A stretch of 64,000 bases of DNA from Bacteroides oleiciplenus YIT 12058 (GTDB lineage Bacteria > Bacteroidota > Bacteroidia > Bacteroidales > Bacteroidaceae), in contig NZ_JH992941.1 in the NCBI RefSeq assembly GCF_000315485.1, positions 682,001-746,000 of the forward strand. Reading direction: 5' to 3'. Positions 1 through 64,000 of this stretch are shown piece after piece. The number at the start of each line of letters is the position of its first letter. Within the stretch, counting starts at the first letter, position 1. The notes under the pieces are model-generated. The model was not told where the DNA came from and made no database searches. It worked only from the letters and a program-made list of their open reading frames with translations. The position numbers and the translations under genes are program-made.

Positions 1-517
1 CGTGTTGTTGTCTATTCCATTCGGTCTGTTGGGTAGCTTCCTGTTCGTCAACGGTATGAGTGCCATCGGTAACATATCCGTCCTGAAGATGATAATGGGG
101 TCCATGTCGAACGACATTTATATGCAGATTGCATTGATTATGTTGATGGGTCTGTTGGCGAAGAACGCCATCTTGATTATTGAGTTTGCCCTCGACCGTC
201 GTAAGATGGGTATGAGTATCACATGGGCAGCCGTACTGGGTGCCGCCGCCCGTCTGCGCCCCATTCTGATGACGTCATTGGCTATGATTGTCGGTTTGAT
301 TCCGTTGATGATTGCTTCCGGTGCGGGAGCTAACGGTAACCGTACACTGGGTACCTCGGCTATCGGTGGTATGTTGATCGGTATGATATTGCAGATTTTC
401 ATTGTACCTGCGTTGTTCGTGGCATTCCAATATCTGCAAGAGAAATTCAAGCCGATGGAATGGGCCGATGTGGACAATTCGGATGCAGAACCGGAAATAG
501 AACAATATACTAAGTAG
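1..517 (+). CDS. RND efflux pump inner-membrane transporter, C-terminal part (5' end outside window)
   Basis: This is the last ~170 residues of an AcrB/MexB-type (HAE1) proton-driven drug exporter. The reading frame is open at the window edge, and the GTG at position 2 is an internal codon. The segment carries the family hallmark GLLAKNAILIIEFA, followed by RLRPILMTSLAMIVGLIPL and a GTSAIGGM helix, which correspond to the last membrane helices of AcrB. The protein ends in an acidic cytoplasmic tail. It lies 43 bp before a TolC-like gene on the same strand, so pump and outer-membrane channel are probably co-expressed. The adaptor subunit is presumably upstream, outside the window. Substrate cannot be inferred. 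Confidence 0.93.
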   Translation, partial: VLLSIPFGLLGSFLFVNGMSAIGNISVLKMIMGSMSNDIYMQIALIMLMGLLAKNAILIIEFALDRRKMGMSITWAAVLGAAARLRPILMTSLAMIVGLIPLMIASGAGANGNRTLGTSAIGGMLIGMILQIFIVPALFVAFQYLQEKFKPMEWADVDNSDAEPEIEQYTK

Positions 518-547
518 TTAGTAGTAAGTAGTTAAGTAGTAAGTAGA
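512..547. repeat. Short low-complexity direct repeats between pump and channel genes
   Basis: The gap holds overlapping direct repeats of AAGTAGTTA / AAGTAGTAAGTAG. No promoter is visible. It resembles in style the TTAGTTATTAG tract 1.4 kb downstream, so this operon carries two runs of short-period TAGT-type sequence in its intergenic gaps. Confidence 0.6.
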
Positions 548-560
548 AGATACTTTAGAA

Positions 561-1955
561 ATGAATATGAAGAAACAAATAGTAACCTTGATGTGTGCAA
601 CTGCTTTGCTGAGCAGTTGCCACATCTACAAATCATACGACAGACCCGAAGACATTACGGCTGCCGGACTGTATCGTGACACGACAGCCGTGAACGATAC
701 ACTTGCCGCCGATACTGCCAATTTCGGCAACCTGCCCTGGAGGGAAGTCTTTACCGACCCTCAGTTGCAAGCACTTATTGAACAAGCACTCGCTAACAAT
801 CCTGATCTGCGCAGTGCTGCCCTGAATGTAAAAAAGGCTGAAGCTGCCCTCATGTCTGCACGTCTGGCTTATGCCCCCACACTGGCATTGTCTCCGCAAG
901 GAACCGTAAGCAGCTGGGATAAGGGAAAAGCGACACAGACTTACTCGCTCCCCGTAACAGCAAGCTGGCAAATCGACCTTTTCGGTCAGATACTGAACCC
1001 GAAACGCGCAGCAAAGGTATCACTGAAACAGACGCAGTTCTATGAACAAGCCGTGCAGACACAGGTGATTGCCAATGTAGCCAACATGTACTACACTTTG
1101 CTGATGCTCGACCGCCAGTTGCAAATCACTGAAGAAACTGCCGAAATCCTGAAAAAGAATGTGGAAACCGTAGAGGCCATGAAAGATGCAGGCATCTACA
1201 ACACCACTTCCGCCGGAGTAGAACAGACTCGTGCTGCTTATGCACAAGTATTGGCATCCCTGCCCAACATGCGCCAAAGCATCCGCGAAACAGAGAATGC
1301 TTTGTGTCTGATGCTACATCAACCTGCACAGAGCATCAAACGCGGCGTATTGGAAGAACAACAATTACCGACAGAATTCTCCGCCGGTGTCCCCATACAG
1401 TTGTTGTCCAATCGTCCTGACGTGAAAGCAGCCGAAATGGCTCTTGCTGCAAGCTATTACGATACTAACAGTGCACGCGCAGCCTTCTACCCGCAGATTA
1501 CGATAAACGGTTCTGCCGGATGGACCAACAGTGCCGGTTCGGCTATTGTAAATCCCGCTAAGTTGCTGGCTTCCGCAGTAGGTTCGTTGACGCAGCCATT
1601 GTTCTATCGCGGTGCCAATATCGCCCGCCTGAAACAGGCCAAAGCACAGGAGGAGCAATCCAAAATTCAGTTCCAGAATGCTCTTCTGAATGCCGGAAAT
1701 GAAGTAAGCAATGCTTTGTATCAATATCAAATGACCACAGAAAAAGCTGTTTCTCGTGATATTCAGGTAAATTCTGCCCGCAAAGCTGCAGAAGATACAA
1801 AAGAATTGTTTAACTTAGGCACGTCAACGTACCTCGAAGTGCTGTCCGCCGAGCAATCTTACCTCAGCGCACAAACCTCTGAGGTATCCGATACCTTCGA
1901 CCGCATGCAGGCTGTGATTAGTCTGTATCAGGCACTCGGAGGAGGAAGAGAATAA
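561..1955 (+). CDS. TolC/NodT-family outer-membrane efflux lipoprotein
   Basis: Outer-membrane channel of a tripartite RND efflux system, 464 aa, the usual length for the NodT/OprM class. An N-terminal lipoprotein signal ends in LLSSC (Cys about residue 20). Two homologous OEP repeats follow. The first contains LPWREVFTDPQLQALIEQAL and SAALNVKKAEAALMSARLAYAP, and the second contains LSNRPDVKAAEMALAASYYDTNSARAAFYPQI, both typical of the trimeric alpha-helical barrel. It follows the RND pump gene on the same strand, which supports a joint operon. Start choice: the ATG at 561 gives a complete lipoprotein signal (MNMKKQ or MKKQ). Confidence 0.93.
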   Translation: MNMKKQIVTLMCATALLSSCHIYKSYDRPEDITAAGLYRDTTAVNDTLAADTANFGNLPWREVFTDPQLQALIEQALANNPDLRSAALNVKKAEAALMSARLAYAPTLALSPQGTVSSWDKGKATQTYSLPVTASWQIDLFGQILNPKRAAKVSLKQTQFYEQAVQTQVIANVANMYYTLLMLDRQLQITEETAEILKKNVETVEAMKDAGIYNTTSAGVEQTRAAYAQVLASLPNMRQSIRETENALCLMLHQPAQSIKRGVLEEQQLPTEFSAGVPIQLLSNRPDVKAAEMALAASYYDTNSARAAFYPQITINGSAGWTNSAGSAIVNPAKLLASAVGSLTQPLFYRGANIARLKQAKAQEEQSKIQFQNALLNAGNEVSNALYQYQMTTEKAVSRDIQVNSARKAAEDTKELFNLGTSTYLEVLSAEQSYLSAQTSEVSDTFDRMQAVISLYQALGGGRE

Positions 1956-1960
1956 TATCA

Positions 1961-2044
1961 GTTATTAGTTATTAGTGATTAGTTATTTGCTATCAAAGAA
2001 ACGAACCACTGGTAACTAATAACTAATCACTAATAACTAATAAC
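1961..2044. repeat. Perfect 26-bp inverted repeat ending one base before a start codon
   Basis: The left arm 1961-1986 and right arm 2019-2044 are exact reverse complements over 26 bp, separated by 32 bp. Each arm is itself made of near-repeats of TTAGTTA/TTAGTGA. The right arm ends one base before the ATG at 2046, so the space normally holding a ribosome-binding site is inside the stem. In RNA it would form a long A/U-rich hairpin that could end the efflux transcript or hide the start of the next gene. No T-run follows, so it is not a classical terminator. Confidence 0.85.
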
Positions 2045-2045
2045 T

Positions 2046-2813
2046 ATGATAAGTCCATTAGCATTTGTAGATTCTGCCGCAAAGCTCGGCAAGAATGTAA
2101 CAGTTCAGCCTTTCGCATATATCGAAGGCGATGTAGAGATTGGCGATGATTGCATAATCATGTCTGGTGCACGCATTCTCGAAGGTACTCGTATGGGACA
2201 AGGCAACAAAGTGCATCATGGCGCCGTACTCGGTACTACTCCGCAAGATTTCCACTATACGGGTGAAAAGAGTCTACTGATTATCGGTGACAAGAACGAT
2301 ATTCGCGAAAATGTAGTCATAAGCCGTGCCACGCACGAAGGCGATGCTACGCGTATCGGCAACGAGAACTTCCTCATGGACGGTGTACACCTCTGCCATG
2401 ACGTGCAAATCGGTAACCACTGTGTAATAGGACTCAAGACTATCTTAGCCGGTGATTGCATTGTTAATGACTACACGATTTTGAGTAGCAACGTCATTCT
2501 GCAACAAAAGTGCCACATCGGAAGTTGGGTACTGATACAATCAGGATGCCGCATCGCGAAGGATGTTCCACCTTATGTCATCATGAATGGTAATCCAGCA
2601 GAGTATCATGGCATCAATGCCATAGTACTGCAAAGCCAGCATCAGGTTTCCGACCGCATTTTGCGCCATATTGTAAATGCTTACCGGTTGATTTATCAAG
2701 GTAACTTCAGTATACACGATGCTTTACAAAAAATTGAAGACCAAGTACCGATGAGTGATGAGATACACAATATCATCAACTTTGTACGGGGTTCGAAAGG
2801 TATTGTGAGGTAA
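2046..2813 (+). CDS. lpxA: LpxA-family acyl-[ACP]--UDP-GlcNAc O-acyltransferase (divergent paralogue)
   Basis: Left-handed beta-helix acyltransferase of 255 aa (E. coli LpxA has 262). LpxA transfers a hydroxyacyl chain from ACP to UDP-GlcNAc in the first step of lipid A synthesis. Visible are hexapeptide repeats from residue 1 to ~170 (SPLAFVDSAAKLGKNVTV), the GTTPQDFHYTGE segment, VHLCHD with His118 in the place of catalytic His125 of E. coli, KDVPPYVI, and the C-terminal helical end NIINFVRGSKGIVR. By eye, E. coli His144 corresponds to Asp137 and His160 to Gln153, so it is divergent. Bacteroides usually carries another lpxA beside an lpxC/fabZ fusion, so this may be an extra copy. It could also acylate or acetylate a different nucleotide sugar. 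The start is unusual because the inverted repeat occupies the RBS region. Confidence 0.8.
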   Translation: MISPLAFVDSAAKLGKNVTVQPFAYIEGDVEIGDDCIIMSGARILEGTRMGQGNKVHHGAVLGTTPQDFHYTGEKSLLIIGDKNDIRENVVISRATHEGDATRIGNENFLMDGVHLCHDVQIGNHCVIGLKTILAGDCIVNDYTILSSNVILQQKCHIGSWVLIQSGCRIAKDVPPYVIMNGNPAEYHGINAIVLQSQHQVSDRILRHIVNAYRLIYQGNFSIHDALQKIEDQVPMSDEIHNIINFVRGSKGIVR

Positions 2814-2834
2814 AAAAATACTTTCTAATAACAG

Positions 2835-2879
2835 GAAGGTGCATCAAAGGCTTTGTGTTTTTGATACACCTTCTTTTTT
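2835..2879 (+). terminator. Rho-independent terminator after the LpxA-like gene
   Basis: The 14-bp stem GAAGGTGCATCAAA (2835-2848) pairs with TTTGATACACCTTC (2860-2873) with one wobble, has an 11-nt loop, and is followed by six T. It ends the LpxA-like transcript. Confidence 0.85.
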
Positions 2880-2889
2880 GTTATCTTTG
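2860..2889 (+). promoter_or_regulatory. Bacteroides-type promoter overlapping the terminator stem
   Basis: A TTTG -33 box (2860-2863), an 18-bp spacer and TATCTTTG (2882-2889) fit the Bacteroides sigma-ABfr promoter. The -33 box lies inside the descending arm of the preceding terminator. It would serve the endonuclease gene starting at 2912. Confidence 0.7.
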
Positions 2890-2911
2890 CGCCATCTTAC
2901 CCACACAGATT

Positions 2912-3763
2912 ATGAGAAAGAAAAGCAAGAAACAAAAGAATAGTAAGAACCAACTAATGCTACTGATAGTCCTGATAGTATGTGGCATCATCACCGCCTA
3001 TCAGACAATCCCCTCCAAAGAAGACGCTGTAGACAGCAAACCGATAGAAGCCGTTGCCCAGAATACCCTCCAAGACTCCGACGTCTACATCAAACAAACC
3101 ACTGCCCCCGGCACCCCCGAAATCCTTCTGCAACGCACCGGATACCTCGTATCCTATAACTCCAACACCCGCATTGCAAACTGGGTAGCCTGGAAATTAA
3201 CTCCCGAACGTTTAAAAGAAAATACCGAGCGTATCAACAACTTCCATCCTGACCCTGACTTGCCTAAAACGAAAGCCGTCACCACACAAGACTATAAAGG
3301 CAGTGGCTGGGATCGCGGCCACCTCTGCCCGGCAGGCGACAACAAATGGAGTCGCCAAGCCATGATAGAAAGTTTCTATATGACCAATATCTGCCCGCAG
3401 CACCACAACCTGAACCGTGGAGACTGGAACGAACTCGAACAGAAATGCCGAAAATGGGTAAAGAAAGACAGTTGCCTGTACATCGTAGCCGGGCCCATCT
3501 TCTACAACCGTAAGCCGCAAACGATAGGCGAGCACAAGGTTGCCGTACCCGATGCCTTTTTCAAGGTGATACTCTCTTTGCATAAAAAGCCGAAAGCCAT
3601 CGGTTTTATCTATAAAAATAATGAGGGAAATAATCCGTTGGATGCTTATGTGAATACAGTGGACGAAGTGGAGCGGATAACAGGAATAGACTTCTTCCCC
3701 ACTCTTCCTGATGATATAGAAAGAGCGGTAGAAGCAAGCTATAATCTGAAGGACTGGAAATAG
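2912..3763 (+). CDS. DNA/RNA non-specific endonuclease (NucA/EndoG family)
   Basis: Predicted membrane-anchored or exported nuclease of 283 aa. After a lysine-rich start comes a hydrophobic segment (LMLLIVLIVCGIITAY), then the beta-beta-alpha-metal nuclease domain from ~70 to 270. The catalytic motif DRGH is at residues 134-137, followed by LCPAGDNKWS. NICPQHHNLNRGDWNELE carries the metal-binding Asn region. The frame also opens upstream at 2855, but that start lies inside the terminator and before the promoter, so the ATG at 2912 is preferred. Role: cleavage of DNA or RNA without sequence preference in the envelope or outside the cell. The biological purpose here is unknown. Confidence 0.9.
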   Translation: MRKKSKKQKNSKNQLMLLIVLIVCGIITAYQTIPSKEDAVDSKPIEAVAQNTLQDSDVYIKQTTAPGTPEILLQRTGYLVSYNSNTRIANWVAWKLTPERLKENTERINNFHPDPDLPKTKAVTTQDYKGSGWDRGHLCPAGDNKWSRQAMIESFYMTNICPQHHNLNRGDWNELEQKCRKWVKKDSCLYIVAGPIFYNRKPQTIGEHKVAVPDAFFKVILSLHKKPKAIGFIYKNNEGNNPLDAYVNTVDEVERITGIDFFPTLPDDIERAVEASYNLKDWK

Positions 3764-3789
3764 TCAGAGTCCTTTTAATGAATACGTAG

Positions 3790-4545
3790 TTATTCGAAAT
3801 TCAGCGTTCCGAAGAATTCAGGACGATGGAAATCCGGTTTTTCCAGGTCGATGGGGTTCCAGGAAAGGAAATGGGGAGTCTGTAACTTATCGCCGCATTT
3901 ATAGAAATTAGCACGAATCGCCTTTCCATCGAGGTTAGTGAGCTGATGTTTGAAGAAAGCGGAATAAGGAATGACCAACGCAAGTTCCCAGCTACACTCG
4001 CCTACCCGTTCTTCAAAGGCTTTGCGACCCAGAGAAGACCAACGTTGCACTTTGTCCATCACTTCCTGTGGTGCATGCTCACGGTTATTACGTCCGGCAC
4101 CGGCACCAATGAGGAGGGTTCCGACACAGTTGCACTCCACATTATAGTAAATTCCGTCTCCGGCAGGAATGGAAAAGAATTCCACACAGGCATCTTCCCA
4201 CACAGCACCGTTGTCTCCGGCAGCTACAGCACGCACACTGGCTTCTCTTACTTTATAATGCAACAGAATGGCATCAGTCGTATGGGCTATGCGGAATTGC
4301 ACTTCCGGTTGATAAGGAAATGCTTTCCAATTCACAGTGTTGATTGGTTGAAAAGGTACCTTTTCTTCATCGAGCAATGCAGGAACATTTTCTACTGACA
4401 TATTTGCCAAACTTACTTTCTTTACATTCAACTCTTTCATTTCTTTCTTTTGGGGGTTAGTTGCAGACAAAGGGGAAATACAAAGCAGGGCTATCAACAG
4501 GGCTGCAAATTTCCACAAGGGGGCTGCAAAGGTTCTTTTATTCAT
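3790..4545 (-). CDS. CBM9-like carbohydrate-binding exported protein
   Basis: 251-aa exported protein with a clear signal peptide (FAALLIALLCISPLSA) and one beta-sandwich domain resembling the family-9-like carbohydrate-binding modules common in Bacteroides (AFPYQPEVQFRIAHTTDAILLHYKVRE, AVWEDACVEFF, WNPIDLEKPDFHRPEFFGTLNF). The frame continues upstream to 4593, but MNKRTFAAPLWKF at 4545 gives a normal signal peptide. It is the second gene of a minus-strand pair behind the kinase gene (54-bp gap) and converges on the endonuclease gene. No catalytic motif is seen. It probably binds a glycan or sugar, and the ligand is unknown. Confidence 0.75.
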   Translation of the reverse strand: MNKRTFAAPLWKFAALLIALLCISPLSATNPQKKEMKELNVKKVSLANMSVENVPALLDEEKVPFQPINTVNWKAFPYQPEVQFRIAHTTDAILLHYKVREASVRAVAAGDNGAVWEDACVEFFSIPAGDGIYYNVECNCVGTLLIGAGAGRNNREHAPQEVMDKVQRWSSLGRKAFEERVGECSWELALVIPYSAFFKHQLTNLDGKAIRANFYKCGDKLQTPHFLSWNPIDLEKPDFHRPEFFGTLNFE

Positions 4546-4599
4546 AATTACTTTAATACTGATTTTCTTCCTTTCTGAGCGGTTATGAGCCACAATTGC

Positions 4600-5685
4600 T
4601 CATCCCAATGAAGCCTTGATAAATTCCTGCATCTCCGGCATATGCTCCTCCGCACTTTGTAACAGTTTGAACTGCGCTTTCGTACGCACAAGGTTATGCT
4701 CCGGGTATTTAGTTTTATAATACGTATCACCATTAATATAATCCGCCAGAAAACGGACACACTGCATATAGGGGAACAATGCAGCAGCATACGGCAGATT
4801 TTCAATCTCCAATGGAAGTAAGAAGACCTTTGCTGACTCCAGATAGCCCTTTGCAAATGCCTTGAAGATTTCCATATTGAAGTTCACATTATCCAGATTC
4901 TCATCATCCTCGGCTCCTGTATTGGCTGCAGAACGGAGGAAATCACCGAAATCAGAGAAGATGAAGTTAGGCATCACAGTATCAAGGTCAATCACACAAA
5001 GCACCTTGCCGTCTTCATCAAACATCATATTGTTGACCTTCGTATCGCAGTGACACACCCGCTTAGGTAGTTTGCCTTCACGGTACAAACGTTCACCCTT
5101 GCACATCTCGTCCGCACGTTTCTCTATCTCATCCAAATAATACTGCACTTCCTTTACACGACCCACAGCATCTGCCGCCACCGCATCACGGAGTTGTTTC
5201 AACCGGAACTCCATATTATGGAAATCGGGAATCGTCTCACCCAATGTATCAGGTATATCCGCAAGCATTGCCTGGAAATTACCGAAAGCTACACCGGCAT
5301 AATAAGAATATTCGGCATCCACCGTCTCATAAGTCTTGGCATTGGGGATGAATGTCATGATACGCCAATAGTTCTCACCATCATACCAGAATGTTTTTCC
5401 CGTATCGGCGGGAATGAAAGAAAGCACTTTACGGTCAATATCTTCCGCACCCTGCTCCACAAGTTTCTTGCGAATGTGACGGGTAACAGCTTCGATATTA
5501 GCCTGCAACATTTCAACATTCTGAAAGATGGCATGATTGATACGTTGTAATACATAGTCGGGGGCATCTGCTTCGAGAGTAGTCACTTTGTACGTGTCGT
5601 TAATCAGTCCGCTGCCCAAAGGTTGGATTTCGTTGACTGTACCCTTCGTATTGAAATGGGATACAATAGATTGGAGGTTATTCAT
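4600..5685 (-). CDS. nahK: N-acetylhexosamine 1-kinase-like phosphotransferase
   Basis: 361-aa cytoplasmic kinase of the aminoglycoside-phosphotransferase fold. It matches the bifidobacterial NahK (359 aa), which phosphorylates GlcNAc/GalNAc at C1, along its whole length. Shared features are the N-terminal GSGLINDTYKV nucleotide loop and YVLQRIN, the catalytic loop HCDTKVNNMMF, the metal-binding VIDLDTVMP followed by DFGDFLR, and RFLADYINGDTYYKTKYPEHNLVRTKAQ near the C-terminus. The comparison is from memory. It is divergent from the HTCS gene of PUL 1, whose predicted substrate would release GalNAc, so a salvage role for hexosamine is plausible. Other sugar kinases of the same fold remain possible. 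Confidence 0.78.
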   Translation of the reverse strand: MNNLQSIVSHFNTKGTVNEIQPLGSGLINDTYKVTTLEADAPDYVLQRINHAIFQNVEMLQANIEAVTRHIRKKLVEQGAEDIDRKVLSFIPADTGKTFWYDGENYWRIMTFIPNAKTYETVDAEYSYYAGVAFGNFQAMLADIPDTLGETIPDFHNMEFRLKQLRDAVAADAVGRVKEVQYYLDEIEKRADEMCKGERLYREGKLPKRVCHCDTKVNNMMFDEDGKVLCVIDLDTVMPNFIFSDFGDFLRSAANTGAEDDENLDNVNFNMEIFKAFAKGYLESAKVFLLPLEIENLPYAAALFPYMQCVRFLADYINGDTYYKTKYPEHNLVRTKAQFKLLQSAEEHMPEMQEFIKASLG

Positions 5686-5716
5686 GATATTTTATAATAG
5701 ATTTAAAATTGCTATG

Positions 5717-5745
5717 CAAATATACGCCTTCCTTATTAATGCAAA
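5717..5745 (-). promoter_or_regulatory. Promoter for the NahK-like gene
   Basis: Reading the minus strand, TTTG (5745-5742) and TATATTTG (5724-5717) are 17 bp apart, about 30 bp before the start codon. The spacer is slightly short of the usual 19-21 bp. Confidence 0.6.
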
Positions 5746-5881
5746 AGTCTAAATTCGTCCGGCAAACCCCCAAAAATATACATTTTGGCAGACATAACCA
5801 TAAAAACAGGGCTGGAAACTTCATCCCTCTGAGCAAAATACCTTATATTTGTGTTTGAAACCTTAAAATACCGGAGGAAAA

Positions 5882-8800
5882 GTGCAAAAGTTTATCAGAA
5901 CGCTGTTACTTGTCTTAGTGAGCATAGTGGCGGCAAACCTACACAGCCAGAATATCACTTTCAATCATCTGACCACCGATGACGGTTTATCACAGTTCAG
6001 CGTCAACAGCCTGTACATTGACGAGAATGGTATCTTGTGGATTGGTACGCGCGAAGGTTTGAACCGCTACAACGGTAACGATATACAGACCTACAAGCTA
6101 AGCAAGAATGACCCTTACAGCCTTTTCTGCAACACCGTACTGCGCATGGCGGGAGACCAGAACGGGAAAATCTATCTGCTCTGCACCGAAGGGGTCGCCC
6201 AGTTCGACCTGACCACTCAACGATTCACCACCCTGCTCCAAGGAAACATCAACAGCATACACTACAAAAACGGCCTTTTCATCGGGAAGAAGAACGAGAT
6301 ATACCGTTACAACGAACAAACCGACAACTTCGACCTTTACTACCAGATGGCAGGAGAAAACATCGAAATATCCTGTATGTTCGAGGACAAAGGAGAGATG
6401 TGGATAGGTACCACCAGCGAGGGAGTGTTCAAACTGAAACTGGACGGGCACCAACTGACGCACCCCATTGATAAAGGAAACATCACCAGCATTTATCAGG
6501 ACAACGCAGGCGAACTGTGGATAGGCAGTTGGGAAAAGGGACTCTTTCGGGTGAAAACAGACGGAAGCATCGAGAACCTGCGCAATGATCCGGCAAATCC
6601 GCACAGCATATCTTCCGACTTCGTGAGAGCCTGTTGCGAGGACAATCTCGGCAATATATGGATAGGGACTTTCAACGGTCTGAACCGCTATAATAAATCG
6701 ACAGGCATTTTCCAGAACCATACTGCAGACGATACGCAAAACGAAGGACTCACCCACTCCTCCATCTGGTGTATCGTAAAAGATAATCAAGGCACGCTAT
6801 GGCTGGGTACTTATTTCGGCGGTGTCAACTACTTCAATCCCGAATATGAAATCTACACCAGTTACAAAGTTTCCAGGCATGAGAAAGAAGGCTTAAGTAA
6901 CCCCATTGTAGGGCGTACCATCGAGGATAAAAACGGTAATCTGTGGATTGGCACGGAAGGCGGCGGACTGAACTTCTATAACCGTCGCACACGCGAGTTC
7001 AAGTGGTATCTTGCCGGACAAGGACACAACAGTATCTCCCACAGCAACGTGAAGGCTCTCTATTATGACTCCGACAAGGAAATCATCTGGATAGGCACTC
7101 ACCTCGGCGGACTAAACAAACTGGATATCCGCACAGGCATATTCACTCATTACCGCATGGAAGAAGGAAATCCGGAAACCCTCCCATCGAACATTGTCCG
7201 GGACATAGCACCTTATCAGGACCAGTTAATCATCGCTACCCAAAATGGCGTATGTCTGTTCAATCCCCGGGATGGAAAGTGCCGGCAACTGTTTAAAGAT
7301 ACCAAAGAAGGGCGCAAGATAGCTATGGTGGCTGATCTGGAAATGGACAGCAACGGCACGCTTTGGATTGCTGCCACAGGCGAAGGGGTGTTCTCCTATC
7401 GCTTCGATACGAACAAGCTGACCAATTACCGCCACAACGTGACACAGTTGCGCAGCCTCAGCAACAACAATGTAAACAACATCATGCAGGACAGCCAGGG
7501 CCGCCTGTGGTTCTCTACCTCGGGCAGTGGACTCGACCTCTACCGCCCGGCAACAAATGACTTCGAGAACTTCGATAAAGACTCAAACGGGCTCGTCAGC
7601 GATTGCATCTACGACACGCAAGAGTCCCCCGTAAGCGGCAAGCTGATACTTACCACCAATCAGGGCTTTTCCATCTTCGACCAGAAGACAGAGAAATTCC
7701 AGAACTACAGTGTAGAAAACGGTTTCCCATTGACAGCCGTCAACGAGAACGCCCTTTGCGTAACGCGCGACGGTGAGATATTCCTTGGCGGCACGCAAGG
7801 CATGCTTTCGTTCAATGAACTGGAACTAAACTTCACCCCGAAGCCTTATAAGATTATCCTTTCCCGCCTCATTGTGAATGGCTCCGAAGTGAAAGTTGCC
7901 GATGAAACGGGCATTTTAGCGCAATCCTTATGCCATACGCAGGAGATTACCCTGAATGCTAACCAGACAATGTTCAGTATTGAGTTCGCCACTTCCAACT
8001 ATGTGGCAGCCAACAAAGATGAAATCATCTACAAGTTGGAAGGCTTCTCCGACGACTGGAACAGTACGCGCGGCCAGCCCATGATTACTTATACTAACCT
8101 GAATGCAGGAACGTATAATCTGCTTATAAAGCCCAAAGGCAAAGAAGAATCACTCTGTCCACAGGTACACCTGACCATCCATGTGCTGCCTCCTTATTAC
8201 AGAACAACACTTGCCTATCTCATTTATCTGATAGTGACGGGCATCCTGCTGTGGTATCTGGTCAGGACGTATAAATCGAGAATTAAACTGCGTGAGTCGT
8301 TGAAGTACGAGCAGAAACACATACAAGATGTGGAAGCACTAAACCAGTCGAAACTACGCTTCTTCACCAACATCTCGCATGAGTTCCGCACTCCGCTCAC
8401 ACTCATCGTGTCGCAGGTGGAGACACTGATGCAGTTGCAGAACTTCACGCCTACCATCTATAATAAGATATTAAGTATCTACCAGAACAGCATCCAGCTA
8501 CGCGAACTAATCACCGAACTCCTCGACTTCCGCAAGCAGGAACAGGGACATATGAAGGTGAAAGTCAGTCCGCACAACATTGTGCACTTCCTCTATGAGA
8601 ACTATTTGATTTTCATGGAGTACGCCAGCAGCAAGCAGATCAACTTCAACTTCGAAAAGGACACCGACAGCCTCGAAGTGTGGTACGACCAGAAACAGAT
8701 GCAGAAGGTTATCAACAACCTCCTCTCCAACGCCATCAAGCACACTCAGGCTGAAGACACCATCACCCTCAGCATCACCACGGAAGGTAACGAAGCCGTT

Positions 8801-9949
8801 ATCCGCGTAACTGATACCGGTAGCGGCATCGATGCCAATGAGGTAGACAAGATATTCGACCGTTTCTATCAGACCGAACAGATGGACAGCCTCAGCAGTG
8901 GCGGCACCGGGATTGGCCTGGCCCTGACGAAAGGTATTGTAGAGTTGCATCACGGTACTATCCGGGTAGAGAGCGAATTGGGCAAAGGCAGCAGCTTCAT
9001 CGTCCGCCTGCATCTGGGAAATGCCCCGTTCACCGCAGAAGAAATCAGCAAGAAGACCGAAACCGTGTTGCAAATAGAGCAGCCTCAGACTGCCGAAACA
9101 GATGCTTCCCTCAAAGCCGAACTGGAAGAGAATGCCCCTATAAAACGCATGCCGGACGTCAAGATGGTCATCGTGGAAGACAACGACTCCATCCGCGAAA
9201 TGTTAGCAAACATCTTCCGCCCCTTCTACCAGGTGCTGACTGCCGCAGACGGTGAAGAAGGTCTGGAACTGATACAGAAGGAAATGCCAAACATCGTGGT
9301 GAGCGACGTAGTGATGCCCAAGATGTCCGGTACGGAACTTTGCAAACAAGTAAAGAATGACTTCAACACCTGCCACATCCCGGTAGTGCTGCTCACCGCA
9401 CGCACCGCCGTAGAACAAAACATCGAGGGGCTGCGCATCGGTGCGGACGATTACATCACCAAGCCATTCAATACAAACCTATTGATTTCACGCTGCAACA
9501 ACCTGGTGAATTCGCGCATCCTCCTGCAAGAGAAGTTCAGCAAGCAACCACAGGCATACGCACAGATGCTGGCAACGAACCCGATAGACAAGGACATTCT
9601 GGATCGCGCCATCGCCATCATCGAAAAGCATCTGGACGATACAGAGTTCAACGTCAACGTCTTCGCCCGCGAAATGGCTATGGCACGTACCAACCTGTTC
9701 ACCAAGCTGAAAGCCATCACGGGACAGACGCCGAACGACTTCATCCTGACCATCCGTCTGAAAAAGGGTGCCCTGATGCTGCGAAACAATCCGGAACTGA
9801 ATATCACTGAAATATCAGATAAAATAGGTTTCAGTTCGTCGCGCTACTTCTCGAAGTGTTTCAAAGACGTGTACCACGTAAGTCCACTTGCCTACCGCAA
9901 GGGGGAAGACGCGTGCAAGGAGGAGAAGGACGACGAGGAAGAAGAGTAA
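5882..9949 (+). CDS. Hybrid two-component system regulator (HTCS) of PUL 1
   Basis: Single-chain sensor and transcription factor, 1355 aa. In order: signal peptide (LLLVLVSIVAANLHS); ~14 two-component propeller repeats (recurring GxLWIGT) to ~residue 650; Y_Y_Y domain ~685-765; one membrane helix ~775-796; histidine kinase with His833 in FFTNISHEFRTPLT; ATPase with NNLLSNAIKHT, DTGSGI and GTGIGLAL; receiver domain with acceptor Asp1142 in VVSDVVMP; and an AraC-type DNA-binding domain ~1250-1345. The start is GTG, chosen because GGAGG sits four bases before it and the signal peptide begins there. In this family an oligosaccharide bound in the periplasm triggers activation of the neighbouring susC/D and enzyme genes. 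It heads the sulfatase-SusC-SusD-PL8 locus, so it probably controls it. Confidence 0.95.
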   Translation: MQKFIRTLLLVLVSIVAANLHSQNITFNHLTTDDGLSQFSVNSLYIDENGILWIGTREGLNRYNGNDIQTYKLSKNDPYSLFCNTVLRMAGDQNGKIYLLCTEGVAQFDLTTQRFTTLLQGNINSIHYKNGLFIGKKNEIYRYNEQTDNFDLYYQMAGENIEISCMFEDKGEMWIGTTSEGVFKLKLDGHQLTHPIDKGNITSIYQDNAGELWIGSWEKGLFRVKTDGSIENLRNDPANPHSISSDFVRACCEDNLGNIWIGTFNGLNRYNKSTGIFQNHTADDTQNEGLTHSSIWCIVKDNQGTLWLGTYFGGVNYFNPEYEIYTSYKVSRHEKEGLSNPIVGRTIEDKNGNLWIGTEGGGLNFYNRRTREFKWYLAGQGHNSISHSNVKALYYDSDKEIIWIGTHLGGLNKLDIRTGIFTHYRMEEGNPETLPSNIVRDIAPYQDQLIIATQNGVCLFNPRDGKCRQLFKDTKEGRKIAMVADLEMDSNGTLWIAATGEGVFSYRFDTNKLTNYRHNVTQLRSLSNNNVNNIMQDSQGRLWFSTSGSGLDLYRPATNDFENFDKDSNGLVSDCIYDTQESPVSGKLILTTNQGFSIFDQKTEKFQNYSVENGFPLTAVNENALCVTRDGEIFLGGTQGMLSFNELELNFTPKPYKIILSRLIVNGSEVKVADETGILAQSLCHTQEITLNANQTMFSIEFATSNYVAANKDEIIYKLEGFSDDWNSTRGQPMITYTNLNAGTYNLLIKPKGKEESLCPQVHLTIHVLPPYYRTTLAYLIYLIVTGILLWYLVRTYKSRIKLRESLKYEQKHIQDVEALNQSKLRFFTNISHEFRTPLTLIVSQVETLMQLQNFTPTIYNKILSIYQNSIQLRELITELLDFRKQEQGHMKVKVSPHNIVHFLYENYLIFMEYASSKQINFNFEKDTDSLEVWYDQKQMQKVINNLLSNAIKHTQAEDTITLSITTEGNEAVIRVTDTGSGIDANEVDKIFDRFYQTEQMDSLSSGGTGIGLALTKGIVELHHGTIRVESELGKGSSFIVRLHLGNAPFTAEEISKKTETVLQIEQPQTAETDASLKAELEENAPIKRMPDVKMVIVEDNDSIREMLANIFRPFYQVLTAADGEEGLELIQKEMPNIVVSDVVMPKMSGTELCKQVKNDFNTCHIPVVLLTARTAVEQNIEGLRIGADDYITKPFNTNLLISRCNNLVNSRILLQEKFSKQPQAYAQMLATNPIDKDILDRAIAIIEKHLDDTEFNVNVFAREMAMARTNLFTKLKAITGQTPNDFILTIRLKKGALMLRNNPELNITEISDKIGFSSSRYFSKCFKDVYHVSPLAYRKGEDACKEEKDDEEEE

Positions 9950-10033
9950 GTTTCTTGCCACTTAACTGGCAAAGTTTTGCCAAAGGGTGGCAACAGGCTG
10001 GCAAAGTATCAAGTATGTACTCCATGCATCTTT

Positions 10034-10098
10034 TGTACTTTTTCGTCCTTCCCTCGTACTCCTTTATACACATAATTCGGAGAAAGCCGCTACCTTTG
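10034..10098 (+). promoter_or_regulatory. Putative HTCS-1 operator and promoter before the sulfatase gene
   Basis: The -7 box TACCTTTG is at 10091-10098. A block starting TGTAC at 10034 matches a block at 11726 before susC at 18 of 27 positions (TGTAC, then TTCGT, CTT, CG, ACT), and both sit 57-58 bp before their -7 boxes. This matched position suggests a shared activator site for the upstream HTCS. The spacing and similarity are seen; the binding is inferred. Confidence 0.5.
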
Positions 10099-10131
10099 AC
10101 CTCAGAAATAATAATCTAAAGTCAAGGAACT

Positions 10132-11691
10132 ATGAAACAATTCTCCTCTTTATGGACCCTCCTTCCGGGCGTAGCCCTGATAGCAGGATGTGGAAATCCG
10201 TCGAAAAAAGAAACTGCTGACAATTCCCGTCAGAAACCTAACGTTATATATCTGATTGCCGACGACCTTGGCATCGGTGACTTGAGTTGCTACGGTGCCA
10301 CCAAAATAAGTACCCCCAACATCGACCGCCTTGCCGGACAAGGAGTACAATTCACCAATGCCTATGCCACCTCCTCCACCAGCACCCCCTCCCGCTTCGG
10401 CTTGCTGACGGGTATGTATCCATGGCGACAAGAAAACACCGGCATCGCTCCGGGCAATTCAGAACTGATTATCGACACAGCCTGTGTCACCATGGCCGAT
10501 ATGTTCAAAGCAGAAGGCTACGCCACCGGAGCCGTCGGCAAATGGCACCTGGGACTCGGTCCTAAAGGCGGCACTGACTTCAACCATCTCATTAAACCGA
10601 ATACCCAAGACATTGGGTTCGATTACGAATACATCATACCAGCCACCGTAGACCGCGTGCCCTGTGTATTCGTAGAGAACGGTCACGTCGTAGGTCTCGA
10701 CCCTAACGACCCCATAACCGTCAACTACAACCACAAAGTGGGCGATTGGCCTACCGGACTGGAAAATCCGGAACTCGTAAAACTGAAACCGAGCCAGGGA
10801 CATAATAACACCATTGTTAATGGTATCCCTCGCATCGGCTGGATGACCGGTGGTAAATCCGCCCTTTGGGTAGATGAAGACATTGCCGACGTCATCACCG
10901 CTAAAGCTAAAGATTTTATCGTGAATCATAAGAATGAACCTTTCTTCTTATATATGGGTACACAAGACGTACATGTTCCCCGCGTCCCCCATGCCCGTTT
11001 TGCCGGAAAGAGCGGCATGGGCACCCGTGGCGACGTCATCCTGCAACTGGACTGGACAGTAGGCGAAATCATGAACACTCTGGACAGCCTTCATCTTGCC
11101 GACAATACCATCTTCGTATTCTGTAGCGACAATGGCCCCGTGATTGATGACGGTTATCAAGATCAGGCTCTCGAACTGCTGAACGGTCATACACCTATGA
11201 AGCAATATCGCGGTGGAAAGTATAGTGCCTACGAAGCCGGAACACGGATTCCGTTCATTGTACGCTGGCCTGCGGGCATTCAACCCTGTAAACAACAGGC
11301 TTTGTTCTCGATGATTGATGTATATGGTTCTCTTGCAGCTTTATTGAATCATCCCCTTACCCCTGCAACCGTTGCTCCGGACAGCCGCGACCAACTGGGT
11401 ACTTTCTTAGGCAAAGATACCACCGGATGTGACTACGTAGTACAGCAAAATCTGAACAATACCCTCTCTATCATTCAAGGTGCATGGAAGTATATCGAAC
11501 CGAGTGACAAGCCTGCCATTGAACATTGGACAAAGATGGAGTTAGGAAACAATCCACAGCCTCAGTTGTACAATATTTCCATAGATCCATCGGAGAAAAA
11601 CAACGTGGCGGCAGCACATCCTGAGATGGTAAAAGAGCTCTCTGAGCTACTGGAGCTGGTAAAGACAGGCAATAACCAGAGAACAGAGTAA
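10132..11691 (+). CDS. Sulfatase, serine-type S1 family, lipoprotein
   Basis: 519-aa arylsulfatase-fold enzyme that removes sulfate esters from a glycan. The lipoprotein signal ends LIAGC (Cys20). Metal-binding YLIADDLG comes at the start. The modification site STPSR has Ser84 as the residue to be converted to formylglycine, so it needs an anSME-type maturase encoded elsewhere. GKWHLG, TQDVHVP and CSDNGPV supply further active-site residues. It sits between the HTCS and the SusC/SusD genes, so desulfation of the PUL 1 substrate is likely. Position specificity and subfamily cannot be decided by eye. Confidence 0.92.
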   Translation: MKQFSSLWTLLPGVALIAGCGNPSKKETADNSRQKPNVIYLIADDLGIGDLSCYGATKISTPNIDRLAGQGVQFTNAYATSSTSTPSRFGLLTGMYPWRQENTGIAPGNSELIIDTACVTMADMFKAEGYATGAVGKWHLGLGPKGGTDFNHLIKPNTQDIGFDYEYIIPATVDRVPCVFVENGHVVGLDPNDPITVNYNHKVGDWPTGLENPELVKLKPSQGHNNTIVNGIPRIGWMTGGKSALWVDEDIADVITAKAKDFIVNHKNEPFFLYMGTQDVHVPRVPHARFAGKSGMGTRGDVILQLDWTVGEIMNTLDSLHLADNTIFVFCSDNGPVIDDGYQDQALELLNGHTPMKQYRGGKYSAYEAGTRIPFIVRWPAGIQPCKQQALFSMIDVYGSLAALLNHPLTPATVAPDSRDQLGTFLGKDTTGCDYVVQQNLNNTLSIIQGAWKYIEPSDKPAIEHWTKMELGNNPQPQLYNISIDPSEKNNVAAAHPEMVKELSELLELVKTGNNQRTE

Positions 11692-11717
11692 AGAATCGTA
11701 CAGAACAGCGATTCTTT
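11690..11717 (+). terminator. Hairpin directly after the sulfatase stop
   Basis: AAAGAATCG (11690-11698) pairs perfectly with CGATTCTTT (11709-11717) around a 10-nt loop. There is no long T-run, so termination may be partial. Confidence 0.4.
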
Positions 11718-11725
11718 ATCAAGAA

Positions 11726-11791
11726 TGTACAAATTCGTACTTTTTGCGAACTAAAAACTAAAGTCGTCTCCTATCCAATCGCATACATTTG
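11726..11791 (+). promoter_or_regulatory. Putative HTCS-1 operator and promoter before susC of PUL 1
   Basis: The -7 box TACATTTG is at 11784-11791. The TGTAC-led block 11726-11752 matches the block before the sulfatase gene at nearly equal spacing. The susC start codon lies 66 bp after the -7 box. Confidence 0.5.
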
Positions 11792-11857
11792 CATTGTGAT
11801 TCGAGTCTTATAGTAAGAAAGAAGAACCCTTTTAATAACTAATTTAATTTAATATTT

Positions 11858-14800
11858 ATGAAACAGAAAGTAACCTTAATTCTATTGGCAACTTTTCTTT
11901 GCTGTGTATTAGGAGTACAAGCACAGACAGGAAGCCAAATTACAGGTAAAGTTGTCGACACAATGGGAGAGCTTCCCGGAGTTAGTGTCGTTGTGAAAGG
12001 AACTACTAACGGAACCATCACCACACTTGACGGTAGTTTCAAGATTGACAACGTTAAACCCTCTGATGTACTGCAATTCTCTTTTGTAGGTTACAAAACA
12101 CAAGAAATCAAAGTCGGAAATCAAAAGACGTTCAATGTTACATTGCAAGAAGATGCACAAGCGCTGGATGAAGTCGTTGTTGTGGCCGTTGGTTATGGTG
12201 ACGTTAAACGCCGCGACTTGACCGGAGCTATCGGTAAGGCTAACATGAGTGACCTGACAAAAACTCCTATCAACAACGTAGCTGAGACATTAGGCGGACG
12301 TATCGCCGGTGTACAGGTATCTTCTACAGATGGTGGTTTGGGTGATAACTTCAATATCGTAATCCGTGGTGCCGGCTCATTGACTCAGAGTACTGCCCCA
12401 CTGTACGTAATTGACGGATTCCCCAGCGAAACTTCCGGTATGAGTGCCCTCAACCCGAACGATATCGAATCTATCGACGTATTGAAGGATGCCTCTGCAA
12501 CTGCAATCTATGGTTCGCGTGGTGCCAATGGTGTTGTTATCATCACAACCAAGAAAGGTAAAGCTGGAAAAGCCACTCTTTCTTATAATGGTAGTGTCAG
12601 CGTAAGCAAGGTTAAGAACACAATGGATATGATGAATGGCTACGACTTTGTCAGCCTGCAAAAAGAAATCATGGAAGGAAACACAAAAGATGTAGACGGA
12701 GAAAAAGTGGATGAGTTTGCTTATTACTATCTGAAAGATGGCATAACCCTCGATGATTATAAAAACTTCAAGAGCTATGACTGGCAGGACGAAGTCTATC
12801 GCACAGCTATCAGCCACAACCACTATGTAGGCTTAACCGGTGGCAGCGACAAAATGGACTACTCTGCATCACTCTCTTATAGCAACCAGCAAGGTGTTAT
12901 CATCAACTCTGACCTCTCTCGTTATCAAGGTCGTTTCAACTTCAACCAGAAAATCAATAAGAGCATAAAGATTAATGCAAATGCAAACTTTGCAAGCAAC
13001 GTACAGAATGGTCCAAATCCCTCCACAGCAGAAACAACAGTGTCCAACTCACTGATGTATAGCGTATGGGGTTATCGTCCGGTTTCTCCTTCCGGTTCCG
13101 ACCTTCTGGCAGAACTGTACGATAGTGATGTAGACATGAGTAATGACTACCGCTTCAATCCGGTACTTTCTGCAAGGAATGAGTTCCGCCGTACCACAAC
13201 CAACCATCTGCAAGCTAACTTAGGCGTGGAATGGGAAATCATCAAGAACCTGAAGTTCAAAACTACTGCCGGATATACCGGTCGTGATATCAAAAGAGAA
13301 GAATTCAACGGAAGCCAGACCAGTACCGGTAATACGCATCCGTCCAATACGCGAAGCAAAGGTATCAACGCATTCCTGAGACAACAGGAAACAAGAAACT
13401 ACCTGAATGAAAACACATTGTCATACGTTTATGCAAAGAACGATCATAATCTGAACGCTCTGGTCGGTGCCACTTTCCAGAAGTACACCAGCTATCTGAG
13501 CAGCATCACTCAGGAACAGATTACAAACGAGGCCTTCGGCATGTCCGGTATCGGTAAAGGTTCTGCAACACCCGTTGTTACGGCATCGCAAGGAGAAAAC
13601 GCCATGATTTCTTATCTGGGACGTATCAACTACAATTATGCATCCAAGTATTATGTTACGGCATCTATGCGTACTGACGGTTCTTCAAAATTCTCTCCGG
13701 ACAACCGTTGGGGTTACTTCCCATCCGCTTCATTGGCTTGGGCATTCGGACGTGAAAAGTTCGTATCCAACCCACTTCCTTGGTTATCTAACGGTAAATT
13801 GCGCGTAAGCTGGGGTCTCACAGGTAACAACCGTATTGGTGACTTCGACTACATGGCACAATTGGTTACCAGTTCCAATGTGTACAAATACCCCTGGGAC
13901 AGTTCTTTCTATCCCGGCTATGTATTAGGTTCTATGGCCAACGAGAAACTGAAATGGGAAACTACTGAACAATATGACTTAGGTTTGGATTTAGGCTTCT
14001 TTGACGGACGTATCAACGTTACGATGGACTACTATATCAAAACCACCAAAGACCTATTGCTGGGTGCAGACGTGCCTGCAAGTTCCGGTTACTCCAGTGC
14101 TACATTGAATGTTGGTAAACTGCGCAATAAAGGTTTCGAACTCACTCTGGAAACCATCAATATCAAAGAGAAGAACTTCACATGGACCTCTAACTTCAAC
14201 ATTGCTTTCAACAGCAATAAGATTGTAGAGCTCAATGATGGACAGGATGATATGATTAGTTTCGTCAACTGGGATAATAAATACAAAACAATGCCTGCCT
14301 ACATCAGTAAGAAAGGTGATGCAGCCGGAAGTATGTATGGTTTCATCTATGACGGTACTTACAAATACGACGATTTCAACACTTCGGTAGATGCAAACGG
14401 GAAAACTATCTACACACTGAAAGATGACGTAGTTCGTATCTCGGACGCTGCACAACCGGGTGATCCGAAATACAAGAAGTTGAGTGATAAAGAAGGTAAT
14501 CTGATTACTGATGCCGACCGCACTATCATTGGTAACGGACAGCCCAAGCATACGGGTGGTTTCAACAATAACTTCATTTACAAGAACTGGGATCTTAACA
14601 TTTTCCTGCAATGGAGTTACGGCAACGACATTTTGAATGCCAACCGTATGGTGTTTGAAAACCCGCAATCCAAAAAGAACACAAACATGTTCGCTTCTTA
14701 TACAAACCGCTGGAGTGCTGAAAATCCAACCAGCAATATGCCTCGTGCAAGAGCTATCGGTGCCGAATATTACAGTTCTTTGTATGTGGAAGACGGTTCA

Positions 14801-15037
14801 TTCCTGAAGTTAAAAACTATTTCTTTGGGTTACAACTTCACACCTAACACATTACGTTCTCTGGGTATCAGTGCAGCCAGACTCTTTGTTTCGGCAGAGA
14901 ACATTGCTACCATTACAGGTTATTCCGGTTCCGACCCTGAAGTTTCTACACGTAACAGTGTATTGACCCCCGGTTTCGACTGGTCCGCTTATCCGCGTTC
15001 ATTCAACGCTTCACTCGGTGTTAACATAACCTTCTAA
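11858..15037 (+). CDS. SusC-like TonB-dependent oligosaccharide importer (PUL 1)
   Basis: Outer-membrane importer of 1059 aa. It has a signal peptide (LLATFLCCVLGVQA), an N-terminal carboxypeptidase-like domain (SQITGKVVDTMGELPGVSV), a TonB-box region (LDEVVVVAVGYG), a plug domain (PINNVAETLGGRIAGVQV, NIVIRGAGSLT, LYVIDGFP, ATAIYGSRGANGVVIITTKKG) and a 22-strand barrel ending SFNASLGVNITF. It works with the SusD lipoprotein encoded 23 bp downstream to import glycan fragments across the outer membrane using TonB energy. Confidence 0.96.
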   Translation: MKQKVTLILLATFLCCVLGVQAQTGSQITGKVVDTMGELPGVSVVVKGTTNGTITTLDGSFKIDNVKPSDVLQFSFVGYKTQEIKVGNQKTFNVTLQEDAQALDEVVVVAVGYGDVKRRDLTGAIGKANMSDLTKTPINNVAETLGGRIAGVQVSSTDGGLGDNFNIVIRGAGSLTQSTAPLYVIDGFPSETSGMSALNPNDIESIDVLKDASATAIYGSRGANGVVIITTKKGKAGKATLSYNGSVSVSKVKNTMDMMNGYDFVSLQKEIMEGNTKDVDGEKVDEFAYYYLKDGITLDDYKNFKSYDWQDEVYRTAISHNHYVGLTGGSDKMDYSASLSYSNQQGVIINSDLSRYQGRFNFNQKINKSIKINANANFASNVQNGPNPSTAETTVSNSLMYSVWGYRPVSPSGSDLLAELYDSDVDMSNDYRFNPVLSARNEFRRTTTNHLQANLGVEWEIIKNLKFKTTAGYTGRDIKREEFNGSQTSTGNTHPSNTRSKGINAFLRQQETRNYLNENTLSYVYAKNDHNLNALVGATFQKYTSYLSSITQEQITNEAFGMSGIGKGSATPVVTASQGENAMISYLGRINYNYASKYYVTASMRTDGSSKFSPDNRWGYFPSASLAWAFGREKFVSNPLPWLSNGKLRVSWGLTGNNRIGDFDYMAQLVTSSNVYKYPWDSSFYPGYVLGSMANEKLKWETTEQYDLGLDLGFFDGRINVTMDYYIKTTKDLLLGADVPASSGYSSATLNVGKLRNKGFELTLETINIKEKNFTWTSNFNIAFNSNKIVELNDGQDDMISFVNWDNKYKTMPAYISKKGDAAGSMYGFIYDGTYKYDDFNTSVDANGKTIYTLKDDVVRISDAAQPGDPKYKKLSDKEGNLITDADRTIIGNGQPKHTGGFNNNFIYKNWDLNIFLQWSYGNDILNANRMVFENPQSKKNTNMFASYTNRWSAENPTSNMPRARAIGAEYYSSLYVEDGSFLKLKTISLGYNFTPNTLRSLGISAARLFVSAENIATITGYSGSDPEVSTRNSVLTPGFDWSAYPRSFNASLGVNITF

Positions 15038-15060
15038 TTACCTAAAATCAAGAAACTAAT

Positions 15061-16641
15061 ATGAAAAGTATCAAGAATATCTTCAAAAAGACCTGCATCC
15101 TGGCAATAGTTGCTTCTATGGCGGGTTGTGACATGCTCGACACCAAGCCCTACGACTTTGTAGCGCCCGAAACATTCTACAAGAATGAGAGTGACTGTAC
15201 AATGGCATTAGCCGGTATATACTGGACAATGGCGGCAGAACATGTATATGGGAACCGTTACTCGTGCATGCTATCCAACATTGATGATTTGAGCTATTAC
15301 TACCGTGCGAACCAGACCAATGCAGTAGTTGCCAATTCACATAACACAGGCAATACCGATTTGTGGTACGCTTGGGAAGCTCTTTACTCTGGTATCAACA
15401 ATGCCAATGTATTGCTCGATAATATTGATGCAGCCAGCATCTCTGACGATAAAGTGAAAACGCGTATTAAAGGAGAAGCTAAATTCCTGCGTGCTTATTA
15501 CCACTTCTTGCTGGTGCAAGGTTGGTATGAAGTACCCATCCGTAAAGAAACAGTAAAAGACATCACTGTCAGCAGTCTGGAGGCCACCCCCCACGCCGAA
15601 GCGCTCGACTGGATTATTCAGGAGATGGAAGACTGTCTCGATATGGTAGATAACAGCAGCTATGACCTGTCTCCTTCACATGTGAAGAAAACCGTAGTAG
15701 AAGGTATCCTTGCCCGCGTATGTCTGTGGCGCGCAGGTGAACCTTCAAAAGGTGGAAAGGCATTTTATGAAAAGGCTGCCAAGTACGCCAAAGCTGTGTA
15801 CGACTCTAAGAAGCATAAATTGAATCCTGATGTATATGCCACATGGAAAGCCTTAGCTTCCGACCAGTATGAAACTACATACAACGAAAGCATGTGGGAA
15901 GTAGAATTCGTTGGTACACGTGATGATGGTAGCTACACTGAAAGCCGCATCGGTAACGTAATCGGTAATCTTCAGGAAAACTCAGCCGGTACAGGCGCCG
16001 GTTATACTTATGCATTCTATGCCGGCAGTTTGATTCTGTGGGATTTGTATGATGCTAAAGATGCTCGTCGTGACCTTGCCATGGCTCCTTACAAACTCAA
16101 CAACAAAGACGTAGAAGTTGCCTGGAAAGACAATCAGATTGTAGACCGTCGTTGTGGAAAATATCGCCGTGAATGGGAAAGCAGCAGTCCTAAACATAAA
16201 AACTACACTCAGGAGAACTACTGCCTGCTGCGCTATGCTGATGTATTGCTTATGTTGGCTGAAGCAGAAAATGAAGCCAACCAAGGTCCTACAGCATTAG
16301 CTTATACCTGCATCAACGAGGTACGCAACCGTGCAGGAATCGACGAAGTAAAAGATTTGTCATATGCTGACTTTCAGAAACTGATTCGTGACGAACGTGG
16401 TCGTGAGCTTTGCTTTGAGTCTCTCCGCAAGTACGATCTGGTACGTTGGGGTATCTATTATAAGACAATCAAAGAAGACCTGGGAGCAGCAGTTAACGAT
16501 GCACGCTGGTCCACTGCCAATAATGCCAAAGGAGCTGCACAATACGTTAGTAATACAACAGAAAAGAACCAATTCCTTCCTATCCCCACCAAGGAACTGG
16601 GTGTGAATACCAAATTGGAACAAAACAAGTATTGGAAATAA
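15061..16641 (+). CDS. SusD-like surface glycan-binding lipoprotein (PUL 1)
   Basis: 526-aa RagB/SusD protein forming the lid of the SusC transporter. The lipoprotein signal ends SMAGC (about Cys23). Family features are DMLDTKP at the start, LRAYYHFLLVQGWYEVPI (TPR-like helices), YCLLRYADVLLMLAEAENEA, INEVRNRAGI and RDERGRELCFESLRKYDLVRWG, and the C-terminal FLPIPTKEL. Confidence 0.96.
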   Translation: MKSIKNIFKKTCILAIVASMAGCDMLDTKPYDFVAPETFYKNESDCTMALAGIYWTMAAEHVYGNRYSCMLSNIDDLSYYYRANQTNAVVANSHNTGNTDLWYAWEALYSGINNANVLLDNIDAASISDDKVKTRIKGEAKFLRAYYHFLLVQGWYEVPIRKETVKDITVSSLEATPHAEALDWIIQEMEDCLDMVDNSSYDLSPSHVKKTVVEGILARVCLWRAGEPSKGGKAFYEKAAKYAKAVYDSKKHKLNPDVYATWKALASDQYETTYNESMWEVEFVGTRDDGSYTESRIGNVIGNLQENSAGTGAGYTYAFYAGSLILWDLYDAKDARRDLAMAPYKLNNKDVEVAWKDNQIVDRRCGKYRREWESSSPKHKNYTQENYCLLRYADVLLMLAEAENEANQGPTALAYTCINEVRNRAGIDEVKDLSYADFQKLIRDERGRELCFESLRKYDLVRWGIYYKTIKEDLGAAVNDARWSTANNAKGAAQYVSNTTEKNQFLPIPTKELGVNTKLEQNKYWK

Positions 16642-16711
16642 TTATTTAGTTGCACAGAGCTTCTAACCTTAAAATGAAATCAAATAGACCTTAATCAATT
16701 TGATATGTGTG

Positions 16712-16746
16712 GGGGAGAGTGACCGTGAGGTTCCTCTCCCCTTTTT
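16712..16746 (+). terminator. Terminator between susD and the PL8 gene
   Basis: GGGGAGAG (16712-16719) pairs with CTCTCCCC (16734-16741), loop 14 nt, followed by five T. It could reduce transcription of the downstream lyase relative to susC/susD. Confidence 0.75.
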
Positions 16747-16772
16747 ATAAAACCTCAAAAACAATATATCTT

Positions 16773-19691
16773 ATGACCAGAAAACATTTGCTATTCATTC
16801 TTGCGTTGCTATGCAGCCAAGTTTCCCTCGCCCAGTTCATAGGTTTCGAGACAGGAATTCCTGAACAGTTCAGAACTATCGGTAAGGGAAAGGTTTCTTT
16901 GTCCACCCGGTATTATAAAGAAGGCAAACAAAGTTTGGAATGGGATTTCCGTTCCGGTTCTATGCTAAATATCACCTTGGAACACCCCCTTGTCCTCAAT
17001 GAACAAATGGAAAATACATACGGGATTACCCTGTGGATTTACAACGAAGCCCCCCAGCAGGATTCCATCCGCTTTGAGTTTCTTTCCCCGCAAGGACACG
17101 TCTCCTACTGGTTCAGTTTCCGGTTGGCAGTAGCCGGCTGGCGTGCCTGCTGGATTGGCTTCCAACACATGAAGGGAGATAAGCAAGAGAAAGAGATAGC
17201 AAGTTACCGCTTAATAGCTCCCGAACGAAAAGGAAGCATCTTTCTGGATCGCCTGACCTTCCCCGTAGAGAAGATGAACGACCGCACCACCCCCGATTTG
17301 CAAATGCCCTACAACAATTCCCTTTCTTATCGCGACCTATGGCATTGGTGTCGCGTCTGGCAATGGGAACAATATGAGTACGATCTTCCCCTGCCTACCA
17401 TTCTCAGTCAGACAGAAAAAGACGAACTACATAGCGTGGAACAACGATTGACAGCCGCTCTCGACATTCAGAAAGCCCCCAAAGAAGCAATACACAAAGC
17501 CTACAGCGTCTTTCAGAAAACTAACATCCAGCCTTCCGGTGCAGGCTTTACCGGTGCTCCGGTCTTAACCCCCGACGAACTGGATCGCTCCAAAGGAGAA
17601 ATATCCTGGAATGACCTGGAAACTATGCTCTCCGGATTTGCTTATGACGCCTATTACAATCATTCCGAAGCTTCCCTGCAAAATTACTTCACTGTATGGG
17701 ACTTTGCCATCAACCAAGGCTTTGCCTATGGTAGTGGAATGGGTACCAATCATCATTACGGCTATCAGGTACGGAAAATCTACACTACTGCATGGCTCAT
17801 GCGCGATGCTATCTGGAAAGCTCCCAATCGTGATAATATTTTATCTACCCTCATTTTCTGGTCCGCTCTACAGGAAACCCGCAAGCCTTATCAGCATGGC
17901 AGGGATGAATTACTGGATAGTTGGCACACCCTTCTGATGGCAAAGACCGTATCCGCCCTGTTGTTCACCGATGAGCGGGAGCGGGCACGGGCATTAAAAG
18001 GACTTTCCCGCTGGGTATCTTCCTCGCTTCAATATACTCCCGGCACCATTGGGGGCATTAAAGTGGACGGGACAACTTTTCATCACGGTGGTTTCTATCC
18101 GGCATATACCACAGGAGTGCTTGCCATGGTAGGACAATTCATTTCTCTGACCAATCAAACCGCCTATGAGCCTACGGAAGAGGCCCGCCAAGTATTAAAA
18201 TCAGCTTTCATCGCCATGCGCAACTACTCCAATAAATATGAATGGGGAATCGGCATCAGCGGACGTCATCCTTTCGGCGGCTCTATGAAAGCGGATGATG
18301 TGGCGGCTTTTGCTTATCTTGCTTTATCGGGAGATTTATCAGGAGAAAGCAATGTCTTCGACCATCATCTGGCAGCAGACTATCTGAGGCTTTGCGACAA
18401 AGATACACCCGAAGCCCGTTTCTTCAAAAAACAAGGTATCACTCCCGCTCCTGCCCCGCAAGGTTTCTTCGTGTATAATTATGGTTCTGCAGGTATCTTT
18501 CGGAGAAATGACTGGATGGTTACTTTGAAAGGATACACCACTGACGTATGGGGATCGGAGATTTACCGGAAAGACAATCGCTATGGACGTTATCAAAGCT
18601 ACGGTTCTGTACAAATAATGGGGTACCCGTCCCGTCTTGCCAGCGGCTACGATGAGAATGGCTGGGATTGGAATCGACTGCCGGGCACCACCACTATTCA
18701 CTTACCATTCGAATTGCTGGATAGTCCACTGTCAGGTACCACTATGGCACACTCCAAAGAAAACTTCTCCGGCAGCAGTTCCCTGGAAGGAAAGAACGGT
18801 ATGTTTGCCATGAAGCTGATGGAACGAGAACTGAAGAATTTCACTCCGGACTTCATCGCCCGCAAGTCAGTATTCTGTTTTGATAACCGAATGATATGCC
18901 TGGGTACAGGCATCCACAACAGTAATAGTAACTACCCTACTGAAACAACGCTGTTCCAAAGCACATTTCAACAAGGAGAAAGCTCCATCTGCGTCAATGG
19001 AAAGGAAGAAAAGGAAGTCGGATACCAAAAGAAACTTTCTGCAGAAACGCAAAAGTTAGTTTCTATCATAGATGGTTACAATAACTACTATTTCGTAAAA
19101 GAGGGTGACGTACAGGTACAGATTGCCCAACAGAGTTCCCTTCATGAGAAGACACGTGCCGACACACAGGGAACATTTGCCTCTGCCTGGATAGAACATG
19201 GCAGAGCTCCACAAAACGGAACGTACGAATATCTGGTATGGATACAACCAACCAATCAGGAACTGAAAGAACATGACGCCTTGCAGACCTATGAAGTAGT
19301 GCAACGCAACGACAGCGCCCATATCGTTCACGATCTCCTGACAGGAATCACTGCTTATGCTGTTTTTGAGACTTATCAATCTCAACAGGATAATGTATTC
19401 AGCCTCATCCCGGCAGAAACGATGGTCATGTACAGAAGCGATAAAGGGAATATCATTATGAGTGTATGCGATCCCAACCTCAATATTGAGGAAAAGGCAT
19501 ATACCACCAAACAGCCCAGTCGTATCCTTGAAAAAAGGCTTGAAGTGAAAGGGAAATGGGAATTAAGAACATCTCACCCGCAGGTAAAGCTGATACAAAA
19601 CGGAACAAATACCGATATCATTGTTCTTTGTCAACACGGGCAACCGGTAGAATTCAGTTTAACCAAAGAAACAACAGAATCAGGAAAATAA
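16773..19691 (+). CDS. Chondroitinase ABC-type polysaccharide lyase, family PL8
   Basis: 972-aa exported lyase that cleaves uronic-acid-containing polysaccharide by beta-elimination. After the signal peptide (FILALLCSQVSLA) come an N-terminal jelly-roll domain (~25-180), the alpha-toroid (~220-570) and the C-terminal beta-sandwiches. All four catalytic residues of Proteus chondroitinase ABC I have counterparts by eye: His438 and Tyr445 in HHGGFYPAY (His501, Tyr508), Arg498 in SGRHP (Arg560) and Glu596 in WGSEIY (Glu653). The stretch KDNRYGRYQS and [16 protein letters not shown] are also shared. The frame opens upstream at 16707 through the terminator, so the ATG at 16773 before the signal peptide is preferred. 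Substrate is probably chondroitin/dermatan sulfate or a related sulfated glycan. Confidence 0.9.
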   Translation: MTRKHLLFILALLCSQVSLAQFIGFETGIPEQFRTIGKGKVSLSTRYYKEGKQSLEWDFRSGSMLNITLEHPLVLNEQMENTYGITLWIYNEAPQQDSIRFEFLSPQGHVSYWFSFRLAVAGWRACWIGFQHMKGDKQEKEIASYRLIAPERKGSIFLDRLTFPVEKMNDRTTPDLQMPYNNSLSYRDLWHWCRVWQWEQYEYDLPLPTILSQTEKDELHSVEQRLTAALDIQKAPKEAIHKAYSVFQKTNIQPSGAGFTGAPVLTPDELDRSKGEISWNDLETMLSGFAYDAYYNHSEASLQNYFTVWDFAINQGFAYGSGMGTNHHYGYQVRKIYTTAWLMRDAIWKAPNRDNILSTLIFWSALQETRKPYQHGRDELLDSWHTLLMAKTVSALLFTDERERARALKGLSRWVSSSLQYTPGTIGGIKVDGTTFHHGGFYPAYTTGVLAMVGQFISLTNQTAYEPTEEARQVLKSAFIAMRNYSNKYEWGIGISGRHPFGGSMKADDVAAFAYLALSGDLSGESNVFDHHLAADYLRLCDKDTPEARFFKKQGITPAPAPQGFFVYNYGSAGIFRRNDWMVTLKGYTTDVWGSEIYRKDNRYGRYQSYGSVQIMGYPSRLASGYDENGWDWNRLPGTTTIHLPFELLDSPLSGTTMAHSKENFSGSSSLEGKNGMFAMKLMERELKNFTPDFIARKSVFCFDNRMICLGTGIHNSNSNYPTETTLFQSTFQQGESSICVNGKEEKEVGYQKKLSAETQKLVSIIDGYNNYYFVKEGDVQVQIAQQSSLHEKTRADTQGTFASAWIEHGRAPQNGTYEYLVWIQPTNQELKEHDALQTYEVVQRNDSAHIVHDLLTGITAYAVFETYQSQQDNVFSLIPAETMVMYRSDKGNIIMSVCDPNLNIEEKAYTTKQPSRILEKRLEVKGKWELRTSHPQVKLIQNGTNTDIIVLCQHGQPVEFSLTKETTESGK

Positions 19692-19709
19692 CATTAAATC
19701 GAAAGAAGC

Positions 19710-20837
19710 ATGAAAAAGTATTATTTCCTCTTACTATTGCTCAGTCTCTCCACCCTCGGCATGCTTCGTGCCCAAAAGATTGACAACCTGATAGAGCTAA
19801 AGCGGCAATCACAAAACCGCCTGTTCCACCAATTGGGCAAAGCAATAAATACTCCGGCATTCGAGAGTGAGGGCTACTGGAGTTGGGGCAGTTCCGTGGT
19901 AAAAGGAGATGATGGCAAATATCATATGTTCGTATCCCGCTTTCCGAAGTCACTCCCCTTCCATCCGGGCTGGATGGTGGCTTCGGAAATCGTCCATGCC
20001 GTATCGGACGTACCACAGGGACCTTACCGGTTCAGTGAAGTCGCACTGCCCGCACGGGGTGCGCAATACTGGGACGGGCGCTCCACACACAATCCGCGGA
20101 TATTGAAGTACAACCATAAATATTACTTGATTTATATGGGCTCCACCCACCCTTTCACCGACCCTACTTACGAGCAATTAACACTCGATAGTCCCTGGTG
20201 TACTGTGGCACGCTCCAACAAGCGTATAGGTCTGGCTGTGGCCGATTCACCTTATGGCCCCTGGAAACGACTGGACGAACCCATTCTAAAGACAAAGCCC
20301 AATACCTTTTTCAGCTTCCTGACCTCCAATCCTTCCCCCATAGTGCAAGAAGACGGTTCCGTCCTGATGATATTCAAGGGACGCAAATATCTGGACAATG
20401 AAAAGTACTCAAATATGGCATTAGGCATCGCTTATGCCCCTTCCATCGAAGGACCATACACAGTATTAAATGATGAACAACCCATCTTTCAGGTAGACGG
20501 ACAAGGCGAAGCGGAAGACCCTTTCCTCTGGAAAGATAAAGAAGAATACCACGTCATCTTCAAAGACCATGTTGCCAAGTACACCGGTGAAAGAGGTGGT
20601 GGCGTGATGGCACACTCCCGGGATGGCATCAACTGGACGGTGGACAAAGACCCGAAAGCATACTCAAAAACCGTAGAATGGGAAGATGGCACCATTGCCA
20701 GACAAGGCCAACTGGAACGTCCTTTCATCCTCTTTGAGGACGGTAAACCTACATTCATATTCTTTGCAACCATGGACGGCCTCGGAGAATTTGAGAATGG
20801 TACCCGTTCCTGGAACATGGTTATTCCACTAAAATAG
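19710..20837 (+). CDS. Five-bladed beta-propeller glycoside hydrolase-like protein
   Basis: 375-aa exported protein (signal LLLLLSLSTLGMLRA) with the repeated propeller pattern of the GH43/GH32/GH117-type superfamily: WGSSVVKGDDGKYHMFVSRFP, HNPRILKYNHKYYLIYMGS, SNPSPIVQEDGSVLMIFKGR, EDPFLWKDKEEYHVIFKDH and RPFILFEDGKPTFIFFATM. Acidic residues in the HNPRI, SNPSP and EDPF blades fit a hydrolase site, but I cannot assign a family. It follows the PL8 gene by 18 bp and probably belongs to the same operon. Possible role: removing a terminal sugar or uronate from the lyase products. Confidence 0.75.
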   Translation: MKKYYFLLLLLSLSTLGMLRAQKIDNLIELKRQSQNRLFHQLGKAINTPAFESEGYWSWGSSVVKGDDGKYHMFVSRFPKSLPFHPGWMVASEIVHAVSDVPQGPYRFSEVALPARGAQYWDGRSTHNPRILKYNHKYYLIYMGSTHPFTDPTYEQLTLDSPWCTVARSNKRIGLAVADSPYGPWKRLDEPILKTKPNTFFSFLTSNPSPIVQEDGSVLMIFKGRKYLDNEKYSNMALGIAYAPSIEGPYTVLNDEQPIFQVDGQGEAEDPFLWKDKEEYHVIFKDHVAKYTGERGGGVMAHSRDGINWTVDKDPKAYSKTVEWEDGTIARQGQLERPFILFEDGKPTFIFFATMDGLGEFENGTRSWNMVIPLK

Positions 20838-20838
20838 C

Positions 20839-20846
20839 TACCTTTG
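20839..20846 (+). promoter_or_regulatory. Promoter -7 box for dus
   Basis: TACCTTTG directly follows the stop of the hydrolase gene and precedes the dus ATG at 20871. No clear TTTG -33 box is seen. It argues against the TTG start at 20844, which lies within it. Confidence 0.55.
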
Positions 20847-20870
20847 CAGAGAATTGAACAAACAATTGAT

Positions 20871-21812
20871 ATGCAGAATATTCTCCCCATCCATTTCGCC
20901 CCGTTGCAAGGTTACACCGAGGCCATCTACCGACAAGCACACGCCCGTATATTCGGCGGTGTAGAGAGTTATTACAGTCCTTTCGTACGTGTGGAACGCG
21001 GAGAAATCCGGCGGAAAGATATGCGGGAGATTACTCCGGACAACAACCGGGGAGTGAATCTCATTCCCCAACTTATTGCACCGGATGTGGACAAGATGGA
21101 GCAGATAATCGCCCTATTCATAGAGAAAGGATATAGAAATGTGGACATCAATCTGGGATGTCCTTTCCCCATTCTTGCCAAACGCCACAATGGTTCGGGA
21201 ATGTTGCCTTATCCGGAAGAAGTGCGCAACTTGCTGACCACTGCCATAGAGAAGCATCCCGATATGCAATTCTCCGTAAAGATGCGGTTGGGCTGGGAGA
21301 ATACGGAAGAATGTCTGGCTTTGCTCCCCTTGCTGAACGAACTTCCCTTGACACACATCATTATGCACCCACGACTGGGAAAGCAGCAATACAAAGGAGA
21401 AGTCAATCTGGAAGGTTTCGAAGCTTTCTATAACGAATGTCGCCACCCGCTGATTTATAACGGAGATTTGCTTACGACAGAAGATATACATACCATTGCC
21501 GGACGTTTCCCGCACCTGGCAGGGGTTATGATAGGACGCGGACTGCTTGCCAACCCGGCGCTGGCATTGGAATACCAACAGGGACATCCGCTCTCTGATA
21601 AAGAGATGCAGGAGAAACTCAGATTGTTCCATGCAGACATATTTGCACAATACGGCAATCTCCTGGAAGGAGGAGACGGGCAGTTACTCACGAAAATGAA
21701 AAGCTTCTGGGAATACATGATGCCGGATGGTGACCGAAAGGCAAAGAAAGCTATTCATAAAGCCAATAAACTGGAGACTTATCAGACTGCGGTAAACAAC
21801 CTGCTAAAGTAA
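20871..21812 (+). CDS. dus: tRNA-dihydrouridine synthase
   Basis: 313-aa flavoenzyme reducing specific uridines in tRNA. Family motifs are FAPLQGYTEAIYRQ (FMN site), RKDMREI, PQLIAP, DINLGCPFP with the catalytic Cys, KRHNGSGMLPYPE, SVKMRLGW, IIMHPRLGKQQYKGEV, IYNGDLLT and GVMIGRGLLANPAL. It is a housekeeping gene and marks the left border of the 21-kb insertion. Specificity (DusA, B or C type) is not resolved. Confidence 0.92.
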   Translation: MQNILPIHFAPLQGYTEAIYRQAHARIFGGVESYYSPFVRVERGEIRRKDMREITPDNNRGVNLIPQLIAPDVDKMEQIIALFIEKGYRNVDINLGCPFPILAKRHNGSGMLPYPEEVRNLLTTAIEKHPDMQFSVKMRLGWENTEECLALLPLLNELPLTHIIMHPRLGKQQYKGEVNLEGFEAFYNECRHPLIYNGDLLTTEDIHTIAGRFPHLAGVMIGRGLLANPALALEYQQGHPLSDKEMQEKLRLFHADIFAQYGNLLEGGDGQLLTKMKSFWEYMMPDGDRKAKKAIHKANKLETYQTAVNNLLK

Positions 21813-21843
21813 CTCCGCTTATCAAATGCACATAAAAATAACA

Positions 21844-21878
21844 TCTCCCTATTAAAACTATTGGTTTCAATAGGGAGA
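21844..21878 (-). terminator. Hairpin terminator in the left repeat copy
   Basis: TCTCCCTATTAAAA pairs with TTTCAATAGGGAGA (one mismatch) around the loop CTATTGG. It can act on dus transcripts from the left. Its loop is inverted relative to the right copy. Confidence 0.65.
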
Positions 21879-21904
21879 TGCTAAGCAGAACAAGAAACAC
21901 AAAA

Positions 21905-22014
21905 TTATTTCTTTAACTCCACATCAAAACTGGCAGCATCCTTGCACGCAAAGCGCAGAACCGTTTGATATTTATCTTTAGAGACAACCTTGCAATAAAG
22001 GGTCTCGCAACCTT
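21905..22014 (-). pseudogene. 3' fragment of a PL8 lyase gene
   Basis: Read on the minus strand, the fragment encodes [15 protein letters not shown] and [14 protein letters not shown] before TAA, identical to the C-terminus of the lyase at 43311-46397. There is no start or upstream part. It is a by-product of the insertion, not a functional gene. Confidence 0.9.
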
Positions 22015-22017
22015 GAC

Positions 22018-22084
22018 TTTTGACAATAACTACATAAAATTGTACTTCCATCCATAGACTATTTTCCCTCTCCTGGTACCTTCG
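22018..22084 (+). promoter_or_regulatory. Putative HTCS-2 operator and promoter before the GH2 gene
   Basis: The block 22018-22053 matches 31658-31693 before the PUL 2 susC at 30 of 36 positions (core ACATAAAA then TGTACT). In both cases TGTAC lies exactly 36 bp before the -7 box, here TACCTTCG (22077-22084), a weak variant of TAnnTTTG. The region after the box (GCAGCGTAA) is shared too. The rest of the 343-bp gap after dus is the direct repeat and an AT-rich leader. Confidence 0.65.
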
Positions 22085-22155
22085 CAGCGTAATTTCTGCA
22101 TGAAGTTAAAATTAGAATCAATATACAACGAGTTATTAACTTATTCAATACCAAG

Positions 22156-24576
22156 ATGAAGAATATGAGAATTTTGCTAATTATTATTGGGCTTTTTTGC
22201 ATAACGCCTCTTTTTGCTCAGCACAACAATGAGCATATTAGAATAAACCAGCTTTTCAATTTTGGTTGGAAATTCAAATGGGGTGAGGTTACGAATGCCC
22301 ACCATCTGACTTTTGATGATAGTGATTGGCGCAAGCTGGACTTGCCACACGATTTTCAGTTTGAACAACCCTGGGATGAATCTGCCAGTCGAGGGCGCGG
22401 ATATAAAGCGACAGGTATAGGTTGGTATCGAAAAACGTTCCAAGCAGATTCCTGCTGGATGGGAAAGCGGATATTACTTGATTTTGAAGGTATCATGCTA
22501 ACAGGTAACGTTTGGTTAAATGGAAAGAAAGTTGGTGGAACAGATTATGGTTATCTTGGTTTTGAATCAGATATAACGGATATTATTAAATACGATACCG
22601 CTAATGTGATTGCCGTTCGTGCTTCTACAGAAGGAGGTTCCCGTTGGTACACAGGCGGCGGACTTTTTCGGGATGTGCATTTAATCGTAAAAGATACCAT
22701 CTCCATTGTTCGTAACGGCATTTTTATAACAACTCCCAACATCGCCAATCAGCATGCCGAGGTCAGTGTACAAGTGGAAGTGGAGGGGATTAAGAACAAT
22801 CAGAAGCAACTGGAAATCCTAACAAAAATATTTTCGCCTGAAGGGAAACAAGTAGCCGAAACTCAAACGTTGGCCCCACAAAATTCAAGACGCCCTATAG
22901 AAGAAGTTCCATTGCCAAAGGTCATCATCTCTGATCCGCAGCTTTGGTCCTGCGAAACTCCCCATCTTTACACTGCGGAAGTTCAACTGATATTAAACGG
23001 CCAAGTGATTGATAAACTTACTGAGAAGTTTGGTATCCGTACCATTGAGTTCTCCAAGGAATTCGGATTTAAATTAAACGGTAAAAAGGTTTTCCTTAAA
23101 GGTATTGCCAATCATCACGACTTAGGGGCTGTGGGGGCAGCCGCTCACGAAACATCGATTGCCCGCATGATGGACAAACTTAAGGCCTTTGGCTTTAATC
23201 ATATACGAACGTCACACAATCCTTATTCAAAGGCATTCATGAAAATTGCCGACGAGAAAGGAATTCTGATCGTTGATGAATTATACGACAAGTGGAGCAA
23301 CACCATTGCCTGGGCAGGAAGTGCGCCATGGACTGAAATCTGGTATAAGAATCTTATAGAATGGATTAAACGGGACCGCAATCATCCTTCGGTCATTATG
23401 TGGAGCTTTGGAAATGAACTGCAATTTCAGGAAGAACGATGCGGATTTCCAACAAACGATTGGGGAGTAACTACCTACCGAATCCTAAATCTGTTAGCCA
23501 AACGTTACGACCCTACCCGCAAGACAACGGTTGGCATGTATCCTGCCCGTGCCGGAGGCATTGTAAAACACGACCCAGCTTTCAGGATTGAAGAAAACAT
23601 TGTTCCACCCGAATTAGCAACCGTAACCGAAGTCGCCAGTTTCAACTATTGCTGGGATGATTACCAAGAGTATCTGAAACATGCTCCCGACATGATTATT
23701 TATCAAAGCGAGGCTGTAACCAATGAGTTGGCAGCTCCTTACTTCGGAATGGACAGAGAGAAAATGGTCGGATTGGCTTATTGGGGAGCCATCGAGTACT
23801 GGGGAGAATCCGCTGGCTGGCCGAGAAAGGGCTGGGACTATTCATTCTTTAATCATTCTTTAGAACCGAACCCGCAAGCCTATTTAATTAAAAGTATTTT
23901 CGAAGATGAACCATTGGTATATATTGGAATCGTTGATCGAGAAGGTGATACACGATTGTGGAACGACATGATAGTGGGACGAAAATACATCTCCTCACAC
24001 TGGAACCGACAAGAGGGAAAAACATATAATCTTTATACTTACACCAATGCCGACGAGGTGGAATTACTGGTGAATGGCAAATCTATCGGCGTGAAACAGA
24101 ATACGACTGAAGTAACAAAACGCAATGTCATATATTGGGAAAACGTCCCATTCTCTCCCGGCAAAATTACAGCAATTGCCCGGAAAGGAGGCAAAGTCGT
24201 AGCCCAACACGAGCTACAAACTACCGGAAAAGCCGTTCGACTAAAAATAGAAACTGAAAATGCCACCTGGAAAGCCGACGGTATGGATCTTCAATATGTC
24301 AAGGTATATGCCGTTGACAGCAAGGGACGCATAGTGCCGACGGCAACCGGCGAAGTAACTTTCCACGTCAGTGGAGCCGCACAGTTAATTGCAGTGGATA
24401 ATGGCGATCATACAAGTGATGATTTATTTACAGGCCATAAAAAAGCTCTCCACAACGGTTTTGCCATGGCTATTCTACGATCAGGACAAATCGCCGGAAC
24501 CGTAAAATTGAAAGTTACGGCAACAGGTCTGAAACAGGCAGAGAAAACCTTAACTGTACATCCAATCACTAATTAA
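22156..24576 (+). CDS. Glycoside hydrolase family 2 enzyme (beta-galactosidase/beta-glucuronidase type)
   Basis: 806-aa exported GH2 enzyme. Signal peptide, then sugar-binding jelly-roll (NFGWKFKWGEV, WRKLDLPHDF, GIGWYRKTF, NVWLNGKKVG, RWYTGGGLFRDVHL), immunoglobulin-like domain, TIM barrel from ~295 (FLKGIANHHDLG, IRTSHNPY), and two C-terminal beta domains. Likely acid/base is Glu421 in SFGNEL and likely nucleophile is Glu519 in YQSEAV. It is the first gene of the PUL 2 left operon with GH43 and GH28. In pectin loci such enzymes remove beta-galactose or beta-glucuronic acid from side chains. Exact sugar is not predictable here. Confidence 0.9.
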   Translation: MKNMRILLIIIGLFCITPLFAQHNNEHIRINQLFNFGWKFKWGEVTNAHHLTFDDSDWRKLDLPHDFQFEQPWDESASRGRGYKATGIGWYRKTFQADSCWMGKRILLDFEGIMLTGNVWLNGKKVGGTDYGYLGFESDITDIIKYDTANVIAVRASTEGGSRWYTGGGLFRDVHLIVKDTISIVRNGIFITTPNIANQHAEVSVQVEVEGIKNNQKQLEILTKIFSPEGKQVAETQTLAPQNSRRPIEEVPLPKVIISDPQLWSCETPHLYTAEVQLILNGQVIDKLTEKFGIRTIEFSKEFGFKLNGKKVFLKGIANHHDLGAVGAAAHETSIARMMDKLKAFGFNHIRTSHNPYSKAFMKIADEKGILIVDELYDKWSNTIAWAGSAPWTEIWYKNLIEWIKRDRNHPSVIMWSFGNELQFQEERCGFPTNDWGVTTYRILNLLAKRYDPTRKTTVGMYPARAGGIVKHDPAFRIEENIVPPELATVTEVASFNYCWDDYQEYLKHAPDMIIYQSEAVTNELAAPYFGMDREKMVGLAYWGAIEYWGESAGWPRKGWDYSFFNHSLEPNPQAYLIKSIFEDEPLVYIGIVDREGDTRLWNDMIVGRKYISSHWNRQEGKTYNLYTYTNADEVELLVNGKSIGVKQNTTEVTKRNVIYWENVPFSPGKITAIARKGGKVVAQHELQTTGKAVRLKIETENATWKADGMDLQYVKVYAVDSKGRIVPTATGEVTFHVSGAAQLIAVDNGDHTSDDLFTGHKKALHNGFAMAILRSGQIAGTVKLKVTATGLKQAEKTLTVHPITN

Positions 24577-24588
24577 ATAATATATATC

Positions 24589-25593
24589 ATGAAGAACATT
24601 TTATTGAAACGGGGACGCCTTCTCCTCACACTCTTTTTAGTAACTCAATTCACTGATACGTTTGCCCAAAAGCAAACTGTTATTCGTCCGGGTGAAATAT
24701 GGCCCGATACGGATGGTAATCACATACAGGCTCATGGTGGCGGCATTACGCAAATCGGAGACACTTATTACTGGTATGGCGAAGCACGTGCGCAGAGTCA
24801 AGACCCCGATCGACGCTATGTGGGTTGCTACTCATCAAAGGATTTGACGAACTGGAAGTTCAGAGGCAATGTGTTGGAAATGGCTAATCCTGATACACTT
24901 GCTGCCAACTGGGTATTGGAACGCCCCAAAGTCTTTTATAATAAGAAGACGAAGAAATATGTCATGTATGTTCATATTGATGTGAACTATAAGCTGGCAC
25001 AAGTGGGTATTGCAGTGAGCAATAAACCAACCGGTCCGTTTGAATATGTACGACGTTTCCATCCGTTGGGATTTGAAAGCCGGGATATCGGCCAGTTTAT
25101 TGATGAAGACGGTTCCGCGTATTTAATATTTGAGGACCGCCCAAGTGGTGGTTTCCGTATTGCCAAACTATCTGATGACTATATGGATGTTGAAAAGAAC
25201 ATATGCCTCCTGAAAGAGCGTATAGAAGGTGGAGCCATCATCTATTACGAAGGCTTATACTATTGTGTGGGTTCGGGGCTGACCGGTTGGAAACCTAATC
25301 CCAACAAATACGCAACCGCTACTTCACTCGAAGGACCCTGGACGGAATTTAAAGATATCGCTCCACCGGAAGTCAATACATATGGAGCGCAATCATCGAT
25401 GTTGATTAAAGTGGTTGGCTCTAAGAAGACAACAGTCCTGCTTTTGGCTGATATCTGGAAACCCGAAACACAATGGGACTCCCGCTATGTGTTAATGCCG
25501 TTGGAAATTGGTAACGGTAAATTGTGGCTACCTACTCCCCAACCTTATACAATAAATATGAAGACGGGAGAGACTACATTCGTAGAGCAATAA
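24589..25593 (+). CDS. Glycoside hydrolase family 43-like enzyme
   Basis: 334-aa exported five-bladed propeller protein. Opening motif IQAHGGGITQIGDTYYWYGE is typical of GH43 members near subfamilies 24 and 34, which include exo-beta-1,3-galactanases. Further blades: VLERPKVFYNKKTKKYVMYV, SRDIGQFIDEDGSAYLIFED, RIEGGAIIYYEGLYYCVGSG. Glu within RIEGGA is a candidate general acid. It starts 12 bp after the GH2 gene, so translation is probably coupled. Arabinofuranosidase or galactosidase activity on pectin side chains would fit the neighbours. Confidence 0.8.
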   Translation: MKNILLKRGRLLLTLFLVTQFTDTFAQKQTVIRPGEIWPDTDGNHIQAHGGGITQIGDTYYWYGEARAQSQDPDRRYVGCYSSKDLTNWKFRGNVLEMANPDTLAANWVLERPKVFYNKKTKKYVMYVHIDVNYKLAQVGIAVSNKPTGPFEYVRRFHPLGFESRDIGQFIDEDGSAYLIFEDRPSGGFRIAKLSDDYMDVEKNICLLKERIEGGAIIYYEGLYYCVGSGLTGWKPNPNKYATATSLEGPWTEFKDIAPPEVNTYGAQSSMLIKVVGSKKTTVLLLADIWKPETQWDSRYVLMPLEIGNGKLWLPTPQPYTINMKTGETTFVEQ

Positions 25594-25639
25594 CACATAA
25601 AACAGTATTCATATTACATATATACTTACAAAACAAATC

Positions 25640-27277
25640 ATGAAAAGAAGTTGCATAACGCCCATCTATCGCCTGTTTGTAGCCTTCACATTGCCGCTCG
25701 CCTTGTTCTCCTGCAACAATCAACCGACCTCTGTTGCGATTCCAACGGAAGAGCAAGTCGGCGCCTTGGTGATGCCGGAAGAAATCGCTCCCGTCACCGA
25801 TGCACCTTTCGAGTTACCTGATTTCAAGAGACCGGTGTTTCCCGACCTCACAGTCAGCATCACCGAACGTGGAGCTAAAAAAGACACATTTATTACCGAC
25901 GTGATAAATAACCTGATTGATGAAGTGAACGCAAAAGGCGGTGGAACAGTACTGATACCTGCCGGAAAATGGTTTGCCGGGCGTATTACATTGAAGAGCA
26001 ATGTAAACCTCCACATTGCCGAAGGGGCAGTTATCGAATTTTCCGGACGGGTGGAAGATTATCTTCCCGCCGTATTTACCCGCCACGAGGGCATTGAGAT
26101 GTTGGCTTCCGGTGCATTCATTTATGCCAATGGACAACACAACATTGCGGTGACCGGTAAGGGAACAATCCTTGGTCCTGAGTTGGACTCCGAAGTAAGA
26201 ACCCGTTTGAACACTGCAGCCAACGTAGATATAGATGTACCTCCATCCATGCCTCTTGCCAAACGCGTGTTCGACGGTATGGAAGGACGAGATTTCCAAC
26301 CACCGAGAACAATCGCACCAATCAATTGCACCAACGTATTTATCGAAGGCATCACAATGAACCGCAGTGCTATCTGGAACGTAGTACCCACATATTGCGA
26401 GAACGTTATCATCCGTGGAATTACAGTGAATTCGTTGGGGATACCCCGTGGCGACGGCATTGATGTGGAATCGTCTAAAAATGTACTTATCGAGTATTGT
26501 ACCTTGAATTGCGGCGATGATTGCTTTACACTGAAATCGGGCCGGGGAGAAGAAGGAGTGCGCATAGGCAGACCAACCGAAAACGTAGTCATCCGCTACT
26601 CTTTAGCCCAACAAGGACATGGTGGCATAACCTGTGGAAGCGAAACGGCAGGGAATATAAAGAATATCTATGCCCACGATTGCGTTTTTAACGGTACATG
26701 GTCGGGGATTCGTTTCAAAGCATTCCGGCCTCGTGGAGGCGGTACGGAAAATGTATTGTATAAGCGCATCCGCATGATAGATGTGAACGTGGCTTTCATC
26801 TGGGATATGCTGGGAAGCCGCCGTTGGGTGGGCGATCTGGCAAACCGTTTGCCGCTAAGAGAGGTTACTGAACTGACTCCGATATTGAGAAACATTCATG
26901 TAAAAGACTTCATCGTGGAGTCGGCAGACAATTTTATAAGCGCCAACTGCATTCCGGAAATTCCCGTTAACAATGTATTGATTGAAAATGGTGAAGTCAA
27001 CACTACATCACTCATACCTGTGTTGAATGATGTCGACGGATTTATTTTACGCAACCTAAGTTTTCGGGCACGGGAAAATAAGATTAACATCCTTGACGGA
27101 CGGAATATCTTATTAGATCAGGTCAGGTTCGAGATTCCCGGAAATGAATTGGCCGTTAACATACAAGGTACGCAGTCGGCAAGTATTGTGCTCCGAAACA
27201 ATGGCAATGACATCAGGATAGGGACAGCCTCCCACCGACTCATTTTGCAGAATGGGATTGCATTTAAATTAGAGTAA
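25640..27277 (+). CDS. Glycoside hydrolase family 28 (polygalacturonase/rhamnogalacturonase type)
   Basis: 545-aa lipoprotein (LALFSC) with a right-handed beta-helix. It opens with GGGTVLIPAGKWFAGRI and LKSNVNLHIAEGAVIEF. Catalytic motifs of the family are GDGIDVESSKNV, CGDDCFTLKSG, QGHGGITCGSE and SGIRFKAF (the RIK position is RFK). GH28 enzymes hydrolyse alpha-galacturonosyl bonds in pectin. With GH105 and GH106 in the same locus, a rhamnogalacturonan or substituted galacturonan substrate is likely. It ends the left operon of PUL 2. Confidence 0.92.
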   Translation: MKRSCITPIYRLFVAFTLPLALFSCNNQPTSVAIPTEEQVGALVMPEEIAPVTDAPFELPDFKRPVFPDLTVSITERGAKKDTFITDVINNLIDEVNAKGGGTVLIPAGKWFAGRITLKSNVNLHIAEGAVIEFSGRVEDYLPAVFTRHEGIEMLASGAFIYANGQHNIAVTGKGTILGPELDSEVRTRLNTAANVDIDVPPSMPLAKRVFDGMEGRDFQPPRTIAPINCTNVFIEGITMNRSAIWNVVPTYCENVIIRGITVNSLGIPRGDGIDVESSKNVLIEYCTLNCGDDCFTLKSGRGEEGVRIGRPTENVVIRYSLAQQGHGGITCGSETAGNIKNIYAHDCVFNGTWSGIRFKAFRPRGGGTENVLYKRIRMIDVNVAFIWDMLGSRRWVGDLANRLPLREVTELTPILRNIHVKDFIVESADNFISANCIPEIPVNNVLIENGEVNTTSLIPVLNDVDGFILRNLSFRARENKINILDGRNILLDQVRFEIPGNELAVNIQGTQSASIVLRNNGNDIRIGTASHRLILQNGIAFKLE

Positions 27278-27303
27278 ATATATTATTTCTCCTGCCGATT
27301 GCT

Positions 27304-27311
27304 TACCTTTG
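27304..27311 (+). promoter_or_regulatory. Promoter -7 box for the PUL 2 HTCS gene
   Basis: TACCTTTG lies 25 bp before the ATG at 27336 and 26 bp after the GH28 stop. It gives the regulator its own basal promoter. Confidence 0.6.
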
Positions 27312-27335
27312 CTCTTGATTCAACACCGGAAAATC

Positions 27336-30300
27336 ATGTATCAATCTATAATCAGCGATAGACAAAAAACAATTCTGTTTGGGTTGTTATTTCAGTTCCT
27401 GTCTGTTATTATCATACCTTCTTTTGCCCATGATATATTGCAAATCAATACCGTAACCAACCGAAACGGGTTATCCCAGAATACAGTCAGAGCATTGATG
27501 CAAGACAGTCAGGGGTTTCTGTGGATGGGCACTATTAATGGCGTAAACCGGTTTAATGGCAAGGAATTCCTTACCATTAAACCCGGCCCCGGTCTTTCTT
27601 CGTCTATGGCGGACAACAGAATAACAAACCTGTTTGAAGATAAAAACGGTTTTATCTGGATACACACCTTCTCGAATACCTTTTTCTGTTACGATACCAA
27701 ATTAGAATCGTTCATAGATTATACCGCCGAATCAAAACTCTTCAATCAAATTACGGAAACAACCAATGGCGATATCTGGTTATGGGGGAAACAAGGATGC
27801 TTGCGAATACGCCATATAAACGGGAAATTGCAATCGCAGCCTTTTAATGATTCCCGCTTGAATCATCACCCCACATCTGTCTTGTTTGAAGACTCGAAGC
27901 ATAGCGTATGGATTGGAACAGATAACGAACTTTTCCGACTAACGGGTAATACATTAACGTCTGTTGAAAAGGGCACAACCTATAAAAGCGTACACGAAAT
28001 AGGTGAGCGTTTATTTTTTATCTCAGAAAGCAGTATCGCAATATTCGATGACCGTGACCGTGAATTTCTCCCGGCAGTAAGTATCGTCACCGATCCCAGC
28101 GCAGCATTAACTTCTTCTTGCCTCATCGACGGGGGTATCATTCTGATCAACGGAAGAAAAGGAATGCATGCTTTCGATACCCATACACTGAATGTTATAT
28201 CTGCACACCCGTTCTTCCCACATACACCACCGGTGGATGGCAGTTTTATCATTGATAACAAAGGGGGTGTTTGGGTATACAACAGAACAGGAATGCTCTG
28301 GAGACATCGTGCCGGAAATAGGTTTGAGGCATTGCATCTGATCCCTCCTGAAATCTTGCCTTTAGTATATAATGAGCGATTCAAGGTATACCACGATTCA
28401 AGGGGGATTATCTGGATCACTACCTATGGAAACGGACTGTTTGCCATTGACACATCAGATGAAACGATTCATCACTACACTGCAAATAAAGAATTAACAA
28501 GCAACTATCTATTCTGTGTCACCGAAGACAGCTCCGGTGAAATATGGGTAGGTACTGAATTTGCCGGAGCCATCAAAATATCCTTAACCCACTATCCGGT
28601 CAATGTACTCAATGTTTCGAATGACAATATTAACAGAGGGAATGCTATCCGTCTGATATACGAGGACTCCAACCGGCAATATTGGTTCGGAACGCGAGGC
28701 GGACATTTATATCTGTGCGATTCCTTATTCAATCCCTTGCACGATTATCACATGAATGGAGGCATACCCTTTAGCATGGCCGAAGATACGCTGGGCTGTA
28801 AATGGGTGGGAACGAAAGGGGAAGGACTTTTCATCTTTCCGCCCAAAAGCACCGGGGGGAAACCACAGAATTTTCATTTGCATAGCCACGCAAGGCAGAG
28901 CTCTTTAAGCAATAATATCTTCACTGTTCTTCGGGATACCAAAAATCGTATGTGGATTTCGACTTTTGGTGGAGGTCTGCATTTGGGCGAACGGAAAGGT
29001 GACCGACTCACTTTTACTCAGATTAACATGGCAAACGAACAGCAGGACATGATGCGTTCCATGATACAAGACCGCGAGGGCCTGATGTGGGTAGGAAGCA
29101 ATGAAGGCGCCATTGTGTTTGAGCCGGACGAACTGATGCGGGATAATACCCAATACCTGAACTTCCGGTCGGACACGAAGAATCCGCAATCGCTGAGCAA
29201 CGATGAAGTGAAAGTGATTTTTGAAGATAGTAAAGGAAATATCTGGTTAGGTACCACCGGAGGCGGTCTGAACCTGTTGATAAGAGAAAATCCACTCCGT
29301 GATTCGTGGTTTAAGCATTATACCAGCAAAAACGGACTATCGAACGAGATTATCCAAGCTATTACGGAGGATAATGAAGGGTATATATGGGTGAGTACAG
29401 AAAATGACATTTCGAGATTTAATCCCACCACCGAACGTTTTGAAAATATCATTTTCTCTGAAAGCAAACAGCCCACTATTTTCAGTGAGTTATCGAGCTG
29501 GAAAAACAGTGATGGCGAGTTGATGTTCGGAAGTTATAATGGAATATATAGATTTAACCCGGCCGAAATTGCATACAAGACCTATGTTCCTCCGGTTACC
29601 ATTACCGATTTACGCATTAATGGCAATAAAGTAAAACCCGGCGAGGAGCACTCGCCTCTTACGGAAAGTATTACTACCACCTCTAAAATCATCCTTAACC
29701 ATAACCAGAACTCTTTTAATCTGGAGTTTTCGGTGCTTGATTTTCACGCACCGGAGTATAACCAATACACTTACTACCTCGAAGGGTATGAAAAAGATTG
29801 GAATAACATATCACGCAGCAACGTAGCCACCTACCGGAATATCCCTCCGGGAACTTACACTTTCCGTGTAAAAGGAACAAATAGTTTTGGTGTATGGAGT
29901 GCTCAGGAAACTACGGTAGAAATCGTAGTCAAGGCACCGTGGTGGAAATCGGGCTGGGCATTTCTCTTGTATACTATAACCACAGTCATTATTGCCTTTT
30001 TCGTATCGCGAATGCTAATCAAAATACACCGCTTGAATACGGCTGTCGAAGTAGAAAAGCAGTTAACAGAATACAAGTTGCGCTTTTTCACCAACATTTC
30101 ACATGAGTTTCGTACCCCGCTAACAATTATCCGTGGTTCGATAGATGCTTTGCTGAATTATGGTAACCTGCCCTGGTTTGTGGACAAGCAGGTGAACGCC
30201 TTATCCAAAAGTTCCTCCCGTTTACTTCGCCTGATAGATCAATTGCTCGAATTCCGCAAGTTACAAAACAGCAAGATGGAATTACGGTTGGAGAAAACAA

Positions 30301-31613
30301 ATGTCGTAAGCTTCTTCTACGATATTTATCAAACATTTAATGAGGTAGCCGAAAAGAAGAAGATTGAATACCAATTCGTATCGGACGAACAAAAATGGCG
30401 CATGCTAATCGATAAAAGTAAGATGGACAAGGTAGCATACAATCTATTATCAAACGCCTTTAAACATACTCCTCATGGAGGGAAAATCGTCATGAGCCTG
30501 CATTTCTCTACCACTGACGATTCTCTTATAATCCATGTGGCTGATAACGGAAAAGGCGTACCCAAAGAACAGCGTGAGCACCTGTTCGTACGTTTTCAGC
30601 AGATAAACTATACTTCCAATGGAACAGGGGTGGGTTTGCATTTCACTTCCGAATTGTTAAAGGTGCATAAAGGTCGTATAAAATACATCGAGTCAGAATG
30701 GGGTGGAGCATGTTTTGAAGTATCCATACCTTTATCCGATTCAGCCTATAGCCAAGAAGATATTATGAAAGACGAAAATATACTATATACTCCGGAAAAT
30801 GTTTCTACAGACCATATCAAGGACATAAAATCATTCGATTCACCCATCGGTAAGCCTTATAAGGAATATGATATCATGGTGGTTGAAGATGATGATGACG
30901 TCCGGGAGTTCATCGTAGACCAGCTCAGTGAATATTTTACCGTATTATCGGCTACCAATGGTGCGGAAGGTCTGGAAAAGATAGCAGAAAGGCAACCCAA
31001 CATCATTGTCAGCGATGTTATGATGCCCGAAATTGATGGTTTCGAACTTACCAAACGTATTAAAGATGGAGCTGAGACAAGCCATATCCCCGTCGTTCTG
31101 CTCACCGCGCACTCGTCGGAACAACACCAGTTGGAAGGTGTGAAAATGGGCGCAGACGATTATGTTACCAAACCATTTAGTATAGAATATCTGGTTACCC
31201 GCATTCTGAAACTAATCGAACAACGCGAAAAGCTACAACAGAAGTTCATGACTGAACCTGGTTTAAAACAACTGAATACGAATTTCACAGATAGGGATAA
31301 GGTCTTTTTAAACAAACTACACGACATCATAGAGAAAAATATAGACAATTCCGAATTTACCGTTGAAGATTTTGCACAGGCACTTTCCATGGCTCGTACA
31401 AATTTCTATAAAAAGGTAAAGGGGCTCACAGGACATTCTCCCAACGAGTATCTACGGATTATACGCATGAAGAAAGCTGCGGAATTGCTCCTGACAACCG
31501 ATATGAATGTGGGTGAAATATCCTATCAGATAGGATTCAACGATCAATTCCACTTCAGCAAAATATTTAAAAGTCAGTTTGGGGTATCGCCGTTGCAGTA
31601 TAGAAAGAAGTGA
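27336..31613 (+). CDS. Hybrid two-component system regulator (HTCS) of PUL 2
   Basis: 1425-aa one-chain sensor and regulator. Order: signal sequence; two seven-bladed-type propeller halves with GFLWMGT, GNIWLGT-like repeats; Y_Y_Y domain ~770-860; membrane helix ~873-895; kinase with His923 in FFTNISHEFRTPLT; ATPase with YNLLSNAFKHT, DNGKGVP and GTGVGL; receiver with Asp1227 in VSDVMMP; AraC-type domain ~1325-1420. The frame opens upstream at a TTG at 27309 inside the promoter box, so ATG 27336 is used. It sits in the middle of PUL 2 and probably acts at both matched operators (22018 and 31658). Confidence 0.95.
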   Translation: MYQSIISDRQKTILFGLLFQFLSVIIIPSFAHDILQINTVTNRNGLSQNTVRALMQDSQGFLWMGTINGVNRFNGKEFLTIKPGPGLSSSMADNRITNLFEDKNGFIWIHTFSNTFFCYDTKLESFIDYTAESKLFNQITETTNGDIWLWGKQGCLRIRHINGKLQSQPFNDSRLNHHPTSVLFEDSKHSVWIGTDNELFRLTGNTLTSVEKGTTYKSVHEIGERLFFISESSIAIFDDRDREFLPAVSIVTDPSAALTSSCLIDGGIILINGRKGMHAFDTHTLNVISAHPFFPHTPPVDGSFIIDNKGGVWVYNRTGMLWRHRAGNRFEALHLIPPEILPLVYNERFKVYHDSRGIIWITTYGNGLFAIDTSDETIHHYTANKELTSNYLFCVTEDSSGEIWVGTEFAGAIKISLTHYPVNVLNVSNDNINRGNAIRLIYEDSNRQYWFGTRGGHLYLCDSLFNPLHDYHMNGGIPFSMAEDTLGCKWVGTKGEGLFIFPPKSTGGKPQNFHLHSHARQSSLSNNIFTVLRDTKNRMWISTFGGGLHLGERKGDRLTFTQINMANEQQDMMRSMIQDREGLMWVGSNEGAIVFEPDELMRDNTQYLNFRSDTKNPQSLSNDEVKVIFEDSKGNIWLGTTGGGLNLLIRENPLRDSWFKHYTSKNGLSNEIIQAITEDNEGYIWVSTENDISRFNPTTERFENIIFSESKQPTIFSELSSWKNSDGELMFGSYNGIYRFNPAEIAYKTYVPPVTITDLRINGNKVKPGEEHSPLTESITTTSKIILNHNQNSFNLEFSVLDFHAPEYNQYTYYLEGYEKDWNNISRSNVATYRNIPPGTYTFRVKGTNSFGVWSAQETTVEIVVKAPWWKSGWAFLLYTITTVIIAFFVSRMLIKIHRLNTAVEVEKQLTEYKLRFFTNISHEFRTPLTIIRGSIDALLNYGNLPWFVDKQVNALSKSSSRLLRLIDQLLEFRKLQNSKMELRLEKTNVVSFFYDIYQTFNEVAEKKKIEYQFVSDEQKWRMLIDKSKMDKVAYNLLSNAFKHTPHGGKIVMSLHFSTTDDSLIIHVADNGKGVPKEQREHLFVRFQQINYTSNGTGVGLHFTSELLKVHKGRIKYIESEWGGACFEVSIPLSDSAYSQEDIMKDENILYTPENVSTDHIKDIKSFDSPIGKPYKEYDIMVVEDDDDVREFIVDQLSEYFTVLSATNGAEGLEKIAERQPNIIVSDVMMPEIDGFELTKRIKDGAETSHIPVVLLTAHSSEQHQLEGVKMGADDYVTKPFSIEYLVTRILKLIEQREKLQQKFMTEPGLKQLNTNFTDRDKVFLNKLHDIIEKNIDNSEFTVEDFAQALSMARTNFYKKVKGLTGHSPNEYLRIIRMKKAAELLLTTDMNVGEISYQIGFNDQFHFSKIFKSQFGVSPLQYRKK

Positions 31614-31657
31614 GAATATCCCAAATTTGCCTCAATACATTTCAAATGAACCCTTCA

Positions 31658-31724
31658 TTTTGATAATAACCACATAAAAATGTACTCCCGTACATATATT
31701 CCAAGCGTCCTCTGAGTACGTTTG
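31658..31724 (+). promoter_or_regulatory. Putative HTCS-2 operator and promoter before susC of PUL 2
   Basis: The 36-bp block 31658-31693 is the partner of 22018-22053. The -7 box TACGTTTG is at 31717-31724, with TGTAC 36 bp before it. Transcription would start ~65 bp before the susC ATG. Confidence 0.65.
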
Positions 31725-31795
31725 CAGCGTAACTCCTACGATGAATTGATACATTTCAATAGGAGCCTTAATTAATTTTAAACTAATATTATTTT

Positions 31796-34700
31796 ATGGA
31801 AAATGGAAAAAGACAGGGTGCCTTACACCTTATGAGAAAGTTTCTCAGACCTTCATTTGTAGTGCTATTTTTAGTAATAGCCACTATTGCATTTTCACAA
31901 AGCAAATCAATTTCGGGTACTATACTTGATAGTACCGGTGAGCCAATTATTGGCGCAAATGTAACAGTAGATGGTACCGCCAATGGTACCATATCCGACC
32001 TGGACGGAAAGTTTAGCCTTTCCGGTGTAACTGATAATAGCAAACTTAAAGTTAGCTACATTGGTTTCCTTACGCAAATCTTTCCGGTATCAGGTAAAAC
32101 CAATTTCCAAATCATCTTAAAAGAAGATGCACAATCGTTAGATGAAGTGGTGGTGGTAGGTTATGGTACCATTAAAAAATCGAATACAGTCGGTTCCATT
32201 GGTACGATGAAAGCAGATGCTATTGAAGACCGCCCCATTGCGCGTGTTGAACAGGCATTACAAGGACAGATAGCAGGGGTATCCGTAAGAAGCACTTCCG
32301 GTTCACCGGGTAGTGATATCACAATCAGTGTGCGTGGAAATGCTTCCATCAATGGAGAAAGTACTCCATTGTACGTTGTTGACGGTGTGCCGCTTGACAA
32401 CCTTTCAGGAATCAACCCCAATGATATTGCCTCTCTTGATGTATTGAAAGATGCAGCTTCGGCTTCTATCTACGGAGCACGTGGTTCAAATGGTGTTATC
32501 CTCATTACAACAAAACAAGGTAGAACAGGCAAACCCGTAATCACACTGAATGCGTATGCGGCATATTCTACCATTGAAAGAAAAGTAGATGTAATGAACT
32601 CGGAAGAATGGATAGCGTTCAATAAAAAGTGGTACGATCACCAATGGGTAACCAAAACTGGCCAACCGGCATCAGTCAGTCAAGCCGACAGGATAGCCTA
32701 TGCTGAACAAAAAGATGGAAAGACTTACTCATCACGGGCAGAATTAGCTGGCATTCGGAATAATTATGGTATATATGACCCATGGTGGGATAGCAGTGAC
32801 CTTGAAGCCATTGACTGGCAAGATGAACTGTTTAGGACAGCTCCGTCTTACGATATTCAACTCAATGCTTCGGGTGCTACTGAGAGATTAAACTATACAG
32901 TTTCCGGTGGTGTGTTTTCACAAGACGGCGTCATTCATGGTTCATCCTATGACCGTTATTCTTTACGTGCCCGATTCGAAGCGCAAATGACAGATCGCAT
33001 CAAAATAGGAGTTAATATTGCCCCCTCCTATGGAGTCCGCGAAGGCGCAAATGTAGATGGTAAAGACAATGCAGTATCTGGTGCATTAAGTCTTCCCGGT
33101 TGGGTGCTTCCAGGTGCTGGACGAAATGCCGGTGCAAAGCCTTATAAATTTTATGACACATGGGGACCGGGACCTAATAATGTAAGTCCGTATATAAGAG
33201 CTACAGCTCCTGAAAGAAAAATAGCCGATACACGTGTCAACACATCTTTAAATACCACCATCAACATATTAAAAGGACTTGATGTTCACGGTATGGTTGC
33301 ATGGAACTATCGCTCAAATAACGAACGGGAATATACCCCTACATGGTCAAATGGAAAATGGGATGTAGCAAAATATCCTGGTGAATATTCTAGTTCTACT
33401 TATAATACAGTACTTTCGAACTCATTATTGTTTCAAGGGTTATTGACCTACACAAAAGAATGGGGTATTCATAGTATTGATGCATTATTAGGTATATCAC
33501 AAGAAAGCTCTAGTACAACATATTCTAAACAAGGTCAATCTGCATTTCCTGACGATAAAACGTGGATTTTCAATAAAGATAAAGGCAAGACAGATAAGAA
33601 TGAAGTAACTTATAATAAAAATGCCATTATATCTTATTTTGGTCGTGTACAATATGCATTAATGGATCGTTATCTTGCTACGATTTCTCTTCGTCGCGAC
33701 GGTTCGTCCAAATTTGGGTCTAAAAACCGTTGGGGATTTTTCCCATCCGTATCCGGAGCTTGGAAAGTAAATGAAGAGCCTTTTCTACGTGATGTAGAGT
33801 GGTTAGGAACTACAAAATTACGTTTAAGTTGGGGACAAGCAGGTAATGACCGTATTGGTACGGCACAATTCTTGTCTAACATGTCTGCCTTAAATTATCC
33901 TACCGGTGAAGGACAAACTTTAACTAATGGATATGTCGTAGGTAATATTGCCAACTCATTACTTGGTTGGGAAACTACTACTTCATACAACATAGGGGTT
34001 GACTTTGGTATTCTCAACAACCGAATTTATTTATCTATGGATTACTATAAAAAGAAGACAAAGGATTTGCTGTTGAAAGCACCCGTCTCTTTAATCACCG
34101 GATACTCAAATATGATGGATAACGTAGGTAATGTAGACAACTGGGGGATGGAATTTGAGCTAAATACAGCAAACATTTCAGCTCGTAAGTTCAAGTGGAA
34201 CAGTTCATTGAATATATATTTTAACAGAAATAAAATTACCAGTTTAGGGACTGATAATTCGGATATCCGTTCAGGACAAGGTAATACGATTATCCAAAAG
34301 GTAGGACACCCTATTAATTCATACATGTTATTGCGTGTTGAACGTACCTTACGTGCATCCGACTTTGAGGCAGATGGCGTTACCCCCAAAGAAGGAATAG
34401 CCATATATACCGGTCAAAAACCCGGAGACTCAAAGTGGGCTGATGTAAAAAAAGACGGTAAAATCACCTCGGATGATTATGATGTAGTTGGAAGCTACCA
34501 ACCTGATTTTGAGTGGGGATTTACTAACACATTCAAATATGGGAATTTCGATGCATCTATCTTAATGCAAGGCAGAGTGGGCGGAGATCTTCTAGCTATC
34601 GGTTCCCGAGGGTGGAATCGTGCAACTGGCGCACCAGGATACAACTACATGAGTAGATGGCTGTATAATGCATACTGGTCGGAGGACGAACCGGGCGATG

Positions 34701-34999
34701 GCAAAACACCGGCTTTCTTTGCTAATAGTGTAACTGGCGGGCAATATGATACGAACTGGATGTATGATGCCGGATATGTTCGTATTAAAAATATAACCCT
34801 GGGATACACTCTTCCACTCAAACCAAATGGCATAATAAGCCAAGCTCGTGTATATGCTTCTTGCGATAATGTGTATATGTGGGATAACTATGATCCCGGA
34901 TACTCACCTGAAGGTGCTACGCAAGATGGTGGTGCAGCCGATTGGGGTGCATATCCACAAGCTAGAACATTTTCTTTTGGTGTTAATATAACTTTCTAA
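31796..34999 (+). CDS. SusC-like TonB-dependent importer (PUL 2)
   Basis: 1067-aa outer-membrane importer with a carboxypeptidase-like domain (KSISGTILDSTGEPIIGANV), TonB-box region (LDEVVVVGYGTIKKS), plug (LQGQIAGVSV, ITISVRGNASING, LYVVDGVPL, SASIYGARGSNGVILITTKQG) and a barrel ending TFSFGVNITF. The first codons form the unusual lead-in MENGKRQGALHL before a second Met and the hydrophobic signal. A very similar lead-in precedes the GH106 gene of the same locus. Base composition is visibly more A/T-rich than in PUL 1. Confidence 0.95.
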   Translation: MENGKRQGALHLMRKFLRPSFVVLFLVIATIAFSQSKSISGTILDSTGEPIIGANVTVDGTANGTISDLDGKFSLSGVTDNSKLKVSYIGFLTQIFPVSGKTNFQIILKEDAQSLDEVVVVGYGTIKKSNTVGSIGTMKADAIEDRPIARVEQALQGQIAGVSVRSTSGSPGSDITISVRGNASINGESTPLYVVDGVPLDNLSGINPNDIASLDVLKDAASASIYGARGSNGVILITTKQGRTGKPVITLNAYAAYSTIERKVDVMNSEEWIAFNKKWYDHQWVTKTGQPASVSQADRIAYAEQKDGKTYSSRAELAGIRNNYGIYDPWWDSSDLEAIDWQDELFRTAPSYDIQLNASGATERLNYTVSGGVFSQDGVIHGSSYDRYSLRARFEAQMTDRIKIGVNIAPSYGVREGANVDGKDNAVSGALSLPGWVLPGAGRNAGAKPYKFYDTWGPGPNNVSPYIRATAPERKIADTRVNTSLNTTINILKGLDVHGMVAWNYRSNNEREYTPTWSNGKWDVAKYPGEYSSSTYNTVLSNSLLFQGLLTYTKEWGIHSIDALLGISQESSSTTYSKQGQSAFPDDKTWIFNKDKGKTDKNEVTYNKNAIISYFGRVQYALMDRYLATISLRRDGSSKFGSKNRWGFFPSVSGAWKVNEEPFLRDVEWLGTTKLRLSWGQAGNDRIGTAQFLSNMSALNYPTGEGQTLTNGYVVGNIANSLLGWETTTSYNIGVDFGILNNRIYLSMDYYKKKTKDLLLKAPVSLITGYSNMMDNVGNVDNWGMEFELNTANISARKFKWNSSLNIYFNRNKITSLGTDNSDIRSGQGNTIIQKVGHPINSYMLLRVERTLRASDFEADGVTPKEGIAIYTGQKPGDSKWADVKKDGKITSDDYDVVGSYQPDFEWGFTNTFKYGNFDASILMQGRVGGDLLAIGSRGWNRATGAPGYNYMSRWLYNAYWSEDEPGDGKTPAFFANSVTGGQYDTNWMYDAGYVRIKNITLGYTLPLKPNGIISQARVYASCDNVYMWDNYDPGYSPEGATQDGGAADWGAYPQARTFSFGVNITF

Positions 35000-35011
35000 A
35001 CAGTAAGAACA

Positions 35012-36541
35012 ATGAGAAAAGTAATATATATAGTAGCTCTATTTGCAGTGATATTGTCTTTTGCATCATGCGAGAATAATATTAATATTTATCCGGTCGA
35101 GAATAATACTGCGGACCAGTTTTATTCTTCAGAATTTGAAATGAATCAAGCCATTATTGGGGTGTATGCGCGATTAGGTCGTAATGGCACTAACACTGAC
35201 TTTCCTACCGATTATTATCTGCAAGCATCCGAAGGCCGTTCAGATAACTGGTTCTATGCCTCGTTAGCCAATGCGCAACGCGATCAGGTGGATTTCAGAA
35301 CATTTCATGTTACTGATGTTACAGTATTAAACCAGACCATCTATGCCCGGTTATATCAGATTATTAAGGAAGCAAACAATTTGCTAAGCAAAGCACCTGA
35401 AACTTATACCAGATATCGTGCAGAGGCTTGTTTTCTTCGCGCACTGGCTTATTTTGAACTAGTAAGAGCTTATGGACCTCAGCCGGTATTTAATTACCCG
35501 ATTGAGAATGCGGATGCAAAGAAAATGGAACGTCAGCCTGTCACAGATGCTTATACTCAAATCATTTCCGACCTCGAATTTGCTGCTGCTAATCTTAATC
35601 CGTTTTATACAGGAAACGATGCGGGTCGTGTAGGTTCAATAGCCGCCAAATGTTTATTAGGACAAGTATATGTCACAATGGCCGGATATCCCCTAAATGA
35701 CAACACCGCTTATGGAAAAGCAGAAACTGTATTAAGCGGAATAATGAATGATGTTAAAGCGCGTTTTGCTCCCAATTATGCTTATATCTTCGATGTAGAA
35801 AAAGAAAATAAATATGATCTTTTTTCCGTTCAGTTTGCATCTGGTAATCAAGGGTTGGGAAGTTCAATGGCGGGTTTTGTAACCGCAAGTGGTTCAACTG
35901 GAACCTGTTTTCCTGAATGGGCCTATGCAGGATACACACAGCAAGGTCAAGATTTCCGTGTAGATACGCTTCTGATAAATAAAATGAAAGAAGTCAACGA
36001 TAAGAGATTGGTAACAACAGTCGCCGATGGTTTCTGGACAATAGTTGACCATGGATATACCAAACAAGATACGATTGACTATTATCAAAAAAGGTCTCTT
36101 CTCATCAAATACCTGACCAAGGACAATACAAATGCCACGATTAAAGCGTGGAATGATTATCCGTTAAACTATCCGATCCTCCGCCCAGCAGATGCTTATT
36201 TGTTATATGCCGAAGCATTGGTCAATAATGGCAAAGCCGGTCAAGCCAAAGAATGGGTAGATGCTATACGCGAACGTGCAGGACTTGCTCCTTTAACCGC
36301 AGATCCGACCATAGATGATATCATGTATGAGCGCAGATGCGAATTCTTAGGTGAAGGGAAACGATATTTTGATTTGGTCAGAATGGGGGAAAGTTCTTTT
36401 ATAACCACATTAAAGAACTTCTCAGACCACTACCATGTAGGTAAGAATGCCAATGAACCGGATAAACGCGACATGCTATTACCTATTCCCCTAACTGTAA
36501 GAGCAATACACACCACATGGGAACAAAATTACGGGTATTAG
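35012..36541 (+). CDS. SusD-like surface glycan-binding lipoprotein (PUL 2)
   Basis: 509-aa RagB/SusD protein, 12 bp after susC. Lipoprotein signal ends SFASC. Motifs: FYSSEFEMNQAIIGVYARLG, FLRALAYFELVRAYGPQPV, LRPADAYLLYAEALVN, AIRERAGL, MYERRCEFLGEGKRYFDLVRMG and C-terminal MLLPIPLTV. It would bind rhamnogalacturonan-type fragments at the cell surface and cap the SusC channel. Confidence 0.95.
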   Translation: MRKVIYIVALFAVILSFASCENNINIYPVENNTADQFYSSEFEMNQAIIGVYARLGRNGTNTDFPTDYYLQASEGRSDNWFYASLANAQRDQVDFRTFHVTDVTVLNQTIYARLYQIIKEANNLLSKAPETYTRYRAEACFLRALAYFELVRAYGPQPVFNYPIENADAKKMERQPVTDAYTQIISDLEFAAANLNPFYTGNDAGRVGSIAAKCLLGQVYVTMAGYPLNDNTAYGKAETVLSGIMNDVKARFAPNYAYIFDVEKENKYDLFSVQFASGNQGLGSSMAGFVTASGSTGTCFPEWAYAGYTQQGQDFRVDTLLINKMKEVNDKRLVTTVADGFWTIVDHGYTKQDTIDYYQKRSLLIKYLTKDNTNATIKAWNDYPLNYPILRPADAYLLYAEALVNNGKAGQAKEWVDAIRERAGLAPLTADPTIDDIMYERRCEFLGEGKRYFDLVRMGESSFITTLKNFSDHYHVGKNANEPDKRDMLLPIPLTVRAIHTTWEQNYGY

Positions 36542-36565
36542 TTTATATATAAATGAAGTAAAATG

Positions 36566-36591
36566 GGAGATGTTAGGAAACCTACATCTCC
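36566..36591 (+). terminator. Hairpin after susD of PUL 2
   Basis: GGAGATGTTAGG (36566-36577) pairs with CCTACATCTCC (36581-36591) with one bulged base. The T-run after it is weak, so read-through into the enzyme genes is expected. Confidence 0.5.
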
Positions 36592-36655
36592 TGTTTACTC
36601 TTCAATCTTATAGTTTTCTATCTTCAGCCTTATGACTTAAATAAATGAATATAAT

Positions 36656-39600
36656 ATGAAAGTAAAAACAGGATATACATATTTACTACTTGTCTTCCCG
36701 TTATTTGTTTTAACTTCTTATACAAGTAATAAAGAGTACACACCTTTGCCAGAAAAGGAACAAATGGCACCTTTAAAAAAGGAAGAAGTGCTCAACTACG
36801 CCACATTAGTCAATAGCTATTTCATGCGAAAATATCCCGACGTGAGTGCACCTTCCAATGTAGGAGGCAAGCAAAGAGACAGCAAAATCTGGACACGAGG
36901 TGTATACTACGCTGGTTTAATGGCTATGTATACACAAAACCCTAATCCAACATGGTTGAAATATGCTACAGACTGGGCAGAGTTTCATCACTGGATGGCA
37001 GGTGTAAATAAAACCATTCGTCATGCCGATTTTCAATGCTGCGGACAGGCCTACCTTGATTTATATATGCTAGACAAATCAAAACCAGAACGCAAAGCCC
37101 ATATAAAAAAACTAATCGATAGCATGCTGGCTACCGACAAAATAGATGACTGGGATTGGGTAGATGCATTGTTCATGGCCATGCCGATATTCGCGCAACT
37201 CGGTTCGATTGAAAAAGATAACCGCTATTTTGAACGAATGTATGAAATGTATATGTATACGCGCAATAAACAAGGGGGAGAAGATCGTTGCGGAGGTACC
37301 CCCCTATTTAACGAACAAGACGGACTATGGTACAGAGACCACCATTACGACCCTCCTTATATGGATCTTATTGAAACAGATAAACCTTGTTATTGGTCGA
37401 GAGGAAATGGTTGGGCATATGCAGCCTTGGCTCGTGTATTGCAATATGCACCGAAAGACGTGACTCATCGGAATCAATATATTTATGACTTCAAACGAAT
37501 GTCCGAATCCTTACTTCAATGTCAGCGTACCGATGGATTTTGGAGTGTAAGTTTAGCTGCTCCAACCAACACAGGCGATTCTCTTTCTCCCGGTCCTGAA
37601 ACATCTGGCACAGCTTTATTTGTAGCCGGAATGGCTTATGGAATTAATGAAGGTATTCTGGATCGGAAAACATATTTACCGACTGTAATCAGAGGTTGGA
37701 ATGCCCTTAGCAAAATTGCTGTACGAAAAGAAGACGGTTTACTGGGCTATGTACAAGGAGCAGGCTCAAAGCCCGAAGATGGACAGCCTATGTTAGCTAA
37801 TCATATTCCGGAGTTTGAAGACTTTGGTGTTGGGTGTTTTCTATTGGCTGCTGCAGAAGTATATCGACTGGCAGAGGATGTTCGAGGACTTTATGTCGGT
37901 ACTAATTATCATCCGCACGACGTGGTCCCGGAACAATGGGAACGAGATATCCGCTTAATGAAAGAAGCCGGATTCACAACAGTCCGTCTTGGACACTTAG
38001 CTTGGGATAGTTATGAACCAAGTGATGGACGGTTCGAGTTCGAATGGTTTGATCAAGTGATGGAACTGATGTACAAAGCAGGAATAAAAGTAATACTTGA
38101 TATTGCCGTTCGTCCAGCACCTATTTGGTTGCACAAGAAATACCCATCCATTAGTATCACCGCTTCGGATGGAGATTTGCTATATCCTAACCGCAGATAC
38201 ATGGAGGATGTAGGCGATCCAATGTACCAACAATATGCTTTACGTTTTACAGACGCCATGTCCAAACGATACGCAAACCATCCGGCCTTACTGGCATTCG
38301 GTATAGATAATGAACCGGGCGATGGACGGATATCGTATTCGAAAACAGTGAGACAACGATTTAAAACATGGTTGAAGAATAAATATGTTACTACAGACAA
38401 CCTCAATAAAGCCTGGGCTGGTCAACGTTGGTCAAGGCGAATCAGCGATTTTGATGAAGTCGGATTACCACAATCCGGTTCAATACCAGGCCAACCCGAA
38501 AGAATGCTCGATTTCAGACGCTTTCTTTCCGATGAAATAAACAGCTTTTATTTCAGGATGGTTGATGTTATCAATAGAAATGCACCCAGCGCACTGACAA
38601 ATACAAATGCTTGGTATTATTGCGACAGAAAATATTACGACTATGTACCGATGGCTTATTCCGGAAAAATGACCCGCGAAGGAGCCGGGTTTTATCCGGG
38701 GGGCTCATTACTCTCTAACCCTGCACTATATGATGCGTTGTTCGGTATAGCACGGATTCAGTTCGAAAGTGACAATCCATTCTGGTGTAATGAATTTGCT
38801 ACCATGACTTCAGTGCCTAAAGCGATGAGGAAATACGCTTACGCCACACTGATGTATGGCAATCAAATGGTATGTGGATGGACATGGCAAAGCATGCACG
38901 GAGGAGAAGAACAGTATTTCATGGGTATGATGGATTGGGATGGTCAATTGAACCGAAAGTACTATGAATACAAACAGATTGCCGAAGAGTTTAAGAAAAT
39001 TGAGACTTTTTTCCCCTATAAAATAAATGCTGAAATAGGTCTTGCCTACTCATTTCCGAGCCAGATGGTGGGTAGTAGCTATCCCGTAAAGCATGATACT
39101 CAACTTCAACATTGTTTTGAGCTATTCCTACAGAAAAACATGGATGTCCGGATACTGGATATAAATCGGAGCCAATTGGATTATAAATTACTCATTTTAC
39201 CGGGAATAGCTGTAATGGATAAAGCGTCAGCCGATAAAGTAGAGGCATTTGTAAAAAGCGGAGGAACGGTTATCATGACCAGCCATTCGGCCCTTTTGGA
39301 AGAAACAGGGCAGGTTTTTGCCACAACTTTACCCGGACACCTTAACGAAGTCTTTGGTATTCGCGTAGGAGGTTTTGAGGAGACAAAGAATATGAATGAA
39401 ATTTCACGCCTTTCTTATAAAGAGAAAGAACTTTTGCTAGACTATCAGGGACAGAATGTAGAAACAGAGTCCGCAAGATATGATATCCTTGAAGTACGTG
39501 GTGCCAAAGTACTCGGAAAAATAGTTAGCTTGGACAAAGACTATCCAGTCATCACTTCTCATTCTTACGGAAAGGGCCAGGCCATTTACGTTGGTCTTCC

Positions 39601-39856
39601 AGCAGACAATACCGTCTTAAATCCGATAGTGGATGAATTGATTGAGAAGCTTTCAATCAAGAAAGGACCGGATGTACCCGAAGGTATCATGGCCAGAAAG
39701 ATTGACGATAATCATTTATTAATGCTTAATCTAACCAATGAAACGAAAGAAGTGAAAATAGAAGGAAAAACATATAGTATTCTTCACAATAAAAATTATA
39801 ATGGAAGTTTCAATCTTGCTCCTCAGGAACCTGAATTCATTGAACTGAAAAATTAA
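36656..39856 (+). CDS. GH105-GH42 fusion: unsaturated galacturonyl hydrolase plus beta-galactosidase
   Basis: 1066-aa two-enzyme protein. Residues ~40-395 form an alpha/alpha-barrel of GH105 type: RGVYYAGLMAMY, IRHADFQCCGQAYLDLY with Asp125 as candidate catalytic residue, DRCGGTPLFN, YWSRGNGWAYAALARVL, GTALFVAGMAYG. From ~400 a GH42 beta-galactosidase begins (YHPHDVVPEQWERDIRLMKEAG): acid/base Glu553 in GIDNEP, nucleophile Glu713 in WCNEF, then an amidotransferase-like trimerisation domain (~815-990) and a small C-terminal domain. The N-terminus is exported but lacks a clear lipobox. GH105 removes 4,5-unsaturated galacturonate left by pectin lyases and GH42 removes beta-galactose, so both ends of rhamnogalacturonan-I fragments could be processed together. 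The reading frame is unbroken throughout. Confidence 0.88.
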   Translation: MKVKTGYTYLLLVFPLFVLTSYTSNKEYTPLPEKEQMAPLKKEEVLNYATLVNSYFMRKYPDVSAPSNVGGKQRDSKIWTRGVYYAGLMAMYTQNPNPTWLKYATDWAEFHHWMAGVNKTIRHADFQCCGQAYLDLYMLDKSKPERKAHIKKLIDSMLATDKIDDWDWVDALFMAMPIFAQLGSIEKDNRYFERMYEMYMYTRNKQGGEDRCGGTPLFNEQDGLWYRDHHYDPPYMDLIETDKPCYWSRGNGWAYAALARVLQYAPKDVTHRNQYIYDFKRMSESLLQCQRTDGFWSVSLAAPTNTGDSLSPGPETSGTALFVAGMAYGINEGILDRKTYLPTVIRGWNALSKIAVRKEDGLLGYVQGAGSKPEDGQPMLANHIPEFEDFGVGCFLLAAAEVYRLAEDVRGLYVGTNYHPHDVVPEQWERDIRLMKEAGFTTVRLGHLAWDSYEPSDGRFEFEWFDQVMELMYKAGIKVILDIAVRPAPIWLHKKYPSISITASDGDLLYPNRRYMEDVGDPMYQQYALRFTDAMSKRYANHPALLAFGIDNEPGDGRISYSKTVRQRFKTWLKNKYVTTDNLNKAWAGQRWSRRISDFDEVGLPQSGSIPGQPERMLDFRRFLSDEINSFYFRMVDVINRNAPSALTNTNAWYYCDRKYYDYVPMAYSGKMTREGAGFYPGGSLLSNPALYDALFGIARIQFESDNPFWCNEFATMTSVPKAMRKYAYATLMYGNQMVCGWTWQSMHGGEEQYFMGMMDWDGQLNRKYYEYKQIAEEFKKIETFFPYKINAEIGLAYSFPSQMVGSSYPVKHDTQLQHCFELFLQKNMDVRILDINRSQLDYKLLILPGIAVMDKASADKVEAFVKSGGTVIMTSHSALLEETGQVFATTLPGHLNEVFGIRVGGFEETKNMNEISRLSYKEKELLLDYQGQNVETESARYDILEVRGAKVLGKIVSLDKDYPVITSHSYGKGQAIYVGLPADNTVLNPIVDELIEKLSIKKGPDVPEGIMARKIDDNHLLMLNLTNETKEVKIEGKTYSILHNKNYNGSFNLAPQEPEFIELKN

Positions 39857-39927
39857 TATATAGACTTTCCATCGTTTTAAACCCATGTTTTATGAAAAAT
39901 AAAAAAAAACAAGTTACTTTACACCTT

Positions 39928-42900
39928 ATGAAACAGATGAGAGTTATATCTCTATTGCTCCTATCCAGTGTAATGCTGCCGGGATGTGGTAAACAGAACC
40001 AGTATATCACAGAAAGTTTGTCTGATGCACTTTATGGATTTGAGCATATCCAAGACAGTGCCCGCACGAAGGTTTGGTGGTTCCACGGAGAAACAGAAAC
40101 CACCAAAGAAGGGATAACCGCCGATCTGGAGGCCTACAAGAAAGCAGGAGTAGGAGGCGTTGTATACTACGACCAGACCCACTGGAAAATGGAGAATGCT
40201 TTACCCGCATTTTCAACAGAATGGTGGGAAATGCTTCGATTCTCGGCCGAAGAAGCAAAGCGGCTAGACCTAACTTTTGAATTGAATATCTCTAATGGGT
40301 TTGTTGCCGGTGGTCCCTGGATTACGGATGAATTAAGCATGAAGAGGCTTGCAGCAAGTGAACTGCTTATTGATGGAGGACGCTTCTTTGAGGGTAACCT
40401 GGAAGTACCCAAAAATCAGTATAACTTTTATAAAGATGTGGCCGTTTTAGCTTTTCCCGTACAAGAAGAAACCGGAACGTCCCGCACAGAAAAAGTAAAA
40501 GTATCATCGAACATACCGGAAATAGATGTAGATAATATATTTAATCCTAAATCAAAGTCTTTGACACAAATTCCTGTTACCTCCAAAGGCAATGTGTATA
40601 TTAATATGGAGTTTTCTGACGAGTTTACAGCCAGAAGTATGACTTATGAAGCATACCCACAAGTAAGGGTGAGAACCAGCGCAACGAATATTCCCGGTCC
40701 TCCGGGAGAAACATTCGTAGGTACCGGCTATCGTGTCCTCCCCGACTTCGGTCAATTGGAAGTTTCAGAAGATGGTGTGAATTACAAAAAGGTTTGTGAT
40801 ATTAAGCCCACCTATCACTCTCTCGAAGGTTGGCGTCAAAGAACAATTTCGTTCAATGCAGTAAAGGGAAAATATTACCGGCTGAATCTTCACGACTGGT
40901 GGGATGAGAAGATGACCAACCCGAATCTTCAGCTTGGAGCGGTAGTGTTGAGTTCATCGGCAAAACTTGATCAATGGGAGAAAAAAGCCGGATTCTATTC
41001 CGACTATATAGACCGCGATAAGACTCCGGATTACTCCAAATCAGAAGTTATTGACTCCAAAAGCATCATAAACATCACTGACAAAATTGATGCGAATGGT
41101 GTTTTGCGCTGGAATGTCCCCACAGGCAAATGGCTGATAATGCGTTTTGTATACGTACCAACCGGAGGAGCTATCAAACATGGAAGACCCAATTTAATGG
41201 GAAGGGAATGTGATAAATTATCTGCAAAAGCAGCCGAAGTACAATGGGATAATTATGTAGGGAAGATTCTTGATTCGCTGAAGGTCACAAATAGCGGACA
41301 TGTTTCGGGTATCATAATGGATAGTCATGAAGCTGGCGCACAAAACTGGACCGACGATTTTATGGTTGAGTTTAAGCAACGACAGGGGTATGATCCAATC
41401 CTTTATCTTCCTGCCATGATGGGGTATATTATTGATGGAGTGAAGGAATCCAATGGATTTCTTTTTGATGTGAGGCGCAACATTGCAGATATGGTGGCCG
41501 ATAATTATTTTGGAACCATGGAGCGTTTATGTAATGAAAATGGGTTAATACTTACCGCCCAAGCCATTGGGAACGCTTTAGGCATTGTTGGCGACCCTAT
41601 TCAGGCAAAAAGCAAAGTCAGTAAACCTCAGGGAGAATTCTGGGGCATACATCCGACCGGAAATTATGACATAAAAGAAAGTTCTTCGTCAGCTCATTTA
41701 TACGGAAAGAAAATAGCTTCCGCAGAAGCGTATACTGATGTTAAATTCAGTGCATCATTAGCCTTTATTAAATCACTTGCCGACTATGCCTATGCCTTCG
41801 GCATTAATGAATTTGTAATCTGTGCATCCGCCTATCAGCCTTGGTTGGATAAAATACCTGGAAGCACAGGGGGGGGACGCCATTACGCCATCAATAGAAA
41901 TAATACCTTTTGGAATTACAGTGCTCCTTTTTGGGATTTTCAGGCACGAAATGCTTTTATCATGCGCCAAGGTAAATCTTCCATTGATTTGTGTGTTTAT
42001 TTGGGAGGAAATGCCCCGATAAAGATTCTGACATATAGACTTCCGGACATACCGGGTGGCTTTGATTTTGATGCTTTTACCACTGATGCGCTGCTCACCA
42101 GAATGAATGTGTGCGATAGAAAGATCACATTACCCGATGGAGTGAATTACAAGATGATGGTTCTGCCGGAAAATGGCGATATTACTTTAGATGCTTTGCA
42201 GAAAATTGCTTCTATGGTGAAAGCGGGAGCAAAAATCTACGGACCTAAACCAACTGGTTCTGATTCTGGGAAAGAATTAGAAAGAGAGGCTGAATATCAG
42301 AAACTCACCAAGGAATTATGGGGTGAGAATCCATCGTCATCAGGAGTTAACAAAGTAGGAAAAGGCGAAGTATATTGGGGGATGACTTTGGCAAAAGCAA
42401 TTGAACAGGCTAACATTATCCCTGATATTCAAATGGAAAAAGGTGATACGAAAGCATCAATGATTTATTTCACACATCGTGAACTGACGGATGCTAATAT
42501 CTACTTTCTGGATAATCATAAAGATGAGGAAGAAGATAACATCTTTACTTTTGCTTCACATGGTAAATATGCCCAGTTGTGGAATACCGTAACAGGCAAG
42601 CGATTCTCTCTTCCAATCTTAAAATCAGATAGTAAAAGTACATCCATTAAACTACACTTACATCCTCGTGAATCGTATTTTGTAGTAATAACAGATAAGG
42701 AAGAACAGCTTCCTCCTATCTCCTGGTTTACCTCTAAAGATAAAACGGAAAGGATTGAAGGTCCGTGGCAAGTTTATTTTGATAAGAAATTCGGAGGACC
42801 AGGCAATGTTACCTTTGATAATCTAAGCGATTGGACAACAAATACGGATCCATGCATTAAATATTATTCAGGTACTGCTATCTACAAAAAGACAATTTCC

Positions 42901-43218
42901 ACACATACCACTGGAAACAAGGTTTATATTGATCTGGATAATCCGGGATTTATTGCACGGGTGTTTGTTAATTCGCAAGATGCCGGAGTTGTTTGGTGCT
43001 CGCCCTGGAAGTTAGAAATCACTCCGTATTTGGTAGATGGAGAGAATAATATTGAAATCCATGTAGCAAACTCATTGATGAATCGCATGATATATGATGC
43101 TTCATTAAAGGAAAGCGAGCGCATTACTTACTCTTATCCACAAATTGCTACTCCAAATGATAGGCTTGAACCTTCGGGACTAAGACAAGTTAAGTTAATA
43201 TGGAAACACGATAATTAA
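39928..43218 (+). CDS. GH106-like alpha-L-rhamnosidase
   Basis: 1096-aa lipoprotein (signal ending VMLPGC) resembling GH106 alpha-L-rhamnosidases. Visible: KVWWFHGETETTKEGITADL and YKKAGVGGVVYYDQ at the start of the barrel, WWEMLRFSAEEAKRL, LTFELNISNGFVAGGPW, SGIIMDSHEAGAQNWTDDF with candidate catalytic Glu, YTDVKFSASLAFIKSLADYAYAFGINEFVICASAYQP, and a C-terminal jelly-roll (VYIDLDNPGFIARVFVN). It would take terminal alpha-rhamnose off rhamnogalacturonan fragments. An ATG at 39892 would add MKNKKKQVTLHL, echoing the susC lead-in. I chose 39928 because it gives a normal lipoprotein signal. It is the last gene of PUL 2. Confidence 0.85.
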   Translation: MKQMRVISLLLLSSVMLPGCGKQNQYITESLSDALYGFEHIQDSARTKVWWFHGETETTKEGITADLEAYKKAGVGGVVYYDQTHWKMENALPAFSTEWWEMLRFSAEEAKRLDLTFELNISNGFVAGGPWITDELSMKRLAASELLIDGGRFFEGNLEVPKNQYNFYKDVAVLAFPVQEETGTSRTEKVKVSSNIPEIDVDNIFNPKSKSLTQIPVTSKGNVYINMEFSDEFTARSMTYEAYPQVRVRTSATNIPGPPGETFVGTGYRVLPDFGQLEVSEDGVNYKKVCDIKPTYHSLEGWRQRTISFNAVKGKYYRLNLHDWWDEKMTNPNLQLGAVVLSSSAKLDQWEKKAGFYSDYIDRDKTPDYSKSEVIDSKSIINITDKIDANGVLRWNVPTGKWLIMRFVYVPTGGAIKHGRPNLMGRECDKLSAKAAEVQWDNYVGKILDSLKVTNSGHVSGIIMDSHEAGAQNWTDDFMVEFKQRQGYDPILYLPAMMGYIIDGVKESNGFLFDVRRNIADMVADNYFGTMERLCNENGLILTAQAIGNALGIVGDPIQAKSKVSKPQGEFWGIHPTGNYDIKESSSSAHLYGKKIASAEAYTDVKFSASLAFIKSLADYAYAFGINEFVICASAYQPWLDKIPGSTGGGRHYAINRNNTFWNYSAPFWDFQARNAFIMRQGKSSIDLCVYLGGNAPIKILTYRLPDIPGGFDFDAFTTDALLTRMNVCDRKITLPDGVNYKMMVLPENGDITLDALQKIASMVKAGAKIYGPKPTGSDSGKELEREAEYQKLTKELWGENPSSSGVNKVGKGEVYWGMTLAKAIEQANIIPDIQMEKGDTKASMIYFTHRELTDANIYFLDNHKDEEEDNIFTFASHGKYAQLWNTVTGKRFSLPILKSDSKSTSIKLHLHPRESYFVVITDKEEQLPPISWFTSKDKTERIEGPWQVYFDKKFGGPGNVTFDNLSDWTTNTDPCIKYYSGTAIYKKTISTHTTGNKVYIDLDNPGFIARVFVNSQDAGVVWCSPWKLEITPYLVDGENNIEIHVANSLMNRMIYDASLKESERITYSYPQIATPNDRLEPSGLRQVKLIWKHDN

Positions 43219-43249
43219 TAGTTATCACGAATCATAAATATACAGTTCT

Positions 43250-43284
43250 TCTCCCTATTGAAACCAATAATTTCAATAGGGAGA
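43250..43284 (-). terminator. Terminator hairpin between GH106 and PL8-2 (convergent genes)
   Basis: A perfect 14-bp stem TCTCCCTATTGAAA / TTTCAATAGGGAGA with the 7-nt loop CCAATAA. It lies between convergent genes and can act in both directions. Confidence 0.75.
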
Positions 43285-43421
43285 TGCTAAGCAGAACAAG
43301 AAATACAAAATTATTTCTTTAACTCCACATCAAAACTGGCAGCATCCTTGCACGCAAAGCGCAGAACCGTTTGATATTTATCTTTAGAGACAACCTTGCA
43401 ATAAGGGGTTTCAGCAACCTT
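43250..43421. repeat. Direct repeat, right copy: 3' end of the PL8-2 gene plus terminator
   Basis: Matches 21844-22014. Here the sequence is in its natural place and continues into the intact lyase gene. It begins 31 bp after the GH106 stop, so it forms the right boundary of PUL 2. Confidence 0.92.
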
Positions 43422-46397
43422 CCACTCACCTTTCAATGTAACTGTTACAGGTATCTCACCACTATCATTGTCAATCCAGGGTCGGGAATAGATGCTACGT
43501 TCCTTGCGCTTGCCGTCTTTATCAAAAGCTTCGTCACTCGGACCACGATAAAGAGCCAGGTCCGGTTGGGAAACGGTCAGCAGGAGCTTGCCTTTATCCT
43601 CGCGTATCATAACGAGACAAGAAGTATCGGCTTTCTGCAATAAACCTTCTTTCGGCAACACTTGCGGAGTTTCAAAAAGCACATAAGACGTAAGGTTATC
43701 CGTCAGGGAACGGACTATATGAGCATTGCTATCTTGCTGCAAAACTTTATAAGTAGGTTTCCGGGCAAATGCTTTCAGAGTTGCCTCATCCGTATGTGGC
43801 AGAACTGCATATTCATAAGAAGCACCTTTCGGAGCCTTACCATGTTCCAATACCAATGAAACCCAGTCGCCGGAAGTAGGCTTCGGGTTACGTTCTCCTA
43901 CGGAAACCTGCGGGAAGTTTTTCTCATATTTCGCCGCTTTCATCGAGTTTTTCGAGAGATAATAGCCTACGCCGTTAGGGTCTATATACGTTTGCCCATC
44001 GCTCTTGTAAGCATCCCAATACTCATGCATTTCGGGAGTGACAGCAGCCAACTGGAAAACAGTAGTCTCCGTGGGAAACTCTTCGTTCGTATTCTCAATG
44101 TCCGTACCCAGACAGACAATCGTTCCGTTGAAGAAATGATAGGACTTACGGGCGCGATGCGAGCCGTTGTACTTATCATGTTCGTGCAGTTTCATCCCGA
44201 AGTTACCATTCAGCCGTGCCTGCGACAAGCCTCCGGCAAATGCTTCATCAGAATAGAGCATCTCCTCCATTCCGGAGAAAGTATCCACATTCATCACTTT
44301 CGCACGAAGCTGGTCGTAAGGCAAATGAATAGTTGTCGTGCCGGGGAAACGGTTCCAGTCGAAGCCGGCTTCCTGCCAGCCACTAGTTGAAAAAGTCACC
44401 ATTTCATCGGGTTTTCCGGTTAATATCTGCATACTTCCATGGGCCAGATAACGACCATAGAAGTTGGCATCCAAGTAATGTTCCGCAGCCCAAAGGTAAC
44501 GGGAATGTCCACGCACCACAGCCGCCCAATTATCACGGCGCTGCACTGAGACGCAACCGTATCCTAAAGCCAGATTACCCTGTGGGTCGGGTTCGGGACG
44601 GAAGCCTTGCGCTTCGAACAGTTTCTTTAACTCCTGTTCATGGGCAGTAGACGACTTCGGCAGATAATCCGGAGCATTCTCATCAGGAGCTTCCGTACGT
44701 GAAACAAGGCGCAGATAGGCCGAAGCCAGTTCCGGGTCATACTTCTGGGTGCCATCAGGGGTGCCAGCCAATGCCAAAGTAGCGTATTGCACGGGAATCA
44801 ATTGTCCTTTCCCATTAGGATGGCGTCCCGACATGGAAAGGGCCCATTGCTTGAAATTACAGTAGAAACGCATGGTAAGCAACACCCTCTTCACCGTCTC
44901 GTGCGCCAGTTCGGAAACTTTGAATTCCGTTCCGCTCAGCAGATAAATCATATTCGTAGCACCATCCAGACCACCTACAGCATAAGCCGGATAGTTATTA
45001 CGGTGGTGGAAACAAGCTCCGTCTTTCTTGAAAGAACCTGCCAGTCCCAATGCCGGACGGCAACCATAGTCTATCCAGCGGGAGAAGGAACGGAGGTATT
45101 GCAGCTTTTCGGGAGTATCTTCCATAATCAAGATGCTTGCCATACGGCCTTGCGTCTGTGTATTGAACGAGTCTATATCAATGCCGTTGACCGTAGGTTC
45201 GGGATAAACTTCATTGGTAATGGCATACCAACGCAACGTTCTCTCAGCCTCATCCAGTTTACCCGTTTCGCGCAGAACGTCTTTCATCAGAAAATATGCC
45301 ACATACAAGCCGCGCATGCTGTATCCGTAATGATGAATGTTTCCCCAGCAACTGCCATAGGCCACGCCCTGATCGGTGATATGGTCGTACATAGCCAAAA
45401 ACTTCTGTTTTAGTTCGTCCTTCACCGCTGTGTCCGAAGCATTGTTGTAGGCATAAGCTATCCGGCGCATCAGGTTGAAGTATTCGTTCATCTCCATACC
45501 CAACTTGGTGAACATACCTTTATCCCAATTCGGATACATGCGCTCATAAGCTTCTGCCTGGCGCACCATGAAGATGGGTAAACCGCTTACACCCCCATTC
45601 TTGTAGGTTATTCCATAAAAGTCATACTTCTTACGGATGGTTTCCAGTTCCTTTTCCGAAAGTTTTGACGGAGTATAGAGCATATCACGGAAACGCTTTT
45701 CCATCAGTTGCATGTCCTCCTTGTCCTTTTCAGTAACCGGAGTCAGGGCGATTTCCGGTTTCCACAAAGAATGTTCATAAATCACAAGCCAGTGATTAGT
45801 AGTTCCTTTATTGACGAAAGGTACCTGCACGTCAGCCGTTTGCTGGCGGGCATCCACTTTGCTGGCGGTTATCAGATGATCGATAAACAATTCTCCTTTC
45901 ACATCAGGAGCCACGATGCGCAGTTCGTTCATTCCGATTTCAGGGATGCCTTGCATATCACGCTCGTAGCACACCCAAGCGGCACGCCAACCGGTAAAGT
46001 TAATGCCGAAAGGGAAGGAAGTACATTTCTTACCGTCTTTCAGGAATTCAAATTCGATGGTGGCATCCTGTGCCTGCGCATTATATACCCATACGATAAA
46101 AGCGGAAAGGTAAGTGTCTTTTCCGGTAGGGTCTTTCTGTTCAAATTGCAGGTCACGCTGAAGGGCAAGCACGGAACCGGGCTCAAAGGTCCAGCGCAGA
46201 CTGTGTGTGCCGTCTTTATAATGTTGGTCGCTAATGCCGAGGATGCCTTTCGTTGCATTCAGTCCGGCAGGCAGTTCCGGTCCTTCAAAAGAAAGTAGCC
46301 GTTCGTTCTTCACGACTTGTGCCGAGAGGCTGAAAGAGAGCAGCAAGGCACATACGGCAGTAAGTATAGGTTTCATCAAATTAGGTTTCGTCATCAT
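43311..46397 (-). CDS. Second chondroitinase ABC-type lyase, family PL8
   Basis: 1028-aa exported lyase with the same domain order as the PL8 enzyme of PUL 1 but clearly divergent. The four catalytic residues are kept: His465 and Tyr472 in HHRNNYPAY, Arg525 in SGRHP, Glu639 in [22 protein letters not shown] is also conserved. Signal peptide [16 protein letters not shown]. Starts at 46397 or at the internal Met8 (46376) are both possible. It is the second gene of a minus-strand pair and converges on PUL 2. Two diverged PL8 copies suggest different cut sites or linkage preferences on the same glycan. Its last codons are duplicated at 21905-22014. Confidence 0.9.
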
Positions 46398-46407
46398 GGT
46401 ATAAATA

Positions 46408-47109
46408 TTAATGGGTTGAATTTAAGTCTTTGATGCGGAAGCCCGTAAAACGGACATGGTTTTGCAGAAGGCGGAGGGCGAAATGCCCGTCGCCGGCACC
46501 AGGTTCAATGGGGAGGCGGAAAAGTTCTTCGCCGTCCACACTGAAGGAGGTACAATTATTCTGAACGCGTATTTGGATATGATACCATTGGTTAGGCTTC
46601 AGCAGATGCGCCGGTTCAGTATACTCTTTAATAAGGGGTTTGATACGTGCCTCATCTACTTCATAGAACTCTCCGTAGTAGCGGCGGAAGCGGGTGGTGG
46701 TATTATCATTGCCACCATAGCCTACATAAAAGAGATTCAAAGTATTGTAGTTGCGGAAGATTCCGTTGCGCCAAGTGGCGCGGGCAAAGAGTTTGCCAGG
46801 ATGCTTCGGGTCGTTTGCCGCCCAAAAGCAGTTCATATCGCTGAGGCGGTCGTGCTTACCGCCATTCATTACAGTGCAGATGTGGTAGCTGATTTCGTAA
46901 TCGTCGGTCAGGCGGTCTTTATACCATAGAGTGAGTCCTTCGGGGACGATGAGTTCCAGAGTATCTTCACGGATGGTAAAGTCCATCAGTCCCGACTGGT
47001 CTTCGGCTATCCAGTGTCCCAATGATACACGTTCCTGCGCCAGCAAGGTGCAGGGAAAGAAAAGGAAAAGGAATTTCCACAGAATTTGTATGAAAGATGA
47101 ATGTGTCAT
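46408..47109 (-). CDS. Exported jelly-roll protein (DUF6250/DUF1961-like)
   Basis: 233-aa exported protein (signal [12 protein letters not shown]) with a concanavalin-like beta-sandwich: [70 protein letters not shown] and [25 protein letters not shown]. Recalled as the kind filed under DUF6250 or DUF1961; this is from memory. It lies 10 bp before the PL8-2 gene and is probably co-transcribed. Binding or hydrolysing a uronate-rich glycan would fit, but no activity is shown by the sequence. Confidence 0.65.
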
Positions 47110-47245
47110 TTCCGGTATTAGTTTCGTTCACAATATATCTACATTGCAAAGAAACGGCACTTTTAAGAGAAAAAGACACATAAATCGTACAAAAAAAGTG
47201 TAGTATAGTAATCGGATGGCGGAAAAACGTCTTCTCCGTAGCTGA

Positions 47246-47761
47246 TTAAGGATGCATCTCCTCAAACGCCTTATTTTCTTCCGCTATCGTGCTGATAGTT
47301 TCCGGAAGCTCACTGATAGGAAGATCGAAGTTATACCAATCCGTATAGCAATCGGTAACGTACCACTTCCCGTCAATCAGTTCGAACACCACACGGAGGG
47401 AAGCTTCCGATTCGTCATAACCGGCCTCAAATTCTTTGTGCTTGGGATTATTCACCGTGAAGCGGGAAACATAAACGCCACCCTCCTCATCCGTGATACG
47501 CTCTTCTTTAAATACATCTTCACCCAGCAATGCCCACTTCTCACGTGTAAACGGAAAAATCTTCTCCGTCTCGCCATCTTCCTCTAATAGGGCAATGGGA
47601 GTTTTCAACGGAAAATGAATACGGGAATACTGAAAGGAGGCACTAGAAGTGAATTTCTTGAGGAATGCCTGGAAATCCTCATTAGCTGCGGCAGCATGAC
47701 CACTGATGGTCGTCAGCATAAGTACCGCAAAAAGACAAAATACAAAGTGAATTGCCTTCAT
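47246..47761 (-). CDS. DUF4348-like exported protein
   Basis: 171-aa protein with a signal peptide (FCLFAVLMLTTISGHAAA) and one small domain (NEDFQAFLKKFTSSASFQYSRIHFPL, REKWALLGEDVF, LRVVFELIDGKWYVTDCYTDW). The pattern matches Bacteroides proteins filed as DUF4348, which I recall from memory. Function unknown. It stands alone; the 136-bp gap to the next minus-strand gene holds an AT-rich probable promoter region for that gene. Confidence 0.75.
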   Translation of the reverse strand: MKAIHFVFCLFAVLMLTTISGHAAAANEDFQAFLKKFTSSASFQYSRIHFPLKTPIALLEEDGETEKIFPFTREKWALLGEDVFKEERITDEEGGVYVSRFTVNNPKHKEFEAGYDESEASLRVVFELIDGKWYVTDCYTDWYNFDLPISELPETISTIAEENKAFEEMHP

Positions 47762-48107
47762 CTATTAACAATGTCAAAGGGTTTATTAATCAGGCGCAAA
47801 GATATAAAATAAAACTGAGACTAAGAGCAGAACACAGAAAGAAGGTTGCAGAATAGCGATTTTGGCGTGAGATACTAAATACATAGACTAGCACCAATCC
47901 AATTGCAACTGCAAAAAAGAAATGATGGAGGATATAAAAGTTAGGCTATCATTTTTTACCAAATATTATATCGTTTTCGGGAATAATCAATATCTTTACA
48001 TGAAATATCAAGTTAAGTTTGTGGTTCCTTTTTAGTGTGTTCGAAATAGTTTTTAAAATAAATAATAATTAAGGAGAGAAGGACAATTCTAACATTTGGA
48101 AGTATAC
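47762..48107. other. AT-rich intergenic stretch, no gene seen
   Basis: 346 bp between DUF4348 and the RhuM remnant. No credible ORF, RNA or long repeat is visible. A TATCTTTA box at 47991-47998 could be the old promoter of the pseudogene. Confidence 0.6.
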
Positions 48108-48465
48108 ATGGAACAAAAAAATGAAATCATCATATATTAGTCTCAGGATGGTACGATAAAAGTCGATGTATTATTCTCAGAAGAGACAGTTTGGCTGACG
48201 CAAACGCAGATTGGATCTCTGTTTGGGAAGGCAAAATCTACCATTAGTGAACATATAAAAAACATCTTTGAAGAAGGAGAACTGAGTGAAAATATGGTTG
48301 TTCGGAAATTCCGAACAACCACTCAGCATGGTGCGATTGAAGATCAATGCCGCATTGCCACAAATGGGACTGACATCGACATCTTTGCCCAACAAAGTTC
48401 GCAAGGCAGATGTTGAAATTGGAAAGAACTACCTGAATGAAGAGGAGATTGAAAAAGATTCTTAG
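48108..48465 (+). pseudogene. RhuM-family (virulence RhuM/Fic-associated) pseudogene
   Basis: Starts MEQKNEIIIY, then an in-frame TAG at codon 11, then a family-typical stretch (DVLFSEETVWLTQTQIGSLF, KSTISEHIKNIFEEGELSE). After AIEDQ the homology jumps to another frame encoding MGLTSTSLPNK, VRKADVEIGKNYLNEEEIE, which is the later part of RhuM proteins. So it has a nonsense mutation and an internal deletion with frameshift. RhuM proteins are typical cargo of mobile and accessory islands. Confidence 0.8.
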
Positions 48466-48633
48466 TTTCTGTTATAATACTTCTGAATATTTGGTTATTA
48501 ACAAAATACTCTCTAGTAAGCATCATGCACGCATACTTACCCACACATTCCCTTCCCACAACCTCCTTTTCTCCTTGCAGTTCTTTCAGCCTTCCCAAAT
48601 CTCCCTGTTCATCGGCTTTCCGGCTGAAGCTTC

Positions 48634-49899
48634 CTACCTTCTCACCACTTCATACACATTACCGTATTCTGTATGCCTCCTTTTCAGCCCTGCCCGAAGC
48701 AGCACCTGCCCGAAGCGCATGGGATTGCTGCCGCGCATGGCAGCAGGGTTACTCGCTTGCAGTTCACTGAAAATGTCGGCGGCGGTCAGGTCGAGGCTCT
48801 TTTCATGGGGAAGCGGGGTGCGGAACCGGGCGGCAAGCACTTCTTCGACAAGGCTGGTGCGGTAGAACTTTTCGTTGTGCCTTTGTAATTCCTCCTCTTC
48901 TTTCTTGGTGAACCAGTTACGCCGCCCGGCAACCAGTTCCGCTTTCAGTTGGGCAAAGATCTGGTCGTGCTCTATATGGGTGCAGTCAATGTTGTGCTTC
49001 ACTTCCACGCAGAGGAAGCGGCGGCTACCCGTTGGATCGGTGAGCAGGTCGAAACGATTGCTCGTACCGATGAACGAGGCGACGCGGGGCAGTTGCCGGA
49101 AATTCTGTTGATAGGCCTTGCGGATGTTAAGGCTGGACATCTGCATCAGGTTCTTCAGTAGTGGCATCTTGCTTTCGGCGTATTTGTCGAATTCGTCCAT
49201 GTTCAGCAACCCCATTTCAGCAAGGAGTCGTTCGGCTTGTCCCTGCGAGGTGAGTTTCAGGTTGTCGGTATAGTAACGCATCAGCACGTCGGGCATCAAC
49301 GAGCGGCAAAAAGTACTCTTTTGGCGTCCCTGTTCCCGACTGACGAGAATGGGCGCCACGCTGTTGGCATGCAATCCGGACTGATCCATCCATTGTGAAG
49401 CAAGACCCAGCATCCAAGTGTGGAAACCATGTACCCACAGCGGGTGGCTGGAAATGCGTTGGGCAAGTGCGGTCAGCCGGTCACACCCGTCCCAGGCGGG
49501 CAGTTCGTCCATGTAAAGATGAAAGGGGTGATAGGAGGGAATGTAAGAGGAAAAGACGTAGCGGCTCAGGTCCTTGTCCCAGCAAGGGATGCCTTCGTCA
49601 TGTGCTTCGATGCATAAGGCGTTCAGTTCCCGCTTGCCTATGGGGGTGAAGGGCGTCAAGCGCTGTCCGGCGGGGCGGAATTCAGTCTCGTCCGTCAGCA
49701 GGTTGTAGCGGAAGTCGTAACGGGATGTCAGGAATTCCTTTACGTTGCGGGTCAGGATCAGAGTTGCGTTGGCGGCGGACGATGATGCTTTTGCCTTTGT
49801 TTTTGTCTTTTCTGTTTTCAACGTTTCCGCAAAAGTCAGCAGTTGGCTTGCCTCGCGCAGGAGGCGGTGTTGTTGTAATGTCATTTGATTCTTCTTCAT
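48634..49899 (-). CDS. VapE-like (virulence-associated E / DUF3874) P-loop protein
   Basis: 421-aa helicase/primase-associated ATPase-like protein. Motifs: LTPFTPIGKRELNALCIEAHD, MDELPAWDGCDRLTALA, a degenerate Walker A in SREQGRQKSTFCR (~residue 195), Walker-B-like LLNMDEFDKYAE, and arginine-rich FIGTSNRFDLLTDPTGSRRFL. A C-terminal winged-helix-like region (SNPMRFGQVLLRAGLKRRHT) follows. The frame continues 12 codons upstream to 49935; Met at 49899 is preceded by an A-rich leader and chosen with low certainty. Such genes are common on Bacteroides mobile elements and prophages, where they accompany HU-like genes, here broken at 50239. Higher GC than the flanking spacers. Confidence 0.75.
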   Translation of the reverse strand: MKKNQMTLQQHRLLREASQLLTFAETLKTEKTKTKAKASSSAANATLILTRNVKEFLTSRYDFRYNLLTDETEFRPAGQRLTPFTPIGKRELNALCIEAHDEGIPCWDKDLSRYVFSSYIPSYHPFHLYMDELPAWDGCDRLTALAQRISSHPLWVHGFHTWMLGLASQWMDQSGLHANSVAPILVSREQGRQKSTFCRSLMPDVLMRYYTDNLKLTSQGQAERLLAEMGLLNMDEFDKYAESKMPLLKNLMQMSSLNIRKAYQQNFRQLPRVASFIGTSNRFDLLTDPTGSRRFLCVEVKHNIDCTHIEHDQIFAQLKAELVAGRRNWFTKKEEEELQRHNEKFYRTSLVEEVLAARFRTPLPHEKSLDLTAADIFSELQASNPAAMRGSNPMRFGQVLLRAGLKRRHTEYGNVYEVVRR

Positions 49900-50064
49900 G
49901 ATGTTTCTTGTTTCTTTAATTGTTAATGGTATCATTTTGTCGAGCTCGATGCCACGAAGTTACTACTTGTGAGAAGGGTTTTGCAAACTTTTCTCTAACA
50001 TTTTTTCAAAAAAGTACTTACTGAAAAAGAGAGGACTTTTATGCGCATAACTCCCTTTTTTATG

Positions 50065-50072
50065 TATTTTTG
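50065..50072 (+). promoter_or_regulatory. Promoter -7 box facing the HU-like pseudogene
   Basis: TATTTTTG fits TAnnTTTG. A start about seven bases later would place the following palindrome at the very 5' end of the transcript. The rest of the 303-bp gap (49936-50238) holds the palindrome and a 56-bp AT-rich leader. Confidence 0.45.
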
Positions 50073-50080
50073 TATACTGC

Positions 50081-50182
50081 TTAATAAATGAACGACTTTA
50101 GTCGGTCGAATAAATGACTGGAGTAATTTGATTAAACTACTCCAGTCGTTTATTCAACTGACTGGAGTGGTTCATTTATCAA
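50081..50182. repeat. 102-bp imperfect palindrome with four ACTGGAGT-type half-sites
   Basis: Inner stem 50108-50125 pairs with 50138-50155 over 18 bp with one wobble around a 12-nt loop. Outer arms 50081-50107 and 50156-50182 match at 21 of 27 positions. The unit GACTnnAGT or its complement appears four times (near 50093, 50116, 50139, 50160). It lies between the divergent VapE-like gene and the HU-like remnant. It could be an operator cluster, an RNA structure, or a small mobile or replication element. Confidence 0.8.
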
Positions 50183-50238
50183 CAAGCATCTTTAGTACAA
50201 TAAAGCAAAGATATTAAACGCAGAAAAGAACAAGGTTT

Positions 50239-50572
50239 ATGGCAATAGTATATGATTGGTACGAGACCCCCAATGCTGAGGGTGATCCGGAAGAAAGGGG
50301 GCTGCATCCCCGTCCGTTACTAAACGGAAAAGTCAGTATGAAGCAACTTGGAGATAGACATGCGTTTGAAGGAATACTTCGCCGAACATAATATACTGAT
50401 TCGCTACAATTTTCAGAACCTGTGCGGCATGACCCGCACCACTGCCAACGGACACTTGAAACGGCTTCAGGAAGAAGGCAAGCTGATAAATATCGAACGG
50501 CGTACGCAACCCATCTACCGCCCGATGCCGGGATATTACGGCATCGGGCGGGATGCAAAGGTGAAGCGGTGA
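50239..50572 (+). pseudogene. HU-like DNA-binding protein gene with internal deletion
   Basis: ATG 50239 opens MAIVYDWYETPN, then LHPRPLLNGKVS, the standard start of Bacteroides HU-like (HU-HIG) proteins, but this frame stops at 50391. From ~50347 a second frame encodes LEIDMRLKEYFAEHNI, FQNLCGMTRTTANGHLKRLQ, EEGKLINIERRTQPIYRP, the C-terminal winged-helix part of the same family. About 90 residues of the HU core are missing and the frames do not join. The second half alone could still be read from 50348 or 50360 as a ~70-aa protein. Confidence 0.75.
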
Positions 50573-50645
50573 AACGGGAAAATAGTTTCAGCCGGGATAC
50601 TGATAAACAGGGAGATGAGTCGGGAGCTGAAAGAGCAGAAGCATC

Positions 50646-51920
50646 TCATTTCTGCCGTAAATACTCAAACCCGAAACGGCAACGCAGACAGTCTTTCTTA
50701 TCGCAATACTCCTTTTGAAGTTGCAACAAAGCCTGAGAGTCGGCAGCAGTAGAAACATGCAATCCTGCCCCACTCCATTGTCGGATGATATGATTATCTT
50801 CTGCTTTCAGACTTTCAAGGAAGCGCGTAGCACGATCACAAAGTACCTCGTCCGCCTTGTGCAACCCATAGGCATAAAGAAAAGGAATAACAGTATTGAT
50901 AACTATCAGATTCTGAGCATTCTTCCCCACTTGTTTTTCCTGCGAGGGAGAGGCTTTGCTGAAATTGAAGTGTTCTTTCCAATAAGAGGAAGTGGTCGTG
51001 ATCAATAGCTTCTGAACGGCTTCCAACGTGTCCGCTTCCATAGCACGGGATAACAACGACTGCCCCTTATGATAAAGATTCGCCAACTGCGCCAGCCGGA
51101 CATGCGGAAAATTGCCGGGACGTAAACGCAGGAAACGCCATTGGGTAATAGTCATCGGAGCAGGCAACTCAAACTTATGCTGCAAATAGCGGAATTCCTT
51201 CTGCAACTTCAGATAATACTCATCCGCATCCGGCAACTCTTCATCCAGCAATCCAGCCTGACCAAAGAAGAAAGCTTCTACCTGAAAAAGGTTATCCCGG
51301 TGCTTATCTATCGCCCGGAAAGGCAAATGACCGGCCCATGTCTCGAAAGCATCCCCGTTCAGCCCGAAGCCGAAGTTACGGGACAGGGTGATGAAGAATA
51401 CATCTTCCCAATTGTTATTGAGCCGCTCCAACCGGGCGGCAATAGCATGGGCTTTCTGTTCGAAGCGCTCCACCTGCAAGGCAGAAAGCCAGGAATGAAC
51501 GGTCAGTTTCGGGAGGGAAGATAATATGGAATAACAAGGGGGATAAATCTCTGCATGACGCAGTTCTTCATAATGCCGGAGGATGGCTTCGGGACAAGAT
51601 AGTTGCAGCTGCGGTACCTTTTCTCCATTGGCGCTGAATACTTCGCAATCGATGGTTTCCGCCACATGCAGAATGACGTTGTTGTAGGCTGCATCCTTAT
51701 CATGTCCGTGCTTCAACCAGTCGGATGACAGCGTGTGTATCTCGACGTTCCCCACCCAGTGGGTACCGCCTATTTTCAGTTTGGCATTGAAGAAGTCGGG
51801 GCCTGCATTTGTGTTCGGTAGTCCGGCGTCTATCACTTCCACCGGTTCACCGGTAGTGGTTTGGAGCATCTTTAAAGGGAATATTTTATGTTTCCAAACG
51901 TAGTGTAGTAGTTGTTCCAT
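50646..51920 (-). CDS. DUF2851 family protein
   Basis: 424-aa cytoplasmic protein. It opens MEQLLHYVWKHKIFPL, then GLPNTNAGPDFFNAKLKIGGT and WVGNVEIHTLSSDWLKHGHD, which fits a PD-(D/E)xK-like nuclease core (Asp, Glu in NAGPDF and NVEIH). A Cys cluster, YCDKKDCLRCRFG, closes the protein. Very widespread in Bacteroidota, function not established; a nucleic-acid role is an inference from the core motif. It is divergent from dapB. Confidence 0.85.
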   Translation of the reverse strand: MEQLLHYVWKHKIFPLKMLQTTTGEPVEVIDAGLPNTNAGPDFFNAKLKIGGTHWVGNVEIHTLSSDWLKHGHDKDAAYNNVILHVAETIDCEVFSANGEKVPQLQLSCPEAILRHYEELRHAEIYPPCYSILSSLPKLTVHSWLSALQVERFEQKAHAIAARLERLNNNWEDVFFITLSRNFGFGLNGDAFETWAGHLPFRAIDKHRDNLFQVEAFFFGQAGLLDEELPDADEYYLKLQKEFRYLQHKFELPAPMTITQWRFLRLRPGNFPHVRLAQLANLYHKGQSLLSRAMEADTLEAVQKLLITTTSSYWKEHFNFSKASPSQEKQVGKNAQNLIVINTVIPFLYAYGLHKADEVLCDRATRFLESLKAEDNHIIRQWSGAGLHVSTAADSQALLQLQKEYCDKKDCLRCRFGFEYLRQK

Positions 51921-51945
51921 GTTAACAAGACGTTAATGTTGCCCG

Positions 51946-51971
51946 CAAATGTAAGAAAAACATTACCTTTG
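51946..51971. promoter_or_regulatory. Interlocked divergent promoters of DUF2851 and dapB
   Basis: TACCTTTG (51964-51971) faces dapB, and TACATTTG on the minus strand (51953-51946) faces DUF2851. Each box falls in the other's promoter spacer, so the polymerase probably cannot occupy both at once. Confidence 0.6.
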
Positions 51972-52016
51972 CGACCTATAGTTTGTTGATAAACTGAATA
52001 AAAAACAAAAGAAACA

Positions 52017-52781
52017 ATGAAAATAGCATTAATCGGCTACGGAAAGATGGGCAAGGAAATCGAGAAGGTTGCCCTCAGCCGCGGACATGAGATTGTAAGC
52101 ATCATCGATGTGAATAACCAGGAAGATTTTAAATCGGATGCTTTCAAGAGCGCTGATGTGGCGATAGAATTCACCAATCCCATGGTGGCATATGGCAACT
52201 ACATGAAGGCTTTCGAAGCCGGCGTGAAAGTAGTTTCCGGCAGTACAGGCTGGATGGAGGAGCACGGAGACGAAATTAAAGAGCTCTGCACTACAGGAGG
52301 AAAGACTCTGTTCTGGGCATCCAATTTCAGTCTGGGAGTCACCATCTTCTCCGCTGTGAACAAGTATCTGGCAAAGATCATGAACCAGTTTCCTGCCTAC
52401 GATGTGACGATGAGCGAAACGCACCACATCCATAAGCTGGATGCACCGAGCGGCACAGCCATCACACTTGCTGAAGATATTCTGGAAAATCTGGACCGCA
52501 AAGACCGTTGGGTGAAAGGCACCATGCAGGCACCGGACGGAACCGTTTCCGGCACTACGGAATGTGCTGCCAACGAACTGCCCGTAAGCTCTATCCGCGA
52601 AGGCGAAGTTCCGGGCATCCATGTCATCCGCTACGAATCGGAAGCCGACAGCATCATCCTGACACATGACGCCAAGAACCGCAAAGGTTTCTCGCTGGGT
52701 GCCGTTCTTGCTGCCGAATATACAGCCAATAAGGAAGGTTATCTGGGAATGAGCGATTTGTTCCCGTTCTTAAAAGACTAA
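52017..52781 (+). CDS. dapB: 4-hydroxy-tetrahydrodipicolinate reductase
   Basis: 254-aa enzyme of lysine and diaminopimelate synthesis, reducing the dihydrodipicolinate precursor with NAD(P)H. N-terminal Rossmann motif GYGKMG at residues 7-12, VVSGSTGW, SNFSLGVTIF, the substrate motif ETHHIHKLDAPSGTA (His136-His137, Lys139) and REGEVPGIHVIRYES. It leads a tight operon with the two signal-peptidase genes and wbqC (gaps 13, 18 and 19 bp). Confidence 0.96.
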   Translation: MKIALIGYGKMGKEIEKVALSRGHEIVSIIDVNNQEDFKSDAFKSADVAIEFTNPMVAYGNYMKAFEAGVKVVSGSTGWMEEHGDEIKELCTTGGKTLFWASNFSLGVTIFSAVNKYLAKIMNQFPAYDVTMSETHHIHKLDAPSGTAITLAEDILENLDRKDRWVKGTMQAPDGTVSGTTECAANELPVSSIREGEVPGIHVIRYESEADSIILTHDAKNRKGFSLGAVLAAEYTANKEGYLGMSDLFPFLKD

Positions 52782-52794
52782 CACATTAAATATT

Positions 52795-54267
52795 ATGAGA
52801 AAAGCAACTCGTGCCCAATGGATTAAATTCGCAATCATCACCGTGCTTTACCTTGCCTTCCTGGTATGGGTGAAAAGCTGGTTGGGACTGATTGTCTTAC
52901 CTTTCATCTTCGACATCTACATCAGTAAGAAAATCCCCTGGGGCTTTTGGAAAAAATCAGAGAATCCGGCTGTACGCAATGTGATGAGTTGGGTAGATGC
53001 TATCGTATTCGCACTGGTAGCCGTTTACTTCGTCAATATCTACATATTCCAGAATTATCAGATACCCTCTTCTTCTCTGGAAAAATCTTTGCTGGTAGGT
53101 GATTATCTCTACGTAAGCAAACTGAGTTACGGTCCGCGCGTGCCGAACACACCACTATCCATGCCGCTGGCCCAGCACACCCTGCCACTGGTGAACACCA
53201 AATCGTACATCGAATGGCCTCAATGGGACTACAAACGTGTTCCTGGTTTGGGTAAAGTGAAACGGAATGATATCGTAGTATTCAACTTCCCTGCCGGAGA
53301 CACCGTGGCTACCAACTTTCAGCAAACGGACTTCTACACCCTTGCCTATAACGAAGGGCAACGCATGTATCCGAACCCTGTGAATATGGACAGCCTGACG
53401 CGCAAGCAACAACGTGCCGTTTACGACTTGTACTATAATGCCGGCAGGAACCTGATACTCTCTAATCCGAAGATGTACGGTGACATCGTTGTCCGTCCCG
53501 TAGACCGCCGCGAAAACTACGTGAAGCGTTGCGTCGGATTGCCGGGTGACACACTGGAAATCAAGGATACGCAAGTGTATATTGACGGTAAGCCTATTGA
53601 GAACCCAGAAGAAATGCAGCTCAACTATCTTGTACAGACCAACGGCTCGTACATCACCGAAGATATGTTCCGCGAACTCGGTATCAGCAAGGACGATCAG
53701 GCATTGATAAACAACGAAGGTCTGTTAATGGAAATGGGATTGACCCAACGCGATGCACAAGGACGCCTCGCTCCTACCTACGATTTGCCGCTGACGAAGA
53801 AAATGTACGAAACCCTGTCGGGTAATAAGAAGCTCGTCAGCCACATCGTTATGGAACCGGAAATATACTCCGGACAGATGTATCCGTTGAACCTTTACAC
53901 CAAATGGGACCGCAACAATTACGGCCCCATCTGGATACCGAAAAAAGGTGCCACCATCAAGTTGACTGAAGACAATCTGCCCATCTACCAGCGTCCCATC
54001 GAGGCTTATGAAGGCAATAAGCTGGAAGTAAAAGAAGATGGTATCTACATCAACGGCAAGAAGACCGATGAATACACTTTCAAAATGGATTATTACTGGA
54101 TGATGGGTGATAACCGCCACAACTCCGCCGATGCCCGTTCGTGGGGATTCGTACCGGAAGATCACGTCGTAGGTAAACCGATTGTCGTTTGGCTCTCACT
54201 CGACAAGGACCGCGGTTGGTTTGATGGAAAAATCCGTTGGAACCGCATATTTAAATGGGTAGACTAG
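52795..54267 (+). CDS. lepB: Signal peptidase I (active copy)
   Basis: 490-aa inner-membrane protease cutting signal peptides from exported proteins. Two or three N-terminal membrane segments (FAIITVLYLAFLVWV, LGLIVLPFIFDIYI, WVDAIVFALVAVYFVNIYIF). Catalytic Ser94 in IPSSSLEKSL and Lys244 in YVKRCVGLPGDTLEI; box E is MMGDNRHNSADARSWGFVP. It is longer than E. coli LepB (324 aa) because of a large insert between the boxes, which is usual in Bacteroidota as far as I recall. Confidence 0.94.
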   Translation: MRKATRAQWIKFAIITVLYLAFLVWVKSWLGLIVLPFIFDIYISKKIPWGFWKKSENPAVRNVMSWVDAIVFALVAVYFVNIYIFQNYQIPSSSLEKSLLVGDYLYVSKLSYGPRVPNTPLSMPLAQHTLPLVNTKSYIEWPQWDYKRVPGLGKVKRNDIVVFNFPAGDTVATNFQQTDFYTLAYNEGQRMYPNPVNMDSLTRKQQRAVYDLYYNAGRNLILSNPKMYGDIVVRPVDRRENYVKRCVGLPGDTLEIKDTQVYIDGKPIENPEEMQLNYLVQTNGSYITEDMFRELGISKDDQALINNEGLLMEMGLTQRDAQGRLAPTYDLPLTKKMYETLSGNKKLVSHIVMEPEIYSGQMYPLNLYTKWDRNNYGPIWIPKKGATIKLTEDNLPIYQRPIEAYEGNKLEVKEDGIYINGKKTDEYTFKMDYYWMMGDNRHNSADARSWGFVPEDHVVGKPIVVWLSLDKDRGWFDGKIRWNRIFKWVD

Positions 54268-54285
54268 AAGAATTTGGGAATTTAG

Positions 54286-55221
54286 ATGAAAAAAGGATGG
54301 AAGATAGCGGGAACAGTCATTGGAATAATACTCGTTATAGTATTACTCCGTGGCTGTGTCGTGACTTCCTACCTGATTCCCTCTTCGGGCATGGAGAATT
54401 CCTTGTTTCAGGGAGAACGCATTCTGGTAAATAAATGGAGTTACGGACTGCGTCTTCCTTTCATGTCTTTATGGAATTACCATCGGTGGGGAGACACTCC
54501 CGTAGAAAAGGAAGACATCATCGTCTTCAACAATCCTGCCAATCTTTCGGAACCTGTCATAGACCAGCGCGAGGTCTTTATCAGCCGCTGCATTGGCGTG
54601 CCGGGAGATACATTATTAATAGACTCCCTGTTTTCCGTCATTCCATCTGAAAAGAATGCGCCCGACCAGAAGTTTCTGTACGCCTATCCACGCGCAAGGG
54701 AAAAACAGCTCGACTCATTACTCAACCTCTTGTCCATACAGGACAACCGTCTGATGGGACAAGACAGCGCAAGGAACGTACGCAGTTTCAGCCGTTATGA
54801 GTTTTACCTGTTGGAACAGGCCATGAATGGGAATTGCTGGATAGAACTACTAAATAAGGAAGACTCTATAGAGGCACTCCGCCCGTTAATCGTCCCTGGC
54901 AAAGGCAAAGCGGTGCGTGTATATCCGTGGAACCGGACATTGCTATGCAACACGCTCGTACTACATGAGAACAAACAAGCTGAAATCAAGAACGACACCT
55001 TATACGTGGAAGGCCAACCCGTGCAGCACTGCTATTTCTGCAAAGATTATTATTGGGTAGGTGCCAATAACTCCATCAATCTTTCCGACTCCCGGTTATT
55101 CGGTTTTGTACCGAAAGATCATGTCATCGGCAAAGCCTCACTCATCTGGTTTTCCAAGGAAAAGGAAACCGGGGTGTTCAAAGGTTACCGTTGGAAGCGT
55201 TTTTTCAAACCTGTAAAGTAA
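54286..55221 (+). CDS. Signal peptidase I paralogue lacking catalytic residues
   Basis: 311-aa membrane-anchored S26-fold protein with one N-terminal helix (IAGTVIGIILVIVLLRGCVV). By alignment with E. coli (PSGSM, IKRAVGLPGD) the catalytic Ser position is Gly35 in IPSSGMENSL and the Lys position is Ser100 in ISRCIGVPGDTL. Box E reads WVGANNSINLSDSRLFGFVP instead of the usual GDN form. The fold motifs are otherwise kept (FGFVPKDHVIGKA), so it looks maintained but non-proteolytic. It follows lepB by 18 bp. It might assist or regulate the active copy. Ser33 or Ser34 acting as an alternative nucleophile cannot be excluded. Confidence 0.85.
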   Translation: MKKGWKIAGTVIGIILVIVLLRGCVVTSYLIPSSGMENSLFQGERILVNKWSYGLRLPFMSLWNYHRWGDTPVEKEDIIVFNNPANLSEPVIDQREVFISRCIGVPGDTLLIDSLFSVIPSEKNAPDQKFLYAYPRAREKQLDSLLNLLSIQDNRLMGQDSARNVRSFSRYEFYLLEQAMNGNCWIELLNKEDSIEALRPLIVPGKGKAVRVYPWNRTLLCNTLVLHENKQAEIKNDTLYVEGQPVQHCYFCKDYYWVGANNSINLSDSRLFGFVPKDHVIGKASLIWFSKEKETGVFKGYRWKRFFKPVK

Positions 55222-55240
55222 GGGGGTAATCACTAAAATA

Positions 55241-55891
55241 ATGAATGTAATGAGAACCGTATATCTTTCTTCCGCCTATCTGGCACCCGTGGAATACTAC
55301 GCCAAACTACTGGCCTATGATAAAGTTTTCATCGAACAGCATGACCATTACGTAAAGCAAACCTACCGCAACCGTTGCACCATTGCAGGGCCTGATGGTG
55401 AGTTAGCTCTCTCCATCCCCACGGTCAAGCCCGATACTTTGAAATGTCCGTTGCGTGACATCCGCATTTCCGACCACGGCAACTGGCGGCACCTGCACTG
55501 GAATGCTTTGACATCCTCTTATAATCATACCCCCTTCTTTGAATATTATAAGGATGATTTCCGCCCCTTCTATGAGAAGAAATATGAGTTTTTAGCCGAT
55601 TTCAACGAAGAATTGTGCCGTCTAATCTGTTCGCTGATAGATATACAGCCGGATATGGAGCGTACTACAGAATACAAGACTACCTTCACTCCCGGCGAAG
55701 ATGATTTCCGCGAACGCATTCATCCGAAGAAAGACTGCCGGGAAGAAGATCCCGACTTCATTGCCCGGCCCTATTATCAGGTCTTCCAGGAACGGCTCGG
55801 CTTTCTGCCCAATCTCAGCATTGTAGACTTGTTGTTCAATATGGGTCCGGAGAGTTTGCTGGTATTGCAACAATCTATTTGTAACAGATAA
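55241..55891 (+). CDS. WbqC-like family protein
   Basis: 216-aa cytoplasmic protein with the family start VYLSSAYLAPVEYYAKLLAYDKVFIEQHDHYVKQ, split here by function: a conserved LAPVEYY turn, then YRNRCTIAGPDGELALSIP and WRHLHWNALTSSYNHTPFFEYY. WbqC-type proteins often occur near glycan synthesis genes, and their biochemical role is not settled. It is the last gene of the dapB operon and converges on the regulator gene with a 27-bp gap. Confidence 0.88.
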   Translation: MNVMRTVYLSSAYLAPVEYYAKLLAYDKVFIEQHDHYVKQTYRNRCTIAGPDGELALSIPTVKPDTLKCPLRDIRISDHGNWRHLHWNALTSSYNHTPFFEYYKDDFRPFYEKKYEFLADFNEELCRLICSLIDIQPDMERTTEYKTTFTPGEDDFRERIHPKKDCREEDPDFIARPYYQVFQERLGFLPNLSIVDLLFNMGPESLLVLQQSICNR

Positions 55892-55918
55892 AGCAGTAAC
55901 CATTTGAGCTTTCAGACA

Positions 55919-58795
55919 TCACTTTGAGAACTTTTGCAAAAATTCCGCAAGATTTCCCCCTTCTTCTATTTCTAATTTCTTGCGCAAGCGATAACGACTG
56001 ATTTCAACTCCGCGCAAAGAGATATTCAGTAACGGGGCAATCTCCTTAGAAAGCAGATTCATCTTGATATAGGCACAAAGTAGCTTTTCTTTATTGTTCA
56101 GTTCGGGGAATGCCTCTTCCAGTTTTTTGAAGAAATCGTGATGTACCGAGTCAAAAGTACTCTGAAAGGCCTGCAAATCGTCATCATGCTCAATGTTTGT
56201 ATCAATCTGCCCTAACAATCGGAGTGTCTTCCGGCGAAGGGAAACAAGATTCTCCTCACTAATGGAATGGGAAATGCTCAGTACCTCTTTTTTGATATCC
56301 AACAGGATTTCATTCTTACGCACAATATTGAGTGTAGTACGAATCAATTCCTCTGATTTATGGCGCAATTCTGACTGCAAGTTTTCTTCCTTCAGGATAT
56401 CAATTTTCTTATCTTTCAAATCACTCTCCTTCTGGAATTTCTGTTCTTGACGGTAAAGTTCCAATTCCTTTTGCATCAACAAACGCTTACGACTTTCTGA
56501 AATACGATAATACATATAGTACAACAACAACACTACAACTATCAAATATACCAGATAACTCCACCATGTACGATACCAAGGCGGCAGGATTTCAAAAGCA
56601 AAAGAAGTCTCCACCAGTTCCTGATCCCCGTCAGTCAGTAACTTCACACTAAACACATACTTACCTTCATGCAAACCTGTGAATTCTTTTACATTATTCT
56701 CACTATATTCGCTCCAGACTCCTTTCTCACCACCCATACTCAACTGATATGAATATAAAACTGTCCGCCCCTTATTATAATTATTCACACTATATTTTAT
56801 CCTCATCGAATTCTGAGAATAAGGAATCACTATCGGGGCTGTATCATATAAATAACTGCGACCATAGATAAGCGAATCACGCAATCCCGTCAGATACACT
56901 TTTCTGATTTGCAAGGTCAGCGGTGCACGCTGTGTCTGCGAACTATCCATTTGTATCAGTGAAAAGCCCTCTTCTGTTCCAACAATTGCCTGATCAGCTT
57001 TATAAAGATGCACATCTTCAAAGTTCTCTATCAATGCCCCTTTCAAAAACAGTTCATTATTCACCCGATGATATTCCCTCTTAGCGGAATCATAATGCAA
57101 CACCTTCAATGTGCCATCCACTATATACCAGATATTCTGCAATGAATCTATCTTCATATAAGTATAAGCCGCTCTACCTTCTAATAACTGCTCAAGCCAA
57201 GTACATGCTTCCAGACAATCACGACTTTGGTTATAGTGCCATAAGCCATAATGGGAAGCTATGGTTACTTCATCCTTCACCCGCAACAAGCATGCATCAT
57301 AACCACGTGGAAAGTTTATGCTGTTGTAATCCTTAATCTTTTCAACCTTTCGTAAGTCCTCTGCCAAAGTTAAACGGGAAACTCCATTCTCCTTATTCCC
57401 TACCCACAGAATATTGGTAGAGTTCTCCATCAGCATATCCTTACATGAGCGGCTGAAACCTTCTATGTAGCTTTCCACTGTCCAATTTGTACCTTTTTTC
57501 ACAAGCAAATACAATCCGCTATAAGTTCCCGCAATCAACACATCTTTCCGGGCATCTACTGATACCATCCCCCATACACCTTTAGGATTATTGAGATGCT
57601 CCATACGATCTCCATCTATTATAAAGATACCATTATCCGAACAACAGAAAAGCTTATCGTCATATTGGTGAAGCGACCACATCTGACCACCCGTACCTGA
57701 TACAAAGTCAATAGGATTTCTCTGGTTCAATTGTTCAGGGAGAGTAGAGCAGTACAAACCTTGATTCGTTGCAAAATAGAATTTACCCCGATAACTGCAA
57801 GAAGCATAACCCGAACCGATCACCGGTTTACCCCCATAGAGTGAGGCAAGCCGTGCATTCAAATGGATGCAATCGATACCATTATCCAAGCCTAACCAAA
57901 GATCTCCTGCCTTATCAAACATCATGCTTAACACCGTTTTGTTTTGCAAGCCATTCTCCGTAGATATTACCTCCATTTCATTCGTCTCCAGATTTAAAAG
58001 ACAAACTCCACCTTGAATGCTACCCAGTGCCAGCAATGAATCTTGCAACGCCGCACAGAATATCCGGTTCTTACGACAGAACTCTTCAGCTACTGTGGGA
58101 TATTTCTTAAAGAAAGTGCCATCATGAATGAAAAGACCATTATCCCGAGTCACCACCAAAAGGTTATCCCGATAAGGTAATAGTCCTCCAATCTTAACCG
58201 TGGCACCTGTTGCCGAAGAACCCGACACCCGTCTGAATTCTGTTCCGTTTAGTACTAACAACCCTTCAGCAGAAATAATATATAGTTTGTTCTGTACAAT
58301 CAATGAAGTATATATCTCCGAGGAATAGTCTATTCTATTCACCACATTTTTCTCCATATAGAAGAAACGGCGGTCCGATTGAAAATATACCCGATCGCTA
58401 TCCAATAGAATATTCCAAATGACTCCCACATTCACATTGGGAGATAAACTATCAGAAAGGCAAGTATACTCCAACCCACCAAGACGATTTGGCGCAAAAT
58501 AGCCAAATTGTTCCATTCCACCGATATAAATCCGTCCATCATGCCCCACCTTTACTGCACGTGTTTTGGCATTATGAATCGGATAGGTATTCCATTCCAC
58601 ACCGTCAAACTCCAGTAGTCCTTTATTATTAGCTGAATATATCCAGCCATTATCGTGTTGCTGAATATTCCAATTCTGATTGCCTGCTTTATAAGTATGG
58701 CGGGTATAATTTGTCACCGGACGCTGCCATTCAGCACTTACAGGAATAGATATGAAGAAGAGAAGAATATAAAAACAAGAAATCTTTTGTTTCAT
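55919..58795 (-). CDS. Membrane-spanning one-chain regulator with LuxR-type DNA-binding end
   Basis: 958-aa protein with a signal sequence (FYILLFFISIPVSA), a periplasmic beta-propeller (~25-640), a Y_Y_Y-like domain (~650-735), a membrane helix ~743-765, a coiled coil (~770-850) and a C-terminal helix-turn-helix (LLSKEIAPLLNISLRGVEIS, RYRLRKKL). There is no kinase or receiver domain, so the signal must pass straight from sensor to DNA-binding part. The longer frame to 58804 begins with TTG, so ATG 58795 is used. It is divergent from the GH30 gene and probably controls PUL 3. Regulators of this type accompany beta-glucan loci. Confidence 0.85.
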   Translation of the reverse strand: MKQKISCFYILLFFISIPVSAEWQRPVTNYTRHTYKAGNQNWNIQQHDNGWIYSANNKGLLEFDGVEWNTYPIHNAKTRAVKVGHDGRIYIGGMEQFGYFAPNRLGGLEYTCLSDSLSPNVNVGVIWNILLDSDRVYFQSDRRFFYMEKNVVNRIDYSSEIYTSLIVQNKLYIISAEGLLVLNGTEFRRVSGSSATGATVKIGGLLPYRDNLLVVTRDNGLFIHDGTFFKKYPTVAEEFCRKNRIFCAALQDSLLALGSIQGGVCLLNLETNEMEVISTENGLQNKTVLSMMFDKAGDLWLGLDNGIDCIHLNARLASLYGGKPVIGSGYASCSYRGKFYFATNQGLYCSTLPEQLNQRNPIDFVSGTGGQMWSLHQYDDKLFCCSDNGIFIIDGDRMEHLNNPKGVWGMVSVDARKDVLIAGTYSGLYLLVKKGTNWTVESYIEGFSRSCKDMLMENSTNILWVGNKENGVSRLTLAEDLRKVEKIKDYNSINFPRGYDACLLRVKDEVTIASHYGLWHYNQSRDCLEACTWLEQLLEGRAAYTYMKIDSLQNIWYIVDGTLKVLHYDSAKREYHRVNNELFLKGALIENFEDVHLYKADQAIVGTEEGFSLIQMDSSQTQRAPLTLQIRKVYLTGLRDSLIYGRSYLYDTAPIVIPYSQNSMRIKYSVNNYNKGRTVLYSYQLSMGGEKGVWSEYSENNVKEFTGLHEGKYVFSVKLLTDGDQELVETSFAFEILPPWYRTWWSYLVYLIVVVLLLYYMYYRISESRKRLLMQKELELYRQEQKFQKESDLKDKKIDILKEENLQSELRHKSEELIRTTLNIVRKNEILLDIKKEVLSISHSISEENLVSLRRKTLRLLGQIDTNIEHDDDLQAFQSTFDSVHHDFFKKLEEAFPELNNKEKLLCAYIKMNLLSKEIAPLLNISLRGVEISRYRLRKKLEIEEGGNLAEFLQKFSK

Positions 58796-58823
58796 AGCAG
58801 TCAATGTGTTATTCTTATAAAAA

Positions 58824-59013
58824 CAAAGATAGAATATTTTATTTACAAATAAAAATATTATTCTTAGATGTAACTAAATTATCATAATAAACATTTAATT
58901 ATCAACAAAATAATTAAGTTAAGAGAAAGTTATGATGTAGTCAAAACTAATCAATGAGAAAGTTTTGAAGTAGCGTTTTTTTAGGGAATGATCTCATCGT
59001 ACGCATATATTTG
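58824..59013. promoter_or_regulatory. Divergent control region of PUL 3
   Basis: Minus-strand TATCTTTG (58831-58824) faces the regulator, and plus-strand TATATTTG (59006-59013) faces GH30. An inverted repeat CAAAACT (58942-58948) / AGTTTTG (58961-58967) lies about 50 bp before the GH30 box, a normal position for an activator site. Binding is inferred only. The region is very A/T-rich. Confidence 0.5.
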
Positions 59014-59057
59014 CAGCGGATAAAACCATTTTGTTAAACCTATTAAGTCATACTAAC

Positions 59058-60611
59058 ATGAAAAAAGCATCTTATCTATTCATGTATATGTTGCTATTCG
59101 GTCTGTTGGTCAACGGCAATGCATGTGGATCGGACAACGATGAAACAAATTCGCCAGAAACGCCCAGTGGCGAAAACCCAGAGAGCCCTGTCGGCCTGCA
59201 AGCCTACATGCTTACCACCACTGACACCCGCACCTATGATCTAAAGGAATCCACCGTGGCATTCGAGTCCCAGGCCAGCATGTCACCTAAAAATATTCTA
59301 CTGAATCCACAGCAGACCTACCAAACTATGCAGGGATTCGGAGCGGCGCTCACTGGTTCGTCAGCTTTTTGCCTAAAACTGATGAAACAGGAAGACCGGA
59401 CAGCATTCCTTAAAAAAACGTATTCGCAAACCGAAGGTTATGGAAGCAGTTATGTACGCATTGCTATCGGCTGCTCCGACTTCTCCCTGAAAGAATATAC
59501 CTGTTGCGACACACCAGGTATAGAAAACTTTGCTTTGACTTCGGAAGAAACAAATTACGTGATACCTATTTTAAAAGAAATCATAGCCATCAATCCGGAC
59601 ATCCGCATATTAGGTTCGCCCTGGACTTGCCCTCTATGGATGAAAGACTATCAAAAATACCCTGTCTACCAAAACCGGGAATACACAGCAGGGCAACTGA
59701 AACCCGAATACTATGCCGACTATGCCACCTACTTCGTTAAGTGGATACAAGCATTTCAAACGGCCGGTATCCGCATCGACGCTATCACCATACAAAACGA
59801 GCCTCTCAATAATAAGAACTCAGCCTCACTGGTGATGGAATGGAAAGAACAGCGTGATTTCGTGAAAGTTTTGGGTCCTGCTTTTGAGACTGCCGGACTT
59901 TCCACCAAAATCTACGCTTACGACCACAACTATAATTATGATAACAAGGGTGACCAGAATGGTTATCCCTACCAGATATACAACGATACCGAAGCCGCCA
60001 AGTATCTAACCGGAGCCGCCTACCACGACTATGGAGGCAACCGTAACGAATTACTCAACGTCTATCAGCGTGCTCCCGAAAAGGACCTGATTTTCACCGA
60101 ATCATCCATCGGTACTTGGAATAACGGCCACGACTTGTCCAAAACTCTACTTTCCAATATGGAAAGCATCGGCATAGGCACCATCAACAACTATTGCAGC
60201 GCAGTGACCATCTGGAACCTGATGCTGGAGACAGACTTCAACGGAGCCGTACCCAGCAACAACGGTGGGCAACCCAACCGTCCCGGTGGATGCCAGACCT
60301 GCTTTGGAGCAGTAGATCTGAGCATGAGTGACCTAAAAACAATCTACATGAACTCACATTACTACATGATCTGCCATCTGTCAGCAGTGGTAAAACCTAG
60401 TGCCGTACGGATCGGAACAAGCGGATACACCGACAATGACATTGCCTACAGTGCTTTCAAGAATACGGACGGAAGCTATGCCTTTGTCATCATCAACAAA
60501 AGTCGTTCGGGCAAGAGCATCGTACTTACCGCCCCTGACGATAGCGGCAAGAAGCACTCGGCAAACTGTACCCTACAGCCGCACTCGGTAACCTCTTTCA
60601 AATGGAAATAA
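59058..60611 (+). CDS. GH30 glycosidase (endo-beta-1,6-glucanase-like)
   Basis: 517-aa lipoprotein (signal ending NGNAC) with a (beta/alpha)8 barrel and side beta-domain. Motifs: MQGFGAALTGSSAFCL, YVRIAIGCSDFSL, ILGSPWTCPLWMKD, acid/base Glu248 in IQNEPL, nucleophile Glu348 in FTESSIG, and C-terminal FVIINKSRSGKSI. Pattern fits subfamily GH30_3, which includes B. thetaiotaomicron BT3312 acting on fungal beta-1,6-glucan. The frame opens earlier at 59031, but ATG 59058 starts a proper lipoprotein signal. First gene of PUL 3 in this window. Confidence 0.88.
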   Translation: MKKASYLFMYMLLFGLLVNGNACGSDNDETNSPETPSGENPESPVGLQAYMLTTTDTRTYDLKESTVAFESQASMSPKNILLNPQQTYQTMQGFGAALTGSSAFCLKLMKQEDRTAFLKKTYSQTEGYGSSYVRIAIGCSDFSLKEYTCCDTPGIENFALTSEETNYVIPILKEIIAINPDIRILGSPWTCPLWMKDYQKYPVYQNREYTAGQLKPEYYADYATYFVKWIQAFQTAGIRIDAITIQNEPLNNKNSASLVMEWKEQRDFVKVLGPAFETAGLSTKIYAYDHNYNYDNKGDQNGYPYQIYNDTEAAKYLTGAAYHDYGGNRNELLNVYQRAPEKDLIFTESSIGTWNNGHDLSKTLLSNMESIGIGTINNYCSAVTIWNLMLETDFNGAVPSNNGGQPNRPGGCQTCFGAVDLSMSDLKTIYMNSHYYMICHLSAVVKPSAVRIGTSGYTDNDIAYSAFKNTDGSYAFVIINKSRSGKSIVLTAPDDSGKKHSANCTLQPHSVTSFKWK

Positions 60612-60662
60612 CAGAGACTTAAATATAATACATCACTTTTTTTAATTTTAAATTTATAGATT

Positions 60663-62060
60663 ATGAGAAATCGATTTTTGCTCGGCATGATGGTACTCAG
60701 CCTTATAGGCATGACATCGTGCAAAGATGAGATTGACCAGTTCGATGATCACGGCAGCTCGACTATCGTATCCTTTGTAGGCAGTGAAAAAGCTTACATG
60801 GGCGATAGCATCACCTTCGACTTCGAGGTGAAAAGCGGAGGCGTGAAAATCAACCAGGCCAAGATTCAACTCTACTATGGAGAAGAAATGGTATCCGAAG
60901 CCTTCTACAGTCTGAAGGCCGACGGAAAGTACAGCGGGAAAGTACTGGCTCCCTACCAGAAAAACACGCCTGACGGAGAAGCAAAGGTTATATTGCGCAT
61001 CCAGAACGAGCGTTTCAGCAACGACAGTAAGGAAATGACCGTTGCTATCGAACGGCCTAAGTACCAATTATTGAAGTTGGTGGCTGCCAATGGCAAAGAA
61101 TACACCATGACTCCTGTTCCCGGCAAAGAGTATGAATACAAAGCACGTGAAGCTTTCCCGGCCGACATGGAAGCATCTATCATAGCACCGGCCTATTCTG
61201 ATGGAACAGACAACCCCTACCTGCAAGGCAACAAATTGCAATTCGGCATGGATAATGGCAAGATTGCCCTTAATGCTACCAAAGGCATCGGCTTTGAAAC
61301 CACAGGTTATGATGAAGACGGCAAGTATGAAATTACATTCAACACCCTGACTTTCGAAGGTAGTCCATTCCCGAAATTTGGTGTCCGCTTCGACACACAG
61401 AATAAGTTCATGGAATTCGACGGATCAGGTAATGTATTCTACCTCGAGGCCGAATTCAAGAAGGATGATATCATCAAAATCAGCGGTATCAAAGAAGAGT
61501 ATGCCGAGCTTTGGAAGAACCCTACCTGGTTTGACCTCGTAAATGGAGACGAAACTCTACTCCACTTCCGCGGAAGAGACGGCAAGTACAAACTCACGCT
61601 GGATAAAGGTATGAAGGCAATCATGATGGAACAGTTGGAAAACGCTTCTTCATCAAACACACAGAATGCCACTGCTATGTGGGTGATTGGTAACGATAAG
61701 ATAGGATTCCCATCATACGCCCAGAACAACATTAACTGGAACACGGGCAAAGCATTCAACCTGGTTCCACTCACCGATACCAAGTATGAACTGATACTGT
61801 TGGTAGGGCAAAACGTAAATGGCGTCAACTTTAAGTTCTTCGGACAGAAAGGATGGGGAACGGAATGGAAAGGTCCTGGAGTATATACAACAAAAGAAGG
61901 TGGCAACTACGTCAAGTATGCCAGTGACGGTAACTTCAACGCCAATGATACCTGGCCGTCCGGTAAATATATGGTAATGACTGTAGAAACCAGCACCAAC
62001 CCGAACGGACTCTGGATAAAGGCCTTAGACGAACTCCCCTTGTACGAAATGGGCGAATGA
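60663..62060 (+). CDS. Surface glycan-binding-like lipoprotein (DUF5125/DUF5121 type)
   Basis: 465-aa lipoprotein (signal ending GMTSC). An N-terminal immunoglobulin-like domain (~25-130, AYMGDSITFDFEVKSGGVKI), a middle beta domain, and a C-terminal SusE/SusF-like domain (~325-465, ATAMWVIGNDKIGFPSYAQN, YELILLVGQNVNGVNFKFFG, GLWIKALDELPLYEMGE). Assignment to DUF5125/DUF5121 is from memory. It lies between GH30 and susC, 51 and 42 bp away, and probably captures the same glucan at the cell surface. Confidence 0.72.
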   Translation: MRNRFLLGMMVLSLIGMTSCKDEIDQFDDHGSSTIVSFVGSEKAYMGDSITFDFEVKSGGVKINQAKIQLYYGEEMVSEAFYSLKADGKYSGKVLAPYQKNTPDGEAKVILRIQNERFSNDSKEMTVAIERPKYQLLKLVAANGKEYTMTPVPGKEYEYKAREAFPADMEASIIAPAYSDGTDNPYLQGNKLQFGMDNGKIALNATKGIGFETTGYDEDGKYEITFNTLTFEGSPFPKFGVRFDTQNKFMEFDGSGNVFYLEAEFKKDDIIKISGIKEEYAELWKNPTWFDLVNGDETLLHFRGRDGKYKLTLDKGMKAIMMEQLENASSSNTQNATAMWVIGNDKIGFPSYAQNNINWNTGKAFNLVPLTDTKYELILLVGQNVNGVNFKFFGQKGWGTEWKGPGVYTTKEGGNYVKYASDGNFNANDTWPSGKYMVMTVETSTNPNGLWIKALDELPLYEMGE

Positions 62061-62102
62061 CCAACTTCCTTAAAGTATAGATAAACAATTAAGTATAGAT
62101 AT

Positions 62103-64000
62103 ATGAAAAAAAGATATTATATAGCAGCCATGTTTGCCCTTGGTTTGGTAGCACAACCTGCCACTCTACGCGCCAGCGCTGCTGACGAAGCCAACGGTAT
62201 TGAAACCGTACAGCAACAAAAACAACGCATCAGCGGTTTGCTGACCGATTCCAATGGTGACCCCATCATCGGTGCCACCGTCAGGGTGCAAGGTACCACC
62301 AACCGCGGTGTCATCAGTGACGTCGAGGGACGATACTCTATCGAAGCAGCTCCCGGCGAAGTGCTGGAATTCAGCTATATCGGATTCGTCAGTGTAGATC
62401 ACAGAGTGAAAGCCGACGAAACCACTTTTAACCTCCGAATGGAGATGGATGCCATCGCCACGGAGGAAGTAGTGGTTGTGGGTTATGGTAAGCAGAAGAA
62501 AGAGAGCGTAGTAAGCTCCATGTCAACCGTAGGACCGGCTCAATTGAGTGTTAAGAGCGCCAACCTTACCAACAACATCGCCGGTAAGCTGTCCGGTCTG
62601 ATTGCCGTACAGCGCTCGGGTGAACCGGGTTGGGACGATGCGCAGTTCTTTATCCGCGGTATCAGCTCGTATGCCGGTGGAACAGACCCACTGGTACTGG
62701 TAGACGGTGTGCCCCGTAAAATGAATGATATTGACGTAGATGAAATCGAGACATTCTCTATTCTGAAGGATGCCGCCGCGACAGCCGTATATGGTGCCGA
62801 AGGTGCTAACGGCGTAGTATTGATTACTTCCAAACGTGGTAAATCACAGAAGACTGTTGTCAGCATGTCAGCCGAATACGGCTACTCCACGCCGCTCCGT
62901 CTGCCCAACCTCATGAGTTCTTACGACTATTTGAGCTTATACAACGAAGCAGACTGGAACAGCAACGGCAACCCGCGCGCCAATTACACAGCACCGGTGA
63001 GCGATGCTGACCTGGAAAAATACCGCAGCGGCGTAGACCCCGACCTTTACCCGGATGCAGACTGGATGAGCATGTTACGCGACCACACCAGCAGCCAACG
63101 CTATACCATCAACTTCCGTGGTGGTGGCGACCGCGTACGCTTCTTCGTATCGGGTGCTTACTTTACGCAAGACGGTGTGTACAAAGAAAAGAAGAACGCC
63201 GACTACGATTCAAACATCAGCTTCGACCGTTACAACCTGCGTTCCAACATTGACTTCGAACTGAGCAAGACCACCCGTATGTCTGTGGACATGTCCGGAC
63301 AGTACATCAACCGTGTGGCTCCCTCCAAAACGGCCGGTGACATCTTCGGTGGTATGACATTGCAACCTGTGCATCTCTATCCGCAGATTTATTCTGACGG
63401 GTCAGCAGCACAGCACCCCAACTATGACAATTCGGGTCTTCGTCAGAACCCTTACAACTTCCTCTACTTCAGTGGTTACAGCAAGAGTTGGGATGCCACA
63501 TTCCAAAGCAAGGTATTGTTGGAACAAGATCTGGACTTCATTACGAAGGGACTTTCTGTAAGAGGTAGTGTCAGTTTTGACGCCAACTCCAACCAGTATG
63601 TCAACCGCACCATGTCGCCTGCGACCTTTACAGCTACCGGACGCGACGCCGATGGTAACCTGATATTCAAAGCTCTGGAATCCGGATCGGCACTGAGCAA
63701 CCCCTCAAGTGGTTCATCCGGCGGTAACAAGAAGATCTACATTGAGGCATCCTTCAACTACAAGCGTAATTTTAGCGACAAACACGATGTTACGGGTTTG
63801 CTGCTGTACAACCAGAAGGAAACCCAGAAGCAGAACGTCGGTGGTCTCAACCTGCTTCCTTATCGCAAGCAGAGCATCGTAGGTCGTGGTTCTTACACTT
63901 ACGACAATCGCTACACCATCGAAGGTAGTTTCGGTATGACAGGTAGTGAGAACTTCGCCCCGGGTCACCGTTGGGGTATTTTCCCCGCCGTGGGTGGAGC
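62103..64000 (+). CDS. SusC-like TonB-dependent importer (PUL 3), 3' end outside window
   Basis: Open to the window end: 632 codons seen of an expected ~1000. Signal peptide MKKRYYIAAMFALGLVA; carboxypeptidase-like domain with RISGLLTDSNGDPIIGATV; TonB-box region EEVVVVGYGKQKKE; plug with NIAGKLSGLIAVQ, FFIRGISSYAGGTD, LVLVDGVPRKMND, TAVYGAEGANGVVLIT; then barrel strands (FFVSGAYFTQDGVY, RWGIFPAVGG). No stop codon is reached. A SusD partner is expected just beyond the window. Confidence 0.95.
   Translation, partial: MKKRYYIAAMFALGLVAQPATLRASAADEANGIETVQQQKQRISGLLTDSNGDPIIGATVRVQGTTNRGVISDVEGRYSIEAAPGEVLEFSYIGFVSVDHRVKADETTFNLRMEMDAIATEEVVVVGYGKQKKESVVSSMSTVGPAQLSVKSANLTNNIAGKLSGLIAVQRSGEPGWDDAQFFIRGISSYAGGTDPLVLVDGVPRKMNDIDVDEIETFSILKDAAATAVYGAEGANGVVLITSKRGKSQKTVVSMSAEYGYSTPLRLPNLMSSYDYLSLYNEADWNSNGNPRANYTAPVSDADLEKYRSGVDPDLYPDADWMSMLRDHTSSQRYTINFRGGGDRVRFFVSGAYFTQDGVYKEKKNADYDSNISFDRYNLRSNIDFELSKTTRMSVDMSGQYINRVAPSKTAGDIFGGMTLQPVHLYPQIYSDGSAAQHPNYDNSGLRQNPYNFLYFSGYSKSWDATFQSKVLLEQDLDFITKGLSVRGSVSFDANSNQYVNRTMSPATFTATGRDADGNLIFKALESGSALSNPSSGSSGGNKKIYIEASFNYKRNFSDKHDVTGLLLYNQKETQKQNVGGLNLLPYRKQSIVGRGSYTYDNRYTIEGSFGMTGSENFAPGHRWGIFPAVGG

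Follow-up and report, generated by a model that had tools for sequence, protein, structure and literature searches.

The closest described counterparts of the locus reported here are PUL islands of Bacteroides ovatus and B. xylanisolvens, which the part of PMC8845570 that deals with them places between core-gene 'genomic nodes'. In that account 29 loci, of which 7 contain PULs, have flanking core genes that resemble the other species, a signature shown by a part of the islands only. PUL 2, a 21,235-bp cassette on the plus strand of Bacteroides oleiciplenus YIT 12058 (22015–43249 of the 64-kb stretch analysed, hereafter the window), is like these islands, as far as the account goes, in lying between conserved neighbours, in lacking mobile genes and in occupying a site whose content varies among relatives. 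It differs from the node islands with foreign-like flanks in that its flanks look native and in its 171-bp target duplication. A likeness also exists to homology-facilitated illegitimate recombination and single crossing-over of incoming DNA, as described in PMC3240628, since there too the joining does without long homology, at least in part; that system concerns laboratory work with small plasmids of E. coli, and PUL 2 is a 21-kb PUL. Duplication likewise accompanies DNA uptake in pneumococcus merodiploids formed after transformation, although these, in the excerpt of PMC3784515, are duplications of about 100–900 kb that arise via existing repeats in a competent species. Titles and abstract openings on PUL repeats, circles, islands and recombination, or on illegitimate recombination, which form a thin literature basis, describe no such scar. 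Integrative elements that occupy gene 3' ends leave direct repeats and preserve the gene end; the 171-bp repeat is longer than their usual core site, and for PUL 2, unlike them, no integrase was found and there is no element family.

Eight large plus-strand ORFs span 22156–43218 and leave only gaps of 141 bp on the left and 31 bp on the right of PUL 2. Pfam searches assigned the first four to a GH2 enzyme (22156–24576), a GH43 enzyme (24589–25593), a GH28 enzyme of the polygalacturonase family (25640–27277) and a hybrid two-component regulator (HTCS, 27309–31613). The other four encode a SusC-like TonB-dependent receptor (31796–34999), a SusD-like protein (35012–36541), a Glyco_hydro_88 domain fused to GH42 (36656–39856; this Pfam family includes GH105 too) and a protein of the GH106 alpha-L-rhamnosidase family (39892–43218). 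Each operon is preceded by a plus-strand leader (22018–22118 and 31658–31760), and the two leaders are alike over about 100 bp, which likely reflects a putative common HTCS control region. With an HTCS, a SusC/SusD pair and glycoside hydrolases, PUL 2 has the make-up of an HTCS-regulated PUL, and it is a complete pectin-type locus, probably of the rhamnogalacturonan-I type. A first-pass annotation of this DNA had described PUL 2 as self-contained, with two operons and one regulator, and had seen no integrase or transposase; the single HTCS and the paired leaders agree with the former, and Pfam found no integrase, transposase or other mobility domain in the eight proteins. Since these genes fill the space between the repeat copies, there is no room for an integrase. 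Rfam gave no matches, and no tRNA was found in the 64-kb window. PADLOC linked the GH2 protein, and nothing else, to one of its models (CARF/beta-galactosidase), and this hit was set aside.

The borders of PUL 2 are direct repeats of 171 and 172 bp (21844–22014 and 43250–43421), 95% identical (E 5e-72 for the second copy), as the first-pass annotation had recognised. Read on the minus strand, the right copy consists of a hairpin and the intact 3' end of the PL8-2 lyase gene (43311–46397, minus strand), including the C-terminus and stop. Sequence comparison showed the left copy, also read on the minus strand, to be a hairpin followed by an orphaned PL8-2 3' end, which like PL8-2 itself finishes in VELKK and a stop but has one residue changed and a frameshift near its cut end. 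The C-terminal residues of both copies thus match the earlier description of an intact gene end on the right and an orphan fragment beside dus on the left. A search with the repeat of all contigs of the 7,085,990-bp genome gave four matches, namely the two full copies and their two hairpins matching each other inverted; no further full copy exists in the genome. Homology ends sharply at the repeat edges, the extension to the right scoring like shuffled sequence and that to the left reaching a score met by 5% of 300 shuffles. Nine differences separate the copies: repeat positions 11, 16, 18, 20 and 21, all within the hairpin, and, outside it, substitutions at 55, 156 and 161 together with an indel of 1 bp at 164. 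Outside the hairpin this amounts to three substitutions and one indel in 137 columns, against 11 differences in 137 between the right copy and genome G043. Hence, of the earlier proposal that low divergence marks a recent event or gene conversion, the recency stands insofar as the event is younger than the split from G043, yet it was not brand new, unless gene conversion intervened; gene conversion is a possible cause of the likeness of the copies.

The left-copy hairpin (21842–21880) matches its counterpart at the empty site of G043 in all 39 bases and has its T-run on the dus side, suiting minus-strand transcripts. In the right copy (43250–43284) the inner part is nearly the inverse of that in the left copy and in G043, and no terminator was scored there. 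By eye, complementing the opposite arm yields four of the five right-copy changes (11, 16, 18 and 20). Hairpin inversion was considered as a mark of the insertion and rejected: seven palindromes of the window could be compared with G043, none of which was scored as clearly flipped, and two of the others (2835–2873 and 50108–50155) fit G043 equally well in both directions, so that the hairpin changes are taken as background.

Both neighbours of PUL 2, identified by Pfam, keep their positions in most of the relatives compared: dus on the left (20844–21812, plus strand), an old node, and PL8-2 on the right, the source of the duplicated 3' end. Genome G043 holds an empty site, in which one stretch aligns to 44921–43250 and 22014–20330 across a single repeat copy, with no counterpart of PUL 2. 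Its contig matches the first 56.6 kb or so of the window, in blocks that are 87–95% identical and with gaps at 47.8–50.6 kb. The PL8-2 end was found at E 1e-20 in 43 of 158 genomes of the genus (one per species, its own included), and 41 of the 42 others were compared, G117 being left out. Thirty of these 41 loci have dus convergent with the PL8-2 3' end at less than 6 kb (27–224 bp in seven, 1.4–2.3 kb in 19, 3.5–5.7 kb in four), and PUL 2 genes are absent from the interval in all 30. Within the 41 stretches, none of which extends more than about 10 kb beyond the PL8-2 end, no second direct copy (at least 100 bp) of that end was present. By the cut-off used, dus is missing on the PL8-2 3' side in the remaining 11 loci, two of them near contig ends. 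What lies in the interval varies among relatives, with direct adjacency in seven loci. In two of the 11 loci dus, or a piece of it, sits farther away from PL8-2, beyond genes of the PUL 1 type: G083 has HTCS, SusC/SusD and PL8 genes in between, and in G131 PL8 and SusC/SusD genes precede a partial dus match at the end of the stretch. A 456-aa ORF read as a sulfatase occupies the interval in G087 and G057, and the loci of G007, G021 and G022 show, respectively, GH2 and fucosidase family genes, an IS110-type transposase, and SusC/SusD after PL8-2. The plain convergent dus/PL8-2 junction that the first-pass annotation expected on removal of 22015–43249 and one repeat is therefore the one seen in G043 and relatives, and the comparison of this interval that it had called for returned single-copy sites without PUL 2, in support of insertion. 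Given the G043 empty site and the lack of PUL 2 in 30 dus/PL8-2 loci, PUL 2 is most simply read as a gain by the present lineage.

The bases of the repeats bear on whose DNA was duplicated. Left and right copies agree with each other against G043 at nine sites. Three of these nine, 71, 122 and 127, can be polarised with more genomes: G047 and G087 side with G043 at all three, and G057 does so at 71 and 127 but carries the window base at 122, which makes the polarisation of that site doubtful. The nine common bases indicate that, unless gene conversion has acted, DNA of the lineage's own was duplicated after the G043 split. It had been suggested that PUL 2 rebuilt the gene end it entered; the PL8-2 end is indeed intact and duplicated, but the shared bases are better explained by copying of the recipient's own end. 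The five 500-bp segments next to the borders are 92.0–95.2% identical to G043 (mean of 46 segments 93.4, sd 3.1), which in each is the closest of six relatives. The first three on the PL8-2 side, at 95.2, 94.8 and 94.6%, have no nearer match among the six, and the signature of another-species donor was not found in the flanking genes.

PUL 2 itself has no close relative among the genus and family genomes, with two to three candidates scored per genome. Its best DNA matches among the 158 genus genomes reach 69–70% (G138 and G018), and the best protein matches of its GH106 among 399 family genomes are 57% over nearly the full length and 58% over part (G164). Such a number of candidates can miss relatives, for one SusD search returned only G138, yet G018 and G083 hold 68% relatives. 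In G083 a related SusC/SusD/GH106 locus (71, 68 and 45% protein identity) lies in matching direction between DUF2851 and the PL8-2 operon, with a FecR-type gene and no HTCS seen beside SusC/SusD/GH106. Because PUL 2 is no compositional outlier, its tetranucleotide distance being met by 21% of 111 background stretches, a foreign origin rests on its absence from relatives. As to a vehicle, 20000–44999 had no megablast match in phage or plasmid records, and the GH88-GH42 protein matched 337 plasmid records, all below 60%. Exact border patterns were absent from viral contigs, which hardly bears on an excised circle. Within 1.246 Mb of contig searched, the border sequences had no other good match except the common leader within PUL 2. 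Nor is this a composite transposon: the borders are the PL8-2 end and a hairpin, not IS elements, and occur as two copies in the genome.

The best explanation, which we hold to be slightly more probable than all others together, is that PUL 2 was gained between dus and PL8-2 after the G043 split by an illegitimate insertion that duplicated its target. We infer the entry as follows. DNA from an unsampled donor, presumably of Bacteroides type, would have been taken in by illegitimate joining in the course of repair or replication. Its two ends would have become attached to opposite edges of the 171-bp stretch, one to the inner edge (22014) and the other to the outer (43250). The stretch would have been copied by template switch or by fill-in of staggered ends, leaving PL8-2 whole and the left copy to decay as an orphan. 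Inspected by eye, the joints show no evident microhomology. Template switch, staggered ends and a single crossover are not distinguished by the ways in which the two copies differ. Once in place, PUL 2 would function like any other PUL controlled by an HTCS, its two operons having a control sequence in common, and self-movement would not be expected.

The first-pass annotation had offered single-crossover entry of a circle bearing the PL8 end as one model. Such a circle, carrying PUL 2 and one repeat copy and entering by a RecA-type crossover within the repeat, is a real but distinctly less probable source of the locus: the order repeat, cargo, repeat is the expected product of one crossover, and in E. 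coli incoming DNA circularises and integrates in this way (from part of PMC3240628). As both copies bear the bases of the present lineage, however, the model presupposes that PUL 2 was already linked to an own-lineage PL8-2 end in the same or a very near source, and it leaves this first linkage unexplained; the differences outside the hairpin (55, 156, 161 and 164) are not arranged as one half from the host and the other from a donor. Entry together with a PL8-2 end, homologous on the right and illegitimate on the left, or else by exchange of flanking node genes, is improbable. E. coli conjugation does show homology-facilitated illegitimate recombination, if at low frequency (PMC3240628), and part of PMC8845570 places PUL islands free of mobile genes at core-gene nodes in B. 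ovatus and B. xylanisolvens; against this, the PL8-2 side bears no other-species tract, which is still compatible with a same-species donor.

The G083 arrangement, and the changes of gene order in this neighbourhood there and in G131, would suit an original position of PUL 2 beyond the other side of the PL8-2 operon, from which tandem duplication and then deletions left the PL8-2-end stub. We consider this quite unlikely, as three events would be required, the similarity of the G083 locus is distant, with a FecR-type gene and no HTCS seen beside it, and the border sequences have no other good match in the 1.246 Mb searched, the leader aside. Loss from relatives of an ancestral PUL 2 with both repeats, through recombination between them, would yield exactly the G043 structure, yet it is very improbable: the copies differ far less from each other than from G043, share nine bases against it, and none of the 30 loci where dus lies close to PL8-2 was found to have PUL 2 at the site. 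An equally slim chance attaches to a remnant of a site-specific integrative element that used the 3' gene end as attachment site and lost its integrase; the first-pass annotation had likened PUL 2 to an integrative element. Direct repeats at a gene 3' end with the gene intact are present, recalling such islands, but no gene for a recombinase or for mobility was found in 22015–43249, the repeat has no further copy in the genome, and phage and plasmid records lack a megablast match to the region.

Uniqueness of this scar in the genome is not claimed. On contig C2 (1,624,090 bp), to which the survey was confined, 13 direct-repeat pairs, that of PUL 2 included, were found among 42 SusC-like clusters (60–1500 bp, at least 80% identical, 2–90 kb apart, the first 7 kb with a tandem array being left out); the other 14 contigs were searched for the PUL 2 border repeat only. 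Of two other pairs that were inspected, one (273918/276029) falls partly inside and partly next to a putatively RHS-like ORF of 933 aa. The second (374009/381234) borders what by eye resembles a SusC/SusD operon, and its repeat precedes the genes, as a shared leader would.

Most simply, then, the lineage of Bacteroides oleiciplenus YIT 12058 gained a 21-kb pectin-like sugar gene set between two old neighbour genes. Events of this kind are known, but this scar is out of the ordinary and gives a hint of the way in which such cassettes enter. Whole-PUL entry into Bacteroides genomes without ICEs has so far mostly been inferred from mosaic maps, and in the present case the empty site, together with flanks that look native and the duplication of a native target, provides one datable event that can be set against the flank-exchange model. 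It is doubtful that PUL 2 is a recombinase-free mobile cassette, excised as a circle by host RecA via the 171-bp repeats and reinserted at the PL8-2 ends of sister strains; if it were, whole PULs would spread within a species through borrowed target repeats, without a mobility gene. Should the repeats recombine, PUL 2 would be a natural switch for the gain and loss of a diet trait.

The direct repeat reported by the first-pass annotation, 21844-22014 duplicating 43250-43421, was confirmed at 171/172 bp and 95% identity. The right copy does form the 3' end of the lyase gene PL8-2 (43311-46397, minus strand), and the 21-kb PUL that the annotation placed in between is the eight-gene PUL 2 (22015-43249). 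Match is lost sharply at both repeat edges, and a genome-wide search found no third copy in the organism's own genome. The left copy consists of the last PL8-2 codons and stop, with a frameshift near the cut end. The copies are set apart by five changes in the hairpin, three substitutions elsewhere and one indel: two of these substitutions and a 1-bp deletion occur only on the left, one substitution and the hairpin changes only on the right, and at repeat position 164 the two copies and the related genome G043 all differ. The left-copy hairpin is terminator-like for minus-strand transcripts, with its T-run on the dus side (1 found vs. 0.5 expected in shuffles). No terminator was scored in the right copy, so transcription of PL8-2 may now end less well. 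The inverted-looking hairpin of the right copy was set aside as evidence of insertion, since two other hairpins in the window are also direction-ambiguous against G043.

Eight plus-strand genes fill 22156-43218, in the order GH2, GH43, GH28, HTCS (hybrid two-component regulator), SusC, SusD, a Glyco_hydro_88/GH42 fusion and GH106, leaving only the first 141 bp and last 31 bp of PUL 2 non-coding; no recombinase was seen among them. From these gene families, pectin of the rhamnogalacturonan-I type is the predicted target. A segment of about 100 bp preceding the GH2 operon (22018-22118) is similar to one preceding susC (31658-31760; score 77 vs. 39 for the best of 500 shuffles), and a common leader would fit a single regulator for both operons. 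This leader starts four bases past the left repeat, so the cassette's edge falls very near the limit of its functional parts. The GC content of PUL 2 is 0.419, that of the flanks 0.464 and 0.461 and that of the 1.246 Mb measured 0.441; by tetranucleotides PUL 2 is no outlier. The fused ORF (36656-39856) joins Glyco_hydro_88 and GH42 domains. A search of 149 genus genomes, counting its own, gave matches at E 1e-200 in five others, in the GH42 part only (61-65%), and 12 loci of a named genome collection match the GH88 half alone (46-53%), with no GH42 relative beside the match in the five loci checked.

The insertion is supported by the interval between dus (20844-21812, plus strand) and PL8-2 in related genomes. 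Contig C17 of G043 parallels the window over 1-22014 and again from 43250 until about 56.6 kb; the aligned blocks are 87-95% identical, and gaps fall at 47.8-50.6 kb. This contig has one repeat copy and lacks PUL 2. The PL8-2 end is present in 43 of 158 genus genomes, own included, and 41 of the 42 other loci were fetched. In 30 of these dus is convergent with PL8-2 within 6 kb (the distance is 27-224 bp in seven, 1.4-2.3 kb in 19 and 3.5-5.7 kb in four), and none of these 30 intervals holds PUL 2 genes; in the remaining 11 the fetched stretch does not bound the interval. No second direct copy of the PL8-2 end of at least 100 bp was seen in the 41 stretches.

The content of this place varies. 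PUL 2 is absent and dus adjoins PL8-2 in G047 and G079; in G087 and G057 a 456-aa ORF, from its sequence a putative sulfatase, lies between dus and PL8-2. GH2 and fucosidase family genes (G007), an IS110-type transposase (G021) and a DcaP-like gene (G001 and G091) are found at the same place. In G022 (L155, 10666-18707) the PL8-2 3' end is followed at about 400 bp by SusC/SusD and an additional TonB receptor, other cargo at the same border. Such differing cargo marks the place as a node of variable content, and the simplest account of PUL 2 is a gain by its own lineage. Two of the 11 unbounded loci show rearranged neighbours: G083 has dus about 18 kb away from PL8-2, with PL8, SusC/SusD and HTCS genes of PUL 1 type between (L149, 463-19062), and G131 has part of dus at a distance of about 10 kb, PL8 and SusC/SusD genes again intervening (L115, 10117-19893); gene order here thus differs among species.

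A close copy of PUL 2 was found neither by DNA in 158 genus genomes nor by GH106 and SusD in 399 family genomes. The best DNA matches, spanning about 4.3 kb of susC/susD, were 70% in G018 and 69% in G138, and the other listed stretches were 64-76%. For GH106 the best identities were 57% across nearly its whole length (G139) and 58% across a part of it (G164), and SusD reached 70% in G138, the sole genome among the matches listed for the 399. SusD relatives at 68% in G018 and G083 are absent from those matches, so these searches, which scored two to three candidates per genome, are not exhaustive. We infer a Bacteroides-type source. In G083 a related SusC/SusD/GH106 locus with a FecR-type gene lies beside the PL8-2 operon, on its far side (L148, 5793-15100).

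PUL 1, left of dus, combines a PL8 lyase with an HTCS, a sulfatase and SusC/SusD and is probably a chondroitin-type locus; next come a GH43-like gene that scores under the curated cut-off and then dus, which PL8-2 faces. A VapE-like gene (47762-50645) between a BACOVA_00961-like gene and DUF2851 is matched only in parts by G043 and was not found in the G047 stretch. A 961-aa protein with a Y_Y_Y domain (55919-58804) has 53% identity in G043, vs. 97-99% for three neighbours, and 98% in G047 over the piece compared; the G043 lineage may have had this allele replaced. Contig C2, which holds the window, carries outside it a 127-bp unit repeated 51 times in tandem with 100% matches (665-7143; L157); this array has no match in phage records and, being near the contig end, may stem from the assembly. 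C2 also has a 137-bp direct repeat (273918-274054/276029-276165, 92.7%) within and next to a 933-aa ORF, presumably RHS-like and perhaps with a displaced end, and a 1,048-bp direct repeat (811955-813000/862504-863551, 99.1%) with copies 50 kb apart.

At nine sites both repeat copies share a base that differs in G043. Three could be compared further: G047 and G087 side with G043 at positions 71, 122 and 127, and G057 does so at 71 and 127, having the window's base at 122. On the simplest reading, a single native stretch would have been duplicated once the lineage had separated from G043. Identity to G043 in the five windows beside the borders is 92.0-95.2% (mean of 46 windows, 93.4%), with no other of the six relatives closer, and such native-looking flanks would agree with that copying. 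The flank-exchange model put forward for B. ovatus/xylanisolvens predicts donor-like flanks (PMC8845570). In contrast, the PUL 2 flanks bear no other-species donor signature among the six relatives compared; a same-species donor is possible.

The observation is right, and insertion is well supported; the empty site, the native-looking duplication and the lack of a recombinase are directly seen. Illegitimate entry duplicating a native target fits best: incoming DNA would have joined without long homology, and the 171-bp stretch would have been duplicated via template switching or filling of staggered ends. A circle entering by single crossover would yield an identical map, but requires that the PL8-2 end of this very lineage was already on the circle; no mark separates template switch, staggered ends and single crossover, and by eye no microhomology is evident at the joints. 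The earlier likening of PUL 2 to an integrative element found no support, no recombinase having been seen, and we consider it quite improbable that PUL 2 is a cassette that moves through its borrowed repeats without any recombinase. PUL gain at a node is of a known kind, and the repeat scar makes this gain a variant of it.
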